DNA of 64,000 bases from a virus, in IMG/VR virus record IMGVR_UViG_3300036985_002246, positions 1 to 64,000 of that record. One strand, 5' to 3'. Positions 1 through 64,000 of this stretch are shown in pieces; position 1 is the first letter of the stretch, and each line of letters begins with the position of its first letter. The position numbers were made by a program, and so were the translations under genes. The notes beneath the pieces are model-generated. The model was given only the letters and a program-made list of their open reading frames with translations. It did not search any database and was not told the origin of the DNA.

Positions 1-96
1 AGGGCTCCCTCAGGACAGGGCTCCCTCAGGACAGGGCTCCCTCAGGACAGGGCTCCCTCAGGACAGGGCTCCCTCAGGGCAGGGCTCCCTCAGGGC
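1..96. repeat. 16-bp tandem repeat array
   Basis: Six head-to-tail copies of a 16-bp unit (AGGGCTCCCTCAGGAC) fill bases 1-96. The first four end in GGAC and the last two in GGGC, and a degenerate remnant continues to about 106. The array is cut by the window edge, so its true length is unknown. Whether it marks a genome end, a replication or packaging site, or a contig-end artefact cannot be decided from the sequence. Confidence 0.9.
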
Positions 97-315
97 AGGG
101 GCAGGGAGCAGGCCCGAAGAGGCGAACTCGACGCCCCTGTCTGGTCCTGAAAGCTGCCGAAAACTGAACCGGCACTGATTCCGTTCAGATCAAAAGAGCG
201 CAATGGTTTTTCCCGGTGCAATCCTGCCGGGCAGTTTTCCAACCCGACGGAGTGAGACTCGCGTCGCGGACAGATTGACAGACCCCAGACCCAACCCGAC
301 CAAGGAGACGGCACT
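97..315. other. Non-coding region upstream of the sigma-like gene
   Basis: No convincing gene lies here. The region holds a TGAACCGGC motif at 165-173 that recurs upstream of the next gene at 1214-1222, and a good Shine-Dalgarno (AAGGAG) about 8 bases before the ATG at 316. It probably carries the promoter of the first gene, but the 19-bp-spaced element found elsewhere in the window is absent. Confidence 0.5.
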
Positions 316-1122
316 ATGATCGCGGCACAAGTTCTTCAGGCCACTGGCCTGCCCAATCTCACACCTGGGTTCGAGACGTGGTTCCAGCCGAGTGGTCTCC
401 CGGACTTCACGGGGATCTGGGGCACACCCCCAGCAACACGGCGTGCTCCCAGGAAGGCCCCCTCTCAGAGGAGCCTGCCCACGCTGCGCTCGAAGGAGAA
501 GGGTGAGCCTGCTGTCTCACTGCTTCGGCTGATCGACACCAATCTCTCCCGGAGGTCTCTGCCGACCCGCCCAGGGGAACAGCCTGCCAAGGGGATCGAC
601 CTGACTGTCCGTGGGGTCGAGGTCAGGAAGCTGTTCTACGCTGCGTTCGCTCGGGGGCTGGTCAAGGACGGCTACGACCCGGAGGAGGCCCTCCAGGAAG
701 TCTACCGGGGACTGCTCGCTCGCAATCTGGGTAAGTGCCCCTTCGACGCCAGCAAGTCGAGCTTCGGCCACTACGTCCATATTGTGACGCGGTGCGTCCT
801 GGCCAACTACATTCGCAAGGAGAAGCGCAGGCTCGCCCACGAGTCGGGTGAGTCCCAGCTAGGCTCCCCCGGAGAGAGCAACAGCTTCTCGATCCAAGAG
901 GCCCCCGACCGCCGCACCGGCACCATGATCGAACCTGGCTCAATCGAAGAACTGTCGGTCAGTATCGCGGGTGCTACTGGCTCAGACGTGATACAGGTAC
1001 GGGGCGCGCTCCAGTTGCTGGCGGACGGCCACCCTCGTCGGAAGGTGTGCGCTCTGCTCCAGGTGCAGCCGTCCTGGCTCGACGAAGTTCTTCGTGGGGC
1101 TCGGGCCTACCTGGTTGGTTGA
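316..1122 (+). CDS. Sigma-70-like (ECF-type) RNA polymerase sigma factor
   Basis: A 268-aa protein. Residues about 105-172 match sigma region 2: an acidic EEALQEVYRGLLARN helix, a FDASKSSFGHYVHIVTR segment (compare F(D/N)P.RG.F..YL..I.R of ECF sigmas) and a basic end (NYIRKEKRR). Residues about 223-265 look like a short region 4 helix-turn-helix (RKVCALLQVQPSWLDEVLRGAR). The first 100 residues are low-complexity and unlike known sigmas. It is preceded by AAGGAG and followed by two XRE regulators. It could redirect host RNA polymerase to phage promoters; the 18-copy element in this window is a candidate target, by inference only. A role in DNA binding without polymerase is the alternative. Confidence 0.65.
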   Translation: MIAAQVLQATGLPNLTPGFETWFQPSGLPDFTGIWGTPPATRRAPRKAPSQRSLPTLRSKEKGEPAVSLLRLIDTNLSRRSLPTRPGEQPAKGIDLTVRGVEVRKLFYAAFARGLVKDGYDPEEALQEVYRGLLARNLGKCPFDASKSSFGHYVHIVTRCVLANYIRKEKRRLAHESGESQLGSPGESNSFSIQEAPDRRTGTMIEPGSIEELSVSIAGATGSDVIQVRGALQLLADGHPRRKVCALLQVQPSWLDEVLRGARAYLVG

Positions 1123-1239
1123 GCCAGTGACCCGCCAGGCCCCCCAGGGCAAGAATCTGTGGAACCGTTTGAAAGACTTACTGGGGGGACCCTAGGGGTC
1201 AAAAAAGCCAGATTGAACCGGCGTCGATTTTGGCACCCT

Positions 1240-1252
1240 CGATTTCAAATCG
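1240..1252. promoter_or_regulatory. Palindrome upstream of XRE regulator, putative operator
   Basis: CGATTTCAAATCG is a perfect 6+1+6 palindrome, about 150 bases upstream of the regulator start at 1401. A half-site-like CGATTT sits at 1224-1229. A related palindrome (GATTC-A-GAATC) lies upstream of the paralogous regulator at 2303. The common core GATTY-N-RAATC suggests autoregulatory operators, but only two copies were seen. Confidence 0.4.
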
Positions 1253-1400
1253 GGTTTGGAACCGGGAGCGGGGCAGGGTCTGGGGCTCCGCCCTGCACCC
1301 TGCCCCCGTAGCTGTTGCCCATAGCTGAACTGTGTCTGCCCCGGTCCCTGTGCCTGGCCATTGGCGTAAGGGGTGGAACCCTCACCCAATCGGACGGCAC

Positions 1401-2132
1401 ATGACTGAGACTGTGACCAGAACGCTCCAAGGGCAGGTCGCCAAGCTGATCCTCCAGAAGCGCCGCGAGGCTGCCCTCAAGCAGAAGGAACTCGGCGCAC
1501 TCCTCGGGCACGATCCCAAGAGCATTGCCGCCCAAGCCATGGTCTCCGACTGGGAGCGCGGGGTCCGGCCAATCTACCTCGAATCGGCTCAGAGGAGGAG
1601 CCTCGCGAAGTTCCTCGGCCTCACTGAGGTCGAACTGAACACCATGCTCCGGAAGGACGCCACCGCCCGGAAGAGGTGGTCCCGCCGCAACGACCGTCGC
1701 ATGACCAGGCCAGCGCCTCCAGACCAGGTGACTGCCCCGGTGCCTCCGGCTCCTGTGCCTCCGGCTCCTGTGCCTCCGGCTCCTGTGCCTGCTCCGAAGG
1801 TCGTGGTGACCAGGAAGACTGTGGCTGCTCCGGCTGCTCAGGAGGCTCCGGTCTTCAGCAAGCTCCGGGCTGCTGTCGCTGAGGGTAGGTCTGCCGCTGC
1901 TCCTGTGCCTGCTGCTGCGCCCGTGAGTTGGCCGTGGCGGGCCGAGCAGAGTGCTCGGGTGGTGGACCGGACCTCGCCTCGGTCTCTGCTGCTGCTCGCG
2001 CTCATGTCGGAGGACCCTCACTTCAAGGGGATCAGCCCGACTGCGGTCCTCAGGCTCATGGACAAGCTCGCCCGCGTCGAGGCCACCCTCCATGAGTCTG
2101 AGCAGCGGGAGGGTTCCCCTCGGAGCCCCTAG
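1401..2132 (+). CDS. XRE-family helix-turn-helix regulator (paralogue 1)
   Basis: A 243-aa protein taken from the ATG at 1401, because that start aligns with the paralogue at 2303. Residues 8-75 form a Cro/CI-type HTH (GQVAKLILQKRREAALKQKE ... VSDWERGVRPI ... LAKFLGLTEVELN). A linker carries a VPPAP repeat (about residues 113-129) encoded by three near-identical 15-bp DNA repeats. The C-terminal half is Ala/Val-rich, ending in a helical segment (PTAVLRLMDKLARVEATLHESEQ). It probably controls its own operon; the palindrome at 1240-1252 is a candidate site. Confidence 0.75.
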   Translation: MTETVTRTLQGQVAKLILQKRREAALKQKELGALLGHDPKSIAAQAMVSDWERGVRPIYLESAQRRSLAKFLGLTEVELNTMLRKDATARKRWSRRNDRRMTRPAPPDQVTAPVPPAPVPPAPVPPAPVPAPKVVVTRKTVAAPAAQEAPVFSKLRAAVAEGRSAAAPVPAAAPVSWPWRAEQSARVVDRTSPRSLLLLALMSEDPHFKGISPTAVLRLMDKLARVEATLHESEQREGSPRSP

Positions 2133-2166
2133 AACCGCTGGGTAACTTTTCTGGGATCGGGTCCTT

Positions 2167-2177
2167 GATTCAGAATC
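2167..2177. promoter_or_regulatory. Palindrome upstream of second XRE regulator
   Basis: GATTCAGAATC, a 5+1+5 palindrome in the 170-bp gap before the second XRE gene. It resembles the palindrome at 1240-1252 (shared GATTY-N-RAATC core). Function is inferred from position only. Confidence 0.35.
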
Positions 2178-2302
2178 CCTCTGTGGGGTCCGGGGCGAAA
2201 TTCTTGGGGTAGCGTCTGGATTGGGTGGTTAGGCGTAACCTCTGTGATACCGGGACTGCGTACCCCTCAACCAGAGCGGTCCCTGGGGAGATTGGAAGAC
2301 AC

Positions 2303-3031
2303 ATGGCAAAGTCAGTTCAGGGTCAGGTAGCGAAGCTGTTGGTGGCGTACCGGACGGCAGCAGGTCTGTCGCAGACGGAGCTAGCCCAGAAGATCGGTCT
2401 TCAGGGCTCGGGCTCTCAGGTCCGCGTCTCCTACTGGGAGCGTGGGGTCTACGGGGTCAGCGCGGAGCCGAAGGTGCTCAAGACCCTCGCCAAGCTCCTC
2501 GGGCTGAGCCTCGACGACCTGAACAAGAAGATCGCCTCCGACGAGAGGGCACGTCTCCCCCTCAAGAAGTCTCGCGGTGCCGCCAAGAAGGCCGCCAAGT
2601 CCGCCGCTGCTGAGGAGGCTCCTGCGACGGTGGACCAGAAGGCGGTCGAGACGTACCTCAAGGGAGAGGTCGCCCTCCAGGCGGCTCAGGGGGTCAAGAC
2701 GCTCAAGACCGAGTTCAAGAACCCGGCAAAGGCTCCCCCCACAATTCCCCCGTCGCTCGTCTCAGGTGCGAGCGCGCCCGTCAGTGAGCGAGTCGCTGAA
2801 CTCACGGAGCTTCTCAATCTCCCCGTCGAGATCCCCACCAAGGCTGTGGCAGTCCCCTCCATGTCCAACGGGCTCTCCGCCCAGGAGCACCTCGCCGCTG
2901 CACTGCTCTCCGGAGAAGGCTCCGACATGAGCCCCGCCCGGTTCGTCAGGCTCGCCGAGCAGTACCGCAGGCTCTCCCACGCACTCTCCGAGCAGAGGCA
3001 GCTTCTCGCCCGCCCAGAATCCCGGCTGTGA
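2303..3031 (+). CDS. XRE-family helix-turn-helix regulator (paralogue 2)
   Basis: 242 aa. The start at 2303 (MAKSVQGQVAKLL) follows a GGGGAG about 13 bases upstream. The N-terminal HTH (SQTELAQKIGL ... VSYWERGVYGV ... LAKLLGLSLDDLNKKI) is closely similar to the upstream regulator, indicating gene duplication. The linker is Lys/Ala-rich (about residues 82-105). The C-terminus ends in a helical segment (PARFVRLAEQYRRLSHALSEQRQL) comparable in position to the end of paralogue 1, perhaps for oligomerisation. The next gene overlaps its stop by GTGA. Confidence 0.75.
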   Translation: MAKSVQGQVAKLLVAYRTAAGLSQTELAQKIGLQGSGSQVRVSYWERGVYGVSAEPKVLKTLAKLLGLSLDDLNKKIASDERARLPLKKSRGAAKKAAKSAAAEEAPATVDQKAVETYLKGEVALQAAQGVKTLKTEFKNPAKAPPTIPPSLVSGASAPVSERVAELTELLNLPVEIPTKAVAVPSMSNGLSAQEHLAAALLSGEGSDMSPARFVRLAEQYRRLSHALSEQRQLLARPESRL

Positions 3032-3294
3032 CCGACCGCCGGGAGTACAACCCCCAAACCTGCCTGACCGCCCGCGAACTCCGGGAGGTCTGGGGGTTGT
3101 CAATCCCGGAATCGATCCCCGACGCAGCCTGGGTCTCCCGCACCGACATGAACGTCTCCTTGGAGGACGTTCATGACGGGGAAGCCGGAGACAAGAACCT
3201 CGTCCTCAACTTCAGAGTCGAGTTCCACCGGCCCTTCGAGTGGATCGAGGCGTCCTTCGTGATCGGACCCGGTGCAAACCATGACGAAGGCTGA
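3028..3294 (+). CDS. Small phage protein of unknown function
   Basis: 88 aa from a GTG overlapping the previous stop (GTGA), showing translational coupling. It contains a helical LTARELREVWG segment and an acidic central part. It overlaps the next gene by 14 bases. No family recognised. Confidence 0.6.
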   Translation: MTDRREYNPQTCLTARELREVWGLSIPESIPDAAWVSRTDMNVSLEDVHDGEAGDKNLVLNFRVEFHRPFEWIEASFVIGPGANHDEG

Positions 3295-3544
3295 ACAGGT
3301 CAGGGAGACCCTCACAGAGGAGAACCCCAACGCCCTCTTCGCTGACGGACTCGACGAAGCCCTCGTCGGCGTCGCCCGACGCTGCGGTCAACCCACGCTC
3401 GCCGTCTACGACTACGAGAAGGTCGTGGAGGTCTTCGTGGGGCAGGGCATGACCTACGAAGACGCCGTCGAGTGGGTCGAGTTCAACGTCGTCGGAGCTT
3501 GGTTCGGGGAAAACACCCCCGTCTGGCTCTGCCGACCCGAGTGA
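3281..3544 (+). CDS. Conserved phage hypothetical protein (NVVGAW family)
   Basis: 87 aa from the ATG at 3281. The sequence FADGLDEALVGVARRCGQP, AVYDYEKVVEVF and EDAVEWVEFNVVGAW is typical of a small protein family I recognise from many phages and plasmids with no assigned function. It sits in the tightly packed + operon. Confidence 0.8.
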   Translation: MTKAEQVRETLTEENPNALFADGLDEALVGVARRCGQPTLAVYDYEKVVEVFVGQGMTYEDAVEWVEFNVVGAWFGENTPVWLCRPE

Positions 3545-3547
3545 GAC

Positions 3548-3727
3548 GTGCCCTACCGAACAGCCCCAGTCCTGAGTGCTGCTGACCTGCTCAGGCAAGA
3601 GGCCGCTGAGATCCGCGACCAGTGGACTAGCAGGGCTGAGTCCTTCGCTCGGTGCGTCTCCCTCGGCCATGCCGGTGACCTGGAGAAGCGCGCACGAGTG
3701 CTCGACGCCGAAGAGAGATCGGAGTAA
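3548..3727 (+). CDS. Small hypothetical protein
   Basis: 59 aa from a GTG four bases after the previous stop, ending eight bases before the next start. The product (begins MPYRTAPVLSAADLLRQEAA) is helical and charged. It fills exactly the space between two real genes in a continuous operon, which is the main support. No family recognised. Confidence 0.55.
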   Translation: MPYRTAPVLSAADLLRQEAAEIRDQWTSRAESFARCVSLGHAGDLEKRARVLDAEERSE

Positions 3728-3734
3728 CTCGACC

Positions 3735-4091
3735 ATGTCTGACAACGACGGTGTTTCCGGGGCAGCCTCAATCCTGGCGGCTGAGGACCGGAGGATCTCG
3801 TTCATGCTCCTCCTGCTCGACCGGCTCCACGGAGACGTGGACTTCGCCATGCTCAATCCTCGGGATTACACCGAGTACGTCATGCTTTCCATGGACAAGG
3901 ATTGCTATGAGCCGGAGACGCGGGCCACTGGTATCGCTGCGGGGTTCATGGGCACCTGGTTCTCTAAGGGACTCACTCGGGCAATCTTCGTCCAGAAGGA
4001 CATTGCTCGGGGACTGATCCTCACTGGGAAGAAGGAGAACCTCGCTGAGCACATGACTCCCCGTGGGTTCTCCCCAATCGGTGGGACATGA
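3735..4091 (+). CDS. Hypothetical protein
   Basis: 118 aa from ATG 3735 (MSDNDGVSGAAS). Mostly helical with a hydrophobic stretch (FMLLLLDRL) that is too short for a membrane span. The next gene overlaps its stop by ATGA. No family recognised. Confidence 0.65.
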   Translation: MSDNDGVSGAASILAAEDRRISFMLLLLDRLHGDVDFAMLNPRDYTEYVMLSMDKDCYEPETRATGIAAGFMGTWFSKGLTRAIFVQKDIARGLILTGKKENLAEHMTPRGFSPIGGT

Positions 4092-4849
4092 GGCCGCACC
4101 TCTGCACCCAATGCCACTACCGGAACTCAACCTACCTCGGGCAGGTCGAGTTGACGGCAAGCTGTGACCACCCGGCCCTGCAACCTGAGGGTCGCGACCT
4201 CACCGTGACCGAGTTCCACGCCCCTGACTGGTGCCCCCTCGGATTGGTCCAGCCGATCAAGCGTGGGTTGATCGACTTGCCCGAGAACCCCTCCGTGGAG
4301 CTTCCTGTGGTGGACACACTCGGGAAGGCGCTCGCTGAGTGGGCCGTGCGCGGGAACCTGGTCCACGAGGACAAGCCCGACCCCCGCGTCCCCGTCCTCG
4401 TCGTCGAGGGCACCCAGGTCGCTGCCCTGTCGCTCCTCGACCGCACTGCCGTGTACGGGGACCCGTCCGTGATCCAGGACGAAGCCTACAATCTCGACCG
4501 GAACGACCCGGACTTCAATCTGAAAGTCCGCGAGGCCGCCCTTCAGTACGAGAAGGACTTCCAGCGCCTGGTGGACAGCGAGTTTGACCACGGGAGGAAG
4601 GAAGCCTACCTGGCCTCTGAGCCCAAGTCCGTGGGTGGGTTCACCGAGCGTGGTGAGATCCCCGTCACACCTCTCCCTGACGGGCAAAAGACCGTCGGCT
4701 GGTTCGCCTACCTGAACAAGAACCACGACCCCTGCCTGCACCGTGGCCCCGAGTGCAACTGCGTCTGCCACGCTCGCCCAATCCTTCACGACCGGGCGTG
4801 CTGCAAGCCGTGCCCCGAGTGCGGGTTCCGGACCCCCACGGAGACCTAG
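4088..4849 (+). CDS. Cys-rich putative zinc-binding protein
   Basis: 253 aa with cysteine clusters at both ends: CTQCHYRN...SCDHP...WCPL within the first 60 residues, and CLHRGPECNCVCHAR...CCKPCPECGFR at the C-terminus. The middle (residues about 70-200) is acidic and helical. The pattern suggests two zinc-binding modules around an unknown core. ATGA overlap with the previous gene. Confidence 0.65.
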   Translation: MRPHLCTQCHYRNSTYLGQVELTASCDHPALQPEGRDLTVTEFHAPDWCPLGLVQPIKRGLIDLPENPSVELPVVDTLGKALAEWAVRGNLVHEDKPDPRVPVLVVEGTQVAALSLLDRTAVYGDPSVIQDEAYNLDRNDPDFNLKVREAALQYEKDFQRLVDSEFDHGRKEAYLASEPKSVGGFTERGEIPVTPLPDGQKTVGWFAYLNKNHDPCLHRGPECNCVCHARPILHDRACCKPCPECGFRTPTET

Positions 4850-5067
4850 TGAAGCGCAAGTCCTCGAAGCTCAAGTCGGTCAAAGCCCGTGCGTGGGAGT
4901 TCGCCGCTCAACTCCTGGAGTGGCACGCCCGTGCTGACCGTGGGGGTGTGACCCCTGACCTGTCATTTCTGCCGGAGCTTGAGCACATTCGAGTAGCCGT
5001 GGTCCCAGCACTCAAGCGGCGGGCAGAGATCGTCGAACGCAACCAATCCAAGCGAAAGTCCCAATGA
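4849..5067 (+). CDS. Small basic hypothetical protein
   Basis: 72 aa from the GTG at 4849, which shares a base with the previous TAG. Lys/Arg-rich at both ends with a central EFAAQLLEWHARADRGG helix, so nucleic-acid association is possible but unproven. The stop overlaps the next ATG. Confidence 0.6.
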   Translation: MKRKSSKLKSVKARAWEFAAQLLEWHARADRGGVTPDLSFLPELEHIRVAVVPALKRRAEIVERNQSKRKSQ

Positions 5068-5420
5068 CGACCCGGCGTAGCGACCACCCCACCTGTCAAT
5101 ACTGCGGCACGCCGCTTCCCTTCCAGACGCTGAAGGGCACGGCGATCCAAATCGTGGGGGACTGCCCCAGGGACTCGTGCCCGAACCCAGAGCGGTTCGC
5201 AAGGGAGCGCCAAGAGGCGTTTAGCTTCTACGCCCGTGTGCTCGGGGCTCTCCTTCTCACAGGATTGGGCCTCGCCGCGTACTGCCTCTTCACCTTGAAG
5301 TTGGAGCAGACCATGGCGCAGGATTGCAGAGATCGTGGTGGGGAGTGGGCTCCCGTCAGAGGGGGTATCCTTGGACTCCCGACTGGGACTGGTGTCTGCG
5401 CTGAACACGGGAGACGGTGA
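5064..5420 (+). CDS. Small zinc-ribbon membrane protein
   Basis: 118 aa. An N-terminal CQYCGTPLPF...CPRDSCPNPERF cluster looks like a zinc ribbon. A transmembrane segment follows at about residues 58-78 (VLGALLLTGLGLAAYCLFTL), then a short tail with two cysteines. Likely inner-membrane; function unknown. Confidence 0.6.
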   Translation: MTTRRSDHPTCQYCGTPLPFQTLKGTAIQIVGDCPRDSCPNPERFARERQEAFSFYARVLGALLLTGLGLAAYCLFTLKLEQTMAQDCRDRGGEWAPVRGGILGLPTGTGVCAEHGRR

Positions 5421-5427
5421 GACCAAT

Positions 5428-5805
5428 ATGCTGTGTGTGAAGACGAAGCTCCGTCCCTCTGGTATCCACGGGGTCGGGTTGTTCGCTGACGAGCCGATCG
5501 TAGCTGGCACGATCGTGTGGAAGTTCGACGAGGGGCTCGACCAGAGGTTCTCGGAGGGGTTCTACGCCACGCGGAACGCCATGCTCAAGGAGTTCCTGTT
5601 CACCTATGCGTGGCTCGACGCGAGCGGGTGGATCCTCTGCGCTGACGACGCACGGTTCGTGAACCACTCGGCGCTCCCCAATCTCGGGGGAGGAAAGGCC
5701 CTCGTGTCAATCGCCCTCAGGGACATTTACCTCGGTGAGGAACTCACGGAGGACTACGAGACGTTCGACCTCGACTTCCCCGCCTACGAAAAGACCCTGC
5801 TGTGA
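5428..5805 (+). CDS. SET-domain protein
   Basis: 125 aa from ATG 5428. It carries SET hallmarks in order: SGIHGVGLFADEPIVAGTIV near the N-terminus, ARFVNHSALPNL (compare RF(I/V)NHSC.PN) and ALRDIYLGEELTEDYETF (compare A.RDI..GEELT.DY). SET domains transfer methyl groups to lysines; the compact form in phages is of unknown target. The canonical NHSC cysteine is alanine here. A second, divergent SET protein is at 42690. Confidence 0.8.
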   Translation: MLCVKTKLRPSGIHGVGLFADEPIVAGTIVWKFDEGLDQRFSEGFYATRNAMLKEFLFTYAWLDASGWILCADDARFVNHSALPNLGGGKALVSIALRDIYLGEELTEDYETFDLDFPAYEKTLL

Positions 5806-6008
5806 CCACCAAGAAGGAAATGCTGGTCAATCTCTGGGTCGCCCAGAAGCTCGAAGACCTCGCTGTTCAGGTCAGGGCGGGGAACCTCACTCGCCTGGAG
5901 TTCAACTGGCAGGGCGGGGAGGACTTCGACCTGAAGTTCACCCCGATCCACCCCATGACGGTTATCTCCATTCCGCTCGTCGTGGACGCAAAGGAAACTT
6001 CCGAGTGA
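5802..6008 (+). CDS. Small hypothetical protein
   Basis: 68 aa from GTG overlapping the SET gene stop (GTGA) and itself overlapped by the methyltransferase start (GTGA). Contains VAQKLEDLAVQVRAGNLTRLEFNW. Unknown function, possibly linked with the methyltransferase it precedes. Confidence 0.6.
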   Translation: MTTKKEMLVNLWVAQKLEDLAVQVRAGNLTRLEFNWQGGEDFDLKFTPIHPMTVISIPLVVDAKETSE

Positions 6009-7264
6009 CCCTCCCTCAGTACACGCTCGCTCAGCAGGATTGCGTGACGTGGCTCAAGACCCTCCCTGACGAGTCTGTGGACCTCGTGGTCACCGACTAC
6101 GCCTACGAGTCCCTGGAGAAGCACCGGGCGACGGGCACGACTACCCGGCTCAAGGTGAGTGACGGCTCCTCGAACGAGTGGTTCGAGATCTTCCGGAACG
6201 TCCGTGTGCCTGGCCTGCTCACCGAGCTTTTCCGGGTCATGAAGAAGGACTCCCACCTCTACATGATCTCCGACCAGGAGACTATGATTGACGTGGTCCG
6301 CCCAATGGGCCGGGCCGCCGGGTTCACCTTCTGGAAGTCGATCGCCTGGGTCAAGACCAAGGGGAAGGCCGCCGAGATCGACCTCGACGCTGACCTGACG
6401 GCGGACCAGGTCAAGATCGGAATGGGCTACCACTGGCGCAACTCGAAGGAGGAGGTCTCCTTCCTGGAGAAGGGCAAGCGCAAGCTCAACTTCCTCGGCT
6501 GGCCTGACGTGCTCCCTGCACCCCGAGTGGACAGAGGTTGTCAATGCGAGAAGCCAACGTGGATTTCCTCAGCACTCCTTGGGGAAGGGCTCGCCCAAAC
6601 ACAAAAGGATACCTCCAGGTCAAGTGCGGTGGGAGACTCAAACTCGTCCATGTCCTCATGTGGGAGCGGCACCACGGACCCGTCCCCTGCGGGTTCAACG
6701 TCCACCACAGGAACGAGAACAAGAGAGATTGGGGGATTGAGAACCTCGAACTCCTCTCCCTCACCGACCACAAGAGACACCACTCCAAGTCCTGTGAACT
6801 CAGGGGTGGGACTTGGTGGGAACGCTGCCTTGTCTGTGGTGAGTTCAAACCCCTTGACGACTCAAACTGGTACTTCACCAAGCGAAGCCAGCAATCTTGG
6901 CCACTCTCACGGTGCCGACCCTGCCACTCCAGGTACGCCGTCGAATGCAAGCAGCGACGACGTGTGCGTGCTTTGCGGAAGGACTAGGAAGCCCTGGCCC
7001 ACGGAGAAGCCGGTGTCGCTGCTGTCCAAGCTGATCGAGAACTCAAGCTCTCCCGGCGAGCTAGTGATCGACCCGTTCATGGGGAGTGGCTCCTGCGGCG
7101 AGGCCGCCCTCCGATTGGGCCGGAACTTCGCCGGGTGTGACCTCTCCGACAGGGCGCTCCAGACGGCTCGCGCCAGGCTCGCGCGCCTCGGCACAGAGGT
7201 GGCCCTCCCCCTGCGGGATACCTCCTTCGAGGAAATGTTCGGGGTGTCTCTCAATGAAGCCTGA
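6005..7264 (+). CDS. Beta-class DNA methyltransferase with an in-frame insertion
   Basis: 419 codons from GTG 6005. Motif IV lies at residues 31-34 within VVTDYAYESLEKH, where relatives have DPPY or DPAY. Motif I-like DPFMGSGSCGEAAL is near residue 356, giving the beta order of N4/N6 amino-methyltransferases. Between residues about 176 and 327 (bases 6530-6985) the frame becomes a Ser/Thr-rich low-complexity stretch unlike any methyltransferase. This is the out-of-frame reading of an inserted HNH endonuclease gene (6544-6987). Without it, the protein would be about 267 aa, a normal length, joining LPAPRV directly to PWPTEKPVSLL. Whether the insert is translated through, spliced, or inactivating is open. 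Confidence 0.8.
   Translation: MTLPQYTLAQQDCVTWLKTLPDESVDLVVTDYAYESLEKHRATGTTTRLKVSDGSSNEWFEIFRNVRVPGLLTELFRVMKKDSHLYMISDQETMIDVVRPMGRAAGFTFWKSIAWVKTKGKAAEIDLDADLTADQVKIGMGYHWRNSKEEVSFLEKGKRKLNFLGWPDVLPAPRVDRGCQCEKPTWISSALLGEGLAQTQKDTSRSSAVGDSNSSMSSCGSGTTDPSPAGSTSTTGTRTREIGGLRTSNSSPSPTTRDTTPSPVNSGVGLGGNAALSVVSSNPLTTQTGTSPSEASNLGHSHGADPATPGTPSNASSDDVCVLCGRTRKPWPTEKPVSLLSKLIENSSSPGELVIDPFMGSGSCGEAALRLGRNFAGCDLSDRALQTARARLARLGTEVALPLRDTSFEEMFGVSLNEA
6544..6987 (+). CDS. HNH homing-type endonuclease nested in the methyltransferase frame
   Basis: 147 aa, ATG 6544 after AGAGG. The HNH core is clear: LVHVLMWERHHGPVPCGFNV-HHRNENKRDW-IENLELLSLTDHKRHH. An N-terminal NTKGYLQVKCGG segment is typical of phage HNH homing enzymes. 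The C-terminal half adds a four-cysteine cluster (CLVCGEF ... CRPCHS), likely zinc-binding. It lies one frame off the surrounding methyltransferase gene, and its stop coincides with the point where methyltransferase homology resumes, so the mobile unit is essentially the endonuclease gene plus its ribosome site. Confidence 0.85.
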   Translation: MREANVDFLSTPWGRARPNTKGYLQVKCGGRLKLVHVLMWERHHGPVPCGFNVHHRNENKRDWGIENLELLSLTDHKRHHSKSCELRGGTWWERCLVCGEFKPLDDSNWYFTKRSQQSWPLSRCRPCHSRYAVECKQRRRVRALRKD

Positions 7265-7664
7265 GCACCTACGGGACGGGACCACGTCCCGCAAGAAGCT
7301 CGGTCTGCCCCTGGAGGTCTACGCGATCCTCGGGCCTCGGGACCAAGAGGTTCTGGTCACCCTGGTGAACGGCAGGTTCCGGGAGGAGCACTTCAACTGC
7401 AACCCCAGGCACCAGTCGCTCTTGCAGACGGTCATGGTTCAGATCCCCGGAGAGAAGTCCTCCCGCCCAATCTCGATCGACCGACTCACCCAGTGGGCCT
7501 CCGACCGACCTGCCCCGGTGGTCGTGGTGGAACCACCGAAGCCACCACCTCCTGTGACGCAGCCACAGGGTGGTCGGTGCCCGCATTGCAAGGGACTCCG
7601 ACGGCACCCGCCTGAGTGTCCAGGCCGGAAGAAGCCAAAGGGAGTCCTCAATGTACGCAGTTAG
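7254..7664 (+). CDS. Hypothetical protein with C-terminal Cys/His motif
   Basis: 136 aa, start overlapping the methyltransferase end by 11 bases. N-terminal part (LGLPLEVYAILGPRDQEVLVTLVNGRF) is folded. A Pro-rich linker (PPKPPPPVTQ) leads to CPHCKGLRRHPPEC, a possible zinc knuckle. Function unknown. Confidence 0.6.
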   Translation: MKPEHLRDGTTSRKKLGLPLEVYAILGPRDQEVLVTLVNGRFREEHFNCNPRHQSLLQTVMVQIPGEKSSRPISIDRLTQWASDRPAPVVVVEPPKPPPPVTQPQGGRCPHCKGLRRHPPECPGRKKPKGVLNVRS

Positions 7665-7986
7665 GGTCTGCTCGTTCACGTCGCTCGACGACCTCCCGAA
7701 GAAGTCCTACGGGGACCGGCAGGCGGTCTTGCGGGCAATCACCACGGCAGGCCGGTTCTCGGTCTTCGAGGCGACCTCCACGCTGAAGCTCGCCACGACC
7801 CTGGAGTTCCTGGGGCAGAACAAGCTCTACAAGACCACGGGCGGCGAGTACCCGTGGGTCGAGGTCAAGATCACCCGAGCGGGGAAGAAGTTCCTGGCCA
7901 CGGGCGAGTGGGTCGCCGTCCCAGCGAAGACGGCGCTCCCGGCCACCCTGAAGCCGCTACCTGTTCTATCGGGGCGTTCCAGGTAG
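7651..7986 (+). CDS. Hypothetical protein, winged-helix-like
   Basis: 111 aa from ATG 7651. VLRAITTAGRFSVFEATSTLKLATTLEFLGQNKLYKTT reads like a winged-helix unit, followed by a beta pair and a Pro-rich tail. It overlaps the previous gene by 14 bases. Function unknown; DNA binding is a guess from the fold-like pattern. Confidence 0.5.
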   Translation: MYAVRVCSFTSLDDLPKKSYGDRQAVLRAITTAGRFSVFEATSTLKLATTLEFLGQNKLYKTTGGEYPWVEVKITRAGKKFLATGEWVAVPAKTALPATLKPLPVLSGRSR

Positions 7987-7990
7987 AGCC

Positions 7991-8752
7991 ATGACCACCC
8001 TCCGAAGCCGCCTGATCCACCTCGCGCACTCCAACCCCAGCCTCCGGGGTCAGATCCTCCCCCTGCTCAAGCAGGCTGCGGTGGACCCTGACAACCTCGC
8101 CACCTGGGTGAAGACCTACGAGGAGCAACTCAAGCTGGCAATACAGAAGAACCCGGAGAAGTACGCCTACGGGATGGACGAAGTGCCCGCCGTGATGAAG
8201 AAGTTTACCCAAGCCTTCGAGAAGGGTGGCTTCAACCACGAAAGCGACACAGTCAAAGCTACCTGTCGCGTCCTCGGGATCAAGCACACCAAAACAGCGA
8301 TCAAGGACTACCTCAACGGCTCAGCAGGCAAGACCGCAGGCTGCGAGAAGCTCCCCGAAGGCGGAATGCGCGACAACTGCGAGGCGAAGAAGGAAGAGGG
8401 CAAGGAGTCCGCCGACAAGAAGGCGTCCTCGGCTGTGATCCGCAAGACGATCGGCATGAAGGTCCGGATCCTCAAGCAGGAGCGCGTCCAGCCTGTCGGG
8501 CTCGCTGAGGAGTACCTCGTTCGAGGGTCGATTGCCTTGGACTTCGGCGAGGGTCACCCCCCTGAGGCGATCTACTTCGGGGCCACAGTCCTCCTGATTG
8601 AGGGCTCCTCCTGGGTGGTCACCTCCTTCGGGCTGAAGAAGACCGTCTCGGGCGGCGGTGCCGACGTTCTCCTCGGGGTGCTGAAGTCAGCCCTTCAGGA
8701 AGCCCTCAGGCTGAAGGGCAAGTCCCTGCTCGACACCAGCAGCCTCGACTGA
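7991..8752 (+). CDS. Probable virion-associated protein with conserved N-terminal leader
   Basis: 253 aa. The first 26 residues (LRSRLIHLAHSNPSLRG then QILPLL) match the start of the gene at 63916, a leader-type motif. The centre has FEKGGFNHESDTVKATCRVLGIKHTKTA, which looks like a packed helical domain, then a Lys/Glu-rich linker. The C-terminal 90 residues form a beta-rich domain (SIALDFGEGHPPEAIYFGATVLLIEG). The shared leader on otherwise unrelated proteins suggests virion targeting or prohead-protease processing; that is inference. Last gene of the first + operon. Confidence 0.55.
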   Translation: MTTLRSRLIHLAHSNPSLRGQILPLLKQAAVDPDNLATWVKTYEEQLKLAIQKNPEKYAYGMDEVPAVMKKFTQAFEKGGFNHESDTVKATCRVLGIKHTKTAIKDYLNGSAGKTAGCEKLPEGGMRDNCEAKKEEGKESADKKASSAVIRKTIGMKVRILKQERVQPVGLAEEYLVRGSIALDFGEGHPPEAIYFGATVLLIEGSSWVVTSFGLKKTVSGGGADVLLGVLKSALQEALRLKGKSLLDTSSLD

Positions 8753-8758
8753 TCCACT

Positions 8759-8780
8759 GTTCACCTGAGGTCAGGTGAAC
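8759..8780. terminator. Bidirectional hairpin between convergent operons
   Basis: GTTCACCTGA-GG-TCAGGTGAAC is a perfect 10-bp inverted repeat just after the + gene stop. It contains the stop codon of the corrected reading of the minus-strand gene. A T-run is not obvious on either strand, so it may act as a weak or RNA-stabilising terminator. Confidence 0.6.
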
Positions 8781-9548
8781 TTGGCGTCTGGCAGACTGGG
8801 CCGCAGTCAATGTCGTCGTCTGGGGCGTCCGCGTCAGGCGGTAGCTCGTCCAGGTAGACCCGCACGTCCTTGATCACCACCAGGCGGACGCCCAGGAACC
8901 TGGACTGCTTTGCCCGGCGCTCGAACACCTCGGGGAACAGACGCCTCGTTCGGTTCCAGTAGCCTGCGGACGTGCTCTTGACGCAGCCCAGGCAGTTGTT
9001 GTGGTCGAACCCAACGAGTACATGACGGGCAGCGCGATCCCAGCGGCCTCAAGCCGCCGTAGGCAGTCAGCCTTCGTGACACCTTCGTCGATCAGCAGCC
9101 ACTCCACGTCGAGAGCCGGGTTGTGCTTCTCGAAGAGATTGGCCCTCCGCTGCTCCTCGACCGTGTAGCCGGAGATATGGCTGTCGTCGTGCTCCTGGTA
9201 TGCAAGCCGGGGCATTTTCTTCATTTCGGTCGTGCAGCGCGCACCACCGACCCCGCTCATGTAGCGGTGCTTCTGGAAGACCTCGTCGATCGAGGCGTAG
9301 TTGGCCGCACGAATGACGTGGATTGGAACACCCAACCACTTCTCCACGTCGTCGAAGAACCGCTTGTTGTCCGGGTGCTCAGTGGAGAGCGTGTCGCAGT
9401 ACACCACCTGGCACGCAGCCCCGTACTTCTCGACGGCGAGCTTGGCAGCGACTGCGGAGGCCGCCCCGCACGAGAACCAGACGAGGGTCCGCTTCGGCTG
9501 GTAGACTCGGAGGAGGTCCTCCATTGACAGCGGACTCTGTGGTTCCAT
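8761..9548 (-). pseudogene. PAPS-reductase-family (PP-loop) protein, frameshifted
   Basis: Reading from 9548, the product starts with TLVWFSCGAASAVAAKLAVE, the SGG-type PP-loop of the PAPS reductase/ATP-pyrophosphatase family. It continues with YCDT and GGARCTTEMK segments. Near 9010-9012 the frame breaks: the open frame runs on as low-complexity residues to 8874, whereas the other frame gives FDHNNCLGCVKSTSAGYWN and FPEVFERRAKQSRFLGV, an obviously correct continuation ending at 8761. One extra base in the CCC run (9010-9012) would restore a protein of about 262 aa. This is a sequencing error, a real mutation, or a recoding site. Phage members of this family have unknown substrates. Confidence 0.8.
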
Positions 9549-9574
9549 TGGAGACCCTACCCCAGGTGGGGAAG

Positions 9575-9796
9575 TCAGCGTTTCCGCTGCTGTTCAGCGG
9601 CCTTCCAGCGGGTCTTCTTCATGACCTTGCGCTCCTTCTGATTGAGCGCAGTCTGCTCCCGTCGGACGGGGTCATGCTCAGCGCAGTAGTGCGCTGTGAC
9701 GTTCTCCTTCCAAGGGTGGGGGCGTGAGCGCGTGGCGGGCTCCCCGCACTCCGTCCACGGGGAGTACTTGACGACGTGCTTGCAGAGTTCAGCCAT
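9575..9796 (-). CDS. Small hypothetical protein
   Basis: 73 aa. CKHVVKYSPWTECGEPATRSR and HYCAEHDPVRR contain Cys/His pairs typical of a small zinc-binding phage protein, followed by a Lys/Arg-rich tail. Overlaps the stop of the upstream gene by eight bases. Confidence 0.6.
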   Translation of the reverse strand: MAELCKHVVKYSPWTECGEPATRSRPHPWKENVTAHYCAEHDPVRREQTALNQKERKVMKKTRWKAAEQQRKR

Positions 9797-10184
9797 GGGT
9801 GCGTCGGGCTTCGAGTTGATCGAGGAGGTCTGGCAAGGCCGAGATTGCGACGGCGATCAGCTTGGCGTCCGCCTTGTGCCTGCCGACGGAGCCACAGTCG
9901 GCGACGACTTGATTGGGCTCGGCCTCGACCTCGGTCGTCCCGTGGTTGGCGACCCGCCACGGACCCGGTGTGGCCTCCGCAAGGAGCGCCCTGAGCGTGA
10001 CGACCGTTGGTGACGTGTTGCTGGTCGGCAGGTCACTCGGTGTGTTCTCCCACAGGGCCTCACGCAGGGCTTCCCGCTCACGCCACTCGTAGGGGCGGGG
10101 CCGCTCCCCTGGGGTCAGCTTGGCCATGAGCGCCTTTGCGGCCTGCTCAATCTTCTCCAGGCGTTGCAGCTTTGAGTGGCTCAC
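9789..10184 (-). CDS. Phage protein with EATPGPW domain
   Basis: 131 aa from GTG 10184 overlapping the upstream stop. The C-terminal two thirds carry LRALLAEATPGPWRVANHG ... ADAKLIAVAISALPDLLDQLEA, the signature of a small domain I recognise in many phage proteins (compare Ea22-like) of unknown function. The same domain is at 10516-10920. The N-terminal helix (KLQRLEKIEQAAKALMAKL) may be a coiled coil. Confidence 0.7.
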   Translation of the reverse strand: MSHSKLQRLEKIEQAAKALMAKLTPGERPRPYEWREREALREALWENTPSDLPTSNTSPTVVTLRALLAEATPGPWRVANHGTTEVEAEPNQVVADCGSVGRHKADAKLIAVAISALPDLLDQLEARRTHG

Positions 10185-10519
10185 CAGTCCCTCGTCTTCG
10201 TCTTCGACCCCAGCCCCTTCATGAAGGGCTTCCCAGGCGGGATTATCCGCACCTGGAGATCGGGGGACACCAGGGCGACGTATGCCTTCGCCCCGTGGTG
10301 CTCGATCGACACCCCGAAGATCTGGGTCCCTGGCAGGAGCACTGGCCCATGACCGGTCGTGAGGCCGTCGGGCCACTTCACCTCGACCCTGCTCCCCAAG
10401 GCGATCTTCAGGTCTGGACCCTCTGTCGCTTGGAAGGCGTGGGTCTTCGAGTCGAGGGCACTCTCGGCGGACAGCCTCGACCATGCTCTGCTGACATTCA
10501 CGCCCAAGGGTCGGCTCAC
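10181..10519 (-). CDS. Hypothetical protein
   Basis: 112 aa, start overlapping the upstream gene's stop. A mostly beta pattern (VEVKWPDGLTTGHGPVLLPGTQIFGVSI). No family recognised. GTGA overlap to the next gene. Confidence 0.6.
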   Translation of the reverse strand: MSRPLGVNVSRAWSRLSAESALDSKTHAFQATEGPDLKIALGSRVEVKWPDGLTTGHGPVLLPGTQIFGVSIEHHGAKAYVALVSPDLQVRIIPPGKPFMKGLGSKTKTRDW

Positions 10520-10920
10520 GGCACGCCCAGGGCTGCGAGGGCGGCCCGCAGTTCGTCGTGTGTCTCCTTGGAGGCAGCAGCCCTCGCGTAGGCCGCAGGC
10601 GTCTCTGAGGACGGCCCATGCACGAGCACACGTTCTGCTGCCCGAGCCACCGCGAGCAGCCGGGGCAGGGCTCTACGCATGGCCGCGACGAGGTCGGCGT
10701 CCTCGTCCTTGAAGCGGACTACGTCCGGGTCATTGGCGAGTGTGGACGTGGTGCCGTAGGGGTTCCACGGGCGCTCGACGCCTTCCAGGCGGGACGCGCC
10801 GACAAGCTCCTGAGTCCCGTGGCGACACCTGACGTACTGATTCCCGTCGCGGAGGGACCACCACGGGCCAGGTGTTGCCTCCAGGTCGAGTCGTTCGAGT
10901 TCGAGGATCTCGTTGGTCAC
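10516..10920 (-). CDS. Phage protein with EATPGPW domain (second copy)
   Basis: 134 aa from GTG 10920, which overlaps the stop of the small membrane protein. It has LERLDLEATPGPWWSLRDG ... DADLVAAMRRALPRLLAVARAAE, the same domain as 9789-10184, plus an Ala-rich helical C-terminus. Function unknown. Confidence 0.7.
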   Translation of the reverse strand: MTNEILELERLDLEATPGPWWSLRDGNQYVRCRHGTQELVGASRLEGVERPWNPYGTTSTLANDPDVVRFKDEDADLVAAMRRALPRLLAVARAAERVLVHGPSSETPAAYARAAASKETHDELRAALAALGVP

Positions 10921-11021
10921 TTCTGCCTCAGTTGCGCGTAGAACCAGTTGACGAACCACACGCCAACACAGACGCCCACCAGCAGAATACCGAGCCCAGC
11001 ACACACCCAGATCCAGGTCAT
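10917..11021 (-). CDS. 34-aa single-pass membrane protein
   Basis: ATG 11021 to TGA 10917 encodes a product starting MTWIWVCAGLGILLVGV, one hydrophobic helix with a short polar tail (YAQLRQK). It fills exactly the gap between two genes and overlaps the downstream GTG. Size and hydrophobicity resemble small phage membrane peptides; function unknown. Confidence 0.6.
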   Translation of the reverse strand: MTWIWVCAGLGILLVGVCVGVWFVNWFYAQLRQK

Positions 11022-11398
11022 TGCACTCTCCTCCACGGACACCACTCAGGCGGTGGTTGGTCCGTATGCACTGGCCACTTCGCGGCCATAACCTCCCCAG
11101 GCAGCAGTTCAGCGGCTGGTGGGATTCCAGGCAGGCCCGCGTGAGCCTTGCGGCAGTGGGCCGTGCTCTGAACGTGCCTCACCCCGTCCTCCGTCATGAC
11201 AGTGGCTCCTGGCCAGCCATGGTGCTGGCAGTCCCCGCACGTCGGAAGGACCGGCAGCCGACGAAGCTCGTCGAGCTTGGCGATCAGCGCGTCCATGAGC
11301 GGCTGCGGCAGGAACCGCATGGTCGCCCCCGACTGGCAGGCGAGGAAGTCCCTTGCCCTTCCGATCGCCTCGTCCTCTGGTGTCAGGGGCTTCGTCAC
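11018..11398 (-). CDS. Cys-cluster phage protein, paralogue A
   Basis: 126 aa from GTG 11398 overlapping the upstream stop. An N-terminal helix (PLMDALIAKLDELRRLP) leads into VLPTCGDCQHH ... AHCRKAH ... WCPWRR, a probable zinc-ribbon. The arrangement helix-RRLP-CG.C recurs in 11395-11694 and 12008-12268, so the three arose by duplication. Function unknown. Confidence 0.65.
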   Translation of the reverse strand: MTKPLTPEDEAIGRARDFLACQSGATMRFLPQPLMDALIAKLDELRRLPVLPTCGDCQHHGWPGATVMTEDGVRHVQSTAHCRKAHAGLPGIPPAAELLPGEVMAAKWPVHTDQPPPEWCPWRRVQ

Positions 11399-11694
11399 CG
11401 GGCACCCCTCAGAGGACACCACGACGGGACAGGTTGCAGGCACATGACCGGGCGCGGCGTCTCACCCTCCTCGCAGTGGGTGCAGACGTTGTGCGTGGTG
11501 TCCATGAACTTGCAGTGACCGCACACGTCGATCACCGGCAGGCGGCGCAGGGCGTCAATCTCGGCGTAGAGCCGCCGTAGGATCTCGCGGCGTGTTTCCT
11601 TTCGCAACGGCGGTTGCACATACGGCGACTTGCCCAGCATTTGCTGCCGGTCCGCCGCCTCTTGCTCTGCCGTTATCGTCAGCGGCCTCGTCAC
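11395..11694 (-). CDS. Cys-cluster phage protein, paralogue B
   Basis: 99 aa. Helix RREILRRLYAEIDALRRLP, then VIDVCGHCKFMD ... VCTHC ... WCPLRG. Same module as the neighbours at 11018 and 12008. Coupled by GTGA overlaps on both sides. Confidence 0.65.
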   Translation of the reverse strand: MTRPLTITAEQEAADRQQMLGKSPYVQPPLRKETRREILRRLYAEIDALRRLPVIDVCGHCKFMDTTHNVCTHCEEGETPRPVMCLQPVPSWCPLRGAR

Positions 11695-12011
11695 ATGACC
11701 TCCCTGTAATCGGCAATGTCGCGAGCGAGGAGGTCGAGTTCGGCAGCGGCCTTCTTGCGGTTCGCCTCACGAGCGTCGTCCGCCGCCTTCGAGACATGAG
11801 AGACGCACCGGTTCTGTTCGGCGAGGCGGATCCGCTCCTTGTTCCCCGCAAGCTCCAGGCGCAGGGCGTCAATCTCCGCGAGCATGGCTCGGCGCTGACC
11901 GGGGAACGACTCCGGGCTGAGGGTCTCCCTGTTCTTGTCGAACATGGCGTCCAGCCTTCGGATCATGGCCTCGTACTCGGGGGTCAGCCTCGTCAACGGC
12001 TTCCGCTTCAC
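11691..12011 (-). CDS. Coiled-coil hypothetical protein
   Basis: 106 aa from GTG 12011. Almost entirely helical and charged (AMLAEIDALRLELAGNKERIRLAEQ ... AAAELDLLARDIADYREVM), likely a coiled coil. It sits between two Cys-cluster paralogues and shares their LAEIDALR helix, but lacks the cysteine cluster, so it may be a degenerate member. Confidence 0.6.
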   Translation of the reverse strand: MKRKPLTRLTPEYEAMIRRLDAMFDKNRETLSPESFPGQRRAMLAEIDALRLELAGNKERIRLAEQNRCVSHVSKAADDAREANRKKAAAELDLLARDIADYREVM

Positions 12012-12268
12012 GGCGTGCTCCGCTTCGGGCACCCGTCGGGCGGTGCCCCACTCCCCTTGGTCGGTGTGCTCGCCCCCTCGTAGGTACAGACGGTGTCGCG
12101 GCCCACGATAGCGAACCAGCGGCAGTCCCCGCACGTCTCAATCAGGGGGAGACGGCGCAGCCTGCGGACCTCCGCGAGGAGCTTGTCAATCTCCTCGTCG
12201 TTGACGTAGTCCCCGGCGGCGCTCTTCGCCTCGATCCAGGCCAGGTCCTCTTCCTTCATGACACCCAT
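12008..12268 (-). CDS. Cys-cluster phage protein, paralogue C
   Basis: 86 aa from ATG 12268 (good AGAGG upstream; an ATG at 12259 overlapping the upstream stop is an alternative). Helix IDKLLAEVRRLRRLP followed by LIETCGDCRWF ... VCTYEG ... GCPKR, the third copy of the helix-RRLP-CG.C module in this operon. Confidence 0.65.
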   Translation of the reverse strand: MGVMKEEDLAWIEAKSAAGDYVNDEEIDKLLAEVRRLRRLPLIETCGDCRWFAIVGRDTVCTYEGASTPTKGSGAPPDGCPKRSTP

Positions 12269-12447
12269 GACGCCCTCTTCTTCCTGGACTTGACGTGGCG
12301 AACGTCCCGCCGGTTGACCTGAACCCCAGCCCCGCTCTTGAGCGTGACGTAGACGTAGCCGTGGAAGTTGTTGGTGTCGTACACGCAGACGGCTCGGCGG
12401 TCCTTGTGGGGACCCCGAGTCACGACCACCATGTCACCGTACCTCAT
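12256..12447 (-). CDS. KOW/SH3-like small protein
   Basis: 63 aa. MRYGDMVVVTRGPHKDRRAV followed by a second beta strand pair (GYVYVTLKSGAGVQVNRRDV) resembles a KOW-type SH3 barrel, a fold common in RNA- or ribosome-associated proteins. Family assignment is by pattern only. Confidence 0.55.
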   Translation of the reverse strand: MRYGDMVVVTRGPHKDRRAVCVYDTNNFHGYVYVTLKSGAGVQVNRRDVRHVKSRKKRASWVS

Positions 12448-12449
12448 GG

Positions 12450-12791
12450 CTACTTGCCCTCGGGCTGACCCTTGAGGGAAGCCTCCGACAGCCGCTCCAG
12501 GACGGTGTTCGCGTAGTTGCTGGACCTCCGGGGAGGCGGCACTCGCTGAGTGAGCATATCGGACGCCTTGAGGCAGATCTCTCGAAGCCGCTTGCTCCGG
12601 GACTTGCTGACGGACTTGAGCGTGCCGTCGTACTCGGAGGTCGCCGCATGGCAGTCCGCGAGGTAGAGAGCGATCCCTTCCAGACGGTCGATCTCCGTGA
12701 GGAGGTCGCGGAGCATTTGCCCCTCACGACTCGGTGAGGAGGTCATGGCTTCCATGCAGGTCTGAATCTCGGCTCGACGCTCGGGGGTCAT
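12450..12791 (-). CDS. Helical hypothetical protein
   Basis: 113 aa, ATGA overlap with the upstream gene. Helical throughout (MLRDLLTEIDRLEGIALYLADCH). No family recognised. Confidence 0.6.
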   Translation of the reverse strand: MTPERRAEIQTCMEAMTSSPSREGQMLRDLLTEIDRLEGIALYLADCHAATSEYDGTLKSVSKSRSKRLREICLKASDMLTQRVPPPRRSSNYANTVLERLSEASLKGQPEGK

Positions 12792-13027
12792 TGCGATTCC
12801 TTACGCTCTGTGGCCATGTAGATCCGACGGTACGCTTCGAGAAGAGGCTCGCCAGGGAGGGCCTCCGCAGCGAGCAGCAGGCAGTTTTTCACGAACTGAA
12901 TCCGGTCGCTGTGGGCCAGCGTGAATGCACCATTCGCGCTGGTGCAGGAGTACCCCGACTCGGCCCCACAGAGAGGGCAGACGTGCCGAAGGGCCACCCG
13001 CTCCCAATCCATGGGCCTCGTGGTCAC
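12788..13027 (-). CDS. Small zinc-finger phage protein
   Basis: 79 aa from GTG 13027 overlapping the upstream stop. HVCPLCGAESGYSCTSANGAF then AHSDR is a CxxC...C...H zinc-binding motif typical of small phage zinc-ribbon proteins, followed by a helix. DNA binding is possible. Confidence 0.65.
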   Translation of the reverse strand: MTTRPMDWERVALRHVCPLCGAESGYSCTSANGAFTLAHSDRIQFVKNCLLLAAEALPGEPLLEAYRRIYMATERKESQ

Positions 13028-13257
13028 GACGCGACTCGGTGCTCTTCGAGGATCGCGACGGTGAGACCCTCGAAGGACCAAATGTCCCCGTCCTTGCCCA
13101 GGAACCCCTCGTACCCGCTCTCGACGAGCGCGAGCACCTCGGGTCCACCACGACCCGCCTTGATCTCCGAGAGGAGCTTGGCGAACCGCTTGCCACGGAG
13201 CGCGTGGTTCGCGCCCGTGTGGTGGTGAATGAACAGGCATCCGTTGACAGCAGCCAT
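13024..13257 (-). CDS. Small hypothetical protein, first gene of operon
   Basis: 77 aa from ATG 13257, which has GAGGAGA six bases upstream and directly follows the promoter-like element at 13278-13306. Product starts MAAVNGCLFIHHHTGANHAL. Unknown function; heads the gene chain running down to 8761. Confidence 0.6.
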   Translation of the reverse strand: MAAVNGCLFIHHHTGANHALRGKRFAKLLSEIKAGRGGPEVLALVESGYEGFLGKDGDIWSFEGLTVAILEEHRVAS

Positions 13258-13277
13258 TGGGTATCTCCTCACCCATG

Positions 13278-13306
13278 AAGCGAACGGGACGGTGCCTTTT
13301 ACACGA
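13278..13306 (-). promoter_or_regulatory. 19-bp-spaced phage promoter element
   Basis: TCGTG-TAAAAG ... 19 bases ... CGCTT reading leftward, then a GGGTGAGGAGA leader ending at the ATG at 13257. It overlaps the 3' end of the upstream gene (13299). Confidence 0.7.
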
Positions 13307-13739
13307 TCGGGGTCGAGATTTCGTCAGGCCACCCGCCGAGCACGGCTGGGGTCGGCTTGAACGTCGTGACGCACCCTCGGATCTTGCGGATCCGACAGAC
13401 ATGATCCGTCATTCCCGACTCGATCGGCTTGTCCCAACCGTTTCGACGGGCTTCCCCCACGGAACCAAACCCACCCAGCGCCTTCAGGACGTGGGCCATG
13501 AGCCAGCCCTCAGGTGCGGTGAAGATCGGAGCCCGGCGGGACTCCAGATCGAGGGTCGCGACGACGCTCTCACGCCACCGCTCGTCCACGATCTGGTCCC
13601 AACCCACGATCACCGTCGCGAAGTCAGCGACCTGGACCACCCGACCTGAAGCGTCCCAGACCCGGCACGTCTCACCGCTCTCCCCGACGACCTTCGGGAA
13701 GTCGAGCACAGTCTCTGCGAGATTGATCCGGGTCTTCAC
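13299..13739 (-). CDS. Hypothetical protein
   Basis: 146 aa from GTG 13739. Contains KALGGFGSVGEARRNGWDKP and a mixed alpha/beta pattern. No family recognised. The start codon lies only eight bases from the CGCTT box of the promoter element, with no Shine-Dalgarno, so a leaderless message is possible. Confidence 0.6.
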   Translation of the reverse strand: MKTRINLAETVLDFPKVVGESGETCRVWDASGRVVQVADFATVIVGWDQIVDERWRESVVATLDLESRRAPIFTAPEGWLMAHVLKALGGFGSVGEARRNGWDKPIESGMTDHVCRIRKIRGCVTTFKPTPAVLGGWPDEISTPIV

Positions 13740-13746
13740 GTCTAGG

Positions 13747-13775
13747 AAGCGGGTGGGGGACACCCGCTTTCACGA
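13747..13775 (-). promoter_or_regulatory. 19-bp-spaced phage promoter element
   Basis: TCGTG-AAAG ... CGCTT with 19 intervening bases. Unlike most copies it lacks the GGGTGAGGAGA leader, and the next start codon is eight bases away. The preceding bases read AGATTGA, as at the 39.8 and 60.5 kb copies. Confidence 0.65.
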
Positions 13776-13776
13776 T

Positions 13777-14328
13777 TCAATCTTCGGCGGTCAGCCAGTT
13801 GGCGACCGGCACGTCCGGCACTTCCGCCGAGACGTGGTTCTTCTTGGCCCTCTTGGCGGTCGGCTTGGCGACCACGGGCTCCACAGGAGCCTCCGGCTCG
13901 GGGGCGGGCAGTTCCATGCCCACGTCGGTCAGGAGGGCTGCACGGACCCGCACGGCTTCCGTAGCGACCCCTGCGGCGTGAGCCGCCTTCTCCTTGGTCG
14001 TCAGGGAGGGGTCCGTCAGCGTGCCCAGGGCGGTCAGGAAGACCTTCTGCCACCATGCGTCCCGCTCGAAGCCGAACGGCTGGGCAGACCGCTGGGCGGA
14101 GATCGTAGCGACCTGGGCTTGCCGGACCTCCAGGTCGGCGGAGGCGATCCTGGCTCGGGCCTCCAGAATGTACGCCTCAGCCTTCGACTTGATACTGGCA
14201 AGCTCAGCTTCGACCGCCGAGACTCGGGTGGCTGCCTCCAGCTTCGCGGCTGCGGCTTGAGCGGCGGCCTCCTCGGCGATCCGCTCGGCTTCCTCGGTGC
14301 GATTCTGCAAATCCTTGAAGGTCGTCAT
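13777..14328 (-). CDS. Coiled-coil protein
   Basis: 183 aa from ATG 14328 (TAAGGCAGG upstream). The first 90 residues are an Ala/Glu-rich long coiled coil (EEAERIAEEAAAQAAAAKLE). A globular helical part follows (WWQKVFLTALGTLTDPSLTTK), then a Pro/Glu-rich linker and basic tail. Probably a scaffold or structural helper; function unknown. Confidence 0.6.
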   Translation of the reverse strand: MTTFKDLQNRTEEAERIAEEAAAQAAAAKLEAATRVSAVEAELASIKSKAEAYILEARARIASADLEVRQAQVATISAQRSAQPFGFERDAWWQKVFLTALGTLTDPSLTTKEKAAHAAGVATEAVRVRAALLTDVGMELPAPEPEAPVEPVVAKPTAKRAKKNHVSAEVPDVPVANWLTAED

Positions 14329-14342
14329 GCCTGCCTTACGCC

Positions 14343-14762
14343 TCAGAGTAGGTTTCCGTTTGGGGCCACCAGCAGCAGAGGCAGCCCAATCTTTCTCCGG
14401 GCCAGCCGAACGGTGGCCCAAGTCCCTGACCGCAACTGCTCCGTGGACTCCTTCGGAGTCGCAATCATTGCAAGGGCGTCCCTGACGATCCAACCGTTCC
14501 GGAGGAGGGGTCCCACAGGCTCAGTGACCTGAAGGGCTCCTCGAACCTCGCAGTGGGCTCTCATGCTCTCAATGTCGCAGGGGTAGGTGGCCCGTTGGAT
14601 CCCAAGCGACGCTGCAATCTCGTCGAACTCAGCGTCAGCACCCAGGCAGTCCCCATGACCGACAAGAGCGCCGAACCGGGAACAGTACCGCTCCAGAATC
14701 TTCGTGACGGCTGCCCTCTGCTGGGGCGTCATTCCGTCACGGGTGCCCGTGAAGCCGATCAT
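14343..14762 (-). CDS. SLOG-superfamily protein (YspA/cpYpsA-like)
   Basis: 139 aa beginning MIGFTGTRDGMTPQQRAAV, the typical GxTGTRxG start of the phage SLOG/YspA-like family. LVGHGDCLGADAEFDEIA and a later GTWATVRLARRKIGLPL strand-helix unit complete the Rossmann-like fold. SLOG proteins bind nucleotides or nucleotide-derived signals; the ligand here is unknown. Confidence 0.75.
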   Translation of the reverse strand: MIGFTGTRDGMTPQQRAAVTKILERYCSRFGALVGHGDCLGADAEFDEIAASLGIQRATYPCDIESMRAHCEVRGALQVTEPVGPLLRNGWIVRDALAMIATPKESTEQLRSGTWATVRLARRKIGLPLLLVAPNGNLL

Positions 14763-14977
14763 TCAGCGGCGTGCTCGGGGCGCTGACTGAGCTTCCGTCC
14801 GCCGTGGTAGCCAGCGTTGCTGGCACCGTCCGTGCGACGCTCGGCACGGGCAGCACGGCGCTTCCACTTCTTGCGAGCGTGGGCCACCGACGGTGCGTCA
14901 CACTCACGAGTCTCCCACCGGGGGCCGTGCTCGGTCCGCTTCGACTCGCTGCGCCTGAGGTTGTCGTGGTTGCTCAC
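14759..14977 (-). CDS. Small basic phage protein
   Basis: 72 aa, very rich in Arg/Lys/His (HARKKWKRRAARAERR). GTGA overlap to the previous gene. Nucleic-acid binding is plausible from charge alone. Confidence 0.55.
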   Translation of the reverse strand: MSNHDNLRRSESKRTEHGPRWETRECDAPSVAHARKKWKRRAARAERRTDGASNAGYHGGRKLSQRPEHAAE

Positions 14978-15342
14978 GGGGCCACCTTCTGCATTCGGGC
15001 CTTCGCCTCGGCCAGATTGCGCTCTGCGTACTCCAGATTGTACTTCGCAGTTCGCAGGTCACCCTCGCGCTTGCGTTCAGCGGCACGCCTCTGGTTCTCT
15101 GCCACGAGCGAGTCCACCGTGTCGATCACGTTCTCGCTGTAGACGACACCCACCTCGACGATCTGGGACCCGGTCGGGTACTTCGTGCCCGTCATTCCCA
15201 GGTGGGTCTTGATATGCCCCAGGTTCGCCCAGAGCTTCGCCTTCCTCAGCGGGACGGACCTCGGGCTGCTGTACCCGCTGCTCGCCTTGGAGACGTAGCC
15301 ACCGTCAGGGAGGCGGATCGTGTAGTACTTCCCGGTCGTCAT
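14974..15342 (-). CDS. Hypothetical protein
   Basis: 122 aa. An N-terminal beta segment (YYTIRLPDGGYVSKAS) is followed by KAKLWANLGHIKTHLG and a C-terminal coiled coil (AAERKREGDLRTAKYNLEYA). ATGA overlap with the gene upstream. Unknown function. Confidence 0.6.
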   Translation of the reverse strand: MTTGKYYTIRLPDGGYVSKASSGYSSPRSVPLRKAKLWANLGHIKTHLGMTGTKYPTGSQIVEVGVVYSENVIDTVDSLVAENQRRAAERKREGDLRTAKYNLEYAERNLAEAKARMQKVAP

Positions 15343-15590
15343 GCCTTCTTCCGTCTCACGCTGACCGTGAATGTGTCGGGGTCGAACCCGCGTGACTCAA
15401 GCTCCGCCCGGAACCGCCGCCACATTTCCGGACCCGTCGGCTGCTTCTCGCCCTCCTTCTGAACAGGGAACCCGACCCCGAAGGTGAGCACCTTGCTCAG
15501 GAGGACGCCGTTCGCCGGGTCGTCCTGGTAGATCACCATGTCGTTGTGGCGTTTCGACCACACGGCCATGAGTTCGGCTCGCTTCGCCAT
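15339..15590 (-). CDS. Small hypothetical protein
   Basis: 83 aa, starting MAKRAELMAVWSKRHNDMVI. Contains a WRRFRAELESRGFDPDTFTV helix-strand typical of short phage proteins. No family recognised. Confidence 0.6.
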   Translation of the reverse strand: MAKRAELMAVWSKRHNDMVIYQDDPANGVLLSKVLTFGVGFPVQKEGEKQPTGPEMWRRFRAELESRGFDPDTFTVSVRRKKA

Positions 15591-15592
15591 GG

Positions 15593-15886
15593 CTACTTCA
15601 CCGGCAAGGGGACGCTCTCGAAGAGCGCACGGAAGTAGTCGTTCGTCTCCTTCGTGCGGGCGACGGCGTCGCTGATCTTCTGCTCGTAGCGGAGAACGCT
15701 GTCGTTCAGGTCCTTGACCCGCTCCACCCGGTGCTCGGCAGCAAGCTCCCGCTGGCGCTCGACGGGAGGGTTGCCGTCGTTGTCACGGCACCAAATGTCG
15801 AAGGCGCGGGCGCAGTTCCAGACGTAGTCGTTGAAGCCATAGGGCTTCGAGAGGTCTTCGATCGGTGCGGTGTACCCAGTCGGCAT
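15593..15886 (-). CDS. Small hypothetical protein
   Basis: 97 aa, helical (YVWNCARAFDIWCRDNDG ... RVKDLNDSVLRYEQKISDA). No family recognised. Confidence 0.6.
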   Translation of the reverse strand: MPTGYTAPIEDLSKPYGFNDYVWNCARAFDIWCRDNDGNPPVERQRELAAEHRVERVKDLNDSVLRYEQKISDAVARTKETNDYFRALFESVPLPVK

Positions 15887-15898
15887 TGTCGTCTTCCT

Positions 15899-16123
15899 TC
15901 AGGTGAACTTCTGCCAGCCCTCGCTGCTCACGAACCAGTCAAGCTCCTTGAGCCTGTCCTGGTCCTCCTTGGAGATTGAGGCGTCGTCTGCACACCCCGC
16001 GTAGATTGTGTCGTGCTGGGCGTCCAGCATTGCACCCTTGTACTTGGTGAAGATCTGGAGCCCGGCGATAACCTGCTCAATCGAGGTCAGCTTGGGGTCT
16101 GCGGGGAGGAGGGCCATGATCAC
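15899..16123 (-). CDS. Small hypothetical protein
   Basis: 74 aa from GTG 16123 overlapping the phosphatase stop (an ATG at 16117 is an alternative). Product contains VIAGLQIFTKYKGAMLDAQHD. Unknown function. Confidence 0.55.
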   Translation of the reverse strand: MIMALLPADPKLTSIEQVIAGLQIFTKYKGAMLDAQHDTIYAGCADDASISKEDQDRLKELDWFVSSEGWQKFT

Positions 16124-16566
16124 CTGTTACGCTTCCGCATGAGCCATTGGACGAACGTCTGGTTCGATAGAGCGTGCTCTCGGCGTGCCTGGATCGACGA
16201 GATCACTTGCTGTGGGTCGTTCCCCAACTGAATGAGGCTCTCGGCAGCAACCAGTCCCGAGCGGTTCCTGCCAGCCGCGCACGTCACGAGGATTGGGTGA
16301 CCCTCGCTATGAGCCTTCTTGACGAGAGCCACGGCCCGAAGAATCTCCTGGACCTGCGGCTCAATGTTGTCGTCGTCGTTCAGGCGCGCATGGTGGACGT
16401 GAACGCCCCGGACCTCAGTCCCGCCGTACTCGACGAACTCCCACGCGACGTTCATGACGAACCCGAACGGCGTGAGTGGCTCCCCGTAGGCGAGGACTCC
16501 TCCGATCGCGACCTTGTCCCAAACGAACGAGTAGGGACCGAAGGGTGTGAGTATGGGTGTCGTCAC
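16120..16566 (-). CDS. Dual-specificity-like protein phosphatase
   Basis: 148 aa from GTG 16566 (GTG 16584 also possible). The P-loop ILVTCAAGRNRSGLVAAESL gives CX5R with C95 and R101, followed by LIQLGNDPQQVISSIQARR as in cysteine-dependent phosphatases. The upstream HHARLNDDDN is placed like a general-acid loop (Asp). It could remove phosphate from tyrosine, serine/threonine or RNA 5' ends; the substrate is unknown. A second phosphatase is at 25821. Confidence 0.8.
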   Translation of the reverse strand: MTTPILTPFGPYSFVWDKVAIGGVLAYGEPLTPFGFVMNVAWEFVEYGGTEVRGVHVHHARLNDDDNIEPQVQEILRAVALVKKAHSEGHPILVTCAAGRNRSGLVAAESLIQLGNDPQQVISSIQARREHALSNQTFVQWLMRKRNR

Positions 16567-16576
16567 TTGTGAGATC

Positions 16577-16930
16577 CTAGTCACAGGGTTGGGCGTGCCC
16601 GCTGTCGTCTTTGGGCTCTCCACAGTACGAGCAGAGCCCGTCGCTCTCCCTGAGGTTGAAATCGTGGTGGAACCGACCACACTCGTCACACCGTTCGGTG
16701 TGCCAGTCGGAGTCCATGTCCCGGACGTGGTTGTGATCGAGCAGCGAGGTGCCCTTCCTGTCCACGCGGGAGAGGCGGGACTCGACAGACTCGGACGGCT
16801 GGTTGTTGCGGAGGTACTCGAACATATCCTCGCGGGTCATTTCCGGGGTGCAGTACTTGTCCACAATGCTCGACCACTCGCGGTAGCGGGGTCCGTCGGG
16901 CGTGTTCCTTCGTTCAATCCAGCGGGGCAT
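16577..16930 (-). CDS. Zinc-ribbon phage protein
   Basis: 117 aa. The C-terminal third has CDECGRFHHDFNLRESDGLC then SYCGEP, a four-cysteine ribbon. The N-terminal part (REWSSIVDKYCTPEMTREDMFEYL) is helical. Function unknown. Confidence 0.6.
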   Translation of the reverse strand: MPRWIERRNTPDGPRYREWSSIVDKYCTPEMTREDMFEYLRNNQPSESVESRLSRVDRKGTSLLDHNHVRDMDSDWHTERCDECGRFHHDFNLRESDGLCSYCGEPKDDSGHAQPCD

Positions 16931-16934
16931 GGCG

Positions 16935-17231
16935 TCAGACCGCCGCGCTTCGAGCTTCGGCGCGAGCAGTGTCCAGGAGGTTGAGGAGCTTGAAGGCCAC
17001 CTCGACCGGGAGACCCTGGAACTCGACCTTCATGCCGTGAGCCGTGACCTCGACGCTCTTGATACAGGGGTCGTTCGAGGCGCGCTCCATGAACATTCGC
17101 ACGTCCAATCGCCGGGCGTACTTCCCGGCGAGGTCGTGCTCTAGCTGGACACGTTCGGCTCGGGTCAGCTTCAGCTTCCTGGTCTTCGGAGGCTCGGCTC
17201 TGGTCAGCGTCCTGGGCTTCGCGGGTGGCAT
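16935..17231 (-). CDS. Small basic hypothetical protein
   Basis: 98 aa from ATG 17231. Basic N-terminus (RAEPPKTRKLKLTRAERVQLE), then an alpha/beta part (CIKSVEVTAHGMKVEFQGLPVEVAFKL). Unknown function. Confidence 0.6.
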   Translation of the reverse strand: MPPAKPRTLTRAEPPKTRKLKLTRAERVQLEHDLAGKYARRLDVRMFMERASNDPCIKSVEVTAHGMKVEFQGLPVEVAFKLLNLLDTARAEARSAAV

Positions 17232-17233
17232 GA

Positions 17234-17533
17234 CTACTCCTTGGTGTCGGGGATCTGGAAGATCATGTCGGGGTGGAGCATGGGCACTTCGAGACACCCG
17301 CACTTCGGGCACATGGTGAGTCCGAGTCCGTCGGGGAGTGGGGCGTCGGGCGTGACCCAGATACGCGGATCGTCCGCGTCGGGAGCGGACACCCGAATGT
17401 GCTGAACCGTCCCGTCGAACACGAAGCGGGAGGCTCCGTACTTCGGCTGCATTCCGGCGAGGGCTGTCAGTGGGTTGATCTGGAACATGACCACCCGCAC
17501 GCGAGAGCCCTTGCTGTAGGTGTAGTGGGTCAT
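17234..17533 (-). CDS. Small hypothetical protein
   Basis: 99 aa from ATG 17533, overlapping the upstream stop. Beta-rich with a CPKCGC knuckle near the C-terminus. Unknown function. Confidence 0.6.
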   Translation of the reverse strand: MTHYTYSKGSRVRVVMFQINPLTALAGMQPKYGASRFVFDGTVQHIRVSAPDADDPRIWVTPDAPLPDGLGLTMCPKCGCLEVPMLHPDMIFQIPDTKE

Positions 17534-17751
17534 GGCCAGAGGCACACGGCCTTGGTCGTGCCGCTCAGACACTCGTGGTCGGGGCGGTCCCCGAACTCGA
17601 CGCTGGAGACGACGCGGCCCTCCTGCCACATGACGCCCTCCGTCATGTCGTTGAGCTTGCGGAAGTGATTGCCCTCCGGGTCCGACGAGACGACGACCTC
17701 TGCGTTCGGGTTGAGGCGGCTGAGCTTCACGATCAGTTCGGCGACGGTCAT
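17530..17751 (-). CDS. Conserved small phage protein (TVAELIVKL family)
   Basis: 73 aa. MTVAELIVKLSRLNPNAEVV then VSSDPEGNHFRKL is the signature of a family widely found in phages, function unknown. C-terminal residues form a short beta hairpin. Confidence 0.75.
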   Translation of the reverse strand: MTVAELIVKLSRLNPNAEVVVSSDPEGNHFRKLNDMTEGVMWQEGRVVSSVEFGDRPDHECLSGTTKAVCLWP

Positions 17752-17758
17752 GGTGTCC

Positions 17759-18877
17759 TCACTCGTAGTCTCGAACCGCCACGAAGGTTGCGATCCGGGG
17801 AAGTCCCTTGTTGGTGAACCCCTGGTGCTTGTAGGTGATCAGGGTTCCGAGTGCAGGGGGGCTCTCGCGCTCCTTGTCGGTGAACCCACCACCGACCTCG
17901 AACGTCTTGCCGTCGGCCATTTGCACGACGCACGCGCCCATGCGGCCCTTGTGCTTCCCGCGTCCCGGCTGGTAGCCGACCACGACCGCTTCGCCGTCCG
18001 TGAACGTCTTGACCTTGAGGCACGTCGTCGAGCGGTCCGTCACATACGGCGACCCGAACTGCCGGAGAATGAGTCCCTCGCCCCCCATGGCTTCCACGTC
18101 GGCGAGCATGAAGTCCAGGTGCTGCTGCCCGTGGCAGCGGACCTGTTCCAGCACGCGCCACGAGGTGAAGCCGAGCCTGTCGTAGGTGCCCTTGTAGAGG
18201 CCCTGGAGGTAGTCCATGCGTCGCTCGAACGAGCCAGTGAAGTGGGGCGCGTCGAACACGACGTACTGCATTTGCGCCCAATCAGCCTCAGTCGGCTCGT
18301 GCTTGCGGGCGATCCCTGACGCCTCCTGGAAGCGCCCACGTCCGAGCCAAAGCTCGCCGTCGAGAACGACCCTCTTCGGGAGCGAACGCTTGAAGCTCTC
18401 CGGGGCGTGGAAGGTGTTGCCGAGACGGGAAATGAACGCTTCCCCGTTCCAGTAGGCACGGACGCCGTCGAGCTTTTCACTCACCCACCAACCGGTCGGG
18501 TCGTCCTTCCCCTTCTCGAACGTCTCTGCGAGGAGGATCGGGGGGGCTGTGTCCTTACGGACTGCTCCGCCGACGGCGGTGCTGACCTTGCCCTTGGGCG
18601 TGAGGCGCACGGCGGGCTTCGATGGCACCCCAGGGAGGACCGGGGGGACGCTGTGGTCGATCATGCCTGCCCGAGTCAGTGCCGCCTTGGGCAGGCACTC
18701 GGGCTTGATATTCGCCTTGATATGCTTGCAAACACGGGTGTCGATCCCACCGCCCATGTTGCGCCAGGCCGGACACGAGCAGTCCACGACGCCGCTGATC
18801 TTGCGGATCGCGTAGGGCTTCCTGCCGCTGCCCTGGACGTACACGACGCCGCCTTCCATGAGGTGCTGTAGAGCCAT
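17759..18877 (-). CDS. ATP-dependent DNA ligase with SWIM-type zinc finger
   Basis: 372 aa from ATG 18877, ideal Shine-Dalgarno from the promoter leader. Residues 33-52 form a SWIM finger (CSCPAW ... CKH). The ligase core has the nucleotidyl-lysine motif EKLDGVRA (K135 adenylated), DGELWLGRG, an FDAPHFTG region, GEGLILRQ and KVKTFTDGEAVV, then a short OB-fold domain ending GLPRIATFVAV. It seals nicks in duplex DNA using ATP. The size fits minimal phage ligases apart from the unusual finger. It is the first gene of the long minus-strand operon. Confidence 0.9.
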   Translation of the reverse strand: MALQHLMEGGVVYVQGSGRKPYAIRKISGVVDCSCPAWRNMGGGIDTRVCKHIKANIKPECLPKAALTRAGMIDHSVPPVLPGVPSKPAVRLTPKGKVSTAVGGAVRKDTAPPILLAETFEKGKDDPTGWWVSEKLDGVRAYWNGEAFISRLGNTFHAPESFKRSLPKRVVLDGELWLGRGRFQEASGIARKHEPTEADWAQMQYVVFDAPHFTGSFERRMDYLQGLYKGTYDRLGFTSWRVLEQVRCHGQQHLDFMLADVEAMGGEGLILRQFGSPYVTDRSTTCLKVKTFTDGEAVVVGYQPGRGKHKGRMGACVVQMADGKTFEVGGGFTDKERESPPALGTLITYKHQGFTNKGLPRIATFVAVRDYE

Positions 18878-18901
18878 TGCCTTGTCTCCCTTACACCTCT
18901 C

Positions 18902-18930
18902 AAGCGATTGGGCTGAGGCCATTTTCACGA
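18902..18930 (-). promoter_or_regulatory. 19-bp-spaced phage promoter element
   Basis: TCGTG-AAAA ... CGCTT, then AGGTGTAAGGGAGA leading to the ligase start. Back-to-back with the + element at 18944, forming a divergent pair 13 bases apart. Confidence 0.75.
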
Positions 18931-18943
18931 TTCAGTCTGCGAA

Positions 18944-18972
18944 ACGTGTAAAGAGCCCTCCCCCAATCGCTT
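18944..18972 (+). promoter_or_regulatory. 19-bp-spaced phage promoter element
   Basis: ACGTG-TAAAGAG ... CGCTT, then GAGGGGTGAGGAAGGA before the ATG at 18997. Confidence 0.75.
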
Positions 18973-18996
18973 GAGGGGTGAGGAAGGACGAACACC

Positions 18997-19299
18997 ATGA
19001 AGCCCCACAATGTCGTCAACGCCCGCGAGATCTCTCGGGTCACCAAGCTGCTCGTCGCGGTCGCGGTCGAGTTCGGAATGCCGAACGCCTCGTGGTCGAT
19101 CTGCCCGCAACTGTGGTCCAACACCCACGAGAGGGCTGGTGAGATCGTGAAGGTGGAGTCGATCTCCTGGTCGGTGAGCGTCCACCCCGCCCCGCATGTG
19201 TGCTTCCAGGGGTACGGGACCACCGCCGACGGGGCGGTGGCTGACCTCCGGGCGAAGCTCGCCAAGCACATGGCTGAGACGAACGGGGTGGCAGCATAA
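18997..19299 (+). CDS. Hypothetical protein
   Basis: 100 aa. Contains REISRVTKLLVAVAVEFGMP and a beta-rich middle (SWSVSVHPAPHVCFQGYG), ending in a helix. Sole gene between two + promoter elements. Unknown function. Confidence 0.65.
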   Translation: MKPHNVVNAREISRVTKLLVAVAVEFGMPNASWSICPQLWSNTHERAGEIVKVESISWSVSVHPAPHVCFQGYGTTADGAVADLRAKLAKHMAETNGVAA

Positions 19300-19320
19300 T
19301 CGAACGTGTGGTGAGGCGAA

Positions 19321-19349
19321 TCGTGTAAAAGCCACCTCCCCACCCGCTT
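19321..19349 (+). promoter_or_regulatory. 19-bp-spaced phage promoter element
   Basis: TCGTG-TAAAAGCC ... CGCTT, then CATGGGTGTAAGGGAGA and GTG at 19373. Drives the + run to 21808. Confidence 0.75.
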
Positions 19350-19372
19350 CATGGGTGTAAGGGAGATTGACC

Positions 19373-19543
19373 GTGGAAAACACCGAGAGCCTCATTCACC
19401 GGATCGCAAACGCCCTGGCCTACGGCTGCACGGGCGCGGAGATCGCGGAGCGGTTCGCTTCCGAGGGTTCCCCTGAGGAGATCTGGCTCGCCATGGTGGC
19501 AGCCCGGATCCTGGTCAAGCACAGCGTGGGGGTCGTTTCGTGA
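19373..19543 (+). CDS. Small helical hypothetical protein
   Basis: 56 aa from GTG 19373 with AAGGGAG upstream. Product MENTESLIHRIANALAYGCT, then GAEIAERFASEGSPEEIWLA, looks like a compact helical bundle with a possible helix-turn-helix. Overlaps the next start (GTGA). Confidence 0.6.
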   Translation: MENTESLIHRIANALAYGCTGAEIAERFASEGSPEEIWLAMVAARILVKHSVGVVS

Positions 19544-19890
19544 AGTACTTCATTCACAACGAGGCGTGTATCCTCCCCACCGGTCACAAGCAGACCAGCT
19601 ACGGCTTCACGTTCCGTGTCGTCGCGGAACTGCCGGACGGTCGGCGCTTCAATCACTTCTATCAGGAGACGGCCTCGTTCGGTTGCGGCATTCCCAGCCG
19701 AGTCCAGCGGCTCTTGAGCCGTGTCCAGGAATCCAGCCCGAACGTCGAGGGCCGCAGGTACTGGCATGAGACCTGGCCCGTCCCAGGGTCGCCCGCCCAC
19801 TTCGAGGTGCTAGCGGACATGGACCGAGCCGAACGCGCTCGGGACGAGCAGGACAACCGACACGTCCTGGGTGACTCCCGTGTCTGCTGA
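19540..19890 (+). CDS. Hypothetical protein
   Basis: 116 aa from GTG 19540. Beta-rich N-terminal half (YGFTFRVVAELPDGRRF), charged helical tail. No family recognised; overlaps the next gene. Confidence 0.6.
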   Translation: MKYFIHNEACILPTGHKQTSYGFTFRVVAELPDGRRFNHFYQETASFGCGIPSRVQRLLSRVQESSPNVEGRRYWHETWPVPGSPAHFEVLADMDRAERARDEQDNRHVLGDSRVC

Positions 19891-20203
19891 CAACTTCGTC
19901 GCAGTCGTCTACGGGAAGCGTCACGCTGACGACGACAAGGAGAGGTTCCTCCTGTTCGTCGTCGGCGATAGCGGCTGGTCCGACCGATTCCCTGGAGGGA
20001 ACCCCACGCCGAAGGAAATGCTCGACTACTGCCTGGAGTGCTGGGGGCACTACGCGAAGCAGTGGCCGACCGAAGAGTGGTTCTGGTGGAAGATCCCCGC
20101 CGAGGACACCCTCGACGACGCTTGGAAGCGGGCGGGGGAAATGGTCCACGACGACGAGATCGAGTACGGAGCGGCAGCGTTCCTTGAGGAAGGTGTCCCA
20201 TGA
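19871..20203 (+). CDS. Hypothetical protein
   Basis: 110 aa from GTG 19871. Contains NFVAVVYGKRHADDDKERF and an acidic, Trp-rich helical part (EEWFWWKIPAEDTLDDAWKR). Unknown function. Confidence 0.6.
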   Translation: MTPVSADNFVAVVYGKRHADDDKERFLLFVVGDSGWSDRFPGGNPTPKEMLDYCLECWGHYAKQWPTEEWFWWKIPAEDTLDDAWKRAGEMVHDDEIEYGAAAFLEEGVP

Positions 20204-20460
20204 GCATTGTGGACCGCATTGGCCGCAGGTTCGCCAAGGACGAGGCCGAGCGTGAGGTCGCCTACGCGAAGGGCGCTCCTGCTCGCGAAGAGTCGTACCG
20301 GAAGGTCGAGGCCCTCCTCGCGAGGTACGACGACCTCTGCCGACGCACACCCTACACGATCCCTGAGGAAGCCCGCCACCTCTGGCGGCACATTCTCGAC
20401 GAGCACTCGCACGACCTCGTCTGGTTTTTCCAACGTGTGCGCGGGGGGAAGGCACCATGA
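20200..20460 (+). CDS. Small helical hypothetical protein
   Basis: 86 aa, ATGA overlap on both sides. Charged helices (REESYRKVEALLARYDDLCRR). Unknown function. Confidence 0.6.
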   Translation: MSIVDRIGRRFAKDEAEREVAYAKGAPAREESYRKVEALLARYDDLCRRTPYTIPEEARHLWRHILDEHSHDLVWFFQRVRGGKAP

Positions 20461-20831
20461 GCATGGACTTCTACGTCCTCGCGGACCAAGCGAAGGAACT
20501 CTTCGCCCTTGGGGGCGGCCCGTGGGGTGGCTTCAAGGACCGGGGCGGGAACCCCGCCCTCGACTACCACGAGATCCCCCTCGACCTCGTGAGGTTCAAG
20601 GACGACGAGGAGGGGTTCGCCAAGCACTTCCTGGAGTGCTGGGAGTCCGGCTGCATTGAGGGCCGGGGTGACACTGAGAGCCGGGCGTTCATGCGCCACA
20701 TTGGGCGTAAGCTCTGGCAGTGGTGTTGGGACCGAGCCTGGTTCGTCAGTCTCGTCACGGACCACGACGGCAACAGCGACGAGTGGTCCGAGTACCCGGA
20801 AACGGGTTCACGCTATGAGGAGGACAAGTGA
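20457..20831 (+). CDS. Hypothetical protein
   Basis: 124 aa. A Trp-rich helical protein (HIGRKLWQWCWDRAWFVSLV) ending in an acidic tail. Resembles the gene at 19871 in composition, but no alignment was made. Unknown function. Confidence 0.6.
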   Translation: MSMDFYVLADQAKELFALGGGPWGGFKDRGGNPALDYHEIPLDLVRFKDDEEGFAKHFLECWESGCIEGRGDTESRAFMRHIGRKLWQWCWDRAWFVSLVTDHDGNSDEWSEYPETGSRYEEDK

Positions 20832-21040
20832 GCACTGAAGCATTCCCAGGAGGGCTCGTCGTGAGCGACGAGAGGAAGCGGCGTATGTCGATCTCCCTCG
20901 ACGCAGCGACAGGGGAGGTCTTGGTCGCAGTCCCGTCAGGGAAGGCTGGGCTCGTCCGCCGTCTCGTCCAACTCAACCGGGAGGACGCTCGCAATCTCGC
21001 ACGGGGTGTCCTGGACCTCGTCGGCGAAGACGACCAGTAG
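20828..21040 (+). CDS. Small hypothetical protein
   Basis: 70 aa from a GTG overlapping the previous stop. A beta hairpin (MSISLDAATGEVLVAVPSGK) followed by an acidic helix. Unknown function. Confidence 0.55.
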   Translation: MSTEAFPGGLVVSDERKRRMSISLDAATGEVLVAVPSGKAGLVRRLVQLNREDARNLARGVLDLVGEDDQ

Positions 21041-21049
21041 GGGGACAGC

Positions 21050-21409
21050 ATGACCGAGACTGAGCTTGCAGAGACACTCGACGCGCTCGAAGCAGAGCGG
21101 GTCAAGTTCACCAAGGCCAACAAGAGCCTCATGCAGAAGCTGATCGACCGGCTCGTCGAGGAGAAGGTCTACCCGGACGCCACTCCGACCATGGCGAAGC
21201 ACGGCTACACGCACCTCACCATGGTCGAGTGCTATGGGTCCGACTGGCACCTGTGGCGTGGGACTCTGAACTGCCCGAAGTGCAGCAGTGATTGGCGCGA
21301 CCTCTCAGCAGGCCCGCCGTTCAAGCGCGAGGTCGGTCGGTCCCACGGGGACGTGACCGTCGCGTGGACGTGCCCGGACTGTGGGCACGTCGTGCCCCGG
21401 AGGTTCTGA
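21050..21409 (+). CDS. Zinc-ribbon phage protein
   Basis: 119 aa. An N-terminal coiled-coil helix (LAETLDALEAERVKFTKANK), then CPKCSSDW ... CPDCGHVV, a clear C4 zinc ribbon. Function unknown. Confidence 0.65.
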   Translation: MTETELAETLDALEAERVKFTKANKSLMQKLIDRLVEEKVYPDATPTMAKHGYTHLTMVECYGSDWHLWRGTLNCPKCSSDWRDLSAGPPFKREVGRSHGDVTVAWTCPDCGHVVPRRF

Positions 21410-21622
21410 GTGCGGTTCCTGGACTACCTGTCCTGGTACAGACCTGGTGGGGGGATTGAGCCTGATTTCCTCACCAAGCCCCGCAAGCCACTCACCGCAG
21501 AAGAGCAGGCCAAGATTGACGAGGTCGTCAGCAAGGTGAAGGAACTCGCCAAGGACTGGGAAGCCCTGCCGGGCTTCCCAGTCGTCATGCGCCGTCGAAC
21601 GAAGTCGCCCGAGGAGACGTGA
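21410..21622 (+). CDS. Small hypothetical protein
   Basis: 70 aa from GTG 21410 directly after the previous stop. Contains EEQAKIDEVVSKVKELAKDW. Unknown function. Confidence 0.5.
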   Translation: MRFLDYLSWYRPGGGIEPDFLTKPRKPLTAEEQAKIDEVVSKVKELAKDWEALPGFPVVMRRRTKSPEET

Positions 21623-21808
21623 ATGGACCCCGAAGCCTGTCTGAACCGTGCTGCCAACGCCCTTGAGGACTCCGACCTGGACGAGTGCTGGAAGGCACTC
21701 TCGGACTACCGGTCGTGGCGGAGTCGTGGTGGCTTCGAGCCCGACGGCGGAGACGCCAAGGCCAAGCTGCTCACGCAGCAGTTGCGATCCATGCTGGCCG
21801 CTGCCTAG
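21623..21808 (+). CDS. Small helical hypothetical protein
   Basis: 61 aa. MDPEACLNRAANALEDSDLD ... CWKALSDYRSWRSRGG reads as a two-helix protein of a type frequent in phages. Its stop overlaps the stop of the convergent gene. Confidence 0.6.
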   Translation: MDPEACLNRAANALEDSDLDECWKALSDYRSWRSRGGFEPDGGDAKAKLLTQQLRSMLAAA

Positions 21809-22260
21809 TACTGGTAGTGGCCGCGAGACTTCGGCGGCCCAATCTTCTCTTGCTTGAGCCGGGCGAGGTTCTCCGGCGTGTTGCAGAGCTTCTCGAAGAT
21901 CTCGAAGACGCCGCCCGTGCCCTCAGACGAGGCACTGAGCTTCTGCTCTGACTTGAGGTTCTTCGGGTCGTTGCCGGGGTACTGATTCCCGGCGAGGAGA
22001 ATCACTGGCTCGGGCTCAGCCTCGACCCCAGGGAAGAAGGGCGTGGACGGCTCGTAGACGCAGAGCGCGAACCCTGAGAAGTACCCGTGGTGGTAGAGGG
22101 TCACAGGGAAGCCCTGCTCGATCGCCGACAGGACGAGTGCCCACTCCTTCTCGGTGACCGCACGGGTCTCTGTGTAGGAGCCGGGGTCTCGCCAAGAAGT
22201 GCTCTTGCGTTCCGTGTGGATCTCGCCCCAGAGGGTGCGGAGTTCGTCGGCCAGGCTCAC
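21805..22260 (-). CDS. Hypothetical protein
   Basis: 151 aa from GTG 22260 overlapping the upstream stop. It begins MSLADELRTLWGEIHTERKS. Beta-rich centre (GFPVTLYHHGYFSGFALCVYE), helical end. Unknown function. Confidence 0.6.
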   Translation of the reverse strand: MSLADELRTLWGEIHTERKSTSWRDPGSYTETRAVTEKEWALVLSAIEQGFPVTLYHHGYFSGFALCVYEPSTPFFPGVEAEPEPVILLAGNQYPGNDPKNLKSEQKLSASSEGTGGVFEIFEKLCNTPENLARLKQEKIGPPKSRGHYQY

Positions 22261-22574
22261 GTCGCTCTCCTGGCGTAGATCTCCCGGTATCGCGGGACGC
22301 CGATCAGTTCGGGGATCGACATTGGGCCACCCTTGCCAGTGACCTCTGTGTCCGTGTACGGCAGAGGAAGCTGCTCCCACTTCGGGTCACGTTCCTCTAG
22401 GTTCGTCACGAACACGAAGTACCCCTCGCCGTCCTCGACCATGGCCTCGACCGCAGAGGTCATGGTCTTCAGCGCCTGCTCGCAGGCCGCACTGATCGCC
22501 TTGAGCCCCTCAGCGTCCGCCACAATGAAGGCGTCTGCATGGTGGTAGGGCTGAGCGTAGACGTGGACCTTCAT
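22257..22574 (-). CDS. Hypothetical protein
   Basis: 105 aa, ATGA overlap with the nucleotidyltransferase gene. An alpha/beta pattern (MKVHVYAQPYHHADAFIVAD) followed by a helix, then a beta pair. Unknown function; may act with its upstream neighbour. Confidence 0.6.
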   Translation of the reverse strand: MKVHVYAQPYHHADAFIVADAEGLKAISAACEQALKTMTSAVEAMVEDGEGYFVFVTNLEERDPKWEQLPLPYTDTEVTGKGGPMSIPELIGVPRYREIYARRAT

Positions 22575-23512
22575 GCCTGCTCCGACCAGAAGATCTCCTG
22601 GGCCTCGACGCAGAGAGCGTTGAGCTTCTCCATGTCGGGGTGGTCCGGGAGGGTCGAGGTTGCGTAGAGCCGGTCGATCTCCTCGTGGCCTCGCTCGGCT
22701 TGCTCGATCAGTTGGTCGTAGGACCAGACCCCCCGGCGGATCGCCAGGAGTTCCTCAGCGTCCGGGCGCTTCACTTTCACGCCCTTCCCAGCGAGTAGCT
22801 CCAGGCACATTCGGAGGAGCCTCACGAGGTGCATTGCGTGCTTCGTGTCGTAGCCGAACTGCGCTTCGAGCACAGCCCGCTTCTCGTTCCTCGAAGCCTT
22901 CCACGCCACATACTGGTTCCAGTGCTGGGTGGCCGAGCGGAACTGCTTCTCCAGTTGGACGTACTGCATGACGTTCGGGTCGATCTCGACCTCGTCACCC
23001 TCAGTCTCGGTGCTGAGGAGCTTGTCGAATGCGCCCATCATGTCGGGGGTGATCTTCATGGACCCCAAGCCGAACTCCGCCCTCTCCGGCTTGTGGTCCG
23101 GAGGCGAGAGCAGCCACTTGCGGTGGGTCTTGATCCGCTTGAGTTGGGCGACCGCGTACCCGGCGAACGTGTGCCGGGCCTTCTTCGAGAGGAAGAGGTC
23201 GCGGTGGTCGCGGAGCAGTGAACCAGAGCGTGTGATCTTCAGGACGTTCGATTCGTCCACGAACAGCACCTCGATCACGTTCGGGTTGCAGTCCGCCGCG
23301 AGCTTGCAGAACTTCTGCACGTTGTAGACAATGCTGTCGTTCGGGACGCTGCTCACCTGTTGCTCGAAGCCCTGGGCGAACCCCAGGACGATCTCCTTGG
23401 GAGCGACCGCGAATCCACGCACGTCCACGTCGGACTCCGGAAGGGAGGTCCCGTAGGCGTGGCTGCCATGCGTGGCGAGGAACACTGTGTGCGCTGCTAC
23501 GTCGAAGTCCAT
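22571..23512 (-). CDS. RlaP/YcgL-like predicted nucleotidyltransferase
   Basis: 313 aa. Near the N-terminus LATHGSHAYGTSLPESDVD then VRGF is the G(S)...DxD signature of the polymerase-beta-type nucleotidyltransferase superfamily, in the form of the RlaP/YcgL group. IEVLFVDESNVLKIT and the following all-helical region (FAGYAVAQLKRIKTHRKWLL, HLVRLLRMCLELL) also match. Family members are associated with RNA repair; the phage role is unknown. First gene after its promoter element. Confidence 0.75.
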   Translation of the reverse strand: MDFDVAAHTVFLATHGSHAYGTSLPESDVDVRGFAVAPKEIVLGFAQGFEQQVSSVPNDSIVYNVQKFCKLAADCNPNVIEVLFVDESNVLKITRSGSLLRDHRDLFLSKKARHTFAGYAVAQLKRIKTHRKWLLSPPDHKPERAEFGLGSMKITPDMMGAFDKLLSTETEGDEVEIDPNVMQYVQLEKQFRSATQHWNQYVAWKASRNEKRAVLEAQFGYDTKHAMHLVRLLRMCLELLAGKGVKVKRPDAEELLAIRRGVWSYDQLIEQAERGHEEIDRLYATSTLPDHPDMEKLNALCVEAQEIFWSEQA

Positions 23513-23531
23513 GGTGACCCTTACACCTCGG

Positions 23532-23560
23532 AAGCGATTGGGCTGGGGGCATTTACACGA
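23532..23560 (-). promoter_or_regulatory. 19-bp-spaced phage promoter element
   Basis: TCGTG-TAAATG ... CGCTT, then GAGGTGTAAGGGTCACC and the ATG at 23512. Confidence 0.75.
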
Positions 23561-23594
23561 TTGTGCGTGTAGTGACCCCAGCCCAATCCGTTCT

Positions 23595-24287
23595 TCAGGC
23601 TACGGCGGGCTGCACGAGCGGACGCCGACGGAACCCATGGTTGGGCCTGTGGACGTTCGCGATCCGCAGCAGAGCCTCTTCGTCATGCTTGAGCATGAGC
23701 GCCTGACTGAGCATGGTGTCCGCGTCCGGCACCGCTTCGCCGGGGTGGACGCAGAGGCTCCTGACGACGACGCCCTTCTCGTCGAGCACGTCAATGTTCG
23801 CCGAGCGACCGCGATTGATCCGGTACTTCTTCCCGGACTTCGAGTCGATCATGAACCAGTCCTCTTGCGCGAGTTGACGCTGCTGGTCTGGTGTGAGGTG
23901 GGCTCGAAGCAGAGCCTCTGCCCGACGGTCTGCGGCCTCACGCTCAGCCGCCCGTGCGGCGCGCTCCTCAGCCCACTGAGCCTCGCGCTCGATCCGAGCC
24001 GTGCGGGCAGCCTCTGTCTCGGGCGGGGCGGTGTAGAGCGGCGCTCCGACCACCCGTGCGGCTGGTGTTGCGTTCCAGTTGATCCAGACGGTGCTGTTGG
24101 TGGCGTAGCTGCCAGCCGTGGCGGTGACTGACCCGCTGCCACCGTTCCAGCCGTTCCAGACGTTGTTCAGGTAGGGGACCGTGATCGACCCCGTGCTTGT
24201 GGTCGTCGCCTGGGTCCAGGCCGTCCAGATCACCGACGAGTTGCCGGTGGCGTAGCCAGTACCCGTGGTTGTGCCGGTGTACGGCAT
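23595..24287 (-). CDS. Conserved phage protein with Gly/Thr-rich head
   Basis: 230 aa. Residues 1-80 are Gly/Thr/Asn/Trp-rich and beta-like. A charged helix (RIEREAQWAEERAARAAERE) joins a conserved C-terminal domain (EALLRAHLTPDQQRQLAQED ... KKYRINRG ... LCVHPGEAVP ... EALLRIANVHR). That last domain is one I recognise from many phages, without known function. Paired with the gene at 24293. Confidence 0.7.
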   Translation of the reverse strand: MPYTGTTTGTGYATGNSSVIWTAWTQATTTSTGSITVPYLNNVWNGWNGGSGSVTATAGSYATNSTVWINWNATPAARVVGAPLYTAPPETEAARTARIEREAQWAEERAARAAEREAADRRAEALLRAHLTPDQQRQLAQEDWFMIDSKSGKKYRINRGRSANIDVLDEKGVVVRSLCVHPGEAVPDADTMLSQALMLKHDEEALLRIANVHRPNHGFRRRPLVQPAVA

Positions 24288-24292
24288 GGGGG

Positions 24293-24598
24293 TCAGCCGC
24301 CTTGCATTTGCGGCACGAACACGACGCGCCCGGCCTCGGGGTCGAACGACTTCATGAGGTCGCCCTCCTTGCCCGCTGCGTCCGTGCGAAAGGCGCGGTA
24401 GCCCTTCCCGGTGAGGTTGTCGAAGGACGCACGAGCGTCCTCGACCTCGACGGACTTCGTCGGGTCCCAGATCTTCTTCACGTCCCCGCTACGGCCCATG
24501 ATCTCGAACACGAGGCCACCTGCGCGAACGCGGTCGGCGAGTGCGCTCTCGTCGAGCTTCTCCCTCGAACCGTCGTGCTTCTGAACTTCGATTTCCAT
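24293..24598 (-). CDS. Hypothetical protein
   Basis: 101 aa, starting MEIEVQKHDGSREKLDESAL. Contains LADRVRAGGLVFEIMGRSG and a beta C-terminus. Immediately upstream of the conserved gene at 23595. Unknown function. Confidence 0.6.
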   Translation of the reverse strand: MEIEVQKHDGSREKLDESALADRVRAGGLVFEIMGRSGDVKKIWDPTKSVEVEDARASFDNLTGKGYRAFRTDAAGKEGDLMKSFDPEAGRVVFVPQMQGG

Positions 24599-24677
24599 GC
24601 GTCTCCTCCTGGCTCAAGGCCGGTAGGTCTACCTTACGCCGCAAACGGGCAGAAGGCGTCCAGCATGGTGGCTGGGC

Positions 24678-24815
24678 TCAGAGCTTGAGGCGCTTTGAGA
24701 GCTTCTCGCTGAACACGATCCCGTTCAGGCGCTCTGTCTTGACGGGAGCGTTGGCCCTGGACCCTACGAAGTACCCAATCACGACACCGAGAGCGAGAAC
24801 GAGCGTGTATTCCAC
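24678..24815 (-). CDS. 45-aa single-pass membrane protein
   Basis: GTG 24815 preceded by TAAGG. MEYTLVLALGVVIGYFVGSR is one N-terminal transmembrane helix, followed by a basic tail. It follows a hairpin-rich leader. Confidence 0.6.
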   Translation of the reverse strand: MEYTLVLALGVVIGYFVGSRANAPVKTERLNGIVFSEKLSKRLKL

Positions 24816-24974
24816 GGCAGACCTTACGCATTGAGCCCAGCAGGTGGGCTCCCTGAAGTCTGAGGGGAACAACGATCCCCTCTCAACAATCACTCACCTA
24901 AGGGGGGGTAAGGCGGCGCACCGTCGAGAGGGGACACCACAGGGCTCCCATAGAAGGAATCGCTGTGGGGTGTG
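24816..24974 (-). other. Hairpin-rich non-coding leader
   Basis: No gene. Three inverted repeats lie here: GAGCCCA/TGGGCTC (24833-24851), GAGGGGA/TCCCCTC (24862-24882) and a CCACAG/CTGTGG pair near 24935-24965. The first ends just before the Shine-Dalgarno of the 45-aa membrane protein. Could be a terminator-leader for the minus operon or a translational control element. Confidence 0.4.
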
Positions 24975-25226
24975 CTACTGGGCGTTGAGCCGAGACAGCG
25001 CACCTAGGAGTTCCCGCTGACGCAGGATCGGGAGAACCTTCTCACGAAGATTGGTCTCGATCTCCCTCATGGCCCGCTGGAAGAGACGCTCCTGGTACAG
25101 AGTGCTCGCCTCGATCGCACCAGGCGCTCCGGACTTGATCATGTCCATGAGCCTGGAATCTGAACACTTCTTCAGTGTCGAGATTGAGGGGGCGGCCTTC
25201 TGCTTCAACCTGCTGTTCTTCTGCAT
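24975..25226 (-). CDS. Small helical hypothetical protein
   Basis: 83 aa, basic N-terminus, then long helices (RLFQRAMREIETNLREKVLP). Unknown function. Confidence 0.55.
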   Translation of the reverse strand: MQKNSRLKQKAAPSISTLKKCSDSRLMDMIKSGAPGAIEASTLYQERLFQRAMREIETNLREKVLPILRQRELLGALSRLNAQ

Positions 25227-25250
25227 GAATTCCTTACGCCGAAGGGACGG

Positions 25251-25499
25251 CTAGTTCTCGTTGAACGGAGTCCAACCCTCGGGGAGGACACAGTCACCGT
25301 GCTTGAAGAAGACGGGCACCTGGGCGACGTGAATGACCCAGTTCTTCTTCTGGGCGACGACGAGATTGGCGAAGGCCACCGCCTCGTCCTTCGTGGTGAA
25401 GAGGCTGCAACTTGAGGCGGCCTGCACCTCGGTTCCCTGAAGGAGGTGCCTGATTGAGAGCACCGCCCAGACATGACCTGCGTTCCTGGGTTCAGCCAC
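25251..25499 (-). CDS. Small hypothetical protein
   Basis: 82 aa. Alpha/beta pattern (AVLSIRHLLQG, DEAVAFANLVVAQKKNWVIH). Unknown function. Confidence 0.55.
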   Translation of the reverse strand: MAEPRNAGHVWAVLSIRHLLQGTEVQAASSCSLFTTKDEAVAFANLVVAQKKNWVIHVAQVPVFFKHGDCVLPEGWTPFNEN

Positions 25500-25502
25500 T
25501 TT

Positions 25503-25817
25503 TCACCGCCGCCTCTTCGCTGGGGGACCGTTCTTGCGGAGGTGCTCCTCCATGCGTCGCTGCCTCCGGTTCTTCCGGAGGGGCTGCCCCAACCCTGCAC
25601 TCACGAGGGGGTCCATGGGCGAGTTCCCAGACGTGATAACCGTCAGTGGTGCAGCTTCTGGGGAGTTCGCCGCGTGTGTGCCCACGTCAGAGAGCGCCTT
25701 GCGAATGAGTGCGTCGATCTCGACCTGCCGAAGGTACTCGGCCTGAGCGCAGAATCCGGGCACACAGTTGCACGCGCTACATTGAGCGTAGGGGCGGGAG
25801 GGGTCTGTGGTGGTCAC
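25503..25817 (-). CDS. Small hypothetical protein with Cys motif
   Basis: 104 aa. N-terminal CSACNCVPGFC cluster and a strongly basic C-terminus (RKNRRQRRMEEHLRKNG). Possibly nucleic-acid binding; unassigned. Confidence 0.55.
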   Translation of the reverse strand: MTTTDPSRPYAQCSACNCVPGFCAQAEYLRQVEIDALIRKALSDVGTHAANSPEAAPLTVITSGNSPMDPLVSAGLGQPLRKNRRQRRMEEHLRKNGPPAKRRR

Positions 25818-25820
25818 GCG

Positions 25821-26516
25821 CTACTCTACGCTCGGGAGACTTCTCGCGTAGGCTCGAACCAGCCGTTGGTAGTCCATGCTCGGAGCGCCTGCTGCTGTCT
25901 CCTGGGAGACGATCTGCAACGCGGTGCCCACGTCCATTCCCGAACGGATCATGAGCCCGGCAACGAGCGCCCCGGTTCGGTCTGCCCCTAGCATACAGTG
26001 CAGGTAGAGGACCGAGCTTGGGATCGACCAGTCGTGGTAGATCTCGTGGAGGTACTCGACCAGTCCACCGAAGTTCCAGCCGGGCGACTTGAGAAAGACC
26101 TCAGGGTTCCCGGTGTCCTGCTCCGACATTCCCTCGAAGGGCCACCACACCAGGTTGGCCTTCGAGCGGGTCTGACCCTCCGGACCGAAGTGAAGAACTC
26201 CGTTCCCCAGCGGGATCCTCGGAGACCAATCTGGCTGGTGCAGGTACGGGGGCCAGTTTGCTGCGGGGTAGCCGTCCGTCGAAACCTGGAACGCCTCGAA
26301 CTCCTCGGCCCAGGAGCCACGCTCGCCCGTGTTGTCGATCAGCGAGACGCAGAGGAACCGGTCGTCGCTGAAGGTCATGTCGAGGGTGTTCTCAATCTCC
26401 CGGTACGCGAACTTCCCGTCGATCAGGGGGAGGTTCCCACGCACCATGAGGTGAGGCGACTTGAAGTTGGGGAGGTGGATCTCTGAGACCCTCTTGGGGT
26501 CGAACGTCGTGCTCAT
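25821..26516 (-). CDS. Dual-specificity-like protein phosphatase (second)
   Basis: 231 aa. VLYLHCMLGADRTGALVAGL is a textbook HCX5R(S/T) P-loop (C174, R180), followed by an IVSQETAAGAPSMDYQRLVR helix. It is unrelated outside the P-loop to the smaller phosphatase at 16120. Substrate unknown. Confidence 0.8.
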   Translation of the reverse strand: MSTTFDPKRVSEIHLPNFKSPHLMVRGNLPLIDGKFAYREIENTLDMTFSDDRFLCVSLIDNTGERGSWAEEFEAFQVSTDGYPAANWPPYLHQPDWSPRIPLGNGVLHFGPEGQTRSKANLVWWPFEGMSEQDTGNPEVFLKSPGWNFGGLVEYLHEIYHDWSIPSSVLYLHCMLGADRTGALVAGLMIRSGMDVGTALQIVSQETAAGAPSMDYQRLVRAYARSLPSVE

Positions 26517-26797
26517 GGCTCGCCCTCGTCAGTTGGCTCGTCGAGGTTCCCTCGGATCAGGTCCTTCGTCGCAATGAAGTCGAACGACTCAGGACGGCAG
26601 AGGGACTCGAAGAGAGGGACCGACGCAACCTTGAGCCACACGACCGCCCTGTACTCCGTGGTGGAGATCCGAATCGCGTGGGAGACGCGAGCCTCCGTCC
26701 GGAAGACCGCTGCCGCGAACCTGCCCAGGCCGACGGAGGTCGGTCTGACGGTGACGCGGAAGGCGATTCTTCCGGCTGTGGAGAAGGCGAGCCCCAT
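26513..26797 (-). CDS. Hypothetical protein
   Basis: 94 aa from ATG 26797. Mixed alpha/beta with an acidic tail (NLDEPTDEGEP). The stop overlaps the phosphatase start. Start site uncertain. Confidence 0.5.
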   Translation of the reverse strand: MGLAFSTAGRIAFRVTVRPTSVGLGRFAAAVFRTEARVSHAIRISTTEYRAVVWLKVASVPLFESLCRPESFDFIATKDLIRGNLDEPTDEGEP

Positions 26798-26829
26798 GCT
26801 GGGGGACTCAGATAGGAGGGCTAACCGGC

Positions 26830-27216
26830 TCAGTTGGCGTTGGGAGTCAGGTCCCAATCGGGCAGGTCCACGACCTGGTTGGCGACCTGCTTCCCCAGGT
26901 TGTACCCGTCAGCGTAGTCGGTCGGGCCGACGGCCAGGCAGAGCTTGTCCGGTGGGTGACCCAACTTCGCCGAGAGGTAGCCGGTCGCGAACGCGAGCTT
27001 GTCCTCGGCGGGGATCTTCTTCTCGTCGAGCCCGGCCAACGCGCCCATGAAAGCGGGGAGCTTCGCGGCCTTCGGTGGCTCGACCTTCGGGGGGGTGTGC
27101 CGGGGCGAGGAGGACTCCAGGCGCTCGACTCGATCGGAGAGGTCTGTGACGGTCTTCTCGATTCCTTCGAGCTTGGCGAGGATCAGTGTGAGCAGGGCGG
27201 TAGCGTCAGGTGTCAT
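26830..27216 (-). CDS. Hypothetical protein with N-terminal coiled coil
   Basis: 128 aa. LILAKLEGIEKTVTDLSDRV then ERLESS is a likely coiled coil; a Pro/Lys linker leads to a helical domain (EDKLAFATGYLSAKLGHPP). Unknown function. Confidence 0.6.
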   Translation of the reverse strand: MTPDATALLTLILAKLEGIEKTVTDLSDRVERLESSSPRHTPPKVEPPKAAKLPAFMGALAGLDEKKIPAEDKLAFATGYLSAKLGHPPDKLCLAVGPTDYADGYNLGKQVANQVVDLPDWDLTPNAN

Positions 27217-27253
27217 GCGAGTCTATACGCCCCCCTTGGTGGTGTCTGACCCT

Positions 27254-27517
27254 ATGGAAAAGACTCACCTCGCCACTGTCACGGACATTCGGATCGCTCG
27301 GGTCAAGAAGCTCGCCCGAGCGTTCTTCAACGACCTGTCGGCCCCAGTGCTCGACCAGGACGTGGTGCCGCTGGCGTTCGAGTTCGTGGAGACCCTGAGG
27401 ACTTCAGGGCAGATCCCGACCCCTCACGTCAAGGGCGTCCTCACGAGACACACGGACCTGATCGACCTCCTCGACACGCTCAGGCGTGAGAGGGTCAAGC
27501 GTCAGAACCGGGGCTGA
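27254..27517 (+). CDS. Small helical hypothetical protein
   Basis: 87 aa from ATG 27254. Helical (RIARVKKLARAFFNDLSAPV, VVPLAFEFVETLRTSG). A lone + gene within a minus-strand region, overlapping the convergent exonuclease gene by 16 bases. Its promoter is not obvious. Confidence 0.55.
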   Translation: MEKTHLATVTDIRIARVKKLARAFFNDLSAPVLDQDVVPLAFEFVETLRTSGQIPTPHVKGVLTRHTDLIDLLDTLRRERVKRQNRG

Positions 27518-28110
27518 GACTGGATCGCGTTTCGGGCCAGGTAGAGCACATGGCGGCAGTCGAGCGCGTCCTTGAGGGCCGAGTGCGCCCCGACCTTCGA
27601 CATTCCCAGGTGGTCGCGGATCTTGTCGAGGCTGAGCCCAGGTCCGGTCCCTGACCAGTTCCACGCGACGTAGGCGAGCGAGACCGTGTCGATCTGGTGG
27701 TAGGGGATCCGAACGCCCAACCCCTCGCGGGCGAAGGCCGACTTCAGGAAGTTCGTGTCGAACGTCGGGTTGTGCCCCACGAGGGTACCGGTGCTCGCGA
27801 GCAGCCCCGCAATCTCGTCAGCGTAGTCGGCGAACGGCAGGGTGCCCTCCCACTCCTGGGGCGTGTAGCCGTTGATCTCCAGGGCCTTCGGGTGGGCGGC
27901 TCGAATGTGGATTGGGCGGATCTTCCGCTCCCACGTCTGAATGATCTTGCCGAGATCGTTCGGGTTCTCGGGGACCTCCTCGATCACGATAGCGATCTCA
28001 ATGATCTCGTGACAGTTCGGGTCGAGCCCGGTCGTCTCGGTGTCGAGGTAGAGCCGGGTCGGTCGGCGGACTTCGTGCGGCTCACCCAGCGTCTGCTTCT
28101 CGTTGCTCAT
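27502..28110 (-). CDS. DnaQ-like 3'-5' exonuclease (DEDDh)
   Basis: 202 aa from ATG 28110. ExoI motif RLYLDTETTGLD (D23, E25), ExoII LVGHNPTFDTNF and ExoIII GAHSALKDALDCRHV with the catalytic His five residues before Asp. This is the DEDDh layout of epsilon-type proofreading exonucleases and RNase T. It likely degrades single-stranded DNA or RNA, or proofreads. Confidence 0.88.
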   Translation of the reverse strand: MSNEKQTLGEPHEVRRPTRLYLDTETTGLDPNCHEIIEIAIVIEEVPENPNDLGKIIQTWERKIRPIHIRAAHPKALEINGYTPQEWEGTLPFADYADEIAGLLASTGTLVGHNPTFDTNFLKSAFAREGLGVRIPYHQIDTVSLAYVAWNWSGTGPGLSLDKIRDHLGMSKVGAHSALKDALDCRHVLYLARNAIQSQPRF

Positions 28111-28112
28111 TC

Positions 28113-28340
28113 TCAGTCCCTCCGGCAGCATTGATTGGGTTGGGCCATTGCCCGCTCTGCAAAGACTCGAAGCTCAGCGACCTCAGCGGAGGGCAGGCTC
28201 TTGAAGTACGCTCGGGCCTCGTTGAACGTCCGCGACCACTGTGCGTAGACACGGACCCCAGCGTCTGTGCTGGCGGTCGTGTGGAGCGCCCTGCGGACCC
28301 AAACGTCCGCGAGGATCTGGTCCTTCGTGAAGGCACGCAC
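28113..28340 (-). CDS. Small hypothetical protein
   Basis: 75 aa from GTG 28340. Helical (DQILADVWVRRALHTTASTD, AEVAELRVFAERAMAQ). Unknown function. Confidence 0.55.
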   Translation of the reverse strand: MRAFTKDQILADVWVRRALHTTASTDAGVRVYAQWSRTFNEARAYFKSLPSAEVAELRVFAERAMAQPNQCCRRD

Positions 28341-28355
28341 GACCCACCTTACTCC

Positions 28356-28667
28356 TCAGCGGCGCTCTGCCATTTCCTCGTCGTGGCGCTCGCGGTCGCC
28401 CTCCATGTGGTCGAGCGCGAGGTCCACAAGCTCAGCGTGGTATTTCGCGACCCACGCTGTCAGCGCAGCACCGGTCAGCACGTCCATTGTGTAGTCCGGG
28501 GCGGGGTCCGCCACGGTGGCGGGCCAGATCTCAGCCTGGTCGGGATCGACGACGAGTTCCGGCTTCTCCCACTCGCAGTCCTCGAAGGTCACCACGAAGT
28601 TGACGAGCGCCTGGGTGCCGTCGGCAGCCTTGAACTCTGTCTCCCGGACTGTGTATTCGCGGTGCAT
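28356..28667 (-). CDS. Hypothetical protein
   Basis: 103 aa, first gene after a minus-strand promoter element, ATG after GGTGAGGGAAC. Acidic, with a beta-rich front (TQALVNFVVTFEDCEWEKPE). Unknown function. Confidence 0.6.
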   Translation of the reverse strand: MHREYTVRETEFKAADGTQALVNFVVTFEDCEWEKPELVVDPDQAEIWPATVADPAPDYTMDVLTGAALTAWVAKYHAELVDLALDHMEGDRERHDEEMAERR

Positions 28668-28683
28668 TGTTCCCTCACCTTCT

Positions 28684-28712
28684 AAGCGGTTCGCGGGGGC
28701 TCCGATTCACGA
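28684..28712 (-). promoter_or_regulatory. 19-bp-spaced phage promoter element
   Basis: TCGTG-AATC ... CGCTT, then AGAAGGTGAGGGAAC and the ATG at 28667. Divergent with the element at 28725, 12 bases away. Confidence 0.7.
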
Positions 28713-28724
28713 TTCGACCCCCAA

Positions 28725-28753
28725 TCGTGAAAAGAGTCTCACCCCGTTCGCTT
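28725..28753 (+). promoter_or_regulatory. 19-bp-spaced phage promoter element
   Basis: TCGTG-AAAAGAG ... CGCTT, then AGGGGTAAAGGAGAGAGG. The next gene start is 180 bases away; a structured RNA lies between. Confidence 0.75.
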
Positions 28754-28769
28754 AGGGGTAAAGGAGAGA

Positions 28770-28927
28770 GGTTCGGGTCCAGAAAGCTGCGCTCGCTGAA
28801 AGTAGACGTTTGGCCACGTCGAAATCGCGGGTTGGCCAGTCCAGGTGTAGCTGGTTCGATTCCAGCGGGGTTGCACCCGTCCCAATGGTGGGAGTACACG
28901 GCGAGCGCAGCTTTCTGTACCCGAGCC
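28770..28927 (+). ncRNA. Structured leader RNA with tRNA-like T-arm
   Basis: A 17-bp perfect helix (CAGAAAGCTGCGCTCGC at 28780-28796 with 28901-28917) extends after one mismatch by nine further pairs, including one G-U (28770-28778 with 28919-28927). It encloses 104 bases. Inside are a GACGT/ACGTC hairpin (28805-28820), a perfect T-arm-like hairpin GCTGG-TTCGATT-CCAGC (28850-28866), a CGGGT/ACCCG pair (28828-28832 with 28875-28879) and a TCCCA/TGGGA hairpin (28880-28893). No acceptor stem, D-arm or anticodon arm of a normal tRNA can be drawn. It begins about where transcription from the promoter at 28725 should start. Confidence 0.65.
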
Positions 28928-28935
28928 AAACGGAA

Positions 28936-29280
28936 ATGAACAAGATCCAGGTGCCCCCCAAGTGGGGAATGCTCACGAGCGAAGGGAACCGTGCTCTCAG
29001 TCGGAAGGCCAAGACCGTCGCTCGCAAGATCGAGAAGCTCGCAGCCTCTGGAGAGGCAACCCCGGCGAACGTGAGCCAAGCACTAGTCACCTACCTGGGG
29101 TCGTGGCTCCGCTCTCAGGAGCACCGGACCACTCACGAGGCGGGGGACGCCGCCGTCCGAGATTGCGTAGGGGACTTCCACGACAAGCTCTGGAACCACG
29201 TCTTCGGGGGTAACGGAGACACCATGTGGGACGCACACCTCGCAGCCGCCTACCGTCGCCGAGAATCCGAGGCCAAGTGA
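28936..29280 (+). CDS. Hypothetical protein downstream of structured RNA
   Basis: 114 aa from ATG 28936, nine bases after the long helix ends. Basic N-terminal helix (NRALSRKAKTVARKIEKLA), then VSQALVTYLGSWLRSQEHRT. Translation may depend on the upstream structure. Unknown function. Confidence 0.6.
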   Translation: MNKIQVPPKWGMLTSEGNRALSRKAKTVARKIEKLAASGEATPANVSQALVTYLGSWLRSQEHRTTHEAGDAAVRDCVGDFHDKLWNHVFGGNGDTMWDAHLAAAYRRRESEAK

Positions 29281-29468
29281 CAACGCTAGCTCTCAATCTC
29301 CCTCAGAGGCAGGACAGCTTGGCTGACCAACTGGCCGACTTGATCCATGTGGCGAACGCGAACGGAATGTACGACGCCGCCGACTTCCTCAGAGACCTTC
29401 TGGCCAACAGGCCCAGGTGTTCGCCGACCCTCAAGGAGACAGACCGTGACCATGACCCGAACCGGTGA
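29277..29468 (+). CDS. Small hypothetical protein
   Basis: 63 aa from GTG overlapping the previous stop. SLADQLADLIHVANANGMYD then AADFLRDLL is helical. Unknown function. Confidence 0.55.
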   Translation: MTTLALNLPQRQDSLADQLADLIHVANANGMYDAADFLRDLLANRPRCSPTLKETDRDHDPNR

Positions 29469-30219
29469 TCCGGTGAAGATCTCCAAGCTCCGAAGCACGC
29501 ACCTCGTCCAGCGGCTCCTGCCGCCCACGAAGAGCCGTCTCGGTGGTATCGCCCCGCACCGGGTCTTCGGTGTGGCCATGTTGGGGCTCAGCGAGAAGGC
29601 GTGGGACGTTCTCGACGAGGTCTGCACGATCGACTACATGGGCGCAGCCGAGTACGAGTTCGGCACGCTGCCCAAGTCACTTCGCGAGTTCGTGGCACTC
29701 TCGAAGGCCGGGGCGCTGCGGTCGTTCGCGTTCGCCCTCGCGCCCCACGAGCGCAAGCTGTCGTCCGACCGGACGTGGTGGGGGACCAAGAAGCCGCTGC
29801 CTCCCGCCAAGACGGTCACCCTCTATGGCTTCTGCAAGGAGAGCGACCTGGGGGAGGTCCAGGACCGTGTTCGTGCCCTCGCGAACGAGGACAAGTCCTT
29901 CTACGTCAAGGGTGGGACGAACCTCGTGGACAGCCTCGACCTGACCCGTCGCGAGGCTGGGCGTGTCGTGTGCGGGTGGCTCGAACTCGACAACCTGTTC
30001 GTGTTCTTTTCGGACCGAGAAATGTGGTCGGGGTTCTGCGAGATCTTCGGCGTCGAGGCGTGCCCTGTCCCGGAGGTCCCAGCCGTCTCCGACTACACCA
30101 AGCTCAACAAGCCGGAACTCTGTGCGGTGGCCCTGAGCTTGGGCGTCTTCCGCACCAAGTCCGAGGCCAACAAGCTCAGCAAGGGTGACCTCCTGAAAAA
30201 GTTGAGTCCGCCGACCTGA
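29446..30219 (+). CDS. Conserved phage protein with C-terminal SAP-like motif
   Basis: 257 aa from GTG 29446 (AAGGAG seven bases upstream; ATG 29452 is an alternative). CTIDYMGAAEYEFGTLPKSL then REF is a family signature I recognise from other large phages, with no assigned function. The last 45 residues (YTKLNKPELCAVALSLGVFR ... LSKGDLLKKL) resemble a SAP/Rho-N-type helical nucleic-acid-binding motif. Confidence 0.65.
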   Translation: MTMTRTGDPVKISKLRSTHLVQRLLPPTKSRLGGIAPHRVFGVAMLGLSEKAWDVLDEVCTIDYMGAAEYEFGTLPKSLREFVALSKAGALRSFAFALAPHERKLSSDRTWWGTKKPLPPAKTVTLYGFCKESDLGEVQDRVRALANEDKSFYVKGGTNLVDSLDLTRREAGRVVCGWLELDNLFVFFSDREMWSGFCEIFGVEACPVPEVPAVSDYTKLNKPELCAVALSLGVFRTKSEANKLSKGDLLKKLSPPT

Positions 30220-30220
30220 A

Positions 30221-30249
30221 TCATGTAAAAGCCGCCCCCTCATTCGCTT
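30221..30249 (+). promoter_or_regulatory. 19-bp-spaced phage promoter element
   Basis: TCATG-TAAAAGCC ... CGCTT, then AGGGTGAGGAGACAG and ATG 30274. Starts right after the previous gene's stop. Confidence 0.7.
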
Positions 30250-30273
30250 GTAGGGTGAGGAGACAGCGACACC

Positions 30274-30669
30274 ATGAACACCCAGACCACGACCCCCACG
30301 AAATCCTTCCGCGTCGGCGACATTGTCCAGTTCGGGCGCACCCACGGCGAGAAGACGCGAGGCCGGATCCTCCGGATCTCCGCCAAGTCCCTCTCGATCG
30401 AGACGATCGAGGAGCGCGGCAACGGTCGCGGGTCGGCGGTCGGGAAAAAGTGGCGCGTTCACCCGTCGCTCGTCCAGGCGGTCTCGCCGAACTCGGCCAG
30501 CCCGAGCCCCTCCAACTTCGGGCTCTCGCCCTACGCGACCCTTCGGGCGAACGTGGACTCGGCCCAGGACAACTTCCTCACGAAGGCTCTCGACTTCGGT
30601 CTGGGCGCTCCGGTGACGGTCGAAGCCTTCAACAACCTCAAGGCTGCTCTGGCAGCCATTGCCGCCTAA
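30274..30669 (+). CDS. Hypothetical protein with SH3/KOW-like front
   Basis: 131 aa. KSFRVGDIVQFGRTHGEKTR then GRILRISAKSLSIETI resembles a KOW-type beta barrel. The C-terminal part is helical (FLTKALDFGLGAPVTVEAFN). Own promoter. Unknown function. Its stop overlaps the stop of the convergent gene. Confidence 0.6.
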   Translation: MNTQTTTPTKSFRVGDIVQFGRTHGEKTRGRILRISAKSLSIETIEERGNGRGSAVGKKWRVHPSLVQAVSPNSASPSPSNFGLSPYATLRANVDSAQDNFLTKALDFGLGAPVTVEAFNNLKAALAAIAA

Positions 30670-31880
30670 CGGCTGGCCAGACGATCTCGAACGAACGCCT
30701 GTAGGCGGTCCGGGTGATACGCCAAGATTGGCGACGCCAGGATCGCCTCAATGGCGATCTTCGAGATCTCTCCGCGTTCGCGGCCTTCGAGCTTGAACTC
30801 CTCGATCAGCGCGACGCTGTTGATCGCGGGCTTCCTGAGCCGGTCGAAGAACTCGCTGGCCTCGTCCCGGTCCATTGGGGTGGTGATCTCCCTGAGTCGG
30901 ATCTGCTGGATCTTCGTCAGGAAATCGACCGGCTTGGACCCGAGCCCGAGGTCTGCCAGGTCGAGCAGGAGCCCGACGTTGCGGTTCTGGGTGAACTGCC
31001 CCGCCATGTACGCGGCGAAGGGCCTCTCGTCCCGGATCATGTCGGCGAGGGTGTCGATCAGCCCGAGTGACGCCATGGTGAGCAGCGACTCGCGGGCGCT
31101 GGGGGTGCCCAGAATGTCGCGCACCAGGATCGTGGCGACCGCCTCCCAGGGCATTTGCTTCATTTTCTCGGCGTTCTGCCTGATTGAGGCAGCCACAGGG
31201 GGCGCGATCTCCAGGTCATACTTGATCAGGAACTTGATCGCCCGGAGCATTCGCGTCGGGTCGTCCCCGAACGTCTTGTCGGGGTCGAGGGGCGTGTGGA
31301 TCAGCTTCTGTTCGAGGTGGCTCTTCCCGAGCCCGGTGAGGTCGATCACCTCCGCCTTGTCGGGGCCTTCCGCGAGGTCCAGGAGCCGCCACAGCAGCGT
31401 GTTGAACGTGAACTCCCGCCGGTACACGTCCTCCTCGATCGTGGCGGGCTGCACGTCCGTGGGCTTGTAGCCCTTGCCCTTGCCGCCGGACTCCCCGTAG
31501 GACTCCTTGCGGGCGTTGGCGATCTCGATCACCTCGCCCTTCATGGGGATCTCGTCGAGGAACCAGTCGCTCTTCACGGTGAGGATCGCGACGCCGTACT
31601 GGTTGGTCGTGAGGTTCGTCTGGGCAGGAATGTCCTTGGCGATCTGCCTGGCGAACCAGTCGGAGTCCTTGCCTCCGAGAGCCAGCGAATCCACAACGAC
31701 ATCAATGTCTTTCGGGGCAAGTCCCAGCAGGTGGTTCCTGACTGCCCCACCCACAATGTAAATGTGCTCGGCGACGCCTAGAGAGATGGCGATTCTTGAA
31801 AGGAACTTCATCAGGGCCGTCGCTCGTTGCTCTGCGGATTGGACAAAGCGGGAGGCGACAGAGATTGGGGATACAGTCAT
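30666..31880 (-). CDS. CCA-adding-like tRNA nucleotidyltransferase
   Basis: 404 aa. IYIVGGAVRNHLLGLAPKDI then DVVVD is the class II poly(A) polymerase/CCA enzyme active-site motif (GG then DxD). YRREFTFNTLLWRLLDL and GDDPTRMLRAIKFLIKYDLE match the following conserved regions (the last compares with D.P.R.LRA.RFA..L). The C-terminal half is helical. It adds or repairs tRNA 3' CCA, or polyadenylates. Residues 6-15 (ISVASRFVQS) resemble a short motif seen in virion-type proteins elsewhere in the window. Confidence 0.85.
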   Translation of the reverse strand: MTVSPISVASRFVQSAEQRATALMKFLSRIAISLGVAEHIYIVGGAVRNHLLGLAPKDIDVVVDSLALGGKDSDWFARQIAKDIPAQTNLTTNQYGVAILTVKSDWFLDEIPMKGEVIEIANARKESYGESGGKGKGYKPTDVQPATIEEDVYRREFTFNTLLWRLLDLAEGPDKAEVIDLTGLGKSHLEQKLIHTPLDPDKTFGDDPTRMLRAIKFLIKYDLEIAPPVAASIRQNAEKMKQMPWEAVATILVRDILGTPSARESLLTMASLGLIDTLADMIRDERPFAAYMAGQFTQNRNVGLLLDLADLGLGSKPVDFLTKIQQIRLREITTPMDRDEASEFFDRLRKPAINSVALIEEFKLEGRERGEISKIAIEAILASPILAYHPDRLQAFVRDRLASR

Positions 31881-31895
31881 GCTATGTGCTCGCTA

Positions 31896-32612
31896 TCAAG
31901 GCACGACCGAGCTACGGAGCTTCTCGAACCTTGCCTGGTGTGACTTACGCATCTTCTGTTTGGTCTCCTCACTGAGCTTCGTTCCAGTACGCGCTACCCG
32001 CAGTGCCTCACGCCCCTCCTGACTGAACTGTGGCTTCACACCCAGCGAGGCTTCCCTATCCCTTCTCACCTTCTGTGCCTCTATCATCTTCTGTCTCGTC
32101 TCGTCGGACGCCTTGTGCCCTTGGTGCGCGAGGGACAGCTTCTCTCGAAGCGGAGCAGGCATTTTGCGCTCTCTGCTCTGCCATGCTTTCTGGAGCTTCA
32201 GACTCACTTCAGGGCGCTTTTTCCCTCGAAGTGGGGCAATTCTCTTTTCCACAACCTCTGTGGATTGCTTCTTCCCCACTTGAGCCATTCTCATGTTCAA
32301 TCGGGCCTGGTCTGAGGCAGACCCACCTCCGTCACCACCTCTTTTCAGGTTGTACCCATGTGGCACCAGGGTGCCGAGGGTGGAGATCCATTCCACCTCT
32401 TTTCGGTTGAGGTCGTCCTGGTCTACCGCCACGTCTAGGACAGTGACCTCAAAAGACTCAGCCCCATACTTGGCGACGGCTGCTCGAAGCGCAGGGCAAC
32501 CACCCTTCCGGTGCTGCCCCCACCTCCGGACCACTTCCTGAACAGTCTGACCCACATAGCCCTTTTGATTCGTGGTGCAGCGGATCAGATAGACGTGGCC
32601 GTAGGGGCGCAT
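31896..32612 (-). CDS. GIY-YIG homing-type endonuclease with NUMOD3 repeats
   Basis: 238 aa from ATG 32612. GHVYLIRCTTNQKGYVGQT is the GIY-YIG signature, with RRWGQHRKG (catalytic Arg) and EVEWISTLGTLVPHGYNLKR following. The rest contains repeated NUMOD3-like motifs (ARTGTKLSEETKQKMRKSH and AHQGHKASDETRQKMIEAQ), DNA-recognition modules of phage homing endonucleases. It is free-standing, behind the CCA-adding-like gene. Its base composition appears lower in GC than its neighbours, consistent with mobility. Confidence 0.9.
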   Translation of the reverse strand: MRPYGHVYLIRCTTNQKGYVGQTVQEVVRRWGQHRKGGCPALRAAVAKYGAESFEVTVLDVAVDQDDLNRKEVEWISTLGTLVPHGYNLKRGGDGGGSASDQARLNMRMAQVGKKQSTEVVEKRIAPLRGKKRPEVSLKLQKAWQSRERKMPAPLREKLSLAHQGHKASDETRQKMIEAQKVRRDREASLGVKPQFSQEGREALRVARTGTKLSEETKQKMRKSHQARFEKLRSSVVP

Positions 32613-32668
32613 GGATCGAGCATAGCACCGCCACAACCATGTCAATGTCCCTGATTGGCAGATCCCAA

Positions 32669-32697
32669 TCGTGAAAAGCAGTCCGCCCCACCCGCTT
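32669..32697 (+). promoter_or_regulatory. 19-bp-spaced phage promoter element (feeds small RNA)
   Basis: TCGTG-AAAAGCAG ... CGCTT, then AGAGGGTGAGGCGG. No long gene follows on this strand; an intrinsic terminator lies about 95 bases downstream. Confidence 0.75.
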
Positions 32698-32703
32698 AGA
32701 GGG

Positions 32704-32816
32704 TGAGGCGGTTGGAGTGGCAAGAAGAGCCGGAGCGACAGGAAGCCGAGGCCAAGCGCCAGCCGAGGGACCCCAAACAAGGGGACCCTGAGGGCACCCT
32801 ACGGGGTGCCCTTTTT
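32704..32816 (+). ncRNA. Putative ~113-nt phage small RNA
   Basis: The transcript expected from the element at 32669 would contain a GGGaCCCC-AAACAA-GGGGaCCC hairpin (32767-32788, one A-A mismatch) and end at the terminator at 32792-32816. It can encode at most a short peptide (a 24-codon GTG frame, MARRAGATGSRGQ...). Regulatory RNA is the simpler reading. It is antisense to the last 18 bases of the gene 32799-33056. Confidence 0.55.
32792..32816 (+). terminator. Rho-independent terminator with UACG tetraloop
   Basis: GGGCACCC-TACG-GGGTGCCC, a perfect 8-bp stem closed as C(UACG)G, an extra-stable tetraloop, followed by TTTTT. Direction is +. The stop codon of the convergent minus gene lies in the loop region. 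Confidence 0.88.
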
Positions 32817-33056
32817 CGTGGACCTCTCCAGGTACATATCCCCGAGCCCGTCGAGCCCGTCGAGGACAGCGTTGATGTCCCTCTTGGTGACGCTCGTGGC
32901 GTCGTGCAGGAGGACCACCAGCGCCCGGCGATTCATGCCAGAGGCAGTGAACTCCTTGGAGAACTTGTCGATCCGACGCACGGCCTCTGCGAGCTTGCGT
33001 GCGTCCTCCGAGGTGTACTTGGGGTCTTCGTACTTGTCGGCCTTGTCAGTGCTCAT
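32799..33056 (-). CDS. Small helical hypothetical protein
   Basis: 85 aa from ATG 33056. DARKLAEAVRRIDKFSKEFT ... RRALVVLLHDATSVTKRDIN is helical. ATGA overlap with the gene upstream. Unknown function. Confidence 0.6.
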   Translation of the reverse strand: MSTDKADKYEDPKYTSEDARKLAEAVRRIDKFSKEFTASGMNRRALVVLLHDATSVTKRDINAVLDGLDGLGDMYLERSTKKGTP

Positions 33057-33511
33057 GGTGTGGACTCCGTCTGGATTGTGCGGAGGGCTTCCAAGCAATC
33101 CCTCTCGGACTCAAAGCGCCGATCTGCCTTCAGTGAGAAGAACCTCTGCTCAATGGGCTCAGCGACGACCCAAATGTGCCGGAGGCGGCGCACCTTCTCT
33201 CGCCTCAGGGCGAGGGCATACCCGAGTTCGACCCAGGCTCCCTGGGAGGGGTGAATACGGGTTGGGGTGAGCAAGATCAGCAGGTCTGCGCGTGCCACTC
33301 CGACGAGGCACGCCTCTGACTGGTCCTCCAGTTCGGAGGGCGTCGCAGACCTGTGCTCCCCTTCCAGAAGGTCGAACGACTCCCACCAGGGGAAGGTGAC
33401 GACACCTCCGAGGGCTGCCACCTTCGAGGCGAAGAGCCTGCTGCGCTCACGTTCGGAACTGGACCCAGACACGAAGACCTGGAGCGGCTCGCCGGTCGGG
33501 GAGTTCTTCAC
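33053..33511 (-). CDS. Nucleoside 2-deoxyribosyltransferase-like protein
   Basis: 152 aa. PLQVFVSGSSSERERSRLFA opens the fold. ADLLILLTPTRIHPSQGAWV then ELGYALAL fits the NDT/TIR-like pattern of a hydrophobic strand, a loop and a Glu-containing helix (G.W.ELG.A). It could cleave or exchange N-glycosidic bonds of nucleosides or nucleotides. It neighbours dCTP deaminase, so a nucleotide-pool role is plausible. Confidence 0.6.
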   Translation of the reverse strand: MKNSPTGEPLQVFVSGSSSERERSRLFASKVAALGGVVTFPWWESFDLLEGEHRSATPSELEDQSEACLVGVARADLLILLTPTRIHPSQGAWVELGYALALRREKVRRLRHIWVVAEPIEQRFFSLKADRRFESERDCLEALRTIQTESTP

Positions 33512-34056
33512 CGGGAGATCCCCTTCTCCAGGGGGCGGGCTGCCGTGACACCAGATTGGTTCTGGTACTTGGAGGCTGACCCGTAGGGGCGCTCGACCGG
33601 ACCTGAGAGCTTCTGGAAGACCACCTGGCAGATTGAGTCCCCTTCGCGGATCTCGACGGGGCCGCCTGCAATGTCGAGTTCGAGGGTGATATTCCCGGCG
33701 AACCCTGGGTCAATGAACCCGGCGGTTGCATGGATCCGCAGACCGACTCGGCCCCAGGACGACCGCCCGTTCACGCACCCGACCAGATCGGGCGGCATGA
33801 CGATCCGCTCTCGGGTGCTGATCAGGTAGAACAGACCTGGGCGAAGAATCCAGGACGGACCTGCAACCTCAGTGAGGTCCGCCTTGCCCGGCCTGAGCCC
33901 GCCCCCACCCACGGGAGGTGCGACCCGACACAGCGGTCCCATGATCGTCAGGTCAACGCTGGCCGGTTGGATCCGACCGTCAGCCCCCAGGGACTCCCAG
34001 TGCTCCGGGAACAGGGTCGGGAGCAGGGACTTGATCTGTGAGTCAGGAAGAATCAT
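33508..34056 (-). CDS. dcd: dCTP deaminase / dUTPase-like protein
   Basis: 182 aa from ATG 34056. MILPDSQIKSLL, then IQPASVDLTI, GRSSWGRVGLRIHATAGFID and PGFAGNITLEL are the conserved Dcd/dUTPase motifs (the catalytic Glu of Dcd lies in ITLEL). YGSASKYQNQSG is the C-terminal nucleotide-closing motif. It makes dUMP or dUTP from dCTP, feeding thymidylate synthesis by the ThyX encoded at 56614. Insert VAPPVGGGGLRPGKADL is a usual variable loop. Confidence 0.85.
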   Translation of the reverse strand: MILPDSQIKSLLPTLFPEHWESLGADGRIQPASVDLTIMGPLCRVAPPVGGGGLRPGKADLTEVAGPSWILRPGLFYLISTRERIVMPPDLVGCVNGRSSWGRVGLRIHATAGFIDPGFAGNITLELDIAGGPVEIREGDSICQVVFQKLSGPVERPYGSASKYQNQSGVTAARPLEKGISR

Positions 34057-34142
34057 GGCCGCCCTCAGAACTCGTGGGCCGCTGAAGCACGGTCCAAGTG
34101 CCGACCATACGCCCCACGGGTGCCTGTGCGACCCCTCAACCT

Positions 34143-34697
34143 TCAGGTTGCGACCTCTTCTGAGGGCTGGGTTCGCAGGAGCGGGTAGCCGTTCTGCCAG
34201 TCGTCGAGGAGCGACGACCAAAACTTGGTGCGCAGAGCCCGCGACCAGATCTGATCTCGGGTCGCCACGTTCAACCCGAAGTAGCTGTAGCCGTCGGGGA
34301 TCTCGCCGACGATCCGGGTCTTGAGGATTGGGCCTCGCGGCTTGGCGTCGCGGCGTCGCCAGGTCAAGTCCACGAGGCACTCGCCGTCAAGGACCAGCCA
34401 CCCGTGGTTCACCGGCAGCAGCCCCGTCGTCGCGTACCCCTCGAAGTACTCCAGACGGTGGTCCGTGTCTGAGCGCAGGAGCGTCTCCTGGGAGTTCCCG
34501 TAGCACTGCTGCATTGGGAAGCCGCCCCCGCGAGTGATCACCCGGAGGTACTGGAGTTGCTCCTTCGAGAGCGTGCGGGACTCCATTTCCCGACCGTTCC
34601 TCAGGATGTACTCGTACAGGCTCTTGTAGGCGTACCCAGGCAGGGTGCCTTGGACCCTGCCGACCATTTCTGTCATCACGCTCAGGTACTTGCGCAT
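34143..34697 (-). CDS. Putative Cys-His-Asp (transglutaminase-like) protein
   Basis: 184 aa. QCYGNSQETLL, YFEGYATTGLLPVNHGWLV and GECLVDLTWRR line up a cysteine, histidine and aspartate in the order of a papain/transglutaminase-type active site. I recognise this pattern from a family of uncharacterised phage and bacterial proteins. Whether it is an active enzyme is unknown. It follows directly behind a promoter element. Confidence 0.55.
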   Translation of the reverse strand: MRKYLSVMTEMVGRVQGTLPGYAYKSLYEYILRNGREMESRTLSKEQLQYLRVITRGGGFPMQQCYGNSQETLLRSDTDHRLEYFEGYATTGLLPVNHGWLVLDGECLVDLTWRRRDAKPRGPILKTRIVGEIPDGYSYFGLNVATRDQIWSRALRTKFWSSLLDDWQNGYPLLRTQPSEEVAT

Positions 34698-34706
34698 TCA
34701 CCCCCT

Positions 34707-34735
34707 AAGCGATTGGGGCCATGGCTTTTACACGT
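34707..34735 (-). promoter_or_regulatory. 19-bp-spaced phage promoter element
   Basis: ACGTG-TAAAAGCC ... CGCTT, then AGGGGGTGA and ATG 34697 only ten bases from the CGCTT box, so the 5' leader must be very short. Confidence 0.7.
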
Positions 34736-34741
34736 TTGAGC

Positions 34742-34936
34742 CTACACGAACCCCTTCTCTCGCTCGACGAGGTGGAGGGCGGCTGCAATGTCCTCTCGGG
34801 CGTAGCTCTGGTCGAGAATGTACATGAGGGAGATCGTGTTGAGGTCTTCGAGCACAGCCGCAGTCCGCATGAAGCGGAGCATTCGCTCGTACCCCTCAGC
34901 GTCCTTGGGCTGGTAGCTGTCCGACTCGACGGTCAC
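34742..34936 (-). CDS. Small helical hypothetical protein
   Basis: 64 aa from GTG overlapping the upstream stop. Helical (YERMLRFMRTAAVLEDLNTI). Unknown function. Confidence 0.55.
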   Translation of the reverse strand: MTVESDSYQPKDAEGYERMLRFMRTAAVLEDLNTISLMYILDQSYAREDIAAALHLVEREKGFV

Positions 34937-35313
34937 AGGGCCTCGCTCGCGGGCACGACCTTGAGGTGCGACCAGGACTCGCGGGAGAGCGCCTCTGCTG
35001 CCTTGAGGCCGTTGCCTCGAACAGGGAGGGCGTGGATCTCCCCGCTGTAGTGCTTCGCGGTCAGCTTGGCGATCGTGCTGATCGTCTCAATGAAGACCGT
35101 CGGCGGTGCTTCCCCCGCGTCGGAGGACTCGATCATGGTCCAGGACTTCCGGTCCGCCGAGTCGTGAGCCTTCTCGTCCTCGTGGTAGCGGAACCTGTAC
35201 TTGCAGATCCAGTTTCCGCCCTTGGGCTTGTAGAGGGCGGCGAGCCAATCCACACCCTTCGCGCCGACGAACCAGATCTGCCAGAACGTGGTGGACTCGT
35301 CGAACACGATCAT
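34933..35313 (-). CDS. Hypothetical protein
   Basis: 126 aa from ATG 35313, ATGA overlap with the acetyltransferase gene. Beta-rich (FWQIWFVGAKGVDWLAALYK, WICKYRFRYHED), then a helix (STIAKLTAKHYSG). Unknown function. Confidence 0.6.
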   Translation of the reverse strand: MIVFDESTTFWQIWFVGAKGVDWLAALYKPKGGNWICKYRFRYHEDEKAHDSADRKSWTMIESSDAGEAPPTVFIETISTIAKLTAKHYSGEIHALPVRGNGLKAAEALSRESWSHLKVVPASEAL

Positions 35314-35675
35314 GGTGTCTTCTCCCAAATCCAGACGCAGCCCTCAGGCTCCACGACCTTGCGGAACCCGTTCTGCTCGTAGAAGTGTTGCTGCTTCACC
35401 GGGTCGGCTCCGTAGCCCCCAGGCACAACCTTCACGCGGGTGGCCCCCATTTCCACGGCCTTCCCGAGAGCGAGCCGGAGAAGCTCCGAGCCGACGCCCT
35501 TGCCGCGAACCCCCTTCGTGCCCTGCACGAGCGCACGGGACACCCACCAGTCGGTCGGACCTCCGACCATGTCGATACTGACTGTGCCCCGGTCAGAGCG
35601 AGCCTCCCCGTGCCACGAGGCAGAGCAGGACTGCCCGCTTCCGACCACGAGAACATTGCCAGGGGGGAGGGTCAC
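35310..35675 (-). CDS. GNAT-family acetyltransferase-like protein
   Basis: 121 aa from GTG 35675. GVRGKGVGSELLRLALGKAV then EMGATRVKV holds the acetyl-CoA-binding R/QxxGxG/A motif A. QQHFYEQNGFRKVVEP is the usual motif B (the Y..xGF). It probably acetylates an amine or a protein; substrate unknown. Short for the family, with a truncated front. Confidence 0.75.
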   Translation of the reverse strand: MTLPPGNVLVVGSGQSCSASWHGEARSDRGTVSIDMVGGPTDWWVSRALVQGTKGVRGKGVGSELLRLALGKAVEMGATRVKVVPGGYGADPVKQQHFYEQNGFRKVVEPEGCVWIWEKTP

Positions 35676-35866
35676 TTGAGCTTCTCCAATCGCTTGACGA
35701 CACGCCTCAGCACTTGATCCAGGGCGATATGCTCTTCGACGTTGTCGTCCTTGGGGTCGATCCCTTCGGCAATGATTCCGAAGTGGCCAGGGTCGAGGTC
35801 TCCCCAATCGTCCCGGTCGAACTCCTCAAAGAGGATCTTGGCGAGCGTCTTGGAAGTGAGAGTCAT
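35672..35866 (-). CDS. Small acidic hypothetical protein
   Basis: 64 aa from ATG 35866 (ATGA overlap). Acidic, with LAKILFEEFDRDDWGDLDPG. Unknown function. Confidence 0.55.
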   Translation of the reverse strand: MTLTSKTLAKILFEEFDRDDWGDLDPGHFGIIAEGIDPKDDNVEEHIALDQVLRRVVKRLEKLK

Positions 35867-36390
35867 GGCGTCTGGCCCCAGGGCCAATCACGCGGCCCGA
35901 GCGGGTCGTGCGTCCCGTCGTCGTTGAACTTCGGCACGACGTGGTAGTACATTTTCCCGTTGCTCTGATCGAGCAACTTGCGGGCGCTCTTGTTGTTCTT
36001 GACGCGGCATTCCTCGTAGAGCCGGTCGAAGTTCGCACCGAGTGACTTTCGAGCAGAGGCGAGCGCCTTCCGGTACTGGAGCTTCGCTCGGTCCACGTCG
36101 TTCGTCGTGCCTGGGTAGAGGCGCGCACCGTCCTCGATCCTGAGGACGTGCTCTGCGGCCTTGTAAACCGTGAACGCGACCAGCGACTCCGCGAAGCCCG
36201 GAGGTCCCATAGCCGCAGCCATTCCCGGATTCGAGAACAGCCCAGCGATCATGTCGCGGGCACGGTCCTCCTGCGCGTAGGCGCAGTCTTGGATCGTCTT
36301 TGCCACGAGGTCCATGCTGGCGTTGACGACCACCGGGGCCGGGGTCTGCTTCGCTCGGGGCTTACGGGTGGTTTTGGTCTTGGGTGTCAT
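35863..36390 (-). CDS. Hypothetical protein
   Basis: 175 aa. Basic N-terminus (KTKTTRKPRAKQ), then a helical domain (YAQEDRARDMIAGLFSNPGM, LVAFTVYKAAEHVLRIEDGA). Unknown function. Confidence 0.6.
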   Translation of the reverse strand: MTPKTKTTRKPRAKQTPAPVVVNASMDLVAKTIQDCAYAQEDRARDMIAGLFSNPGMAAAMGPPGFAESLVAFTVYKAAEHVLRIEDGARLYPGTTNDVDRAKLQYRKALASARKSLGANFDRLYEECRVKNNKSARKLLDQSNGKMYYHVVPKFNDDGTHDPLGPRDWPWGQTP

Positions 36391-36587
36391 GCGCTCTCCA
36401 GTGTCTTTCGTGACTCTTCGGCAAGTCTCTCAGCTTCGTAGTAGGCGTCCCGGCAAGGATCCCCACTACAGAACACGAGCCCACTCGTCGTGTAGAACGT
36501 CCTGCTGAGGGCCTTCCCGCATTGGGGGCAGTGGCTACAGGGCTTTTTCTCGTTGGCGTCAGACGCTGACTTCGCCTTGGTGGTCAC
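36387..36587 (-). CDS. Small zinc-binding phage protein
   Basis: 66 aa from GTG overlapping the upstream stop. CSHCPQCGKALSRTFYTT then VFCSGDPCRDAYY is a four-plus cysteine zinc-binding motif, and a helix follows. Unknown function. Confidence 0.6.
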   Translation of the reverse strand: MTTKAKSASDANEKKPCSHCPQCGKALSRTFYTTSGLVFCSGDPCRDAYYEAERLAEESRKTLESA

Positions 36588-36790
36588 CGGAGTCGTCCTC
36601 GCATGAGGTCCTGCTGTCCCTGCCGCTTCGCAGCAGTGATTGCCGAGTCGAGGTAGAGCACGAGTTGCTGAAGCTCTCGGGCGAGGACTGGGGAGATCTC
36701 CCCGCTCTGGGCGAGCCGCTCAAGCTCAGGGAGCCTCCGGTTCACGGAGCGTCCGATCTGGGCGACTGCTCTGATTGCGTCTTGGCTCAT
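36584..36790 (-). CDS. Small helical hypothetical protein
   Basis: 68 aa following a promoter element. Helical (AIRAVAQIGRSVNRRLPELE, LQQLVLYLDSAITAAKRQ). Unknown function. Confidence 0.6.
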   Translation of the reverse strand: MSQDAIRAVAQIGRSVNRRLPELERLAQSGEISPVLARELQQLVLYLDSAITAAKRQGQQDLMRGRLR

Positions 36791-36811
36791 TCGGTGTCCC
36801 TCTCACTCTGG

Positions 36812-36840
36812 AAGCGGTCGGGGAGCCGCCCTTTACACGA
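36812..36840 (-). promoter_or_regulatory. 19-bp-spaced phage promoter element
   Basis: TCGTG-TAAAGGG ... CGCTT, then CAGAGTGAGAGGGACACC and ATG 36790. Confidence 0.7.
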
Positions 36841-36848
36841 TTCGTCGG

Positions 36849-37352
36849 CTACTCTTTCGAGATTCCCGAGTCGGAGCCAGAGTGCATTTCCAGAATGTCT
36901 GCACCAGCGAACTGGAGCGACACGCGGGGTGTCCCCTCGACCTCCCGCACGGCAGTGAGGACCGCCGACTGCTCCTTCGTGGAGAGCTTGTGAATGCGGG
37001 CAGAGGCCGTGGGTCGGCACTTGTAGGTGACCACTTCCTCGAACATGGAAGAGAACACCGCAGGTCCAAGCTCCCGCTTCAAGGCAGCCATGTTGGTGCC
37101 CTTGAGGATCTGGAGGGAGGCTTCGGGGACAGTCACCAATGCGCGGGTCATGCCCGTGCCCTCAATCGTGGTGGCCCCAGCCTCCCCGTTGAGCTTGCGC
37201 TTGGCCTCAGCCCTGAGGTCCGCCTTGAGGAACTCAAGGGCCGCGTTGGCGTGATTGATCTGGTCCCAGAGACGGGCTCCCGCAGCGACCCGAACCTCCA
37301 GGGGAAGGTTCGGGTCCTTGGCGGTGATCAGGTCGCGAACGGCCCGATCCAT
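36849..37352 (-). CDS. Hypothetical protein
   Basis: 167 aa from ATG 37352. Helical front (ARLWDQINHANAALEFLKAD, LRAEAKRKL), then a beta-containing part (TRALVTVPEASLQILKGTNM). No family recognised. Downstream in the same run as the AAA-associated genes. Confidence 0.55.
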   Translation of the reverse strand: MDRAVRDLITAKDPNLPLEVRVAAGARLWDQINHANAALEFLKADLRAEAKRKLNGEAGATTIEGTGMTRALVTVPEASLQILKGTNMAALKRELGPAVFSSMFEEVVTYKCRPTASARIHKLSTKEQSAVLTAVREVEGTPRVSLQFAGADILEMHSGSDSGISKE

Positions 37353-37356
37353 GGGG

Positions 37357-38442
37357 TCACGCGCTCGCCCTGTAGGAGGCGGCACTCACGACGCCCTCAC
37401 CGGGGACATAGAAGCACTCGTCGCCCGCCTTGATTGCGTTCCCGGACCGGACGCAGATCCCGTCGAAGCCAGCCTTCATGGGCTTGCCCGTGGTCGGGGT
37501 CGCGTTCACGCGGGTGTTGTTTGGGGTCGGACCCATTGCCGTCGCCGTCGCCGTGTGCATTTGCGCCGTCCGCTTCGAGACCTCAGCCTCACGGAGCTTG
37601 AGGGCGAGGGACGAGAGCGCACCGGCCTGAGCCGAGCGGCAGTACCCGGAGAGCGCGCACGAGTCACACGCCTGGGACTTCGGAGCCCACGTCCCGTAGC
37701 AGGGCGTGTTGAAGGCGACGAGCCCACGGAGGTACGGGTCCTTGACCCACTCGGGGGTCTCCGCCGTGTCCGAGACCTCGACCACCTTGAGGCGCGGCTT
37801 GCCGTTCGTCTTCGGACCACTCCCCTCCACGAGGCGCTCTGCGATCTGCTCGGGAGTCTCGGGGACCGCGACCGGGGCTGCCACCACCTCGGGGACAGGC
37901 TCGGGGACAGGCTCTGGAGTCACGACCGCCGCAGGGGGCGGCTCGGGGGTCACCGGAGCAGCGACGGGGGTCGGCTCGACCGCAGGCGGCTCGACCGCCG
38001 CAGGGGGCGGCTCGACGGGGGCCACAGCCTTCGGTGCCTTGGCGGGCTTGGGCTCCTTCGGTGCCTTGGCGGGCTTGGGCTCCTTGGCAGGCTTCGGCTC
38101 CTTCGGCTCCTTGGCTTCCGGGGCGGGCATTTTCGGCATGGCACTTCGCCCCTCTGCCACCTCGACGCCGACCGCCGTGAGCTTCCACGTCCGACCCTCG
38201 GAGGTCAGGCAGCCGCGTCCACGGAGGCTGAACCCGGCGTTGCTGAACGTGACGAACACGAGAGGCCGTCCGTCGGGCTTCGCTCCCATGCAGTCGGTCG
38301 TGAGACCCATTGCCGTGAGCACCAGGGTCGTGATCTGCGAGTAGGGGTGCGCCTGGGTCGCGCCCATGCTCAGCATGGTCTTGAGGATCGGAAGGAGCAG
38401 GTCACCCTGTGAGAGCTTGGTCGGTGTCGTCGGGGTCGTCAT
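37357..38442 (-). CDS. Lys/Pro-linker protein with winged-helix-like front and Cys cluster
   Basis: 361 aa from ATG 38442. Residues 1-100: a helical/winged-helix-like domain (SQGDLLLPILKTMLSMGATQ ... KLTAVGVEVAEGR). Residues about 108-205: a low-complexity KEPKPAK/PPPAAVEPP linker. Residues about 240-275: PCYGTWAPKSQACDSCALSG then YC, a four-cysteine cluster with a CX2CX4-5C pattern. It ends with GICVRSGNAIKAGDECFYVP. It sits between two promoter elements next to the AAA+/vWA pair and may work with them. Function unknown. Confidence 0.55.
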   Translation of the reverse strand: MTTPTTPTKLSQGDLLLPILKTMLSMGATQAHPYSQITTLVLTAMGLTTDCMGAKPDGRPLVFVTFSNAGFSLRGRGCLTSEGRTWKLTAVGVEVAEGRSAMPKMPAPEAKEPKEPKPAKEPKPAKAPKEPKPAKAPKAVAPVEPPPAAVEPPAVEPTPVAAPVTPEPPPAAVVTPEPVPEPVPEVVAAPVAVPETPEQIAERLVEGSGPKTNGKPRLKVVEVSDTAETPEWVKDPYLRGLVAFNTPCYGTWAPKSQACDSCALSGYCRSAQAGALSSLALKLREAEVSKRTAQMHTATATAMGPTPNNTRVNATPTTGKPMKAGFDGICVRSGNAIKAGDECFYVPGEGVVSAASYRASA

Positions 38443-38462
38443 GTCTATCGTCTCCAAATCTG

Positions 38463-38491
38463 AAGCGGTCGGGGGTTGTGTGAATTCACGA
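38463..38491 (-). promoter_or_regulatory. 19-bp-spaced phage promoter element
   Basis: TCGTG-AATTC ... CGCTT, then CAGATTTGGAGACGATAGAC and ATG 38442. Confidence 0.7.
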
Positions 38492-38505
38492 TTCGTGTTC
38501 GCGAC

Positions 38506-39735
38506 TCACCAGTCAATGAGCGCGGAGTCAGTGTCGATATGGGAGGTGCTGCCCTCGTTGACCATGCCGCCCTTGATATGCGGGTCCATGATCCGCTTGA
38601 CGCCCTCGCGGGTGTCTGCGTCGGGGAGTCCGTCGAGGACGACGCGGGCCGCACGCTTGAGGAGCACCGCGAGGGCGATCTTGCCGGGCAGGATCTCCAG
38701 GAGATCCTCTGCCGCACCCGCCCAAGAGCAGACCGTGCGGTGCGACCACTCGCAGTAGACCTCTTCCTTCTCGGTGGCCTCGCGGACGGCGTGCGTTGCC
38801 CGCATCATTGACGAGATCGCGTCCGGCATACGCCCCGCGAGCAGCGGGAACTTCGCACGAACGACCGGCTCTTCGTCCTTCGGGTCCATTGCGTGGAACC
38901 GCACCTTCCGCTCGAAGCGGTCGAGGATCGAAGCGTCGATCGGGTTGGCCGAGATACACCGGCCCGTGGTGTCGCCCGCACCGGACGAGTTCGCCGTAGC
39001 GACGATCGTGGTGCCGGGGAGCACCGAGTAGATCTCACCCGTGGGGCCAGAGATACGACCCTGGATCGAGTCGAGGATCTGACGGAGTTCCTCGGCCTGC
39101 TGCCGGGTCGCCCGGTCGAAGTCCGACAGGACGATCAGGTACGGCACTCGCCGCCCGTCCGACGTGAGGTAGCCGTCACGGAGAGCCTTCAGGAGGACGC
39201 CTTCCTCCCACTTCGTCCCCTGGGCGTCGAACGACCGGGTGAACTTCCAAGAGGTAATGTCCGCGCCCTGGACGACCGTGAACAGCAGGCTCGGGCGGCG
39301 GGTCATGGCACAGAGGGCCGAGAGGACCGCGTCCTTGCCGGTGCCGGGTGCTCCCCACACCCAGACCGAGCGGCACCGCTTGACGGCCACCACCACGTCC
39401 TGAACGTCGCGGGAGAGCTTGCCGCTGGCAGGCACCGCGTAGTGGGTCGGCATGGGCAGGCACGCCGACGCCGGGACCGACGGGTCCACGGGGAACGAGA
39501 CGCCTGCGAAGTTGATCGCGACCCCGCTCGCCTCAGCCGCCTTGCGGCGACGCTTGGCCGTGCCCTCGTAGGCCGCGACCAACTCCGACGAGCACGTCTC
39601 CGCACCAGGGTGCTTGGAGAGGTACGCCTCGACCGTCAGGTCGTGCGCCTCAGCCAGGTGGTCGCCGAGCCAGTGGTGGTCGGTGGAGCAGAGGCGGCAC
39701 GTTGCGAGGCCGGTCTTGTGGGCGATCATGAGCAT
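38506..39735 (-). CDS. MoxR/CobS-like AAA+ ATPase
   Basis: 409 aa. A small zinc-finger-like front (CRLCSTDHHWLGDHLAEAH). Walker A GAPGTGKD (128-135), a substrate-loop region (VVQGADITSWKFTRSF), Walker B VPYLIVLSDFDRA, sensor 1 TTIVATANSSG and an arginine-finger region (DASILDRFERKVRF). Domain order matches MoxR/CobS ATPases, which remodel or insert cofactors into targets together with a vWA partner. The CobT-like vWA protein is encoded divergently at 39981, so the two probably form one complex. Confidence 0.85.
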   Translation of the reverse strand: MLMIAHKTGLATCRLCSTDHHWLGDHLAEAHDLTVEAYLSKHPGAETCSSELVAAYEGTAKRRRKAAEASGVAINFAGVSFPVDPSVPASACLPMPTHYAVPASGKLSRDVQDVVVAVKRCRSVWVWGAPGTGKDAVLSALCAMTRRPSLLFTVVQGADITSWKFTRSFDAQGTKWEEGVLLKALRDGYLTSDGRRVPYLIVLSDFDRATRQQAEELRQILDSIQGRISGPTGEIYSVLPGTTIVATANSSGAGDTTGRCISANPIDASILDRFERKVRFHAMDPKDEEPVVRAKFPLLAGRMPDAISSMMRATHAVREATEKEEVYCEWSHRTVCSWAGAAEDLLEILPGKIALAVLLKRAARVVLDGLPDADTREGVKRIMDPHIKGGMVNEGSTSHIDTDSALIDW

Positions 39736-39807
39736 CTGCGTCTCCCTTGGGGCACACCCTCTCGGGCTGGCCCTCCGTTCGTCGGGGATTGTCCCCTTAC
39801 ACCTCGG

Positions 39808-39836
39808 AAGCGATCGGGGAGGTTACCTTTTCACGT
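39808..39836 (-). promoter_or_regulatory. 19-bp-spaced phage promoter element
   Basis: ACGTG-AAAAGG ... CGCTT, then CCGAGGTGTAAGGGGAC. A (T)-tract CTCAATCTTTTTTTC at 39841-39855 lies just upstream of the ACGTG box, reading as an A-tract on this strand. Divergent with the element at 39930. Confidence 0.72.
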
Positions 39837-39929
39837 TCCGCTCAATCTTTTTTTCAAGTGCTCGGAATCATTGGGGTATTACAGACACCCCTGCGACGCA
39901 TAGAAAGGACTGCCGAAAGATTCGACGAA

Positions 39930-39958
39930 TCGTGAAAAGCGGTCCGGGCCGAACGCTT
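39930..39958 (+). promoter_or_regulatory. 19-bp-spaced phage promoter element
   Basis: TCGTG-AAAAGCGG ... CGCTT, then GAGGGGTGTAAGGGAGACGAGC and ATG 39981. Confidence 0.75.
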
Positions 39959-39980
39959 GAGGGGTGTAAGGGAGACGAGC

Positions 39981-42626
39981 ATGGCCGACAAGACCACCAC
40001 GCCCATGGGCGATTCGATCTCGGGAGCAAAGGTCCGCAGCGGACACCGTGCTTCGCTCTTCGGCGTCCTGGGGGCGTCGAAAATGATCGACATTCACTCC
40101 GGCGGAGTTCACTTCGCCATGAAGGGCCACTTCCCCTACCGGTCCGTGCTCGGCAAGGTGGCCAAGTTCACGGAGAGCGACACGGGGACTCCGACGCGGT
40201 CGAACTTCACGGCGTGGGCCAATGCGATCTCCGTTGAGGGCTCGTCGATCACGCCTGCGATTCAGATCGCAGAGACGGGCGACCTCCTCACGCGCCGCGC
40301 ATACATGGCGCTGATCGGTGGCGCGAACCACGAGGGCTTCCACCGGCTCTACACGGGCCAGGGCTACGCCTCTGCCGAGGACCTCTCCAAGTGTGTGCTC
40401 GACGGCTTCAAGCCTGGGGTGCCCTACCACAAGTACGCCGCGCTGCTGGCTTCGGCGCAAAACTACTTCGAGGACGTGCGGATCGAGCGGATCGGCTGCG
40501 CGGAGTTCCCAGGCGTGTACACGAAAATGGCGGACCTCGCCGACTTCGTGCTCGACCAGGAAGCCCCGGTCCGCACGCAGGACCTCGCCAAGGGTGCCCG
40601 CCCGTCTCCCGCCCGTATCGCTCTCAGCGTGATCCGCGAGGTGGGGCTCGGGTACAACACGATCAAGGCTCGGGAAGCGGTGGCCCACTACCGTCGGGTC
40701 GCACCCGCGATCGTGGACCTCGTCCTCAAGGGTGCGCTCTCCCCCCTCCTTCGGGAGATCATTCCGAGCGTGAAGACGCCCCGAGACATTGACCGCGCCA
40801 AGTCTCAGGTGGGCCTCTCCACGACCCTCGCGCTTCGCTTCATTGCGGCGCTCCATGAGCTTTCGCTCATGCCCCCGCCTCCCCCGCCCGCCCCGCCTCC
40901 GCCCCCCGGCCAAAAGGGGAAGAGCCAGCCCCAGCCCTCGCAGGGCGAGCCCGGTGAGTCTGAGCCGTCCGAGGGTCAGTCGTCAGGCAAGTCGGAAGAC
41001 AAGTCGGAGTCGAAGGACAAGCCGAAGTCCTCGAAGGGCAAGCCTGAGTCGGACGAGGATCCCCAGGACACGTCCGAGAGCAAGCCCTCGAAGGGCAAGG
41101 CGTCCAAGGACGAATCCGACGAGTCCGAGGACGAATCCGACGAGTCCGAGGACGACTCTGACGAGTCCGACGAGAGCAGCGACTCCGAGGGTGCAGACGA
41201 GGGGGGGGACGACCCCAACAAGGATTCGGGCAGCAAGTCTGAGGACGAGTCCGACTCCAAGGACGAGGGTGGGTCCAAGGGTGAGTCCGACGAGGACGAC
41301 TCCGACGAGGACGACTCCGAGGGTGAGAGCGACTCGGACGAGGACTCGGACGACAGGGACTCTGAGGACGACTCCGACGAAGATTCCGACGGCTCTGAGG
41401 GTGGGGACTCCGACGAAGACTCCGAGGACGAGTCCGACGAGGACGGCTCTGAGGGTGACAGCGGTGACTCGGGCTCCGACAGCGAGACCTCAGGGGGCGA
41501 AGCCTCTGACTCGAACGCTGAGGTCGAGGGCGGCGGCGGTGCTGGTGGCAAGGCTCCGGAAGATCCGGGCGCGACGGCTGCCGACATTCTCAACTCTGAT
41601 ACGAAGGGAATGCAGGACTACGCCTCTGCCCTGGAGGCGGCTGTCAAGGAGGCTCTCAAGGGTGAGGACAAGTCCATGGGGCATGGTGAGCAGCCCTACC
41701 GCCCCTACACGACGGAAGGTGATCGGGTCGAGGTAGTCTCAGGGGACGTTGGGTCTGGACGGGCCATGATCAGTCGGCTCGTCAAGGAGACCAAGCGTGA
41801 GACTTCGTTCCTCCGGTCCAAGCTCCGCACCATGTTCAAGGCGCTCGAAGACGGCTCGCGTCTCCACGGTGTCCGGAAGGGTAGCAACCTCTCTGAGCGG
41901 TTCCTCGTGGACACGCTCACCTCGATCCGAGCAGGACAGGAACCCTCGCGGGCCTTCCACGAGGACACCACGTCCATGGACACCTCGATCTCGGCGTGCG
42001 TCGTGATCGACGAGTCGGGCTCCATGCAGTCGAAGCTCAAGGAGACGAGTGCAATCCTCTACTCGCTGGGTGAGGCTCTGGACTCGATCGACGCGAAGTT
42101 CTCTATGGTCGGATTCCGGGACGGCTATGATACCAAGATCTACGCCCAGGTCCAGGGCAGCATAACCCGCGACGAGCGGTCGAACGGCAGCTACCACCGC
42201 ATGGGCGAGTCGATCGTGTTCGACGTGTTCAAGACCTTCGAGGACCGGTTCAAGACCGTGTCTTGGCGGCTCGGCAAGGTGCGCGCAACGGGCGGCACGC
42301 CCATGGCGGACGGGGTCGAGTTCGCCCTCGACGCTCTCTCGAAGCGCCGCGAGGGTCACCGGATCATGTTCGTTGTCACGGACGGTCAGCCTGACCCGCG
42401 CCACGCGAGCGTGCTCAAGGGCCAGGTTCGCCGCGCCCAGGAAGCCGGGATCCACGTCATTGGGATCGGCCTTGGATACGGGTCCGAGTACGTCACGACG
42501 ACGTTCCCGGACAGCGTGTACGCTCCCCGGCTCGACAAGATCCCGGCTCTCCTGGTCGCCAAGCTCCACGAGCGGGTCCGGAAGATTGGGGTCTCCAAGC
42601 GGGGTACGAAGGTCAAGGCTTCGTGA
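39981..42626 (+). CDS. CobT-like vWA protein with HExxH motif and acidic repeat
   Basis: 881 aa. The N-terminal domain has IGGANHEGFHRLYTGQGYAS with an HExxH motif at residues 117-121. A Pro run (PPPPPPAPPPPP, about residue 300) leads to about 180 residues of Ser/Asp/Glu repeats (DESDESEDESDES and similar), surely disordered and strongly acidic. The C-terminal vWA domain has the MIDAS DESGS (677-681) and TGGTPMADG. CobT/BchD-like subunits pair with a MoxR/CobS AAA+ ATPase; that partner is encoded divergently at 38506. An HExxH-bearing front is unusual. Substrate unknown. Confidence 0.8.
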   Translation: MADKTTTPMGDSISGAKVRSGHRASLFGVLGASKMIDIHSGGVHFAMKGHFPYRSVLGKVAKFTESDTGTPTRSNFTAWANAISVEGSSITPAIQIAETGDLLTRRAYMALIGGANHEGFHRLYTGQGYASAEDLSKCVLDGFKPGVPYHKYAALLASAQNYFEDVRIERIGCAEFPGVYTKMADLADFVLDQEAPVRTQDLAKGARPSPARIALSVIREVGLGYNTIKAREAVAHYRRVAPAIVDLVLKGALSPLLREIIPSVKTPRDIDRAKSQVGLSTTLALRFIAALHELSLMPPPPPPAPPPPPGQKGKSQPQPSQGEPGESEPSEGQSSGKSEDKSESKDKPKSSKGKPESDEDPQDTSESKPSKGKASKDESDESEDESDESEDDSDESDESSDSEGADEGGDDPNKDSGSKSEDESDSKDEGGSKGESDEDDSDEDDSEGESDSDEDSDDRDSEDDSDEDSDGSEGGDSDEDSEDESDEDGSEGDSGDSGSDSETSGGEASDSNAEVEGGGGAGGKAPEDPGATAADILNSDTKGMQDYASALEAAVKEALKGEDKSMGHGEQPYRPYTTEGDRVEVVSGDVGSGRAMISRLVKETKRETSFLRSKLRTMFKALEDGSRLHGVRKGSNLSERFLVDTLTSIRAGQEPSRAFHEDTTSMDTSISACVVIDESGSMQSKLKETSAILYSLGEALDSIDAKFSMVGFRDGYDTKIYAQVQGSITRDERSNGSYHRMGESIVFDVFKTFEDRFKTVSWRLGKVRATGGTPMADGVEFALDALSKRREGHRIMFVVTDGQPDPRHASVLKGQVRRAQEAGIHVIGIGLGYGSEYVTTTFPDSVYAPRLDKIPALLVAKLHERVRKIGVSKRGTKVKAS

Positions 42627-42632
42627 GCTTGG

Positions 42633-42674
42633 CAGGCAGGGCCGGAAGACCAATCCGGCCCTGCCTGTTCTCTT
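42633..42674 (+). terminator. Strong hairpin terminator after the vWA gene
   Basis: A 14-bp perfect stem (CAGGCAGGGCCGGA with TCCGGCCCTGCCTG, loop AGACCAA) followed by TTCTCTT. Long stem, weak T-run. Confidence 0.75.
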
Positions 42675-42689
42675 CGGGTAGAGTCCAGC

Positions 42690-43181
42690 GTGCGTGTATG
42701 CCCTGACTGCGGTCTGTCCTATCAAGACCCGAAGACCACTTCGGAGAAGAACGCTCCGTTCGTCTGCACCGCCTGTCTGAAGCAGGCGTCTCCGCGTCCC
42801 CCAGGTGGGTGGCCGATCGAGGCTCGCTGGATCAGCCAGGCGAAGGGCCGGGGCGTCTTTGCCACCCGCGAGATTCTTCGGGGTGACCTGATCGAGCGGT
42901 GCTGGGTCATGCCCCTGCCCGCCGACGAGTCCAAGCAGACCCTCACGATCCCCACGGTCAACCGCTACCTCTTCCCGTGGACCGACGGGCAGCGGGCAAT
43001 ACTCTCGGGGGAGGGGCTCCTCTACAACTTCGATTCGGTGGAAGCCACCAAGAAGGCCCCCAACTCGGAGTGTGCCCTTCGTCGAGGGATCTCCGCCGTC
43101 GAGTTCCGCGCCCTGAGGGACATTCGCGAGGGTGAGGAGATCACCTGGAACTACAAGAAGGCCATGGTGCGGCGTCGCTAG
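42690..43181 (+). CDS. SET-domain protein with N-terminal zinc ribbon
   Basis: 163 aa from GTG 42690. CPDCGLSYQD ... FVCTACL is a zinc ribbon. The SET part reads AKGRGVFATREILRGDLIER ... GLLYNFDS ... ALRDIREGEEITWNYKKAM. The usual NHS(C).PN is changed to YNFDSVEATKK-PN, so activity is uncertain. Unlike the SET protein at 5428 it carries its own ribbon. Target unknown. Confidence 0.75.
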   Translation: MRVCPDCGLSYQDPKTTSEKNAPFVCTACLKQASPRPPGGWPIEARWISQAKGRGVFATREILRGDLIERCWVMPLPADESKQTLTIPTVNRYLFPWTDGQRAILSGEGLLYNFDSVEATKKAPNSECALRRGISAVEFRALRDIREGEEITWNYKKAMVRRR

Positions 43182-43204
43182 GCTCTCTATCCCGAGGACA
43201 GGTC

Positions 43205-43669
43205 GTGGAACCCACCAACGCTGCCAACCAGTCCCTGCTCGTGCAGTTGCTCGCAATCCTTCGTGCGATCCATTGGGCGCACTGGACAGCGCACTGGCAG
43301 GTCAAGGGCACACCGTCCTACGGGGACCACCTGCTCTTCGAGCGGCTCTACTCGGGCCTCGCCGGGGACATTGACAGCCTCGCTGAGAAGATCGTCGCCT
43401 ACTTCGGCGTCGAGGCTGTGTCGGCTGCACCGAACCTGGGGATCGCCCACCAGTTCCTCGTCGCCTACGACGCGGAGGGGGACACAGACGTGTACCTGCG
43501 GGCGCTGAAAATGGAGCTTCACCTCCAGAACGCCCTCAAGCGGGTCTACACGCAGATCGAGGCGTCGGGGGAAATGAGCCTGGGGCTCGACGACTTCCTC
43601 ATGGCGCTGGCCAACTCGCACGAGACGAACGTCTACCTGCTCCGTCAGCGGCTCCGCCCCTCAGTCTGA
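43205..43669 (+). CDS. Dps/ferritin-like four-helix protein
   Basis: 154 aa from GTG 43205 (AGGACAGG upstream). HWAHWTAHWQVKGTPSYGDH then LLFERLYSGLAGDIDSLAEK resembles the metal-site helices of Dps (H.....W.V.G..F...H..FE..Y). Three further helices follow. May bind iron, DNA or neither. Its stop overlaps the convergent gene by nine bases. Confidence 0.7.
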   Translation: MEPTNAANQSLLVQLLAILRAIHWAHWTAHWQVKGTPSYGDHLLFERLYSGLAGDIDSLAEKIVAYFGVEAVSAAPNLGIAHQFLVAYDAEGDTDVYLRALKMELHLQNALKRVYTQIEASGEMSLGLDDFLMALANSHETNVYLLRQRLRPSV

Positions 43670-44287
43670 GGTCGGACCAACGACACCGGTCAGGTTCGCG
43701 ATCGTGTCCGCGACGGCCTTGGGAAGTTCTTGGCCGTACTGGTCTGCCGGGAGCCTGAACCTCCCGCCTTCGGTGTTGCCGTTCTTGTCGAGGCTCCTGG
43801 AGAACTCGTCCATGACTGTGTGGAGGAAGTGCCAGACCTCTGGTTGAGCTTGGGCCAGGGGGTCTCCCTTCTTCGCCCAGGCCAGGGTCCGAGCACGGAC
43901 CACGAGCGCGAACATTTCCTTCGGCTTCAGGCTGCACCAGAGGATCACCTTGGTGCCAGCCGGGGAGAGTTGGTTTGTCTCGGGATTGAGGTGAGCCTCC
44001 AACACCCGCTTGAAAAGCTCGTTCCGAGTGAGGGTCTTGCCGACGTACACCTCCGGGAACATTGGGCTCCACAGCCCGCTCTCGTAGGAGGACATGAGGT
44101 AGTTCGACCCGTGGAGCAGCCAGTACTCGTACCCGGTCTTCGGGCTCGTGGTGAAGTGAACGAGCGAGGTGTTCTTCTTCGCCTTGAACTGGACGGCCTC
44201 GCGAGCCCGCTCAATCTGACGGTCCTTGGTTCGAGCGAGAGCCTTCTTGGCACGGGCGTTGGCCTTCTGCGCCTTGTTCTTCGTCAT
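43661..44287 (-). CDS. Hypothetical protein, basic N-terminus
   Basis: 208 aa from ATG 44287. Starts with a Lys/Ala/Arg-rich helix (MTKNKAQKANARAKKALART), then a mixed domain (YEYWLLHGSNYLMSSYESGL, TKVILWCSLKPKEMFALVVR). The lone minus-strand gene between + genes. No family recognised. Confidence 0.55.
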   Translation of the reverse strand: MTKNKAQKANARAKKALARTKDRQIERAREAVQFKAKKNTSLVHFTTSPKTGYEYWLLHGSNYLMSSYESGLWSPMFPEVYVGKTLTRNELFKRVLEAHLNPETNQLSPAGTKVILWCSLKPKEMFALVVRARTLAWAKKGDPLAQAQPEVWHFLHTVMDEFSRSLDKNGNTEGGRFRLPADQYGQELPKAVADTIANLTGVVGPTSD

Positions 44288-44320
44288 TGGTCCACGATAC
44301 CGTTGCGCGTAAGGTAGGAC

Positions 44321-45898
44321 GTGCCCAAGTCCAACCCCGTCCTGAGCCAGCCTCGTGTGTGGCGGCTCCTTTCGAGCGGGGTCCATGAGGTCGCTCAGGT
44401 TGTCTCCCGGACGTTCGGCCCACAGGGCGGGAAGGTCATGGTCCAGAAGGCGGGCTCCGTCCTGGTCACGACCGACGGGGCGGCCCTCACCCGAGAGAGT
44501 CAGCTTGCTGGGGGCAAGCGCCTGGGGGCGACTCTCGTTCGGTCGGCGGCTCTCAAGACTGAGGAGCAGGTCGGGGACGGGACTTCCACGACGGTGCTCC
44601 TGGCGGACGCGATCGTCCGCCAGATCGGGGCTCGGGTCGGCACCTACGATTGGGACCCGGTTCGGGTGGTCGCTGAGGTCCGGGCAGCACACGAGAGCGC
44701 AGAGCAAGCGATCCGCCAGTCGTCTCGCCCTGCGGACCGGGCGAGCTTGGACCGGGTCGCGCTCATGGCCTCCCACGAGGACTCGCTCATTGCCTCGAAG
44801 GTCGTCGAGGCTGTTCTTGCCGTCGGTGAAGAAGGCTCGGTCGTGATCTCCCCCTACGAAGGGACGGGGATCGTGCTCGAACAGAAGGAGGGGCTCTACC
44901 TCAATCAGGGGTGGGCCTCGTCCGGAATGGCTTCCGAGGGCAGCCTGGAGCGGGAAATGGACGGGCCGCTCGTGGCCGTGTTCCGGCACATTCTTCGCCA
45001 GGTCGCGGACGTTGCCCCGGCCATGGAGCAGGCGAGTCAGTGGCCTGGCCGAGGTCTCGTCGTGTTCGCGCCCCGAGTCCAGGGGGACGCCCTGAAGACC
45101 CTCCTGGTCAACAACAAGAACGGGGTGCTGCCGTGCGCTGCCGTCGAGTACGCGGGGTCACCGGCTGACCTGGGGGATTGGCTCGACGACCTCACGACGG
45201 TCACGAACGCCACCCTCGTGGACCCGGACACGGGAATGGACCCAGCGAAGTTCGAGGCCCCGTGGCTGGGCTACGCTCGGCGGGTCACCCTCACGAGGGA
45301 CCACACGCTCGTGATCTCGTACCTCGACGAGGACATTCTCGCCAAGATCGACCAGCGGGCCGCCAACCTCCGGGCTCGGGCCGAGAGTTCTTCGTACCCC
45401 TTCGAGCGGGACCGGCTGACTGAGCGGGCCTCTGCGCTCGACGGGGGGCTCTGCACACTGAGGGTGGGTGGTCTGACGAAGCAGGAGGGTCAGGACCGGC
45501 GCTCCCGCGTCGAGGACTCCTTGCGGGCCGTGCAGACGTGCTTGCGGGGCGGGGTGGTCCCAGGAGCCGGGCTGGCGTTCTTCCGAGCGGCTCTGTGGCT
45601 CCCTCAGGACGAGGGTGGGGCGATCCTTGGGGAGGCCCTCCGATCGATCCTGGGGACACTGGCAACCAGAGCCGGGGTTGAGCCTGCGGTGGTGGTCGCC
45701 CAAGGGTTCGAGGTCGCTCTGTATGACCCGGACGGTTGGTTCGGGTACGACCCGCTCCTGGGAGATTGGCGTGACCTCTGGGCTGAGCCCAGGGTCGTGG
45801 ACCCGACCGAGGTTGCGCTAGCGGCCCTGCGCAACGCTGTCTCCGTGGCGTGTCAGATCGCCCTGTGCGGAGGGGTGCTCCCAATCTCAAGCCGCTAG
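44321..45898 (+). CDS. GroEL/Cpn60-like phage chaperonin
   Basis: 525 aa from GTG 44321. Equatorial-domain motifs are recognisable: TFGPQGGKVMVQKAGSVLVT then TDGAALTRE, and GDGTSTTVLLADAIV (ATP-binding GDGTTTA). A later RVEDSLRAVQTCLRGGVVPG then AGLAFFRAA is the GroEL RVEDAL...EGIVPGGG segment. The apical part (GLYLNQGWASSGMASEGSLE) is divergent. It folds proteins in an ATP-dependent ring; phage versions can work without GroES. It precedes the tail/lysis block. Confidence 0.88.
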   Translation: MPKSNPVLSQPRVWRLLSSGVHEVAQVVSRTFGPQGGKVMVQKAGSVLVTTDGAALTRESQLAGGKRLGATLVRSAALKTEEQVGDGTSTTVLLADAIVRQIGARVGTYDWDPVRVVAEVRAAHESAEQAIRQSSRPADRASLDRVALMASHEDSLIASKVVEAVLAVGEEGSVVISPYEGTGIVLEQKEGLYLNQGWASSGMASEGSLEREMDGPLVAVFRHILRQVADVAPAMEQASQWPGRGLVVFAPRVQGDALKTLLVNNKNGVLPCAAVEYAGSPADLGDWLDDLTTVTNATLVDPDTGMDPAKFEAPWLGYARRVTLTRDHTLVISYLDEDILAKIDQRAANLRARAESSSYPFERDRLTERASALDGGLCTLRVGGLTKQEGQDRRSRVEDSLRAVQTCLRGGVVPGAGLAFFRAALWLPQDEGGAILGEALRSILGTLATRAGVEPAVVVAQGFEVALYDPDGWFGYDPLLGDWRDLWAEPRVVDPTEVALAALRNAVSVACQIALCGGVLPISSR

Positions 45899-45919
45899 GT
45901 CTGTTATGACCGTCAGTGG

Positions 45920-46216
45920 TTGAGACTTACCTTGGAGACGCCTGAGTCCAAACGGAAGTATCAGGTCATTGCTGAGAATGTGGACGCAGCCGCAGACCAG
46001 ATACTCGAAGCAGCGAAGACCCGCGACCCCGTCAGGGTCAAGGCGGTCCTCATGTATTGGTTCAGCATTGTCTACGACGAAGGCATGGACCGTATCGAGC
46101 AGGTTGAGCAGGAGATTGAGCTTCTCCAGCAGATCGTCCTCAGGCTCAAGTCGAAGAGCACTCCCACCCGACCCCCACCGTCCATGCTGCCGCCCGTAGG
46201 TCCTGAAGATGAGTGA
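45920..46216 (+). CDS. Small coiled-coil protein
   Basis: 98 aa if begun at TTG 45920; the start is uncertain. Helices (NVDAAADQILEAAKTRDPVR, MDRIEQVEQEIELLQQIVLR) end in a Pro-rich tail. Overlaps the tail-fibre gene start by eight bases. Unknown function. Confidence 0.45.
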   Translation: MRLTLETPESKRKYQVIAENVDAAADQILEAAKTRDPVRVKAVLMYWFSIVYDEGMDRIEQVEQEIELLQQIVLRLKSKSTPTRPPPSMLPPVGPEDE

Positions 46217-47882
46217 TACCTTCGTCTCGGCGATCGGAGCCACCCCGGAGAGCGCCCGAACTCAGATTGGGGCGATCGGTCCGTCGTCGGAGGTGGTGCC
46301 TCTGGTCGGCCAGGTGCTGACCTGGAACGGCGTGGTCTGGGTGCCAGCAGGTCCTGGTGGTAGCTCGGTGACCACCCAGGCCAACTTCACGGTCCGACCT
46401 GCGGGTCCGTTCGGATCGGGGGTGTACCCGGACTGGGCGTCCATGTACCTCGACCTGTCCCTCTCGGCACCGGGGGTCAAGTGGATCTTGATCGACAGTC
46501 CTGGCGTGCCGGTCCAAGTCCCGGTGGGCACCTACAACCTCTCGGGGTGTGTCCTCTCCGGAGTCTGGGAGGGTGCCTTGCCCTCGCTCCTGACGACCCA
46601 GACCGGGGCGATTCTCACCGAGCTTCATGCGGTCGCGAACCGGCTTCAGATCGTCAACGAGGGGACGACCTCCCCGATCACGATCTCGTCCCTGACTAGC
46701 TCGACGCTCGCGGTCCAGTTCGAGGCTCAGGTCCGGTCGGCTGTTGGAGCCGCCCCCTTCTTCAATCTCCTGAGCGGGTCAAGCCTGAAGGTCTACGGCC
46801 TGGAGGGCGGGCAGGTCGGCGACATTGGCCTGCCGGTCGTCAAGCTCGGCACCAGCGCAGTCCTGAGTGCGCTGCTCTACAACCAGTCAGGCTTCGCACC
46901 TGACTGCGTGGACCCGACGAGCCAGGCAAGTTCTTCGGTCACGGTCGCTGCGGACGCCGGGTCGTTCGACGAGACACTCACCCAGGTCGGGTATACGGGC
47001 ACCTACGCCCTGACGCAGATCGACCTGGCCTCAGGGGTCGGCTACGACGACCTCGCGGTAGCCCCGCCTCTTGGGGTGACAGACGTTCAGGGTGCGCTCG
47101 ACGCGCTCAAGATTGCGAGCGTCGGGGTCAACGGAAGCTCGGCGATCTGGCGAGGCGTGGGTGCTCCTGTGGGAGCCGGGATCTTCAACACCTGGGCGGA
47201 CCTGTTCGCCTGGGCGCAGTCGGCTCCGGGCTACAAGAAGGTCTACCTCGACTCGACGTTCGGCCCGCTCGTCGTGGACTCCGGGGTGTGGTCGTTCACC
47301 GACCCAGTGGAGTTCGTGGGCTCGCCCCTGCCGCCCCGGACGGCAGTGACCTTCAACGAGGCGAGCTTCCACAACACCTGGAAGTGGTCCAACGTCCAGT
47401 TCCTCGTCCTCAACACGGTCGGCCCTCCGTTCGGAGCGTTCCCCGAGACGATCGAGTTCGACAACTGCGAGGTCGTCCTGAGCGGTGGTGCCCAGCCGTT
47501 CATTCGGAGCCTCACGGCTGCCCTCGAAATCACGTTCACTCGCATGGCCGTCGCCCCGACGACGCAGCTTGTCTTCGACCTCCAGCCGACGGCGGCTCCT
47601 GGGATCATTCGGCTCAAGGACGGAACCACGGTAGCCTTCAACAGCTTCTCGACGGCGATCCCGACGACGCTGACGATCTACGTGGACTCCTCCTGCACCT
47701 ACCTGACCCAGTTCTTCGTCTTCGGGACGCTGATCCTGATCCAATCGAGCGCGGCGAGCGCCGTGGCCTACGTCCCAGGGAACGCCGCGAACTGGGTCGC
47801 TCCCGCCCCTACCAACGTGAGCGAAGCCCTCGACCGGCTGGCAGCAGCCAACGTCGCCAACGGCTTCGGCCCTGTCCCCTGA
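46209..47882 (+). CDS. Tail-fibre-like protein with repeated modules
   Basis: 557 aa, Ser/Thr/Gly/Val-rich and predicted mostly beta. Two copies of a module are visible: FGSGVYPDWASMYLDLSLSA then PGVKWILID near residue 72, and VGAGIFNTWADLFAWAQSAP then GYKKVYLDS near residue 320. GVTDVQGALDALKIA and NVSEALDRLAAA are the short oligomerisation-type repeats of phage fibres. It lies just before the endolysin. Probably host recognition. Confidence 0.7.
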   Translation: MSDTFVSAIGATPESARTQIGAIGPSSEVVPLVGQVLTWNGVVWVPAGPGGSSVTTQANFTVRPAGPFGSGVYPDWASMYLDLSLSAPGVKWILIDSPGVPVQVPVGTYNLSGCVLSGVWEGALPSLLTTQTGAILTELHAVANRLQIVNEGTTSPITISSLTSSTLAVQFEAQVRSAVGAAPFFNLLSGSSLKVYGLEGGQVGDIGLPVVKLGTSAVLSALLYNQSGFAPDCVDPTSQASSSVTVAADAGSFDETLTQVGYTGTYALTQIDLASGVGYDDLAVAPPLGVTDVQGALDALKIASVGVNGSSAIWRGVGAPVGAGIFNTWADLFAWAQSAPGYKKVYLDSTFGPLVVDSGVWSFTDPVEFVGSPLPPRTAVTFNEASFHNTWKWSNVQFLVLNTVGPPFGAFPETIEFDNCEVVLSGGAQPFIRSLTAALEITFTRMAVAPTTQLVFDLQPTAAPGIIRLKDGTTVAFNSFSTAIPTTLTIYVDSSCTYLTQFFVFGTLILIQSSAASAVAYVPGNAANWVAPAPTNVSEALDRLAAANVANGFGPVP

Positions 47883-47895
47883 TCGGAGAGGTTGC

Positions 47896-48582
47896 ATGGC
47901 AAACGTCACCTTCCTGGACCTGACCCACGAGGCGAAGAACCCCCCTCCCCCGAAGCTCTCGAAGGGGGTCAACGTCAGCATTTGCAGGACGGTTGGTGGG
48001 AAGGTGGTCGTCCGCGACCCGAAGACGGTCACTGGGATCGGGATTCACCAGACGGCCTGCGTCTTCGGTCCCATGGACGACCCCACAGCCCGGCACCGCA
48101 GGGCGCTCAACGTGCCGATCCATGCCCTGGCGTTCCGGGACGGTGTGGTGGCAACCCCGTACCCGCTCCCCTGGTTCATGTACCACGGGAACTACCTCAA
48201 TCAGTTCACCTACGGGCTGGAGATCGAAGGGCACTACCCCGGCCTGCTCGACGACCCGACGACCCCGAAGCGTGAGGACGAGCAGACGACGTGGGGTGGC
48301 GGTGCAACCCCGCTCGACGACCTGACGATCGAGACAGCACGGGCGGCAATCAAGTACCTCTACGAGGAGGGCATGAAGCTCGGCTCACCCCTCCAGTACG
48401 TCTGGGCTCACCGGCAGGCCAGCAGCACACGGCAGTCGGACCCAGGTGCCGGAATCTGGAAGCACGTCGTCCTCGACTACGCAGTCGCCGTCTTGGGGCT
48501 CAAGACCCAGCCAAGTCGGACCTGGCCAGGTGGAATGCCTATCCCTTCCGCTTGGGAACCGGGCGCGACCGGAAAGTACTGA
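47896..48582 (+). CDS. Amidase_2-type endolysin (N-acetylmuramoyl-L-alanine amidase)
   Basis: 228 aa from ATG 47896 (GGAGAGG upstream). VTGIGIHQTACVFG gives the first zinc His (H51). LPWFMYHGNYLNQFTYGLEI then EG gives the middle strand region. YVWAHRQASSTRQSDPGAGI gives the second His plus the DPG motif of amidase_2/PGRP-like enzymes. No signal peptide is visible. It cleaves the amide between muramic acid and L-alanine. Confidence 0.85.
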   Translation: MANVTFLDLTHEAKNPPPPKLSKGVNVSICRTVGGKVVVRDPKTVTGIGIHQTACVFGPMDDPTARHRRALNVPIHALAFRDGVVATPYPLPWFMYHGNYLNQFTYGLEIEGHYPGLLDDPTTPKREDEQTTWGGGATPLDDLTIETARAAIKYLYEEGMKLGSPLQYVWAHRQASSTRQSDPGAGIWKHVVLDYAVAVLGLKTQPSRTWPGGMPIPSAWEPGATGKY

Positions 48583-48585
48583 CCC

Positions 48586-49617
48586 ATGACCATGAAGACA
48601 GCCAAGGCTGAGATCACCCCAATCCGGCAACGCACCCAGTACTCCTGCATGGCCGCCTCACTCAGCATGGCGCTGGAGGCACAGGGGGCCAAGTTCGAGG
48701 AGGACACGATCAATGAGGTCATGGGGGCGAGGCCCATGCAGGGGGCGACCTGGGAGCAAGCGATCGGTGCGGCCCAGCACTTCGGAATGCGGGCCACGCT
48801 CGTATCCCCGTGCGCCCTGAGCCAACTCAAGGAGTGGACCGACCGGGGGATCGCCGTCATGATCGCGTGGAATCCCGAGGGCCGGGAGTGGTCGCACGCC
48901 TCGTGCGTGTTCGACGTGGACGACGACTGGAACGTCCACGTCGCCGACCCGAACATTCCGGACCCGGACCAGACCGTTCGGGTTGTCACGAGGGAAGAGT
49001 TCCTGAAGAAGTGGTTCGAGAAGTGGCCGAGGTACCTCGTGCGACGGTGTGCCCTCGCGATCGAGCGGGAGATCACCAAGGACGGTCGCCAGGTCATGGC
49101 AAGCTCCAAGACCTCCGCCTCGAAGGTCGCCGACCTGTTCCTCGCGTCTGAGGACGACCGGGTGGACGACGAGTACGAGTACGAGGACGTGCGCCTGGAG
49201 TACGCCCCGCAGAGCGAGGTCGAGTACGACTCCGCGCACATTGCGAACGACACCCCGAAGACGCTTCTCGGGGACATGGGCAGCATGAGGCTGTACCTCG
49301 TGGACGGGAACTACGTCCGCAACCATATCGACATTGACTTCGTCGCTGGCGGCAACCCTGCCCGGTACGCCTACTGCCCTGCGGGTGAACTGTGGGTGGA
49401 GGAGCTTGGTGGGGACGCCGACTTGGCGGCCACGGCCATGCACGAGTTCCACGAGTACATTCTCATGGGCGAGCAGGGTGAGTCCTACGAGACGGCGCAC
49501 GACAAGTCGTCCGAGGTGGAGAAGGGGTTCCGGCTCTGGCTGGAGGAGCACCCCAACCTGGACCTGCCGACCATGCTTCAGATCGCCACGAAGGTGGCCA
49601 TGACCAACCTCGACTGA
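48586..49617 (+). CDS. C39-like cysteine protease domain fused to a second domain
   Basis: 343 aa. Residues 1-165: a C39/papain-like domain with RQRTQYSCMAASLSMALEAQ (catalytic C21), EWSHASCVFDVD (H104) and HVADPNIP (D121). From residue 171 a new start-like stretch begins (MASSKTSASKVADLFLAS), as at the N-terminus of virion-type proteins. An acidic linker and a domain with an HEFHE motif (286-290) and AHDKSSEVEKGF follow. The layout suggests two proteins fused. Possible role in cell-wall or prohead processing; uncertain. Confidence 0.65.
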   Translation: MTMKTAKAEITPIRQRTQYSCMAASLSMALEAQGAKFEEDTINEVMGARPMQGATWEQAIGAAQHFGMRATLVSPCALSQLKEWTDRGIAVMIAWNPEGREWSHASCVFDVDDDWNVHVADPNIPDPDQTVRVVTREEFLKKWFEKWPRYLVRRCALAIEREITKDGRQVMASSKTSASKVADLFLASEDDRVDDEYEYEDVRLEYAPQSEVEYDSAHIANDTPKTLLGDMGSMRLYLVDGNYVRNHIDIDFVAGGNPARYAYCPAGELWVEELGGDADLAATAMHEFHEYILMGEQGESYETAHDKSSEVEKGFRLWLEEHPNLDLPTMLQIATKVAMTNLD

Positions 49618-49666
49618 GCGCCCGAGCGTTCAGCTAGCCCCTCTATAGTTTCGGAGAGAAGCTACA

Positions 49667-51745
49667 GTGACCCAGCCTCTTCGCACCCGACGTGACTACG
49701 GCTCCGATCAGACGGCTGCCGACAACACTGCAAGCTCAGGAGCTTCCGCCATGATGATCGACGCAGCCGAGTTCGAGCGCACCCTCAAGCAGTCCATGCA
49801 CGAAACGGGAGTCTCCGTCGATCCGACGAAGGATATGTCCCCCGAGGACGCCGCCGAGTGGAAGCGCCAGAACGAGAAGCACAAGGACAAGTTCAAGACG
49901 GCCTCCGAGAGCTACCTGCTCCCGACGGCAGAGGCTGCGGTCCATGGGATCGCAAAGGTTCTCGGCTGGAAGGTGACGAAGAACCTCCCCTACGAGGGTG
50001 GGTACTACGGGCAGGTCCAATCTGAGGACACCAGCGAGTTCTCGCTCCGGGTCGAGTTCGAGGAAATGCACAGGAAGGCTCTGGGCCTCTCAGACGTTCC
50101 GTCTGAAGACGTGGTCGTCGTCCCCCATGTCTTCCTCAACACCTCGACAATCCCCAATCGACTGGCTGACCGGGTGTTCAGCAGTCTGAAGTTCAAGGGG
50201 AGCCCAGACCAGGCAATGCGGCTGCTGAGGACGGCCCCCCAGGTTGCCCACGCAGCTTGGATTGAGGGTACGCAGTCCAAGGCCGCACAGGACGCCATGT
50301 TCGACGAGTTGGAGTCGTTCAGCAGCAAGGTCTCCTTTGCCATTGAGTCCGGACTGACACGGCTCGGCATGGTGCTGGCGAACCACAAGCTGTACGGCAC
50401 CCATGTCTCCCCTCAGCGCGAGGTGGACCGGCCATTCATTTCCGGCAGTATGTACGTCACGGGTCTGACCCCTGGGAACAAGGACCAGGCAGCGGCTGCC
50501 CGCAAGGTCATGACCGCAGTGTCTCGGAAGCTCTCCAACGACAAGTACACTTTCAATCTGAACCAGCCTGCCCGCTGGTCCCAGAACGAACTGGCCTTCG
50601 GCTACGAGATCAAGTTCGCGGGGTTGGACCGGTCGGCCTCCGCCAACGGCGTCTCGATCGCCGACTACGAGGCAGAACTCGGCAAGGAGTCCAAGTTCGA
50701 GCGGGGCGAGGACGTGAGCCTCGACGAACTGCCCACGGAACTCCAGGAGAACGTCGAGAACCCGCCTCCTGCGGTCACGAAGCTCCGGGAGGAAATGGAG
50801 TCCAAGTCAGCCACCGACAAGGAGGCGAAGATCCAGGCTCGGCAGATCGCGATCCTCAAGAAGTACGTCGAGGGTGCAGGCGCTGGCGCTGCCACCGACT
50901 ACGACGATCTCCCCCAGGAGGTTCAGTCCGCCCTCATTCGCGTCAAGGACAGCGAAGTGCTGTGGAGCGACGTGAACCGCTGGCTCAGCGACAACACCAA
51001 GCGGGCCGCTGAGTCGAGGACCGCTGCCACCGGCCTCTACGGCTTCACGAAGGAAGCCGAGAAGGTTTGCGGCTCGGCCTCGAACAAGCTCGCCAAGTTC
51101 GCTGGCAAGCTCGCCAAGGAGATCTACGAGAAGGACGCGGAGACGCCCGCCTTCCTCGAAGAGCACACGGCACGGACCGCCTCGAAGGCCGCCCGAATGC
51201 TCCGTGGCTGCATGGCGGAGATTGGGCCGGGCCAGCCGACCAAGACCGCTGCCAAGGGCGAGAAGGGTCGCTACGGCTTCTCGGCGAAGACCGCCAGGCT
51301 CGCGCTCGAAGCCTGCAACACGGTCGAGCACGAGGCCGGTGTGATCGCGAGCGACCTGCACTCCCGCATGGGGTCGAAGCACGCGAGTATCACGGGCTTC
51401 CTCAACAAGCACGCGAAGCGCGCCAAGTGCGGCTGGAGCGACCTGATCCTGGAGGCGTACCCCGCCCAGGAGCAGCAGGTCATTGCCTCCGAGACGACCG
51501 AGAAGACGGCCTCTGACCTCAGCGGGTACTCGATCCACCCGTCGGTCGATCAGATCCTCACCTGGGAGGGACAGGGCACGCCCCGCGAGGCCGCCTCGTT
51601 CCTCGCCTCCGACGACGAGGAAGGGCCGCTCGCTGGCCGCACCTGGGACGGCGACAAGTCCAAGCCCGACGACGCCGCCCCGTACAACATTCACCCGGAG
51701 TCCCCCCCGGCGGGGGCTGACGGGAGCACCGAGCGGAAGCGGTAA
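49667..51745 (+). CDS. Large virion-type protein with duplicated helical module
   Basis: 692 aa from GTG 49667. Middle: a beta/alpha region (EVDRPFISGSMYVTGLTPGN). C-terminal region: two related modules, YGFTKEAEKVCGSASNKLAK ... AFLEEHTARTASKAARMLRG and YGFSAKTARLALEACNTVEH ... TGFLNKHAKRAKCGWSDLIL. Both have YGF..K.A, a Cys, then FL..H. The tail contains IHPSVDQIL and YNIHPESPP. I judge it structural from size, position after lysis genes and these modules. Confidence 0.5.
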   Translation: MTQPLRTRRDYGSDQTAADNTASSGASAMMIDAAEFERTLKQSMHETGVSVDPTKDMSPEDAAEWKRQNEKHKDKFKTASESYLLPTAEAAVHGIAKVLGWKVTKNLPYEGGYYGQVQSEDTSEFSLRVEFEEMHRKALGLSDVPSEDVVVVPHVFLNTSTIPNRLADRVFSSLKFKGSPDQAMRLLRTAPQVAHAAWIEGTQSKAAQDAMFDELESFSSKVSFAIESGLTRLGMVLANHKLYGTHVSPQREVDRPFISGSMYVTGLTPGNKDQAAAARKVMTAVSRKLSNDKYTFNLNQPARWSQNELAFGYEIKFAGLDRSASANGVSIADYEAELGKESKFERGEDVSLDELPTELQENVENPPPAVTKLREEMESKSATDKEAKIQARQIAILKKYVEGAGAGAATDYDDLPQEVQSALIRVKDSEVLWSDVNRWLSDNTKRAAESRTAATGLYGFTKEAEKVCGSASNKLAKFAGKLAKEIYEKDAETPAFLEEHTARTASKAARMLRGCMAEIGPGQPTKTAAKGEKGRYGFSAKTARLALEACNTVEHEAGVIASDLHSRMGSKHASITGFLNKHAKRAKCGWSDLILEAYPAQEQQVIASETTEKTASDLSGYSIHPSVDQILTWEGQGTPREAASFLASDDEEGPLAGRTWDGDKSKPDDAAPYNIHPESPPAGADGSTERKR

Positions 51746-51813
51746 ACAGGTGGTTCCGCGAGAACGTGTGCCCCGGTCACAAGACCAACTGCGGCCTCTG
51801 ATCTGAAGCAGCC

Positions 51814-52584
51814 ATGCGTACCCCGTCCCCAACCAGAGTCGCGTTCCGCTCCCTGATCGCAGGGGGCTCGGACTTCCAGAACTTCGGGAAGGGCACCGAC
51901 CCGAAGGCGGTCTTCCGCACGCTCGTCGAGAACGCCCGGTACGAGTCGGGGCGGGGTGGGTACTCCGGGACCATTGCAGAGAAGTCAGACTTCGAGCTTC
52001 GGTCCCGGACGCCAATGTCCAGGCAGCAGGCACGGGAATTCCTGGACAGGGACCTGGGCCACAACGACAAGTGGGGTCCGGCGTTCGCCGTGCCGATCGC
52101 TGAGGTGAAGGTCAAGTCCGAGAAGGAAGTCACCGTCAAGGTCAGCGCACCGACTCAGCAGGAAGCCTGGAAGCTCGCTGAGGCAGAGGTGAAGGCCAAG
52201 GCTGGCGACAAGGCCGTCGAGATCAGCCGGTTGAAGGCCACGAAGATCAAGGAGGGTGGTCTGCCGGAAATGGCAGCGAGCACCTCCTCAGAGAAGCTGT
52301 ATCGGATCGAGTGGGGCCGTGGGGGTGGGCAACTCATGGGCGTCGGTCCCACGAAGAAGGACGTGATTGACAGCTTCAAGCAGAAGCTGCTCAAGGACGA
52401 GTACCTGCTGTCGCTCCTGAAGCCCGGAACCATGTTCACCCTCTACGAGGTGAAGGGGCTCAAGACGTTCACCGTGGCGGGTTGGGCCTCGAAGTCCCCA
52501 GTCTGGGAGATCTCCTTCAAGGTCCGGGTCGTCGAGGTCGGCGGCGTCGAGGGCTACCTGTTCTACGGTATCGCTTCGGACTGA
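51814..52584 (+). CDS. Probable virion-associated protein
   Basis: 256 aa from ATG 51814. Starts SPTRVAFRSLIAGG, a short motif similar to those of the neighbouring virion-type proteins. ENARYESGRGGYSGTIAEKS is a conserved segment I recognise from other large phages. Two beta-rich repeats follow (KSEKEVTVKVSAPTQQEAWK). Overlaps the convergent minus gene by 22 bases. Confidence 0.55.
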   Translation: MRTPSPTRVAFRSLIAGGSDFQNFGKGTDPKAVFRTLVENARYESGRGGYSGTIAEKSDFELRSRTPMSRQQAREFLDRDLGHNDKWGPAFAVPIAEVKVKSEKEVTVKVSAPTQQEAWKLAEAEVKAKAGDKAVEISRLKATKIKEGGLPEMAASTSSEKLYRIEWGRGGGQLMGVGPTKKDVIDSFKQKLLKDEYLLSLLKPGTMFTLYEVKGLKTFTVAGWASKSPVWEISFKVRVVEVGGVEGYLFYGIASD

Positions 52585-52787
52585 CCCGACTCCTGGTAGC
52601 CGAAGAACGATTGGTCAGCGGCAGCCCGCCACTCCTGCCACCAGATCGGTGCTCCCCTCCACTTCACGGAGACGGTGATCACCATGGTGCCGTCGTGGAC
52701 GTAGGCGCTTGAGACGATCTTGGCTCCACGGAGAAGGGCCAGACGAACCCGCCAGGGGAGGTTCTCGGCGTAGACGCTGAATCTCAT
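52563..52787 (-). CDS. Small hypothetical protein
   Basis: 74 aa from ATG 52787. Beta pattern (MRFSVYAENLPWRVRLALLR, AYVHDGTMVITVSVKWR). Unknown function. Confidence 0.55.
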   Translation of the reverse strand: MRFSVYAENLPWRVRLALLRGAKIVSSAYVHDGTMVITVSVKWRGAPIWWQEWRAAADQSFFGYQESGQSEAIP

Positions 52788-52806
52788 GCGAGACTTACGC
52801 CCGCCG

Positions 52807-52971
52807 TCAGATCTTCTTGATCCCCTGGGTGAGCATCCACCAGTGGAACGGCAGGGCCAACTTCGACGGCAGGGTGAACTCCAGGTCCTCTCGTGGGCCA
52901 CCGGGGTCGCGGAACGTAATGCAAATGTTCTCGTTCCGGTTCGGGTTGTATTCCTGTCGTTGAGTCATCAT
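52807..52971 (-). CDS. Small hypothetical protein
   Basis: 54 aa from ATG 52971 with AAGGAAG five bases upstream. MMTQRQEYNPNRNENICITF then RDPGGPRE. A short beta-type protein; unknown function. Confidence 0.5.
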   Translation of the reverse strand: MMTQRQEYNPNRNENICITFRDPGGPREDLEFTLPSKLALPFHWWMLTQGIKKI

Positions 52972-53048
52972 GAGCTTCCTTACGCCCAACGGCTGACCTG
53001 ACTTTCGAGGACTCACCGATATAGGGTAGCCCGCGTCCTGCCAGAGCA

Positions 53049-53303
53049 CTAGCCGTTGTCCCAATCGGGATCCACTGGCGTGGGCTTCTTCCACCAATCG
53101 GGGCGACCGTTGTCACGGAGCTTCCCGATCGCCTCGTCCAGCATACCCACGGAGCCCTGCTCCCACTGGCGGACCACTTCGGCGGCGTCCTCCTGGAGGG
53201 AGGCATAGTCCTCTTTCAGGCCGTCCGGGTCGCGGCGAAGCTCAGCCTCTGCCCGGAGCTTCCATGCGCGTAGCTCTTGGAGTTCTTCTTCCAGTGTGGT
53301 CAT
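53049..53303 (-). CDS. Small coiled-coil hypothetical protein
   Basis: 84 aa from ATG 53303 (ATGA overlap). MTTLEEELQELRAWKLRAEA is a coiled coil; ends acidic. Unknown function. Confidence 0.6.
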   Translation of the reverse strand: MTTLEEELQELRAWKLRAEAELRRDPDGLKEDYASLQEDAAEVVRQWEQGSVGMLDEAIGKLRDNGRPDWWKKPTPVDPDWDNG

Positions 53304-53989
53304 GGCAGCCTCCTGAATCGAACCCGCCACACCCAGGGGTTCTGATCCCATGGGCGTCGCTTCCCTTCAGTCTTGTCCCACAGATTGGCGAAAGCGTGCC
53401 GAGCGTCCAGGAGGCATTGGTCGGCGCTCGTGGTGGGCTCCATTGACCAGCCTCGACGCTGAACGAGCGTGGCCCCAGGGACGCCACCCGAGAAGTCGTG
53501 CTTCCCGTAGTCGGTGAAGATCGCGCCTTCAGCGACGGCGTCCTCTTCGGTGATCGCGTGGAGCCGCTCTACCCGGACCTCCAACACCTCCAGGTTGATC
53601 CTGGAAGCCCACCGGGGCATATTGCTGGAGGGGTGCCACGGGGAGTTCTCCCCGTTCCCCTGGTATCGAACCCAATCCGGGTGGTCGGCTCGGTAGCCGA
53701 GACCGCGAGTGGCGTCCCCTCCCCAGGTCTCCCTGACCCACAGCTTGTCTCCGGGAGAGCCCAGCGGGCACTTCATTCCACCGTCGGGGTCAGCGATCTG
53801 AGCGACGCGATCCGGAGTCAACTCGAAGTCGGCGAAGATCCACCCACTCACCGGGTGCGGTGCCGCGTGTGGGTAGTCGAACCGAGCCCAGGGACCCCTG
53901 AACTTGACGGCCTGGCGGGCGACGGTCTTCCTCCCCTGGAGCAATGCGATCACAGACGGGGCGGCAAGCTGAATCGGCTTCTCTGTCAC
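53300..53989 (-). CDS. ASCH-domain phage protein
   Basis: 229 aa. SVIALLQGRKTVARQAVKF at the front, then CPLGSPGDKLWVRETW, NMPRWASRINLEVLEVRVER and LHAITEEDAVAEGA form the ASCH/PUA-like fold signature familiar from phage proteins. ASCH domains bind RNA or modified nucleotides; some have amidohydrolase activity. Role here unknown. Confidence 0.85.
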   Translation of the reverse strand: MTEKPIQLAAPSVIALLQGRKTVARQAVKFRGPWARFDYPHAAPHPVSGWIFADFELTPDRVAQIADPDGGMKCPLGSPGDKLWVRETWGGDATRGLGYRADHPDWVRYQGNGENSPWHPSSNMPRWASRINLEVLEVRVERLHAITEEDAVAEGAIFTDYGKHDFSGGVPGATLVQRRGWSMEPTTSADQCLLDARHAFANLWDKTEGKRRPWDQNPWVWRVRFRRLP

Positions 53990-54312
53990 TTGGTTCTCGG
54001 GGTAGCAGCGCGAGCTTCGAGGGAGTGGATCAGTTCTCGAAAGGGGTCAGACCCCTCGTCCACCTCTGGCTCTACAGGCACTTCAACCACAGGGGCAGGA
54101 GCGGGAATCGAGTGCCGTGCCTCCCAGACCTCGACGTGCTTGAGACACGCCGGGCAGGTCGGTCGCCTTCGGTCGTACCCTCGCTTGAACTCGACCCAGA
54201 TCGCGCAGGAGGTGTACGCCCCTCCCCGAAGAATCGGCGGAGGTGACGCCTGCTCCTGGGTCAGGTGCCAGGAGTTGTCCCCGGCCATGACGCACTGGTA
54301 GTCAGTAGCCAT
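53986..54312 (-). CDS. Hypothetical protein with Cys pair
   Basis: 108 aa from ATG 54312. CPACLKHVEVWEARH and an upstream Cys may form a zinc site. Pro/Val/Glu-rich linker. Unknown function. Confidence 0.55.
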   Translation of the reverse strand: MATDYQCVMAGDNSWHLTQEQASPPPILRGGAYTSCAIWVEFKRGYDRRRPTCPACLKHVEVWEARHSIPAPAPVVEVPVEPEVDEGSDPFRELIHSLEARAATPRTK

Positions 54313-54484
54313 CCTTTGCCCACCCACCGCCCTTCAGAACGAAAGAGGAGGTGCCAGAGATCAGCCTCTTGACCTCACCCTTGCAGGACTTCTCTGGGCA
54401 CTTCTTCAGGGGCGGCTCAGTGATCTTCTGGTCCGCCTCGAAGGTCTTGTGGCACTTCTCGCACTCGTAGTCGTAGGTGGGCAC
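54302..54484 (-). CDS. FmdB-type zinc-ribbon protein
   Basis: 60 aa. MPTYDYECEKCHKTFEADQK ... KCPEKSCKGEVKRLISG ... SSFVLKGGGWAKDGY is the FmdB/CxxC_CxxC_SSSS family in full (MPxYxYxCxxCG..., LxGxGWxxxGY). Function unsettled; often labelled regulatory. Confidence 0.85.
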   Translation of the reverse strand: MPTYDYECEKCHKTFEADQKITEPPLKKCPEKSCKGEVKRLISGTSSFVLKGGGWAKDGY

Positions 54485-54493
54485 GTCGTGACT

Positions 54494-54769
54494 CTACTTC
54501 TCGACGGGGGACTTGGCCCCGCGCTCAATCCACTCGGCAACCGTCAGATCGCACTCGTCGTTGTCAAGGCCGTCGGCGGACCAGGGAAGGCTCTCCAGAA
54601 CCTCTTCCGGAACGGCGCTCGCCGAACTGACGAGGGTGGCTGTGACACTCTCCGCTGGGTCCTCGGACCACTCGGTGACGTTGTTCTCGGCCCACCCGGT
54701 CGCCGCACTCTCGCTGAGGGCAGACACGAAGACCTTGTGAGTGATCTCGACCTCGTAGACTCGACGCAT
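54494..54769 (-). CDS. Small acidic hypothetical protein
   Basis: 91 aa from ATG 54769 with GGAGGTGGC upstream. Acidic, with VEITHKVFVSALSESAATGW. Unknown function. Confidence 0.6.
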   Translation of the reverse strand: MRRVYEVEITHKVFVSALSESAATGWAENNVTEWSEDPAESVTATLVSSASAVPEEVLESLPWSADGLDNDECDLTVAEWIERGAKSPVEK

Positions 54770-54789
54770 TGCTGCCACCTCCAAGGGTG

Positions 54790-55011
54790 TTACGCCTCTT
54801 CCTCGACCACGACCGTGGCCCCGGACGTGCGAAGCCAATCCGCGAGGTCGTCCACGAAGGCTTGCAGGTCGTCCCACTCGGAAACCGGAAGGACGACAGC
54901 GCCCTCTCTGGTCTCCAAGCTGAACAAGACTCGCCGAGCACTTCGTTGAACGACCAGAAGCAGCGTGTGGCTCTGGGGCGTCATACCCCAATCGCCTGAT
55001 AGATCATGCAC
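54790..55011 (-). CDS. Small hypothetical protein
   Basis: 73 aa (start 55011, three bases after the upstream stop; 54984 is an alternative). WDDLQAFVDDLADWLRTSGA then TVVVEEEA. Unknown function. Confidence 0.5.
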   Translation of the reverse strand: MHDLSGDWGMTPQSHTLLLVVQRSARRVLFSLETREGAVVLPVSEWDDLQAFVDDLADWLRTSGATVVVEEEA

Positions 55012-55014
55012 CCG

Positions 55015-55263
55015 CTAGGTGAACTTCGTAGCCCAATCACACGAGAGGCATGGCCGGACATAGGAGTGCTCCCACAGGTGTCCGTTGGAGCACCGGTACG
55101 AGTCCCTGATTCGGTTCGGGTCATGGTGGTGGTGAACCCCGTCTTCGTCGCGGAAGTGGAAGCTCCCCCCAAGCAGAGTCGTGATCGAACCCCCAGGATA
55201 GACGCTGCTCTTCTGATTGAGCCGCTCGCACTCGGGGCAGGCAGGAATGAAGGACATGATCAT
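55015..55263 (-). CDS. Small Cys/His-rich hypothetical protein
   Basis: 82 aa from ATG 55263 (ATGA overlap). PACPECERLNQKS ... GVHHHHDPNRIRDSYRCSNG ... CLSC suggests a zinc ribbon. Unknown function. Confidence 0.55.
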   Translation of the reverse strand: MIMSFIPACPECERLNQKSSVYPGGSITTLLGGSFHFRDEDGVHHHHDPNRIRDSYRCSNGHLWEHSYVRPCLSCDWATKFT

Positions 55264-55661
55264 GAGGTCTTCCCCAGCGGGTTGGCGAGGAGGGCCGTGA
55301 TCTCCTCCCGAAGAACATTGGCCGCATAGTTCTCGGGTCGGGGAGTACGAAGTCCATGCTCCTGAACAGAGGAGCGGGAGCGGACTTGGTCCCACCGACT
55401 TGCCTCAATCTCCAGGGCGGTGGCTCGGGCCTCAAGCTGGGCCACGACGACCTTGATCGCCGACTCGTAGGCTGACCTGGAGGCTCGGGTCAGATCCTCG
55501 CTGCTTGCCCCAATGTGGTTGCTCACGCTGCGGCAGTGGGTGTTCCGGCAGAGTGTCCCCACCTCCCCGAAGCAGCCGCACCGGGGGCACATTCCGACCT
55601 CAGTCGTCCCGACGAACTGGTCCACCCGCACCTCGACAATGGGGCTCTTCGGCAGACTCAC
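55260..55661 (-). CDS. Zinc-binding hypothetical protein
   Basis: 133 aa from GTG 55661 overlapping the upstream stop. CPRCGCFGEVGTLCRNTHC at about residue 25, then a helical C-terminal half (SAIKVVVAQLEARATALEIE). Unknown function. Confidence 0.6.
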   Translation of the reverse strand: MSLPKSPIVEVRVDQFVGTTEVGMCPRCGCFGEVGTLCRNTHCRSVSNHIGASSEDLTRASRSAYESAIKVVVAQLEARATALEIEASRWDQVRSRSSVQEHGLRTPRPENYAANVLREEITALLANPLGKTS

Positions 55662-55930
55662 TTCGTGTCCCCGTAGTTGGTGTTGGCGTGGTGCTGTGCC
55701 TTCGCCGCAGGGGTCATTCCCCCGTCCGTGAGCCACCGGTCGAACTTTTCGAGTTCCTTGTCAGAGGGGTGCTTGCCCATGCGGGTGATCCTCTGGCGGA
55801 TCTCTTCGAGGGGCCGGTTCCAGGCCGCAGCCAACTGCTCTGCCGTGACCTTCCACGAGGTCGCGTGTGTCTCCCCGACAATGATCGTCGGGTTGTTGGT
55901 CGCAATCGCCGTTGGGAACGTGATCTTCAT
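55658..55930 (-). CDS. Small hypothetical protein
   Basis: 90 aa. Helix-turn-helix-like stretch TAEQLAAAWNRPLEEIRQRI then TRMGKHP. Unknown function; DNA binding is speculative. Confidence 0.5.
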   Translation of the reverse strand: MKITFPTAIATNNPTIIVGETHATSWKVTAEQLAAAWNRPLEEIRQRITRMGKHPSDKELEKFDRWLTDGGMTPAAKAQHHANTNYGDTK

Positions 55931-56217
55931 CAGTTCGCCTTCTCCTTCCGAATGCGTTCGAGCGCCTCGATCACGCAGTCGTCCATGTAGTCGCGGGCGT
56001 CGGGCTCAGGCCACCCGTCCTCGCTCGCGAAGTCCATGCTCGACGAGCACATGACGTGACCGTCCCAGGTCTGCGCCTTCACGAGGCCCACGAAGTAGTC
56101 CACGAGCTTGGCCCGCTCCTCGAAGGAGACAGCGACGGCGGGAACCCGCTTCCTGTCAGAGAGGGAGAGCGGGCTGAGGGTGAGCTTCCCGGATTCAATG
56201 GCAGCAAAGAGGCGCAT
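55930..56217 (-). CDS. Small hypothetical protein
   Basis: 95 aa. Contains RAKLVDYFVGLVKAQTWDGH and an acidic C-terminus. Unknown function. Confidence 0.55.
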   Translation of the reverse strand: MRLFAAIESGKLTLSPLSLSDRKRVPAVAVSFEERAKLVDYFVGLVKAQTWDGHVMCSSSMDFASEDGWPEPDARDYMDDCVIEALERIRKEKAN

Positions 56218-56613
56218 TTAGCTCTTACCCCCTTTGAGCACCTTCGGGGTCCACGCCCGAGCGGGCTTGGCCTCAATCTTCGGCATGGGCTCCGCCGCAC
56301 CGGGAGACTTGAGGGCGACCCCCTCACCCGTCTCGCGGTCCACGACCATGGTGATCCGCGCCCACGGGAAGAAGCACCGGCACGTACTCCCGGAGAAGGC
56401 CAGATCGACCGAGACCCCCTCCTTCGAGTAGTCGAGGTTCAGCGGGTAGCTGGCGCAGAGGTCGATCTGCAACCACTCCTTCCACTGAGCCTTGACGTGC
56501 TCGGGGGCGACCACGTCCTCATGGGTCGAGTCCACGACGAGCTTCGGCGTGTGCCCGGCGTTCCAGATCACGTCGAGGATCGTCTGAAGCGGGTGGTGGA
56601 CGACGGGGGCCAT
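56218..56613 (-). CDS. SspB-like proteolysis adaptor
   Basis: 131 aa. LQTILDVIWNAGHTPKLVVD then a DYSKEGVSVDLAFSGSTCRC ... FFPWARITMVVDRETGEGV region matches the SspB fold (compare the SspB pattern of V.W.A+..+...G.G). A Pro/Lys/Ala-rich linker leads to a C-terminal tail TPKVLKGGKS resembling the short SspB tail that docks on ClpX. SspB delivers ssrA-tagged proteins to ClpXP. A phage copy could redirect host proteolysis. Confidence 0.6.
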   Translation of the reverse strand: MAPVVHHPLQTILDVIWNAGHTPKLVVDSTHEDVVAPEHVKAQWKEWLQIDLCASYPLNLDYSKEGVSVDLAFSGSTCRCFFPWARITMVVDRETGEGVALKSPGAAEPMPKIEAKPARAWTPKVLKGGKS

Positions 56614-57528
56614 TCAGGTCGCGAAGCTCTGGAACAGGTCTTCGCCGGGGATCGTCTTGCGGTACTGGACCCAGGGTGCCTTGAAGTTCCCGCACATGAA
56701 GTGGGAGATCACTCGCTGAGTCGGGTTGGCAGGGTCGTCCTTGTAGACCGGGGCGAACAGAGGGTCTTCCAGGGAGGGGGCCACGACCTTGGCTGCGTGC
56801 TCGAACGGGCTCATGTGTCCGTTCATGAGGAGCCTGTCGTGGAGCGAGCAGTCCGCGTTGAGGTCACGCTTGCCGTCGTGGGTCAGGTGGGTGACCCGAG
56901 CGCAGCGTGCGGTGCTGACCTTCGGCAGGTCCACGAACGGGAGTGCCGCTGGGTCGAGGTCGCTGAACGCCTCGTAGTCCTCGTCGAAGACGAACGGAAG
57001 GTGCCACTCGCCCGGCTTCCGCTCGACCGGGGTCGAAGCGGCGAGGGCAGCCCGCATGAGTTCCGCTGCGGTGCGGATCTCCGGCTGGGCTTCAGGCGAG
57101 CACCTCAGGGCGAAGAAGTTGGCCCACTCGGTCGCCGTGACAATGACCGTGTGCCACAGGAACGGCTCCAGCATTCGGTTCGCCCACTGCTTGTGGACTC
57201 CGATCTGGGCCAGCTTCGCAGCCTGTTGGGTCGCTTGGTAGGCAGCGTCGAGCCAGGCCATTCTTGCGGCTTCCTGGCTCTCGTCGCCCAAGGCGTCACC
57301 GGCCTGCATTCCCTTCTTGTTCGCGCCGAACGCCTCCGGAATGAAGGCGTTCTGACGGACCTCGGCGATCCGCTTCTCGACGGGGATCGCTCGGCTGCTC
57401 GCGCTCGACCTACTGAACACCCGGTGGGTGTTGAATTCGGCCAGCACGATCCTGGGGAACGTGACCTGAAGCGTCGTCAGGCGAACCCCTGAGGCGATCG
57501 AGTCGGTGAGTACCTTGGCGTCGAACAT
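56614..57528 (-). CDS. thyX: Flavin-dependent thymidylate synthase ThyX
   Basis: 304 aa. PRIVLAEFNTHRVFSRSSAS then SRAIPVEKR carries the ThyX signature RHR..S.NE.S.R in the variant form THRVFSRSSASSRAIP. VTATEWANFFALRCSPEAQP EIR and ARCARVTHL are further conserved blocks, and THDGKRDLNADCSLHDRLLM then HMSPFEHAA is the substrate-binding end. It methylates dUMP to dTMP using FAD and methylene-tetrahydrofolate, consistent with the dcd gene at 33508. Confidence 0.88.
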   Translation of the reverse strand: MFDAKVLTDSIASGVRLTTLQVTFPRIVLAEFNTHRVFSRSSASSRAIPVEKRIAEVRQNAFIPEAFGANKKGMQAGDALGDESQEAARMAWLDAAYQATQQAAKLAQIGVHKQWANRMLEPFLWHTVIVTATEWANFFALRCSPEAQPEIRTAAELMRAALAASTPVERKPGEWHLPFVFDEDYEAFSDLDPAALPFVDLPKVSTARCARVTHLTHDGKRDLNADCSLHDRLLMNGHMSPFEHAAKVVAPSLEDPLFAPVYKDDPANPTQRVISHFMCGNFKAPWVQYRKTIPGEDLFQSFAT

Positions 57529-57570
57529 GAAGAACCTCCGGGGGGACGTTACCCCTTTCCACTCCCGGCC

Positions 57571-57984
57571 TCAGATTGGGCGGAGCTTCCGGAAGTCCTC
57601 CCAGCCGTGATCCGTCCCAGCCTCGTCCGCACGCAGCAGGTACGCAGAGCCCCGCGTGTTCGAGTCGTCCCCGCTCCAGGAGATCTTGGCGATCCTGAAC
57701 GTCCCCTTCTCCCTCGAACAGGCCACCACGTCGTCCACCTTGAAGGCTGGAGCCTCTGCACTCGGGAGGGGCAGGTTCCCGTACTTCGCGAAGTGCTCGA
57801 AGAGCGGGACCAACTCGCTGACGAAGTCATGGTGGAGGTTGAGCGGCTTGTCCTCCTCCCGGCGGAAGACAAGCGCCGAGTCAGAGGTCTCCTCCAGGTA
57901 GAACTTCCGCCCGGCCTCGTCCTCGATCTCGTAGACCCGAAGGCCACCACGCTCCGTTCGGAACGACGTTCGCACTGACGACAT
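57571..57984 (-). CDS. Hypothetical protein
   Basis: 137 aa. Beta-rich (GRKFYLEETSDSALVFRREE) with a central helical piece and a FKVDDVVACSREKGTFRIAK strand pair like an SH3 barrel. Unknown function. Confidence 0.55.
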   Translation of the reverse strand: MSSVRTSFRTERGGLRVYEIEDEAGRKFYLEETSDSALVFRREEDKPLNLHHDFVSELVPLFEHFAKYGNLPLPSAEAPAFKVDDVVACSREKGTFRIAKISWSGDDSNTRGSAYLLRADEAGTDHGWEDFRKLRPI

Positions 57985-57992
57985 TGTGAACC

Positions 57993-58769
57993 TCAGGTGT
58001 TCTCGGTGATACCCCGACCGTCGGGGCCAAACGTGCAGGCGAACAGGGTCGCCGGACCAGAGTACGGGTTGAGCTTCGTCGGGCCGTCCTCACCGACCGT
58101 CAGGAAGTAGTAGCGGTCCCTCTCCTCGCTGGTGTCGAAAAGGAGGATCAGAAACCCGCCGTGCAGGAGCTTGATACTCAGATCGCGGTCGTTGTCGAGG
58201 AGGTAGGGTGCCGCCTTCTCGACCTCCACCCAATCTACGTCCCCAGCGACCGACACGAGCAGCCCGTGCTTGCCGTGGACGCGGCAAAGTTCCCCGACGC
58301 AATCATAGTGGGTGCTGTACGTCTTCACGGTTCGTCGTGCCTTCGCTTTGGTTCGAGGTTGGAGAGTGAGCCCGTTGCCGGTCAGTGCCCGCTGAGCCTT
58401 TTTCCGCGCATACAGCAAGGCTCTCGAAGCAGCCTGCCTCTTGGTGTACTCCTCCCAGCCCATGGCGGGCTTCACCCTGGAGGGCTCAGGGGGGTCAGCT
58501 TCTCGGGGGAGCCGGTGACAGATTGCCACCTCGGGAATGAAGCGGATCTGATCCACGAAGGGGTTCTGATCCAGCAGGGGCTCCTCAACCTCCTCGCAGA
58601 GCAGGTCCCAGGAGAGGCTGACGGAGGTGAGGGTCTGGTAGGTGTCTGGGAACCGGACACTCTTCGGGCCGCCGTACCACCCGCCATTCTTTCGACGGCG
58701 CTCCCTGCGGTGATCCCGCTCCCCTAGGTACATTGCCTCCGGCTTGTAGCCTGACCTGGGGAAACTCAT
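57993..58769 (-). CDS. Hypothetical protein
   Basis: 258 aa. Arg/Lys-rich patches (RDHRRERRRKNGGWYGGPKS, KAKARRTVKT) in the first half; the second half is mixed with VSVAGDVDWVEVEKAAPYLL. No family recognised. Confidence 0.55.
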   Translation of the reverse strand: MSFPRSGYKPEAMYLGERDHRRERRRKNGGWYGGPKSVRFPDTYQTLTSVSLSWDLLCEEVEEPLLDQNPFVDQIRFIPEVAICHRLPREADPPEPSRVKPAMGWEEYTKRQAASRALLYARKKAQRALTGNGLTLQPRTKAKARRTVKTYSTHYDCVGELCRVHGKHGLLVSVAGDVDWVEVEKAAPYLLDNDRDLSIKLLHGGFLILLFDTSEERDRYYFLTVGEDGPTKLNPYSGPATLFACTFGPDGRGITENT

Positions 58770-58778
58770 GGTGCCCTG

Positions 58779-59384
58779 CTACTGAGGGAACGCCTCAGCC
58801 GGGTTCCACCCGTAGGTGGTAGCCGCCGTCGAGTAGGCTCGCTCGAAGCTCAAAATGAGGTCCGCGAGCTTCGGGTCCACGAGGACTTGCCACAGGTTGG
58901 CCTGCGGCTTGACCCCGGTTGCGGCCCACACGACAGCACGGGCGGCGTCGGAGTACCCACGGAGGGCGCGAACACCCCACTTCGGAGGGTCTGCGACGAG
59001 GTCATGGACGTTCGAGGTCTTGTCGGCGATCTTGATCGCCCTCCCCCAGGTGTCCATGTCGAGCATCTTCCGAAGCTGGTACGCCTGCTTCAACTCCCGG
59101 TCCTTCCGAGCGTCGAGCGGCAGCGTGAGGTGCTCGACCAGCCCGGAGACTCGGTAGCCGAACCTCCGGGTGATCTCCGCGAGGGGCACTTGGGTGTCCT
59201 CCGCAACGTCGTGGAGGAGGGCAGCGACGAGAATGTCTGTCTCGGCGAACCCTGCGTTGTGGAGGCGACGGGCAACGTCGATCGGGTGGGTGACGTAGGG
59301 GACGCCCTTCCCACCACGGACTTGCCCCTGGTGGGCGAGCGTAGCGAACTCGACCGCGTCGAGTAGTTCTGTCGTGTTGTTCAT
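58779..59384 (-). CDS. MESH1/SpoT-type HD hydrolase
   Basis: 201 aa. FATLAHQGQVRGGKGVPYVT then HPIDVARRL, LVAALLHDVAEDTQVPLAEI and FGYRVSGLVEHLT give the His (33), His-Asp (58-59) and Glu-Asp (62-63) pattern of (p)ppGpp-hydrolase-type HD domains. No synthetase domain is present, so it would be a small alarmone hydrolase, if active on (p)ppGpp. Phage use to lower stringent-response signalling is an inference. Confidence 0.8.
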   Translation of the reverse strand: MNNTTELLDAVEFATLAHQGQVRGGKGVPYVTHPIDVARRLHNAGFAETDILVAALLHDVAEDTQVPLAEITRRFGYRVSGLVEHLTLPLDARKDRELKQAYQLRKMLDMDTWGRAIKIADKTSNVHDLVADPPKWGVRALRGYSDAARAVVWAATGVKPQANLWQVLVDPKLADLILSFERAYSTAATTYGWNPAEAFPQ

Positions 59385-59399
59385 TGAGAGACTTTACGC

Positions 59400-59945
59400 T
59401 CAGACCAGCCCGATCCGGTGGAGGAAGCCAATCTCCTCCGTGTCGAACTTGTCCCGGTCGTTGCGGATCAGGTACTTGGCGTGGTCGAGGTCGCCGCTGC
59501 GAAGCGCCCGGACAGCGTTGAGAAGGACCGGGTGCCTGCGCTCCTGGTCGAACGACTCAATCCGCTCGATCAGGGGCTCGAACTCGGAGGTCTCTGCGGG
59601 CTCGTCGAGGCGGGCAGCCCGCTCCGACTTCATGTACTCGCGGGCGAGCCGGTCTTCCTCAGCCTCAGCCTCAGGGTCGGGGAAGGGCTCACCCACCACG
59701 ATCTCGTAGGCGAGAGCCTCACCCTGCTTGCCGGGGACACGCGACTTCAAGAAGGCCGCGAGTCGTTCCCGCTCCTTGCAGAGCAGTTCCTCGATATGGG
59801 TTGCGAGGTCTGACGCGAGGTCGCCTTCCTGGTCGGCAAGCGCGGGGAACTTCTCGCAGAGAGCCTCGACCGCCCGCTCGAACGCCGGGTCGAATCCCTG
59901 AGCCGGGCCGCATGAGTCGCACGCTGTGTCGCCACACAGGCACAT
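59400..59945 (-). CDS. Acidic hypothetical protein with N-terminal Cys cluster
   Basis: 181 aa starting MCLCGDTACDSCGPAQG, a short Cys cluster seen in other phage proteins. The rest is acidic and helical (HIEELLCKERERLAAFLKSR, EAEEDRLAREYM). Function unknown. Confidence 0.6.
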   Translation of the reverse strand: MCLCGDTACDSCGPAQGFDPAFERAVEALCEKFPALADQEGDLASDLATHIEELLCKERERLAAFLKSRVPGKQGEALAYEIVVGEPFPDPEAEAEEDRLAREYMKSERAARLDEPAETSEFEPLIERIESFDQERRHPVLLNAVRALRSGDLDHAKYLIRNDRDKFDTEEIGFLHRIGLV

Positions 59946-59947
59946 GA

Positions 59948-60133
59948 TCAGACCTCCCCGTGGGAGTGGACGTGGACCGCGACCTTGGAGGCACGACGGA
60001 GCGCACGGGCGGAGATCGCCTTAGCCTTGCGCTTGTTGCTGACGCGGCAGCAGGGGCAGTCGAACCCGCCGGGACCACCGCACGCCTTGGTGGGGCCGGG
60101 ACGCTTGAAGCTGGTGAACTTGACGAGTTCCAT
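59948..60133 (-). CDS. Small zinc-binding hypothetical protein
   Basis: 61 aa from ATG 60133 with GGAGG eight bases upstream. KACGGPGGFDCPCCRVSNKR is a Cys cluster; the C-terminus is basic. Unknown function. Confidence 0.6.
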   Translation of the reverse strand: MELVKFTSFKRPGPTKACGGPGGFDCPCCRVSNKRKAKAISARALRRASKVAVHVHSHGEV

Positions 60134-60135
60134 GA

Positions 60136-60285
60136 TCAGACCTCCGAGATTGAACGAGCCCGCTGCTGCGAGCGGTTGCCCTGTCGCTTGCTGCGACCGT
60201 CCTTGTGCGGCCCGCCCCCGGTGCGGAGCCTGACCGACTCCGCCAGCCAGGATCTCCGCGCCACCTTCTCTGACTTGCTCTTCAC
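60136..60285 (-). CDS. Small basic hypothetical protein
   Basis: 49 aa from GTG 60285 overlapping the upstream stop. Very basic (RKSKSEKVARR-type start, KRQGNRSQQRARS). Fills the gap between two genes. Unknown function. Confidence 0.5.
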   Translation of the reverse strand: MKSKSEKVARRSWLAESVRLRTGGGPHKDGRSKRQGNRSQQRARSISEV

Positions 60286-60491
60286 GACGCCCCCACCGAG
60301 CCACCGAGCGAGGCCAGGAGCGCCTGAGCCGCCTCCATGGTGAGGCCCGCGCCGGTCCGAGTGACCTCCGTCGCGAGGACGGTGACACCGTTCGCGGCCA
60401 CCACGACCTTGTCCTCGTAGACGTTGAAGCCACCGTTCAGGAGGTCGTGTGCAATGAACCGCGAGAAGGTCTTGGAGGTCTTGGTCGTCAT
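60282..60491 (-). CDS. Small hypothetical protein, head of long minus operon
   Basis: 69 aa from ATG 60491 (GAGGGAGACGAAC leader). MTTKTSKTFSRFIAHDLLNG, beta-rich. Follows a promoter element and could head the transcript running through ThyX and HD genes to 52563. Confidence 0.6.
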   Translation of the reverse strand: MTTKTSKTFSRFIAHDLLNGGFNVYEDKVVVAANGVTVLATEVTRTGAGLTMEAAQALLASLGGSVGAS

Positions 60492-60511
60492 GTTCGTCTC
60501 CCTCACCTAGT

Positions 60512-60540
60512 AAGCGATTGGGGAGACCCCTTTTACACCA
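60512..60540 (-). promoter_or_regulatory. 19-bp-spaced phage promoter element
   Basis: TGGTG-TAAAAGGG ... CGCTT, then ACTAGGTGAGGGAGACGAAC and ATG 60491. On this strand an A-tract copy lies ten bases upstream (60550). Only copy with TGGTG as first box. Confidence 0.68.
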
Positions 60541-60549
60541 TTCGACCCA

Positions 60550-60591
60550 CTCAATCTTTTTTTCGGGCACCCTCAATCTTTTTTCGGCGGA
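60550..60591. repeat. Two T-tract repeats between divergent promoters
   Basis: CTCAATCTTTTTTTC at 60550-60564 and CTCAATCTTTTTTC at 60572-60585, 22 bases apart. The same CTCAATCTTTTTTTC occurs at 39841-39855 between the other divergent pair. Possibly an UP-element or protein site. Confidence 0.7.
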
Positions 60592-60620
60592 TCGTGAAAA
60601 GCCCCTCCCCCCAATCGCTT
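60592..60620 (+). promoter_or_regulatory. 19-bp-spaced phage promoter element
   Basis: TCGTG-AAAAGCCC ... CGCTT, then GGGTGGTGAGGAGACGAAC and ATG 60640; the leader nearly mirrors that of the divergent partner. Confidence 0.75.
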
Positions 60621-60639
60621 GGGTGGTGAGGAGACGAAC

Positions 60640-61431
60640 ATGACCACCAACGCCAAGTCCGTGAAGCTCGCTGTCCACCTGTCCGATATGGTCGAAGAGG
60701 CGAACGGTTCGCCCCGCTTCGTCGGTTTCGCCACCCGCCTCGCGGGTGAGGTCCAGGGGGCGGGCGCGAACAAGCTCCGCCGTGGCGACCACGTCATGGA
60801 GTACACGCTCCTGACCGGCTTCTCGTACACGAACATGGTCCAGCGTTCGCTGGACACCCTCACGGCGGCCATGCAGTCGCCCACCTTCGTCGCGGACATG
60901 GTCGCCGCCCTCGCCGCCGACGGCAAGGTGGACGAGCAGAGCGGCGCGGCGATCACCGCGACCGACGTGATCGACGCCTGCACGGGTACAGCGCGTGGCC
61001 GCAAGGGTCTGATCACCGCGTACAGCGAGACCCTCGCGGGCACCAACGAGAGCACCTCGGAGCACGTCTACGAGACGCTCTCGGTGGACGGCTCGAACGT
61101 GGCGGGCTGCAAGGTCTACACGGGCACGGGCAACCCCGCCGACCCGAAGGCTCCCGTCCCCGGCACGGTCTACCTCGCGGGGATCGTGATCGCCAGCAAC
61201 TGCGTCGAGAAGTCCCCCAACGGTGACAAGCTCCCGAGCAAGAGCGGAGCGGTCATGGTCGCCAAGTCTTTCCTGGAGCGCACCCTCGACCTCCCGGCGT
61301 GCCGCTACCGCACCTTCCGCCTCCTGCCTGGTGAGGCAGTCTCGCTCAAGTGCGGCTCGACCTCCTTCCACGCGGCTGAGGGCGGCTCGGTCAAGCCCGG
61401 TGTCGTGGCGATCGAGGCGCTGGTCGCATGA
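60640..61431 (+). CDS. Conserved-looking phage protein of unknown function
   Basis: 263 aa from ATG 60640. Thr/Ala/Gly-rich, alternating helices and strands (FVGFATRLAGEVQGAGANKL, TVYLAGIVIASNCVEKSPNG, RTFRLLPGEAVSLKCGSTSF). Preceded by a promoter element with a near-ideal leader, so it may be strongly expressed. No family assigned. Confidence 0.6.
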   Translation: MTTNAKSVKLAVHLSDMVEEANGSPRFVGFATRLAGEVQGAGANKLRRGDHVMEYTLLTGFSYTNMVQRSLDTLTAAMQSPTFVADMVAALAADGKVDEQSGAAITATDVIDACTGTARGRKGLITAYSETLAGTNESTSEHVYETLSVDGSNVAGCKVYTGTGNPADPKAPVPGTVYLAGIVIASNCVEKSPNGDKLPSKSGAVMVAKSFLERTLDLPACRYRTFRLLPGEAVSLKCGSTSFHAAEGGSVKPGVVAIEALVA

Positions 61432-61652
61432 GCCGGAAGGCTACCGTCACAGGGGCCGGGTACGTCAGCCCGGCCCTGAGCGACGCCCTGGCGGGTCTCC
61501 TCGCTGCTCAGGGGTTCGAGGTCTTCACGCAGGCCGAGACTGATTTCATTGCGGCGTGGGCGCGCAAGCACCACCCGCGTCGTAAGTACCTGACGGACGC
61601 TCAGTTCGCTCAGGCACGCGCCGAGTACGCCGCAACGAAGGGAACACCATGA
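61428..61652 (+). CDS. Small hypothetical protein
   Basis: 74 aa, ATGA overlap. Helical (ALSDALAGLLAAQGFEVFTQ, TDFIAAWARKHHPRR). Unknown function. Confidence 0.6.
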   Translation: MSRKATVTGAGYVSPALSDALAGLLAAQGFEVFTQAETDFIAAWARKHHPRRKYLTDAQFAQARAEYAATKGTP

Positions 61653-62140
61653 TCGTCGCCACGCTCCCCTACGAGGAAATGCTCCGCCGACACCCGAAGG
61701 AGGTCGCGGAGATCGTCTCCAAGCTCCGCAAGGGCAAGTCCAAGGTCCGTGACGCTGACCCAGCGACGATCACCTGGACCTACGAAGCCTGCGTCCTGAT
61801 CGAGGGCAGCGGTTCGTTCGCTGACCTTCTCAGCGGAAAGATGGAACGCGCCGAGCGCAAGTGGAACGCCATGACCCTCGACGAGAAGGTCGCCGACACG
61901 GTGCGGCGGACGAGCACGGGGATCTGCGCCAGGCTCGGACGCTGGTGGGGCGGGAGCGACGCCATTCCCAATCCCCCGGAGGTCGCAGAGAACACCCGAG
62001 CGGGCCTCATGGCCCAGGCTGCCGAGCAGGCTCGTGCGGACGCCCTGACCCCGGAAGAGCGCCGTCGAGAGACGGAAGACCTTCTGCGGCAGCTTGGGGC
62101 AGACCCAGGGTTCGCTGCGATCCTCTTGGAGGAACCATGA
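61649..62140 (+). CDS. Helical hypothetical protein
   Basis: 163 aa, ATGA overlap. All-helical (EVAEIVSKLRKGKSKVRDAD, GLMAQAAEQARADALTPEER). Unknown function. Confidence 0.6.
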   Translation: MIVATLPYEEMLRRHPKEVAEIVSKLRKGKSKVRDADPATITWTYEACVLIEGSGSFADLLSGKMERAERKWNAMTLDEKVADTVRRTSTGICARLGRWWGGSDAIPNPPEVAENTRAGLMAQAAEQARADALTPEERRRETEDLLRQLGADPGFAAILLEEP

Positions 62141-62382
62141 AGTTCGTCTGCCAGATCCTCGGCCCGATCGACACGATCCCGAGAGGGCTCCCGGTCCCTG
62201 TGGAGGCTCGGAGCTACGAGAGCGCAGCACAGGTCCACGTCGCGTGTGACGCACCACGCCTCGCCCTGCTCCACCAGGAAGTCCTCGTCGCCGTCCGCCG
62301 GTCCGACGGCTCTGGACGGGCCTCGAAGCTGTTCATGGTCAGCGTCAACCTCACCTCGAAGCCCTGGGTGCCCAGTGTCTAA
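62137..62382 (+). CDS. Small hypothetical protein
   Basis: 81 aa from ATG 62137 with GGAGG upstream. Beta-rich (LALLHQEVLVAVRRSDGSGR). Unknown function. Confidence 0.6.
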   Translation: MKFVCQILGPIDTIPRGLPVPVEARSYESAAQVHVACDAPRLALLHQEVLVAVRRSDGSGRASKLFMVSVNLTSKPWVPSV

Positions 62383-62641
62383 CGGCCCGCGTGTCTTCTG
62401 GTGCCAGGTGGTCAGACCGGAAGTGAGCCACAAGCCCTGGCTCAACACTTCGGAAATGAAGGTCTCCGCACGGGGTCCAAAGTCGGCGGCTGAGTCCTTC
62501 GTCTCCTTCGACTACAGCGAGGCGATCCACTTCAGGCCGGGAGCCGTCATGGTGCGGGTCCGGGAGAGAGGGTCCGAGAGCCCACCCAGGTTCTTCTCGA
62601 TCACCACAACCGTCAAGGCGAAGGAGATTCGTCAGCCCTAA
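62375..62641 (+). CDS. Small hypothetical protein
   Basis: 88 aa from GTG 62375 overlapping the previous gene. Beta pattern (FWCQVVRPEVSHKPWLNTSE, GAVMVRVRERGSESPPRFFS). Unknown function; its stop TAA directly abuts the next promoter element. Confidence 0.55.
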   Translation: MSNGPRVFWCQVVRPEVSHKPWLNTSEMKVSARGPKSAAESFVSFDYSEAIHFRPGAVMVRVRERGSESPPRFFSITTTVKAKEIRQP

Positions 62642-62669
62642 CGTGTAAAAGCCCCGAGCCCACCCGCTT
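62641..62669 (+). promoter_or_regulatory. 19-bp-spaced phage promoter element
   Basis: ACGTG-TAAAAGCC ... CGCTT, then AGAGGGTGCAGGGTGG; ATG 62715. Confidence 0.72.
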
Positions 62670-62714
62670 AGAGGGTGCAGGGTGGCACAGGGTCACCCGA
62701 ACAGGGAGCGCGTC

Positions 62715-63254
62715 ATGGGTCTCTTCTCGTGGAACTGCAAGTCGTGTGGGCACCCGGCACTCAGCCACAGCGCGACCGACGCGGGGATCAACGCCTGGAT
62801 GGAGGATGTCGTCGTCCTGTCCAAGGACGGGAGCCGAAACTTCGGCAAGTACGACGGCTACGGTCGTGCGGGCCACTGGGACTACAACGGCGAAGAGGGT
62901 GACGACTGCGGCGGCGGAGAGCCCTGCCTGTACCACCGCGCCTGCTGGGAGGTCGCGGGGAAGCCTGCCTACTCCAGCCCGAGCAAGTCCGCCCGCGACC
63001 AGGGGTACTTCTTTTCGGACGGGGACCACGACCTCCTTGACCCCCGCAAGGAGCACGCTCCCGGCACGCTGGAGGTGCTCTGTGCCGAGCGTGACGGTCG
63101 CAAGCGCGGGTACGAGTTCAAGCGCCTGGACGAGGACGCGGACGAGGGCACGCACAAGGCGATCTACGAGGCCATGAAGGCTGAGGCCCGCCTCATGACG
63201 GTGGGGGCACGCATGACCCGGTTCGGGTACGACCCCTGCGAGTACGACCACTGA
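62715..63254 (+). CDS. Cys/Gly-rich hypothetical protein
   Basis: 179 aa from ATG 62715 (CAGGGAG upstream; GTG 62682 also possible). WNCKSCGHPALSH at the front, CGGGEPCLYHRACWEVAG in the middle. Beta and helical mix with an acidic charged C-terminus. Zinc-binding is likely; function unknown. Confidence 0.6.
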   Translation: MGLFSWNCKSCGHPALSHSATDAGINAWMEDVVVLSKDGSRNFGKYDGYGRAGHWDYNGEEGDDCGGGEPCLYHRACWEVAGKPAYSSPSKSARDQGYFFSDGDHDLLDPRKEHAPGTLEVLCAERDGRKRGYEFKRLDEDADEGTHKAIYEAMKAEARLMTVGARMTRFGYDPCEYDH

Positions 63255-63340
63255 GCCTGTTGCAGCGGTACTGAACCGCCGTCACGAGAACGTCTATATC
63301 TTTGGGTCTACGTCGGGCAATCCCCCTGACGTGGACCCAA

Positions 63341-63907
63341 ATGCAATTCCGCCAAGCTGAAGATCTCCCGAAGGACGTGGAACGCTACGTTGAGGAGGGG
63401 AAGGCTCAGGGCCTCCCCGAGAACCAGGCGTGGGCCGTCGCGTGGAGTCGGTACTGCAAGTACAAGAACCCCGGCAGCGACCACTGTCAGAAGTCCCCCA
63501 GCGAGTACTTCCCCGGTCGCAAGGCGTCCAACTCCGTGGAGAGCACGGCGGCTCGGGTCGCGATCCGTCACCTGGCTGCCGTGGCAGCAGGGTCGAAGAT
63601 CCTGCCCAAGGACCGCCAGAAGATCAACGCCGCCCTGATCCGAGCCGGGCTCGACGGGAACACCCGGTTCCAATCTCCTGGAATGGCCCTCGCGAAGGTC
63701 AACGAGATCCTTCAGGTCTTCGGGATCGAGTGGGACGAGGTGATCAACGCCCACTCGGTCAGTCGGCCCAAGGGGAACCTGCGGGTGGACCTCGCCACCT
63801 CGACCCCTGGGGACCCGTTCTCCCCCGTCTCAGTCACGAACACGACGCTCGCGTTCTTCTGGGACACGCTCGAAACCGGCATTGAAGCTATCGCCTACCT
63901 CGGCTGA
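63341..63907 (+). CDS. Phage protein of the PEDLPKDVERY type
   Basis: 188 aa from ATG 63341. QAEDLPKDVERYVEEGKAQG ... NQAWAVAWSRYCKYKNPGS ... CQKSPSEYFPGRK is a motif set common in phages without function. Then VESTAARVAIRHLAAVAAG, like the short leader motif of virion-type proteins, and a helical/beta domain (ALAKVNEILQVFGIEWDEVI). Start codon support is weak. Confidence 0.6.
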   Translation: MQFRQAEDLPKDVERYVEEGKAQGLPENQAWAVAWSRYCKYKNPGSDHCQKSPSEYFPGRKASNSVESTAARVAIRHLAAVAAGSKILPKDRQKINAALIRAGLDGNTRFQSPGMALAKVNEILQVFGIEWDEVINAHSVSRPKGNLRVDLATSTPGDPFSPVSVTNTTLAFFWDTLETGIEAIAYLG

Positions 63908-63915
63908 GACCCAAC

Positions 63916-64000
63916 ATGACCAATCTTCGCTCGAAGCTGACCCGTCTCGCCTATGAGCAGCCTGCTCTCCGTGAGCACCTCCTCCCTCTCCTCTCGGACA
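63916..64000 (+). CDS. Partial gene with virion-type N-terminal leader
   Basis: Cut by the window end. ATG 63916; MTNLRSKLTRLAYEQPALRE then HLLPLLSD closely matches the first residues of the gene at 7991 (LRS..L..LA...P.LR...LPLL). Remainder not visible. Confidence 0.65.
   Translation, partial: MTNLRSKLTRLAYEQPALREHLLPLLSD

Follow-up and report, generated by a model that had tools for sequence, protein, structure and literature searches.

Salmonella phage 7-11 encodes a sigma factor, SaPh711_gp47, that directs the host core polymerase to promoters of the form GTAAtg-(16)-aCTA, of which there are eight, located before late genes; start points lie 6-9 bases from the element (PMC8948821). The sigma factor of phiEco32, gp36, also has a promoter class to itself; the protein has no region 4 homology, and its promoters consist of the single element tAATGTAtA (PMC8948821). 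The two phiEco32-type phages have sigma factors that are only 15% identical, and their promoters differ (PMC8948821). How huge phages without a polymerase of their own redirect the host enzyme has so far been mostly obscure. We analysed the first 64,000 nucleotides (hereafter, the window) of the 199,475-base virus record IMGVR_UViG_3300036985_002246, for which an earlier note had described a repeated, promoter-like element.

A bipartite element precedes genes in the window

The earlier note listed 18 copies of an element in which TCGTG, or a variant of it, is separated by 19 bases from an invariant CGCTT, each copy pointing at the start of a gene or RNA. The element is present at all 18 positions and on the strands given, CGCTT is kept in every copy, and the site map agrees with the described orientation of the copies to their downstream units (Table 1). 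The consensus is AA-TCGTG[T/A]AAA-N15-CGCTT-N4-GGTG. The A directly before the element, T4-G5, A7 and CGCTT are invariant, and TCG at positions 1-3, AA at 8-9, CCC at 19-21 and the GGTG after N4 are each kept in 14-17 of the 18 sites.

TCGTG-N19-CGCTT with up to one mismatch is far commoner in the window than in dinucleotide shuffles (32 matches versus 5.7 expected; shuffle maximum 12), and the pattern [TA][CG][GA]TG[TA]AA-N16-CGCTT matches 16 sites, versus 0.017 expected from 300 Markov simulations of the window. Intergenic sequence makes up only 8.9% of the window by our gene calls. None of the sites falls within a gene, and two overlap the end of a neighbouring gene, by 1 and 8 bases. An unsupervised search for paired 4-mers returned the same dyad as its top signal (CGTG-N20-GCTT; 18 occurrences versus 0.42 expected). 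The proposed distance of 8-25 bases to most start codons needs correction: CGCTT lies 7-24 bases from the start at 14 sites, and at the sites at 62641 and 39808 the distance is 45 and 72 bases, respectively.

When the whole record was scanned with a weight matrix built from the class, 23 sites scored 32.6-61.5 bits, and the next best match 1.4 bits. Eighteen of these sites are in the window and five are at 161.5-168.6 kb. The strict pattern has 17 matches in the genome, and the reversed pattern has none. As the earlier note had said of the structural block, there is no site from 62.7 to 161.5 kb, and the late block (64-160 kb) is devoid of the class. The second, late class that the note took this to imply did not emerge: a motif search of the late block gave no comparable bipartite element and no dyad above background. 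We also considered GCGTAAGG, which occurs before many starts, as a second promoter class, and rejected it; this sequence is common to relatives, but is more like a ribosome-binding signal. Among all viral contigs, at least 115 stretches match ATCGTG-N-AAA-N15-CGCTT, nearly all being single copies among the matches listed; we set these aside, since a collection of this size should contain chance matches to a 14-base pattern.

Table 1 Positions of the predicted elements, RNAs and sigma-like genes (record coordinates)
Feature	Position	Strand	Unit and remarks
Predicted promoter	13278..13306	-	Gene 13024-13257 (-); CGCTT 20 bases before start codon
Predicted promoter	13747..13775	-	Gene 13299-13739 (-); GTG 7 bases after CGCTT, possibly leaderless
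Predicted promoter	18902..18930	-	DNA ligase gene 17759-18877 (-); divergent with 18944
Predicted promoter	18944..18972	+	Gene 18997-19299 (+); divergent with 18902
Predicted promoter	19321..19349	+	Gene 19373-19543 (+); top matrix score, 61.5 bits
Predicted promoter	23532..23560	-	RlaP-like nucleotidyltransferase gene 22571-23512 (-)
Predicted promoter	28684..28712	-	Gene 28356-28667 (-); divergent with 28725
Predicted promoter	28725..28753	+	182-base structured leader, then gene 28936-29280 (+)
Predicted long-hairpin leader RNA	28760..28935	+	3' of 28725 promoter; fold -91.7 kcal/mol, z -7.4
Predicted promoter, TCATG variant	30221..30249	+	Gene 30274-30669 (+)
Predicted promoter for short RNA	32669..32697	+	No + strand gene called for 7 kb
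Predicted ~115-base small RNA, or 24-aa reading frame	32705..32822	+	Terminal hairpin then TTTTT; z -3.6
Predicted promoter	34707..34735	-	Gene 34143-34697 (-); ATG 9 bases after CGCTT
Predicted promoter	36812..36840	-	Gene 36584-36790 (-)
Predicted promoter, weakest (32.6 bits)	38463..38491	-	Gene 37357-38442 (-)
Predicted promoter	39808..39836	-	AAA-ATPase gene 38506-39735 (-); CGCTT-to-start 72 bases
Predicted promoter	39930..39958	+	VWA-domain gene 39981-42626 (+); divergent with 39808
Predicted promoter, TGGTG variant	60512..60540	-	Gene 60282-60491 (-); divergent with 60592
Predicted promoter	60592..60620	+	Gene 60640-61431 (+); divergent with 60512
Predicted promoter	62641..62669	+	Gene 62715-63254 (+)
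Record-specific second sigma-like protein (region 2)	316..1122	+	Pfam Sigma70_r2, weak (E 9e-5)
Candidate sigma factor, regions 2 and 4	73,099-74,037	-	Same record, outside window; ECF-like layout

The element looks like a promoter class

In several divergent gene pairs, each direction has its own copy of the element. In this, and in its orientation, its location at unit starts and its rigid spacing, the element has nearly all the features of a promoter class. Further support comes from the predicted short RNA: its site has no called gene, and transcription from it would reach a terminator-like hairpin within ~115 bases. The hairpin that ends this RNA is absent from the list of the terminator scanner, and the predicted leader RNA downstream of the 28725 site has no Rfam match. 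A sequence that acts as an operator, or as an RNA or translation signal associated with starts, might also account for conservation that extends into GGTG and the ribosome-binding site, and scattered copies could be used by a repressor. However, the element is asymmetric and points to the downstream unit, several divergent gaps hold two separate copies each, one copy precedes a short RNA that has a separate terminator-like hairpin, and the spacing to the start codon in one relative (see below) is that of leaderless messages; we regard a function other than that of a promoter as extremely improbable.

We propose that the 18 window sites, and all 23 in the record, constitute one promoter class, in which TCGTG[T/A]AAA would act as the -35 element; the -10 element would be CGCTT, within the larger sequence CCC-N3-CGCTT. 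Transcription would begin about 6-9 bases past CGCTT, in or just after GGTG, and the resulting leaders would be short and include the ribosome-binding site. The genes turned on by the class would be accessory and nucleic-acid-metabolism genes rather than the replication/virion block.

A diverged phage sigma factor is the probable reader

The earlier note favoured a sigma factor over a single-subunit polymerase as the reader, and we concur, since halves resembling -35 and -10 elements at a rigid spacing are better explained by sigma. A search for single-subunit polymerases (PF00940) gave no match in eight records and none in the controls either. Multisubunit polymerase families had no match in the sigma-bearing phages searched. 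We rejected a multisubunit phage polymerase as the reader, given that Rpb2_6 and Rpb1_2 were without a match in G000, G001 and G002; matches to these families do occur in G003-G005.

We consider it likely that the 23 sites are read by the host core RNA polymerase together with a strongly diverged, phage-encoded sigma factor that comprises regions 2 and 4, the product of the gene at 73,099-74,037 (-); we infer that this protein is paired with the element. Pfam does not detect the protein as a sigma factor. Matches to TIGR02937 (sigma70-ECF) span both regions in G000 (E 0.0057) and G001 (E 0.0041) and were obtained for 6 of 11 family members, with reported E-values that are all far weaker than the curated cut-off asks; the score tested against that cut-off was 16.3 bits versus 42.9. 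The AlphaFold model of the protein, which has a long variable N-terminal extension, contains two confident helical domains (97-187 and 237-305). When this model was used in a fold search of the PDB, the best 50 matches were all sigma subunits or models including one, among them ECF sigma-L (probability 0.99) and sigma-E (0.94), with modest scores for the model as a whole (best E 0.003, TM about 0.2). The modelled protein thus appears to have the region 2 and region 4 fold of the ECF family. A sequence profile search of the PDB with the sigma alignment returned no sigma factor and only weak matches to unrelated proteins. Orthologues are encoded by all four closest phages, and the gene occurs in 12 distinct huge phages sampled; in a search of the phage collection, the protein matched only LR745208.1.

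Our initial candidate was a different protein, encoded at 111,778-112,401, that has two helix-turn-helix domains (tandem region 4). Its gene comes after those for a DnaX-like clamp loader and a NusG-like protein. A role for this protein as a sigma-like factor or co-activator is favoured by a strong Sigma70_r4 match (E 6e-9) and by conservation: all four closest phages have it, as do 45 large-phage contigs, and it is present in G019, in which we did not find the other sigma gene. We demoted it, and now think it an unlikely reader: its AlphaFold model has two helix-turn-helix domains but no region 2, so there is no known means by which it would open a -10 element; G000 and LR745208 have different -35 elements but almost the same recognition helices in this protein; and it is encoded in the replication/late block, which is without the element. 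The sigma-like gene at 316, to which the earlier note had pointed, has its Sigma70_r2 match and its location inside the window to recommend it. However, its product is unmatched in G001 and G002, both of which carry the class, and indeed throughout G001-G009, making it a very improbable reader.

Relatives keep the layout with other letters

If a phage sigma factor reads the class, element and factor may have changed together in related phages. At least 10 sigma-bearing phages have their own bipartite upstream element, in which the layout is kept and the letters differ; versions include CGTGTAAT...CGTTAC, CTAAAA...CCGATAGG, GTTACA...CCGT and GGTAAC...GTAG. Allowing up to one mismatch, G001 has 27 CGTGTAA-N16-CGTTAC sites; G002 has seven one-mismatch matches, most of them AGTGTAA-N16-CGTTAC. 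The reversed pattern has no match in either, and spacing peaks at the same value in G000, G001 and G002. The first stretches read of LR745208.1 contain about 28 copies of GATTTCRCTAAAA...CCGATAGG. In G012, 7 of 14 sites have CCGT followed by the start codon at a distance of exactly 9 bases, as expected if transcription begins at the ATG, such that at least one phage would produce leaderless messages.

A host alternative sigma factor of the ECF type could also be the reader: no polymerase genes were detected in the phage, and the -10 sequence CGTTAC of G001 and G002 resembles ECF -10 elements. However, the layout is constant while the consensus is private to each phage, a combination more easily explained by a phage factor diverging with its own sites, and we give a host sigma factor little chance.

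We assessed co-occurrence of the element and the favoured phage sigma gene in 17 phages (G017 and G030 are the same phage and were counted once). In each of the 12 distinct phages sampled that bear the sigma gene, the top dyad was commoner than in any shuffle, and it is clearly bipartite in at least 10 of them; in G024 and G026, it might represent a ribosome-binding signal or a host-type promoter of the ordinary kind. The five sampled phages without the sigma gene have no such element, with G006 showing a palindromic signal only. In G019 the element is present and the sigma gene was not detected; this record stops before the position expected from G018. Most of the sigma-bearing phages were picked for carrying the tandem region-4 protein, so their co-occurrence cannot separate the two candidates, and because these phages share ancestry, it partly reflects descent. 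With the protein encoded at 46209-47882 as the query, no relatives were found, and with the RlaP protein, relatives were found.

There is perhaps an even chance that one ancestral ECF-like sigma factor and its bipartite class, present in a wide lineage of huge phages, diverged jointly into private sigma-promoter pairs. The shared layout would comprise, often after an upstream CGATT-like block, a -35 element commonly containing TAA, 15-19 bases, and a -10 element built on CG or GTA. If our overall explanation is correct, the factor, promoters and controlled genes of uncultured phages would have been named from sequence alone, and the factor would be one that standard Pfam annotation overlooked. 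The relatives make a joint change in specificity of a sigma factor and dozens of promoters testable, and are a possible source of matched sigma-promoter pairs for laboratory use; if joint divergence is true, they would represent a natural series of mutually orthogonal pairs from one ancestor.

Comparison with known systems

AR9 and phiKZ likewise combine a huge genome with phage-specific promoter classes, but no homologues of beta or beta-prime were found in G000, nor any by way of Rpb2_6/Rpb1_2 in G001 and G002. T4 late promoters consist of a single -10 element. The present phage resembles the T4 late system (gp55, gp33 and the sliding clamp) in that the tandem region-4 protein is encoded near a clamp-loader gene; it differs in having a class of two-part elements that are not late. 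Bacterial ECF sigma factors share the layout of region 2 plus region 4, and the -10 CGTT of two relatives; the candidate differs in falling below the family cut-offs and in its long variable N-terminal extension, and the -35 element here is not of the usual ECF type, GGAAC. With phiEco32 there is in common a phage sigma factor that has its own promoter class, a single element in that phage and a bipartite one here.

Among known systems, the phage 7-11 sigma factor comes closest. Unlike in that system, a matrix scan of the record places no member of the class before late genes; the 23 sites of this huge phage instead precede genes of accessory function and nucleic-acid metabolism. As in systems of the 7-11 type, multiple two-part elements of fixed spacing precede transcription units, and a phage protein appears, from its model and with weak profile support, to have sigma regions 2 and 4. 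GTAAtg-(16)-aCTA has its parts in the same order as GTAA-N16-CGTT in G001, at nearly the same spacing.

A candidate two-part promoter and its sites

All 18 copies of the candidate promoter listed in the earlier note, in which TCGTG[T/A]AAA precedes CGCTT, are present at their claimed positions. Within one mismatch, TCGTG-N19-CGCTT matched 32 times against 5.7 expected, and a tighter class pattern 16 times against 0.017 expected. That note held that equal frequency in gene interiors would speak against a promoter; no match of the tighter pattern is intragenic, with genes covering ~91% of the window (positions and coverage from a simple gene caller). A weight matrix run on the whole 199,475-base record (G000), whose bases 1–64,000 make up the window, returned 23 sites scoring 32.6–61.5 bits, the next best reaching ≤1.4 bits. 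Beyond the window, at 161.5–168.6 kb, there are five of these sites, and the site-free gap (62.7–161.5 kb) contains terminase-like, replication and other core genes. The late block (64–160 kb), which has no copy, must use another transcription route.

The rough consensus is GAA-TCGTG[T/A]AAAAG-N8-CCCC[A/G]NYCGCTT-N4-GGTG[A/T]RGGGAGA. The distance of 8–25 bases previously given to most start codons holds approximately: counted from CGCTT it is mostly 7–24, but 45 at site 62641 and 72 at site 39808. Four divergent intergenic gaps in the window hold two separate copies, one in each direction, an arrangement that promoters would predict but a shared operator would not.

Two other motifs were seen. 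An 8-mer resembling GGTAGAGT lies upstream of some late genes in the late blocks of G000 and the related phage G001 (for example, window 42670–42690); the signal is weak, and might mark another promoter type. GCGTAAGG, at window positions 1364, 12799, 14334, 24632, 24822, 25232, 44307 and 52978 and also in phages G001, G002 and G012, is mostly just 5′ of start codons and is probably a ribosome-binding signal.

Two sites lead into putative RNAs. Site 32669 precedes 7 kb without a called gene; a hairpin followed by TTTTT ends ~115 bases past the predicted start. This hairpin is absent from the terminator scanner's list, so the case for it is one of sequence and fold. Site 28725 is followed by a 176-base segment with a much more stable fold than shuffles (z −7.4) and no match as a tRNA or in Rfam.

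Related elements in other huge phages

Related huge-phage records, which may be fragments, were reached via the window's RlaP-like protein. G001 (252 kb) has 27 copies of CGTGTAA-N16-CGTTAC with ≤1 mismatch (backwards control, 0), and G002 (248 kb) has seven one-mismatch matches, the majority form being AGTGTAA-N16-CGTTAC. When all distances from GTG[T/A]AA to CG[C/T]T were counted, G000, G001 and G002 gave a sharp peak at an identical distance, with a small shoulder at +1 base in G001 and a lesser peak 4 bases shorter in G002. LR745208.1, a 485 kb uncultured phage record, carries GATTTCRCTAAAA...CCGATAGGGTATTGAGG in ~28 copies within the first stretches read; 55 G000 proteins are common to it, G001 and G002, one at 93–99% identity. 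In each of these four phages, the strongest signal from an unsupervised paired 4-mer search upstream of genes was the respective element. In G012, the start codon lies exactly 9 bases past CCGT at 7 of 14 sites, as expected if transcription begins at the ATG; this spacing indirectly backs the promoter reading.

Which protein may read the element

The reader had been proposed to be the sigma-like protein encoded at 316–1122 (+). This protein is the sole match to sigma region 2 (PF04542) in G000, but it has no match in G001–G009, and another protein is favoured. Region 4 (PF08281) matches a 207-residue tandem region-4 protein in G000, G001 and G002; we consider it a less likely reader, since its model shows a pair of helix-turn-helix domains and lacks region 2. 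The protein is also common among large phages.

The favoured reader is the product of a sigma gene first noticed via the weak region-4 match of its G002 orthologue. Orthologues occur in G001, G002 and LR745208, and its profile, also run in a broader version, matched in 18 of 28 huge-phage records searched. Pfam returned nothing for the G000 protein; TIGR02937 matches span both its regions (E ~0.005, below the curated cut-off). AlphaFold predicts two confident helical domains (97–187 and 237–305). Every one of the 50 best PDB fold matches to this prediction is a sigma subunit or a model that includes such a subunit, at modest E-values, and its matches in a phage structure library include annotated ECF-type sigma factors. 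We favour this protein on the basis of its orthologues, the TIGR02937 matches and the modelled sigma fold. No copy of the element lies upstream of the sigma gene itself; TTTACA-18-TATCCT there is host-type promoter-like, by consensus match only.

Stretches of 17 distinct phages with clear sigma status, and of G019, were sampled. The top dyad exceeded the maximum of ten shuffles in all 12 sigma-bearing phages (narrowly in G027, where copies are clear by eye), and ten of the 12 have a plainly private bipartite element; in G024 and G026 the top dyad may be an ordinary promoter or ribosome-binding signal. The five phages lacking the gene showed no such dyad, except for a palindrome in G006. Fisher's test of sigma gene against element gave 0.0016–0.0025 (rows as sampled, G017 and G030 both counted), a purely descriptive figure because G017 and G030 represent one phage and the sampled phages are relatives of one another. 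G019 has the element, with no sigma gene detected; its record ends ~14 kb past the tandem region-4 gene, whereas G018, a related phage, carries its sigma gene ~30 kb past that gene.

Neighbouring genes and the likely polymerase partner

The divergent neighbour of the sigma gene is kept in all four phages. A cassette of DnaX-like, NusG/UpxY-like and tandem region-4 genes is kept in LR745208, G001 and G002.

Coordinates of features
Feature	Location	Remarks
Sigma gene	G000:73,099–74,037 (−)	favoured reader
Divergent neighbour of sigma gene	G000:74258–75568 (L215:11258–12568)	helix-turn-helix-like stretch by eye; no significant family match
NusG/UpxY-like KOW protein	G000:111151–111756 (L207:727–1332)	between DnaX-like gene and tandem region-4 protein
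DnaX-like protein	LR745208.1 (L245:20816–22702)	appears interrupted by intein-like insertion
Cpn60-like chaperonin	window 44321–45898	
SET-domain protein	window 42690–43181	
AAA ATPase	window 38506–39735	
VWA/CobT-like partner of the ATPase	window 39981–42626	
Predicted long-hairpin leader	window 28760–28935	strong fold; includes tRNA T-arm-like hairpin
Rpb2_6 and Rpb1_2 matches	G003:91406–94018	
Rpb2_6 and Rpb1_2 matches	G004:177741–180359	
Rpb2_6 and Rpb1_2 matches	G005:84126–86741	

Multisubunit polymerase families had no match in the sigma-bearing phages searched, and the host core polymerase is therefore the likely partner of the sigma factor. Separately, G003–G005 have ~2,070-residue open frames in which Rpb2_6 and Rpb1_2 both match, which suggests a fused beta/beta-prime phage RNA polymerase.

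Comparison with known systems

Reviews point out that sigma factors, thought to work with the host enzyme, are frequent in huge phages lacking polymerases (PMC13282480; PMC7824862). In Salmonella phage 7-11, a phage sigma factor and the host core polymerase act at eight late promoters with the consensus GTAAtg-(16)-aCTA and a start 6–9 bases away (PMC8948821), a layout close to that of our element. A literature search, thin on subscription journals, returned no account of this sigma protein family or its promoters; together with the 7-11-like layout, this points to a new form of a known phage sigma–promoter system.
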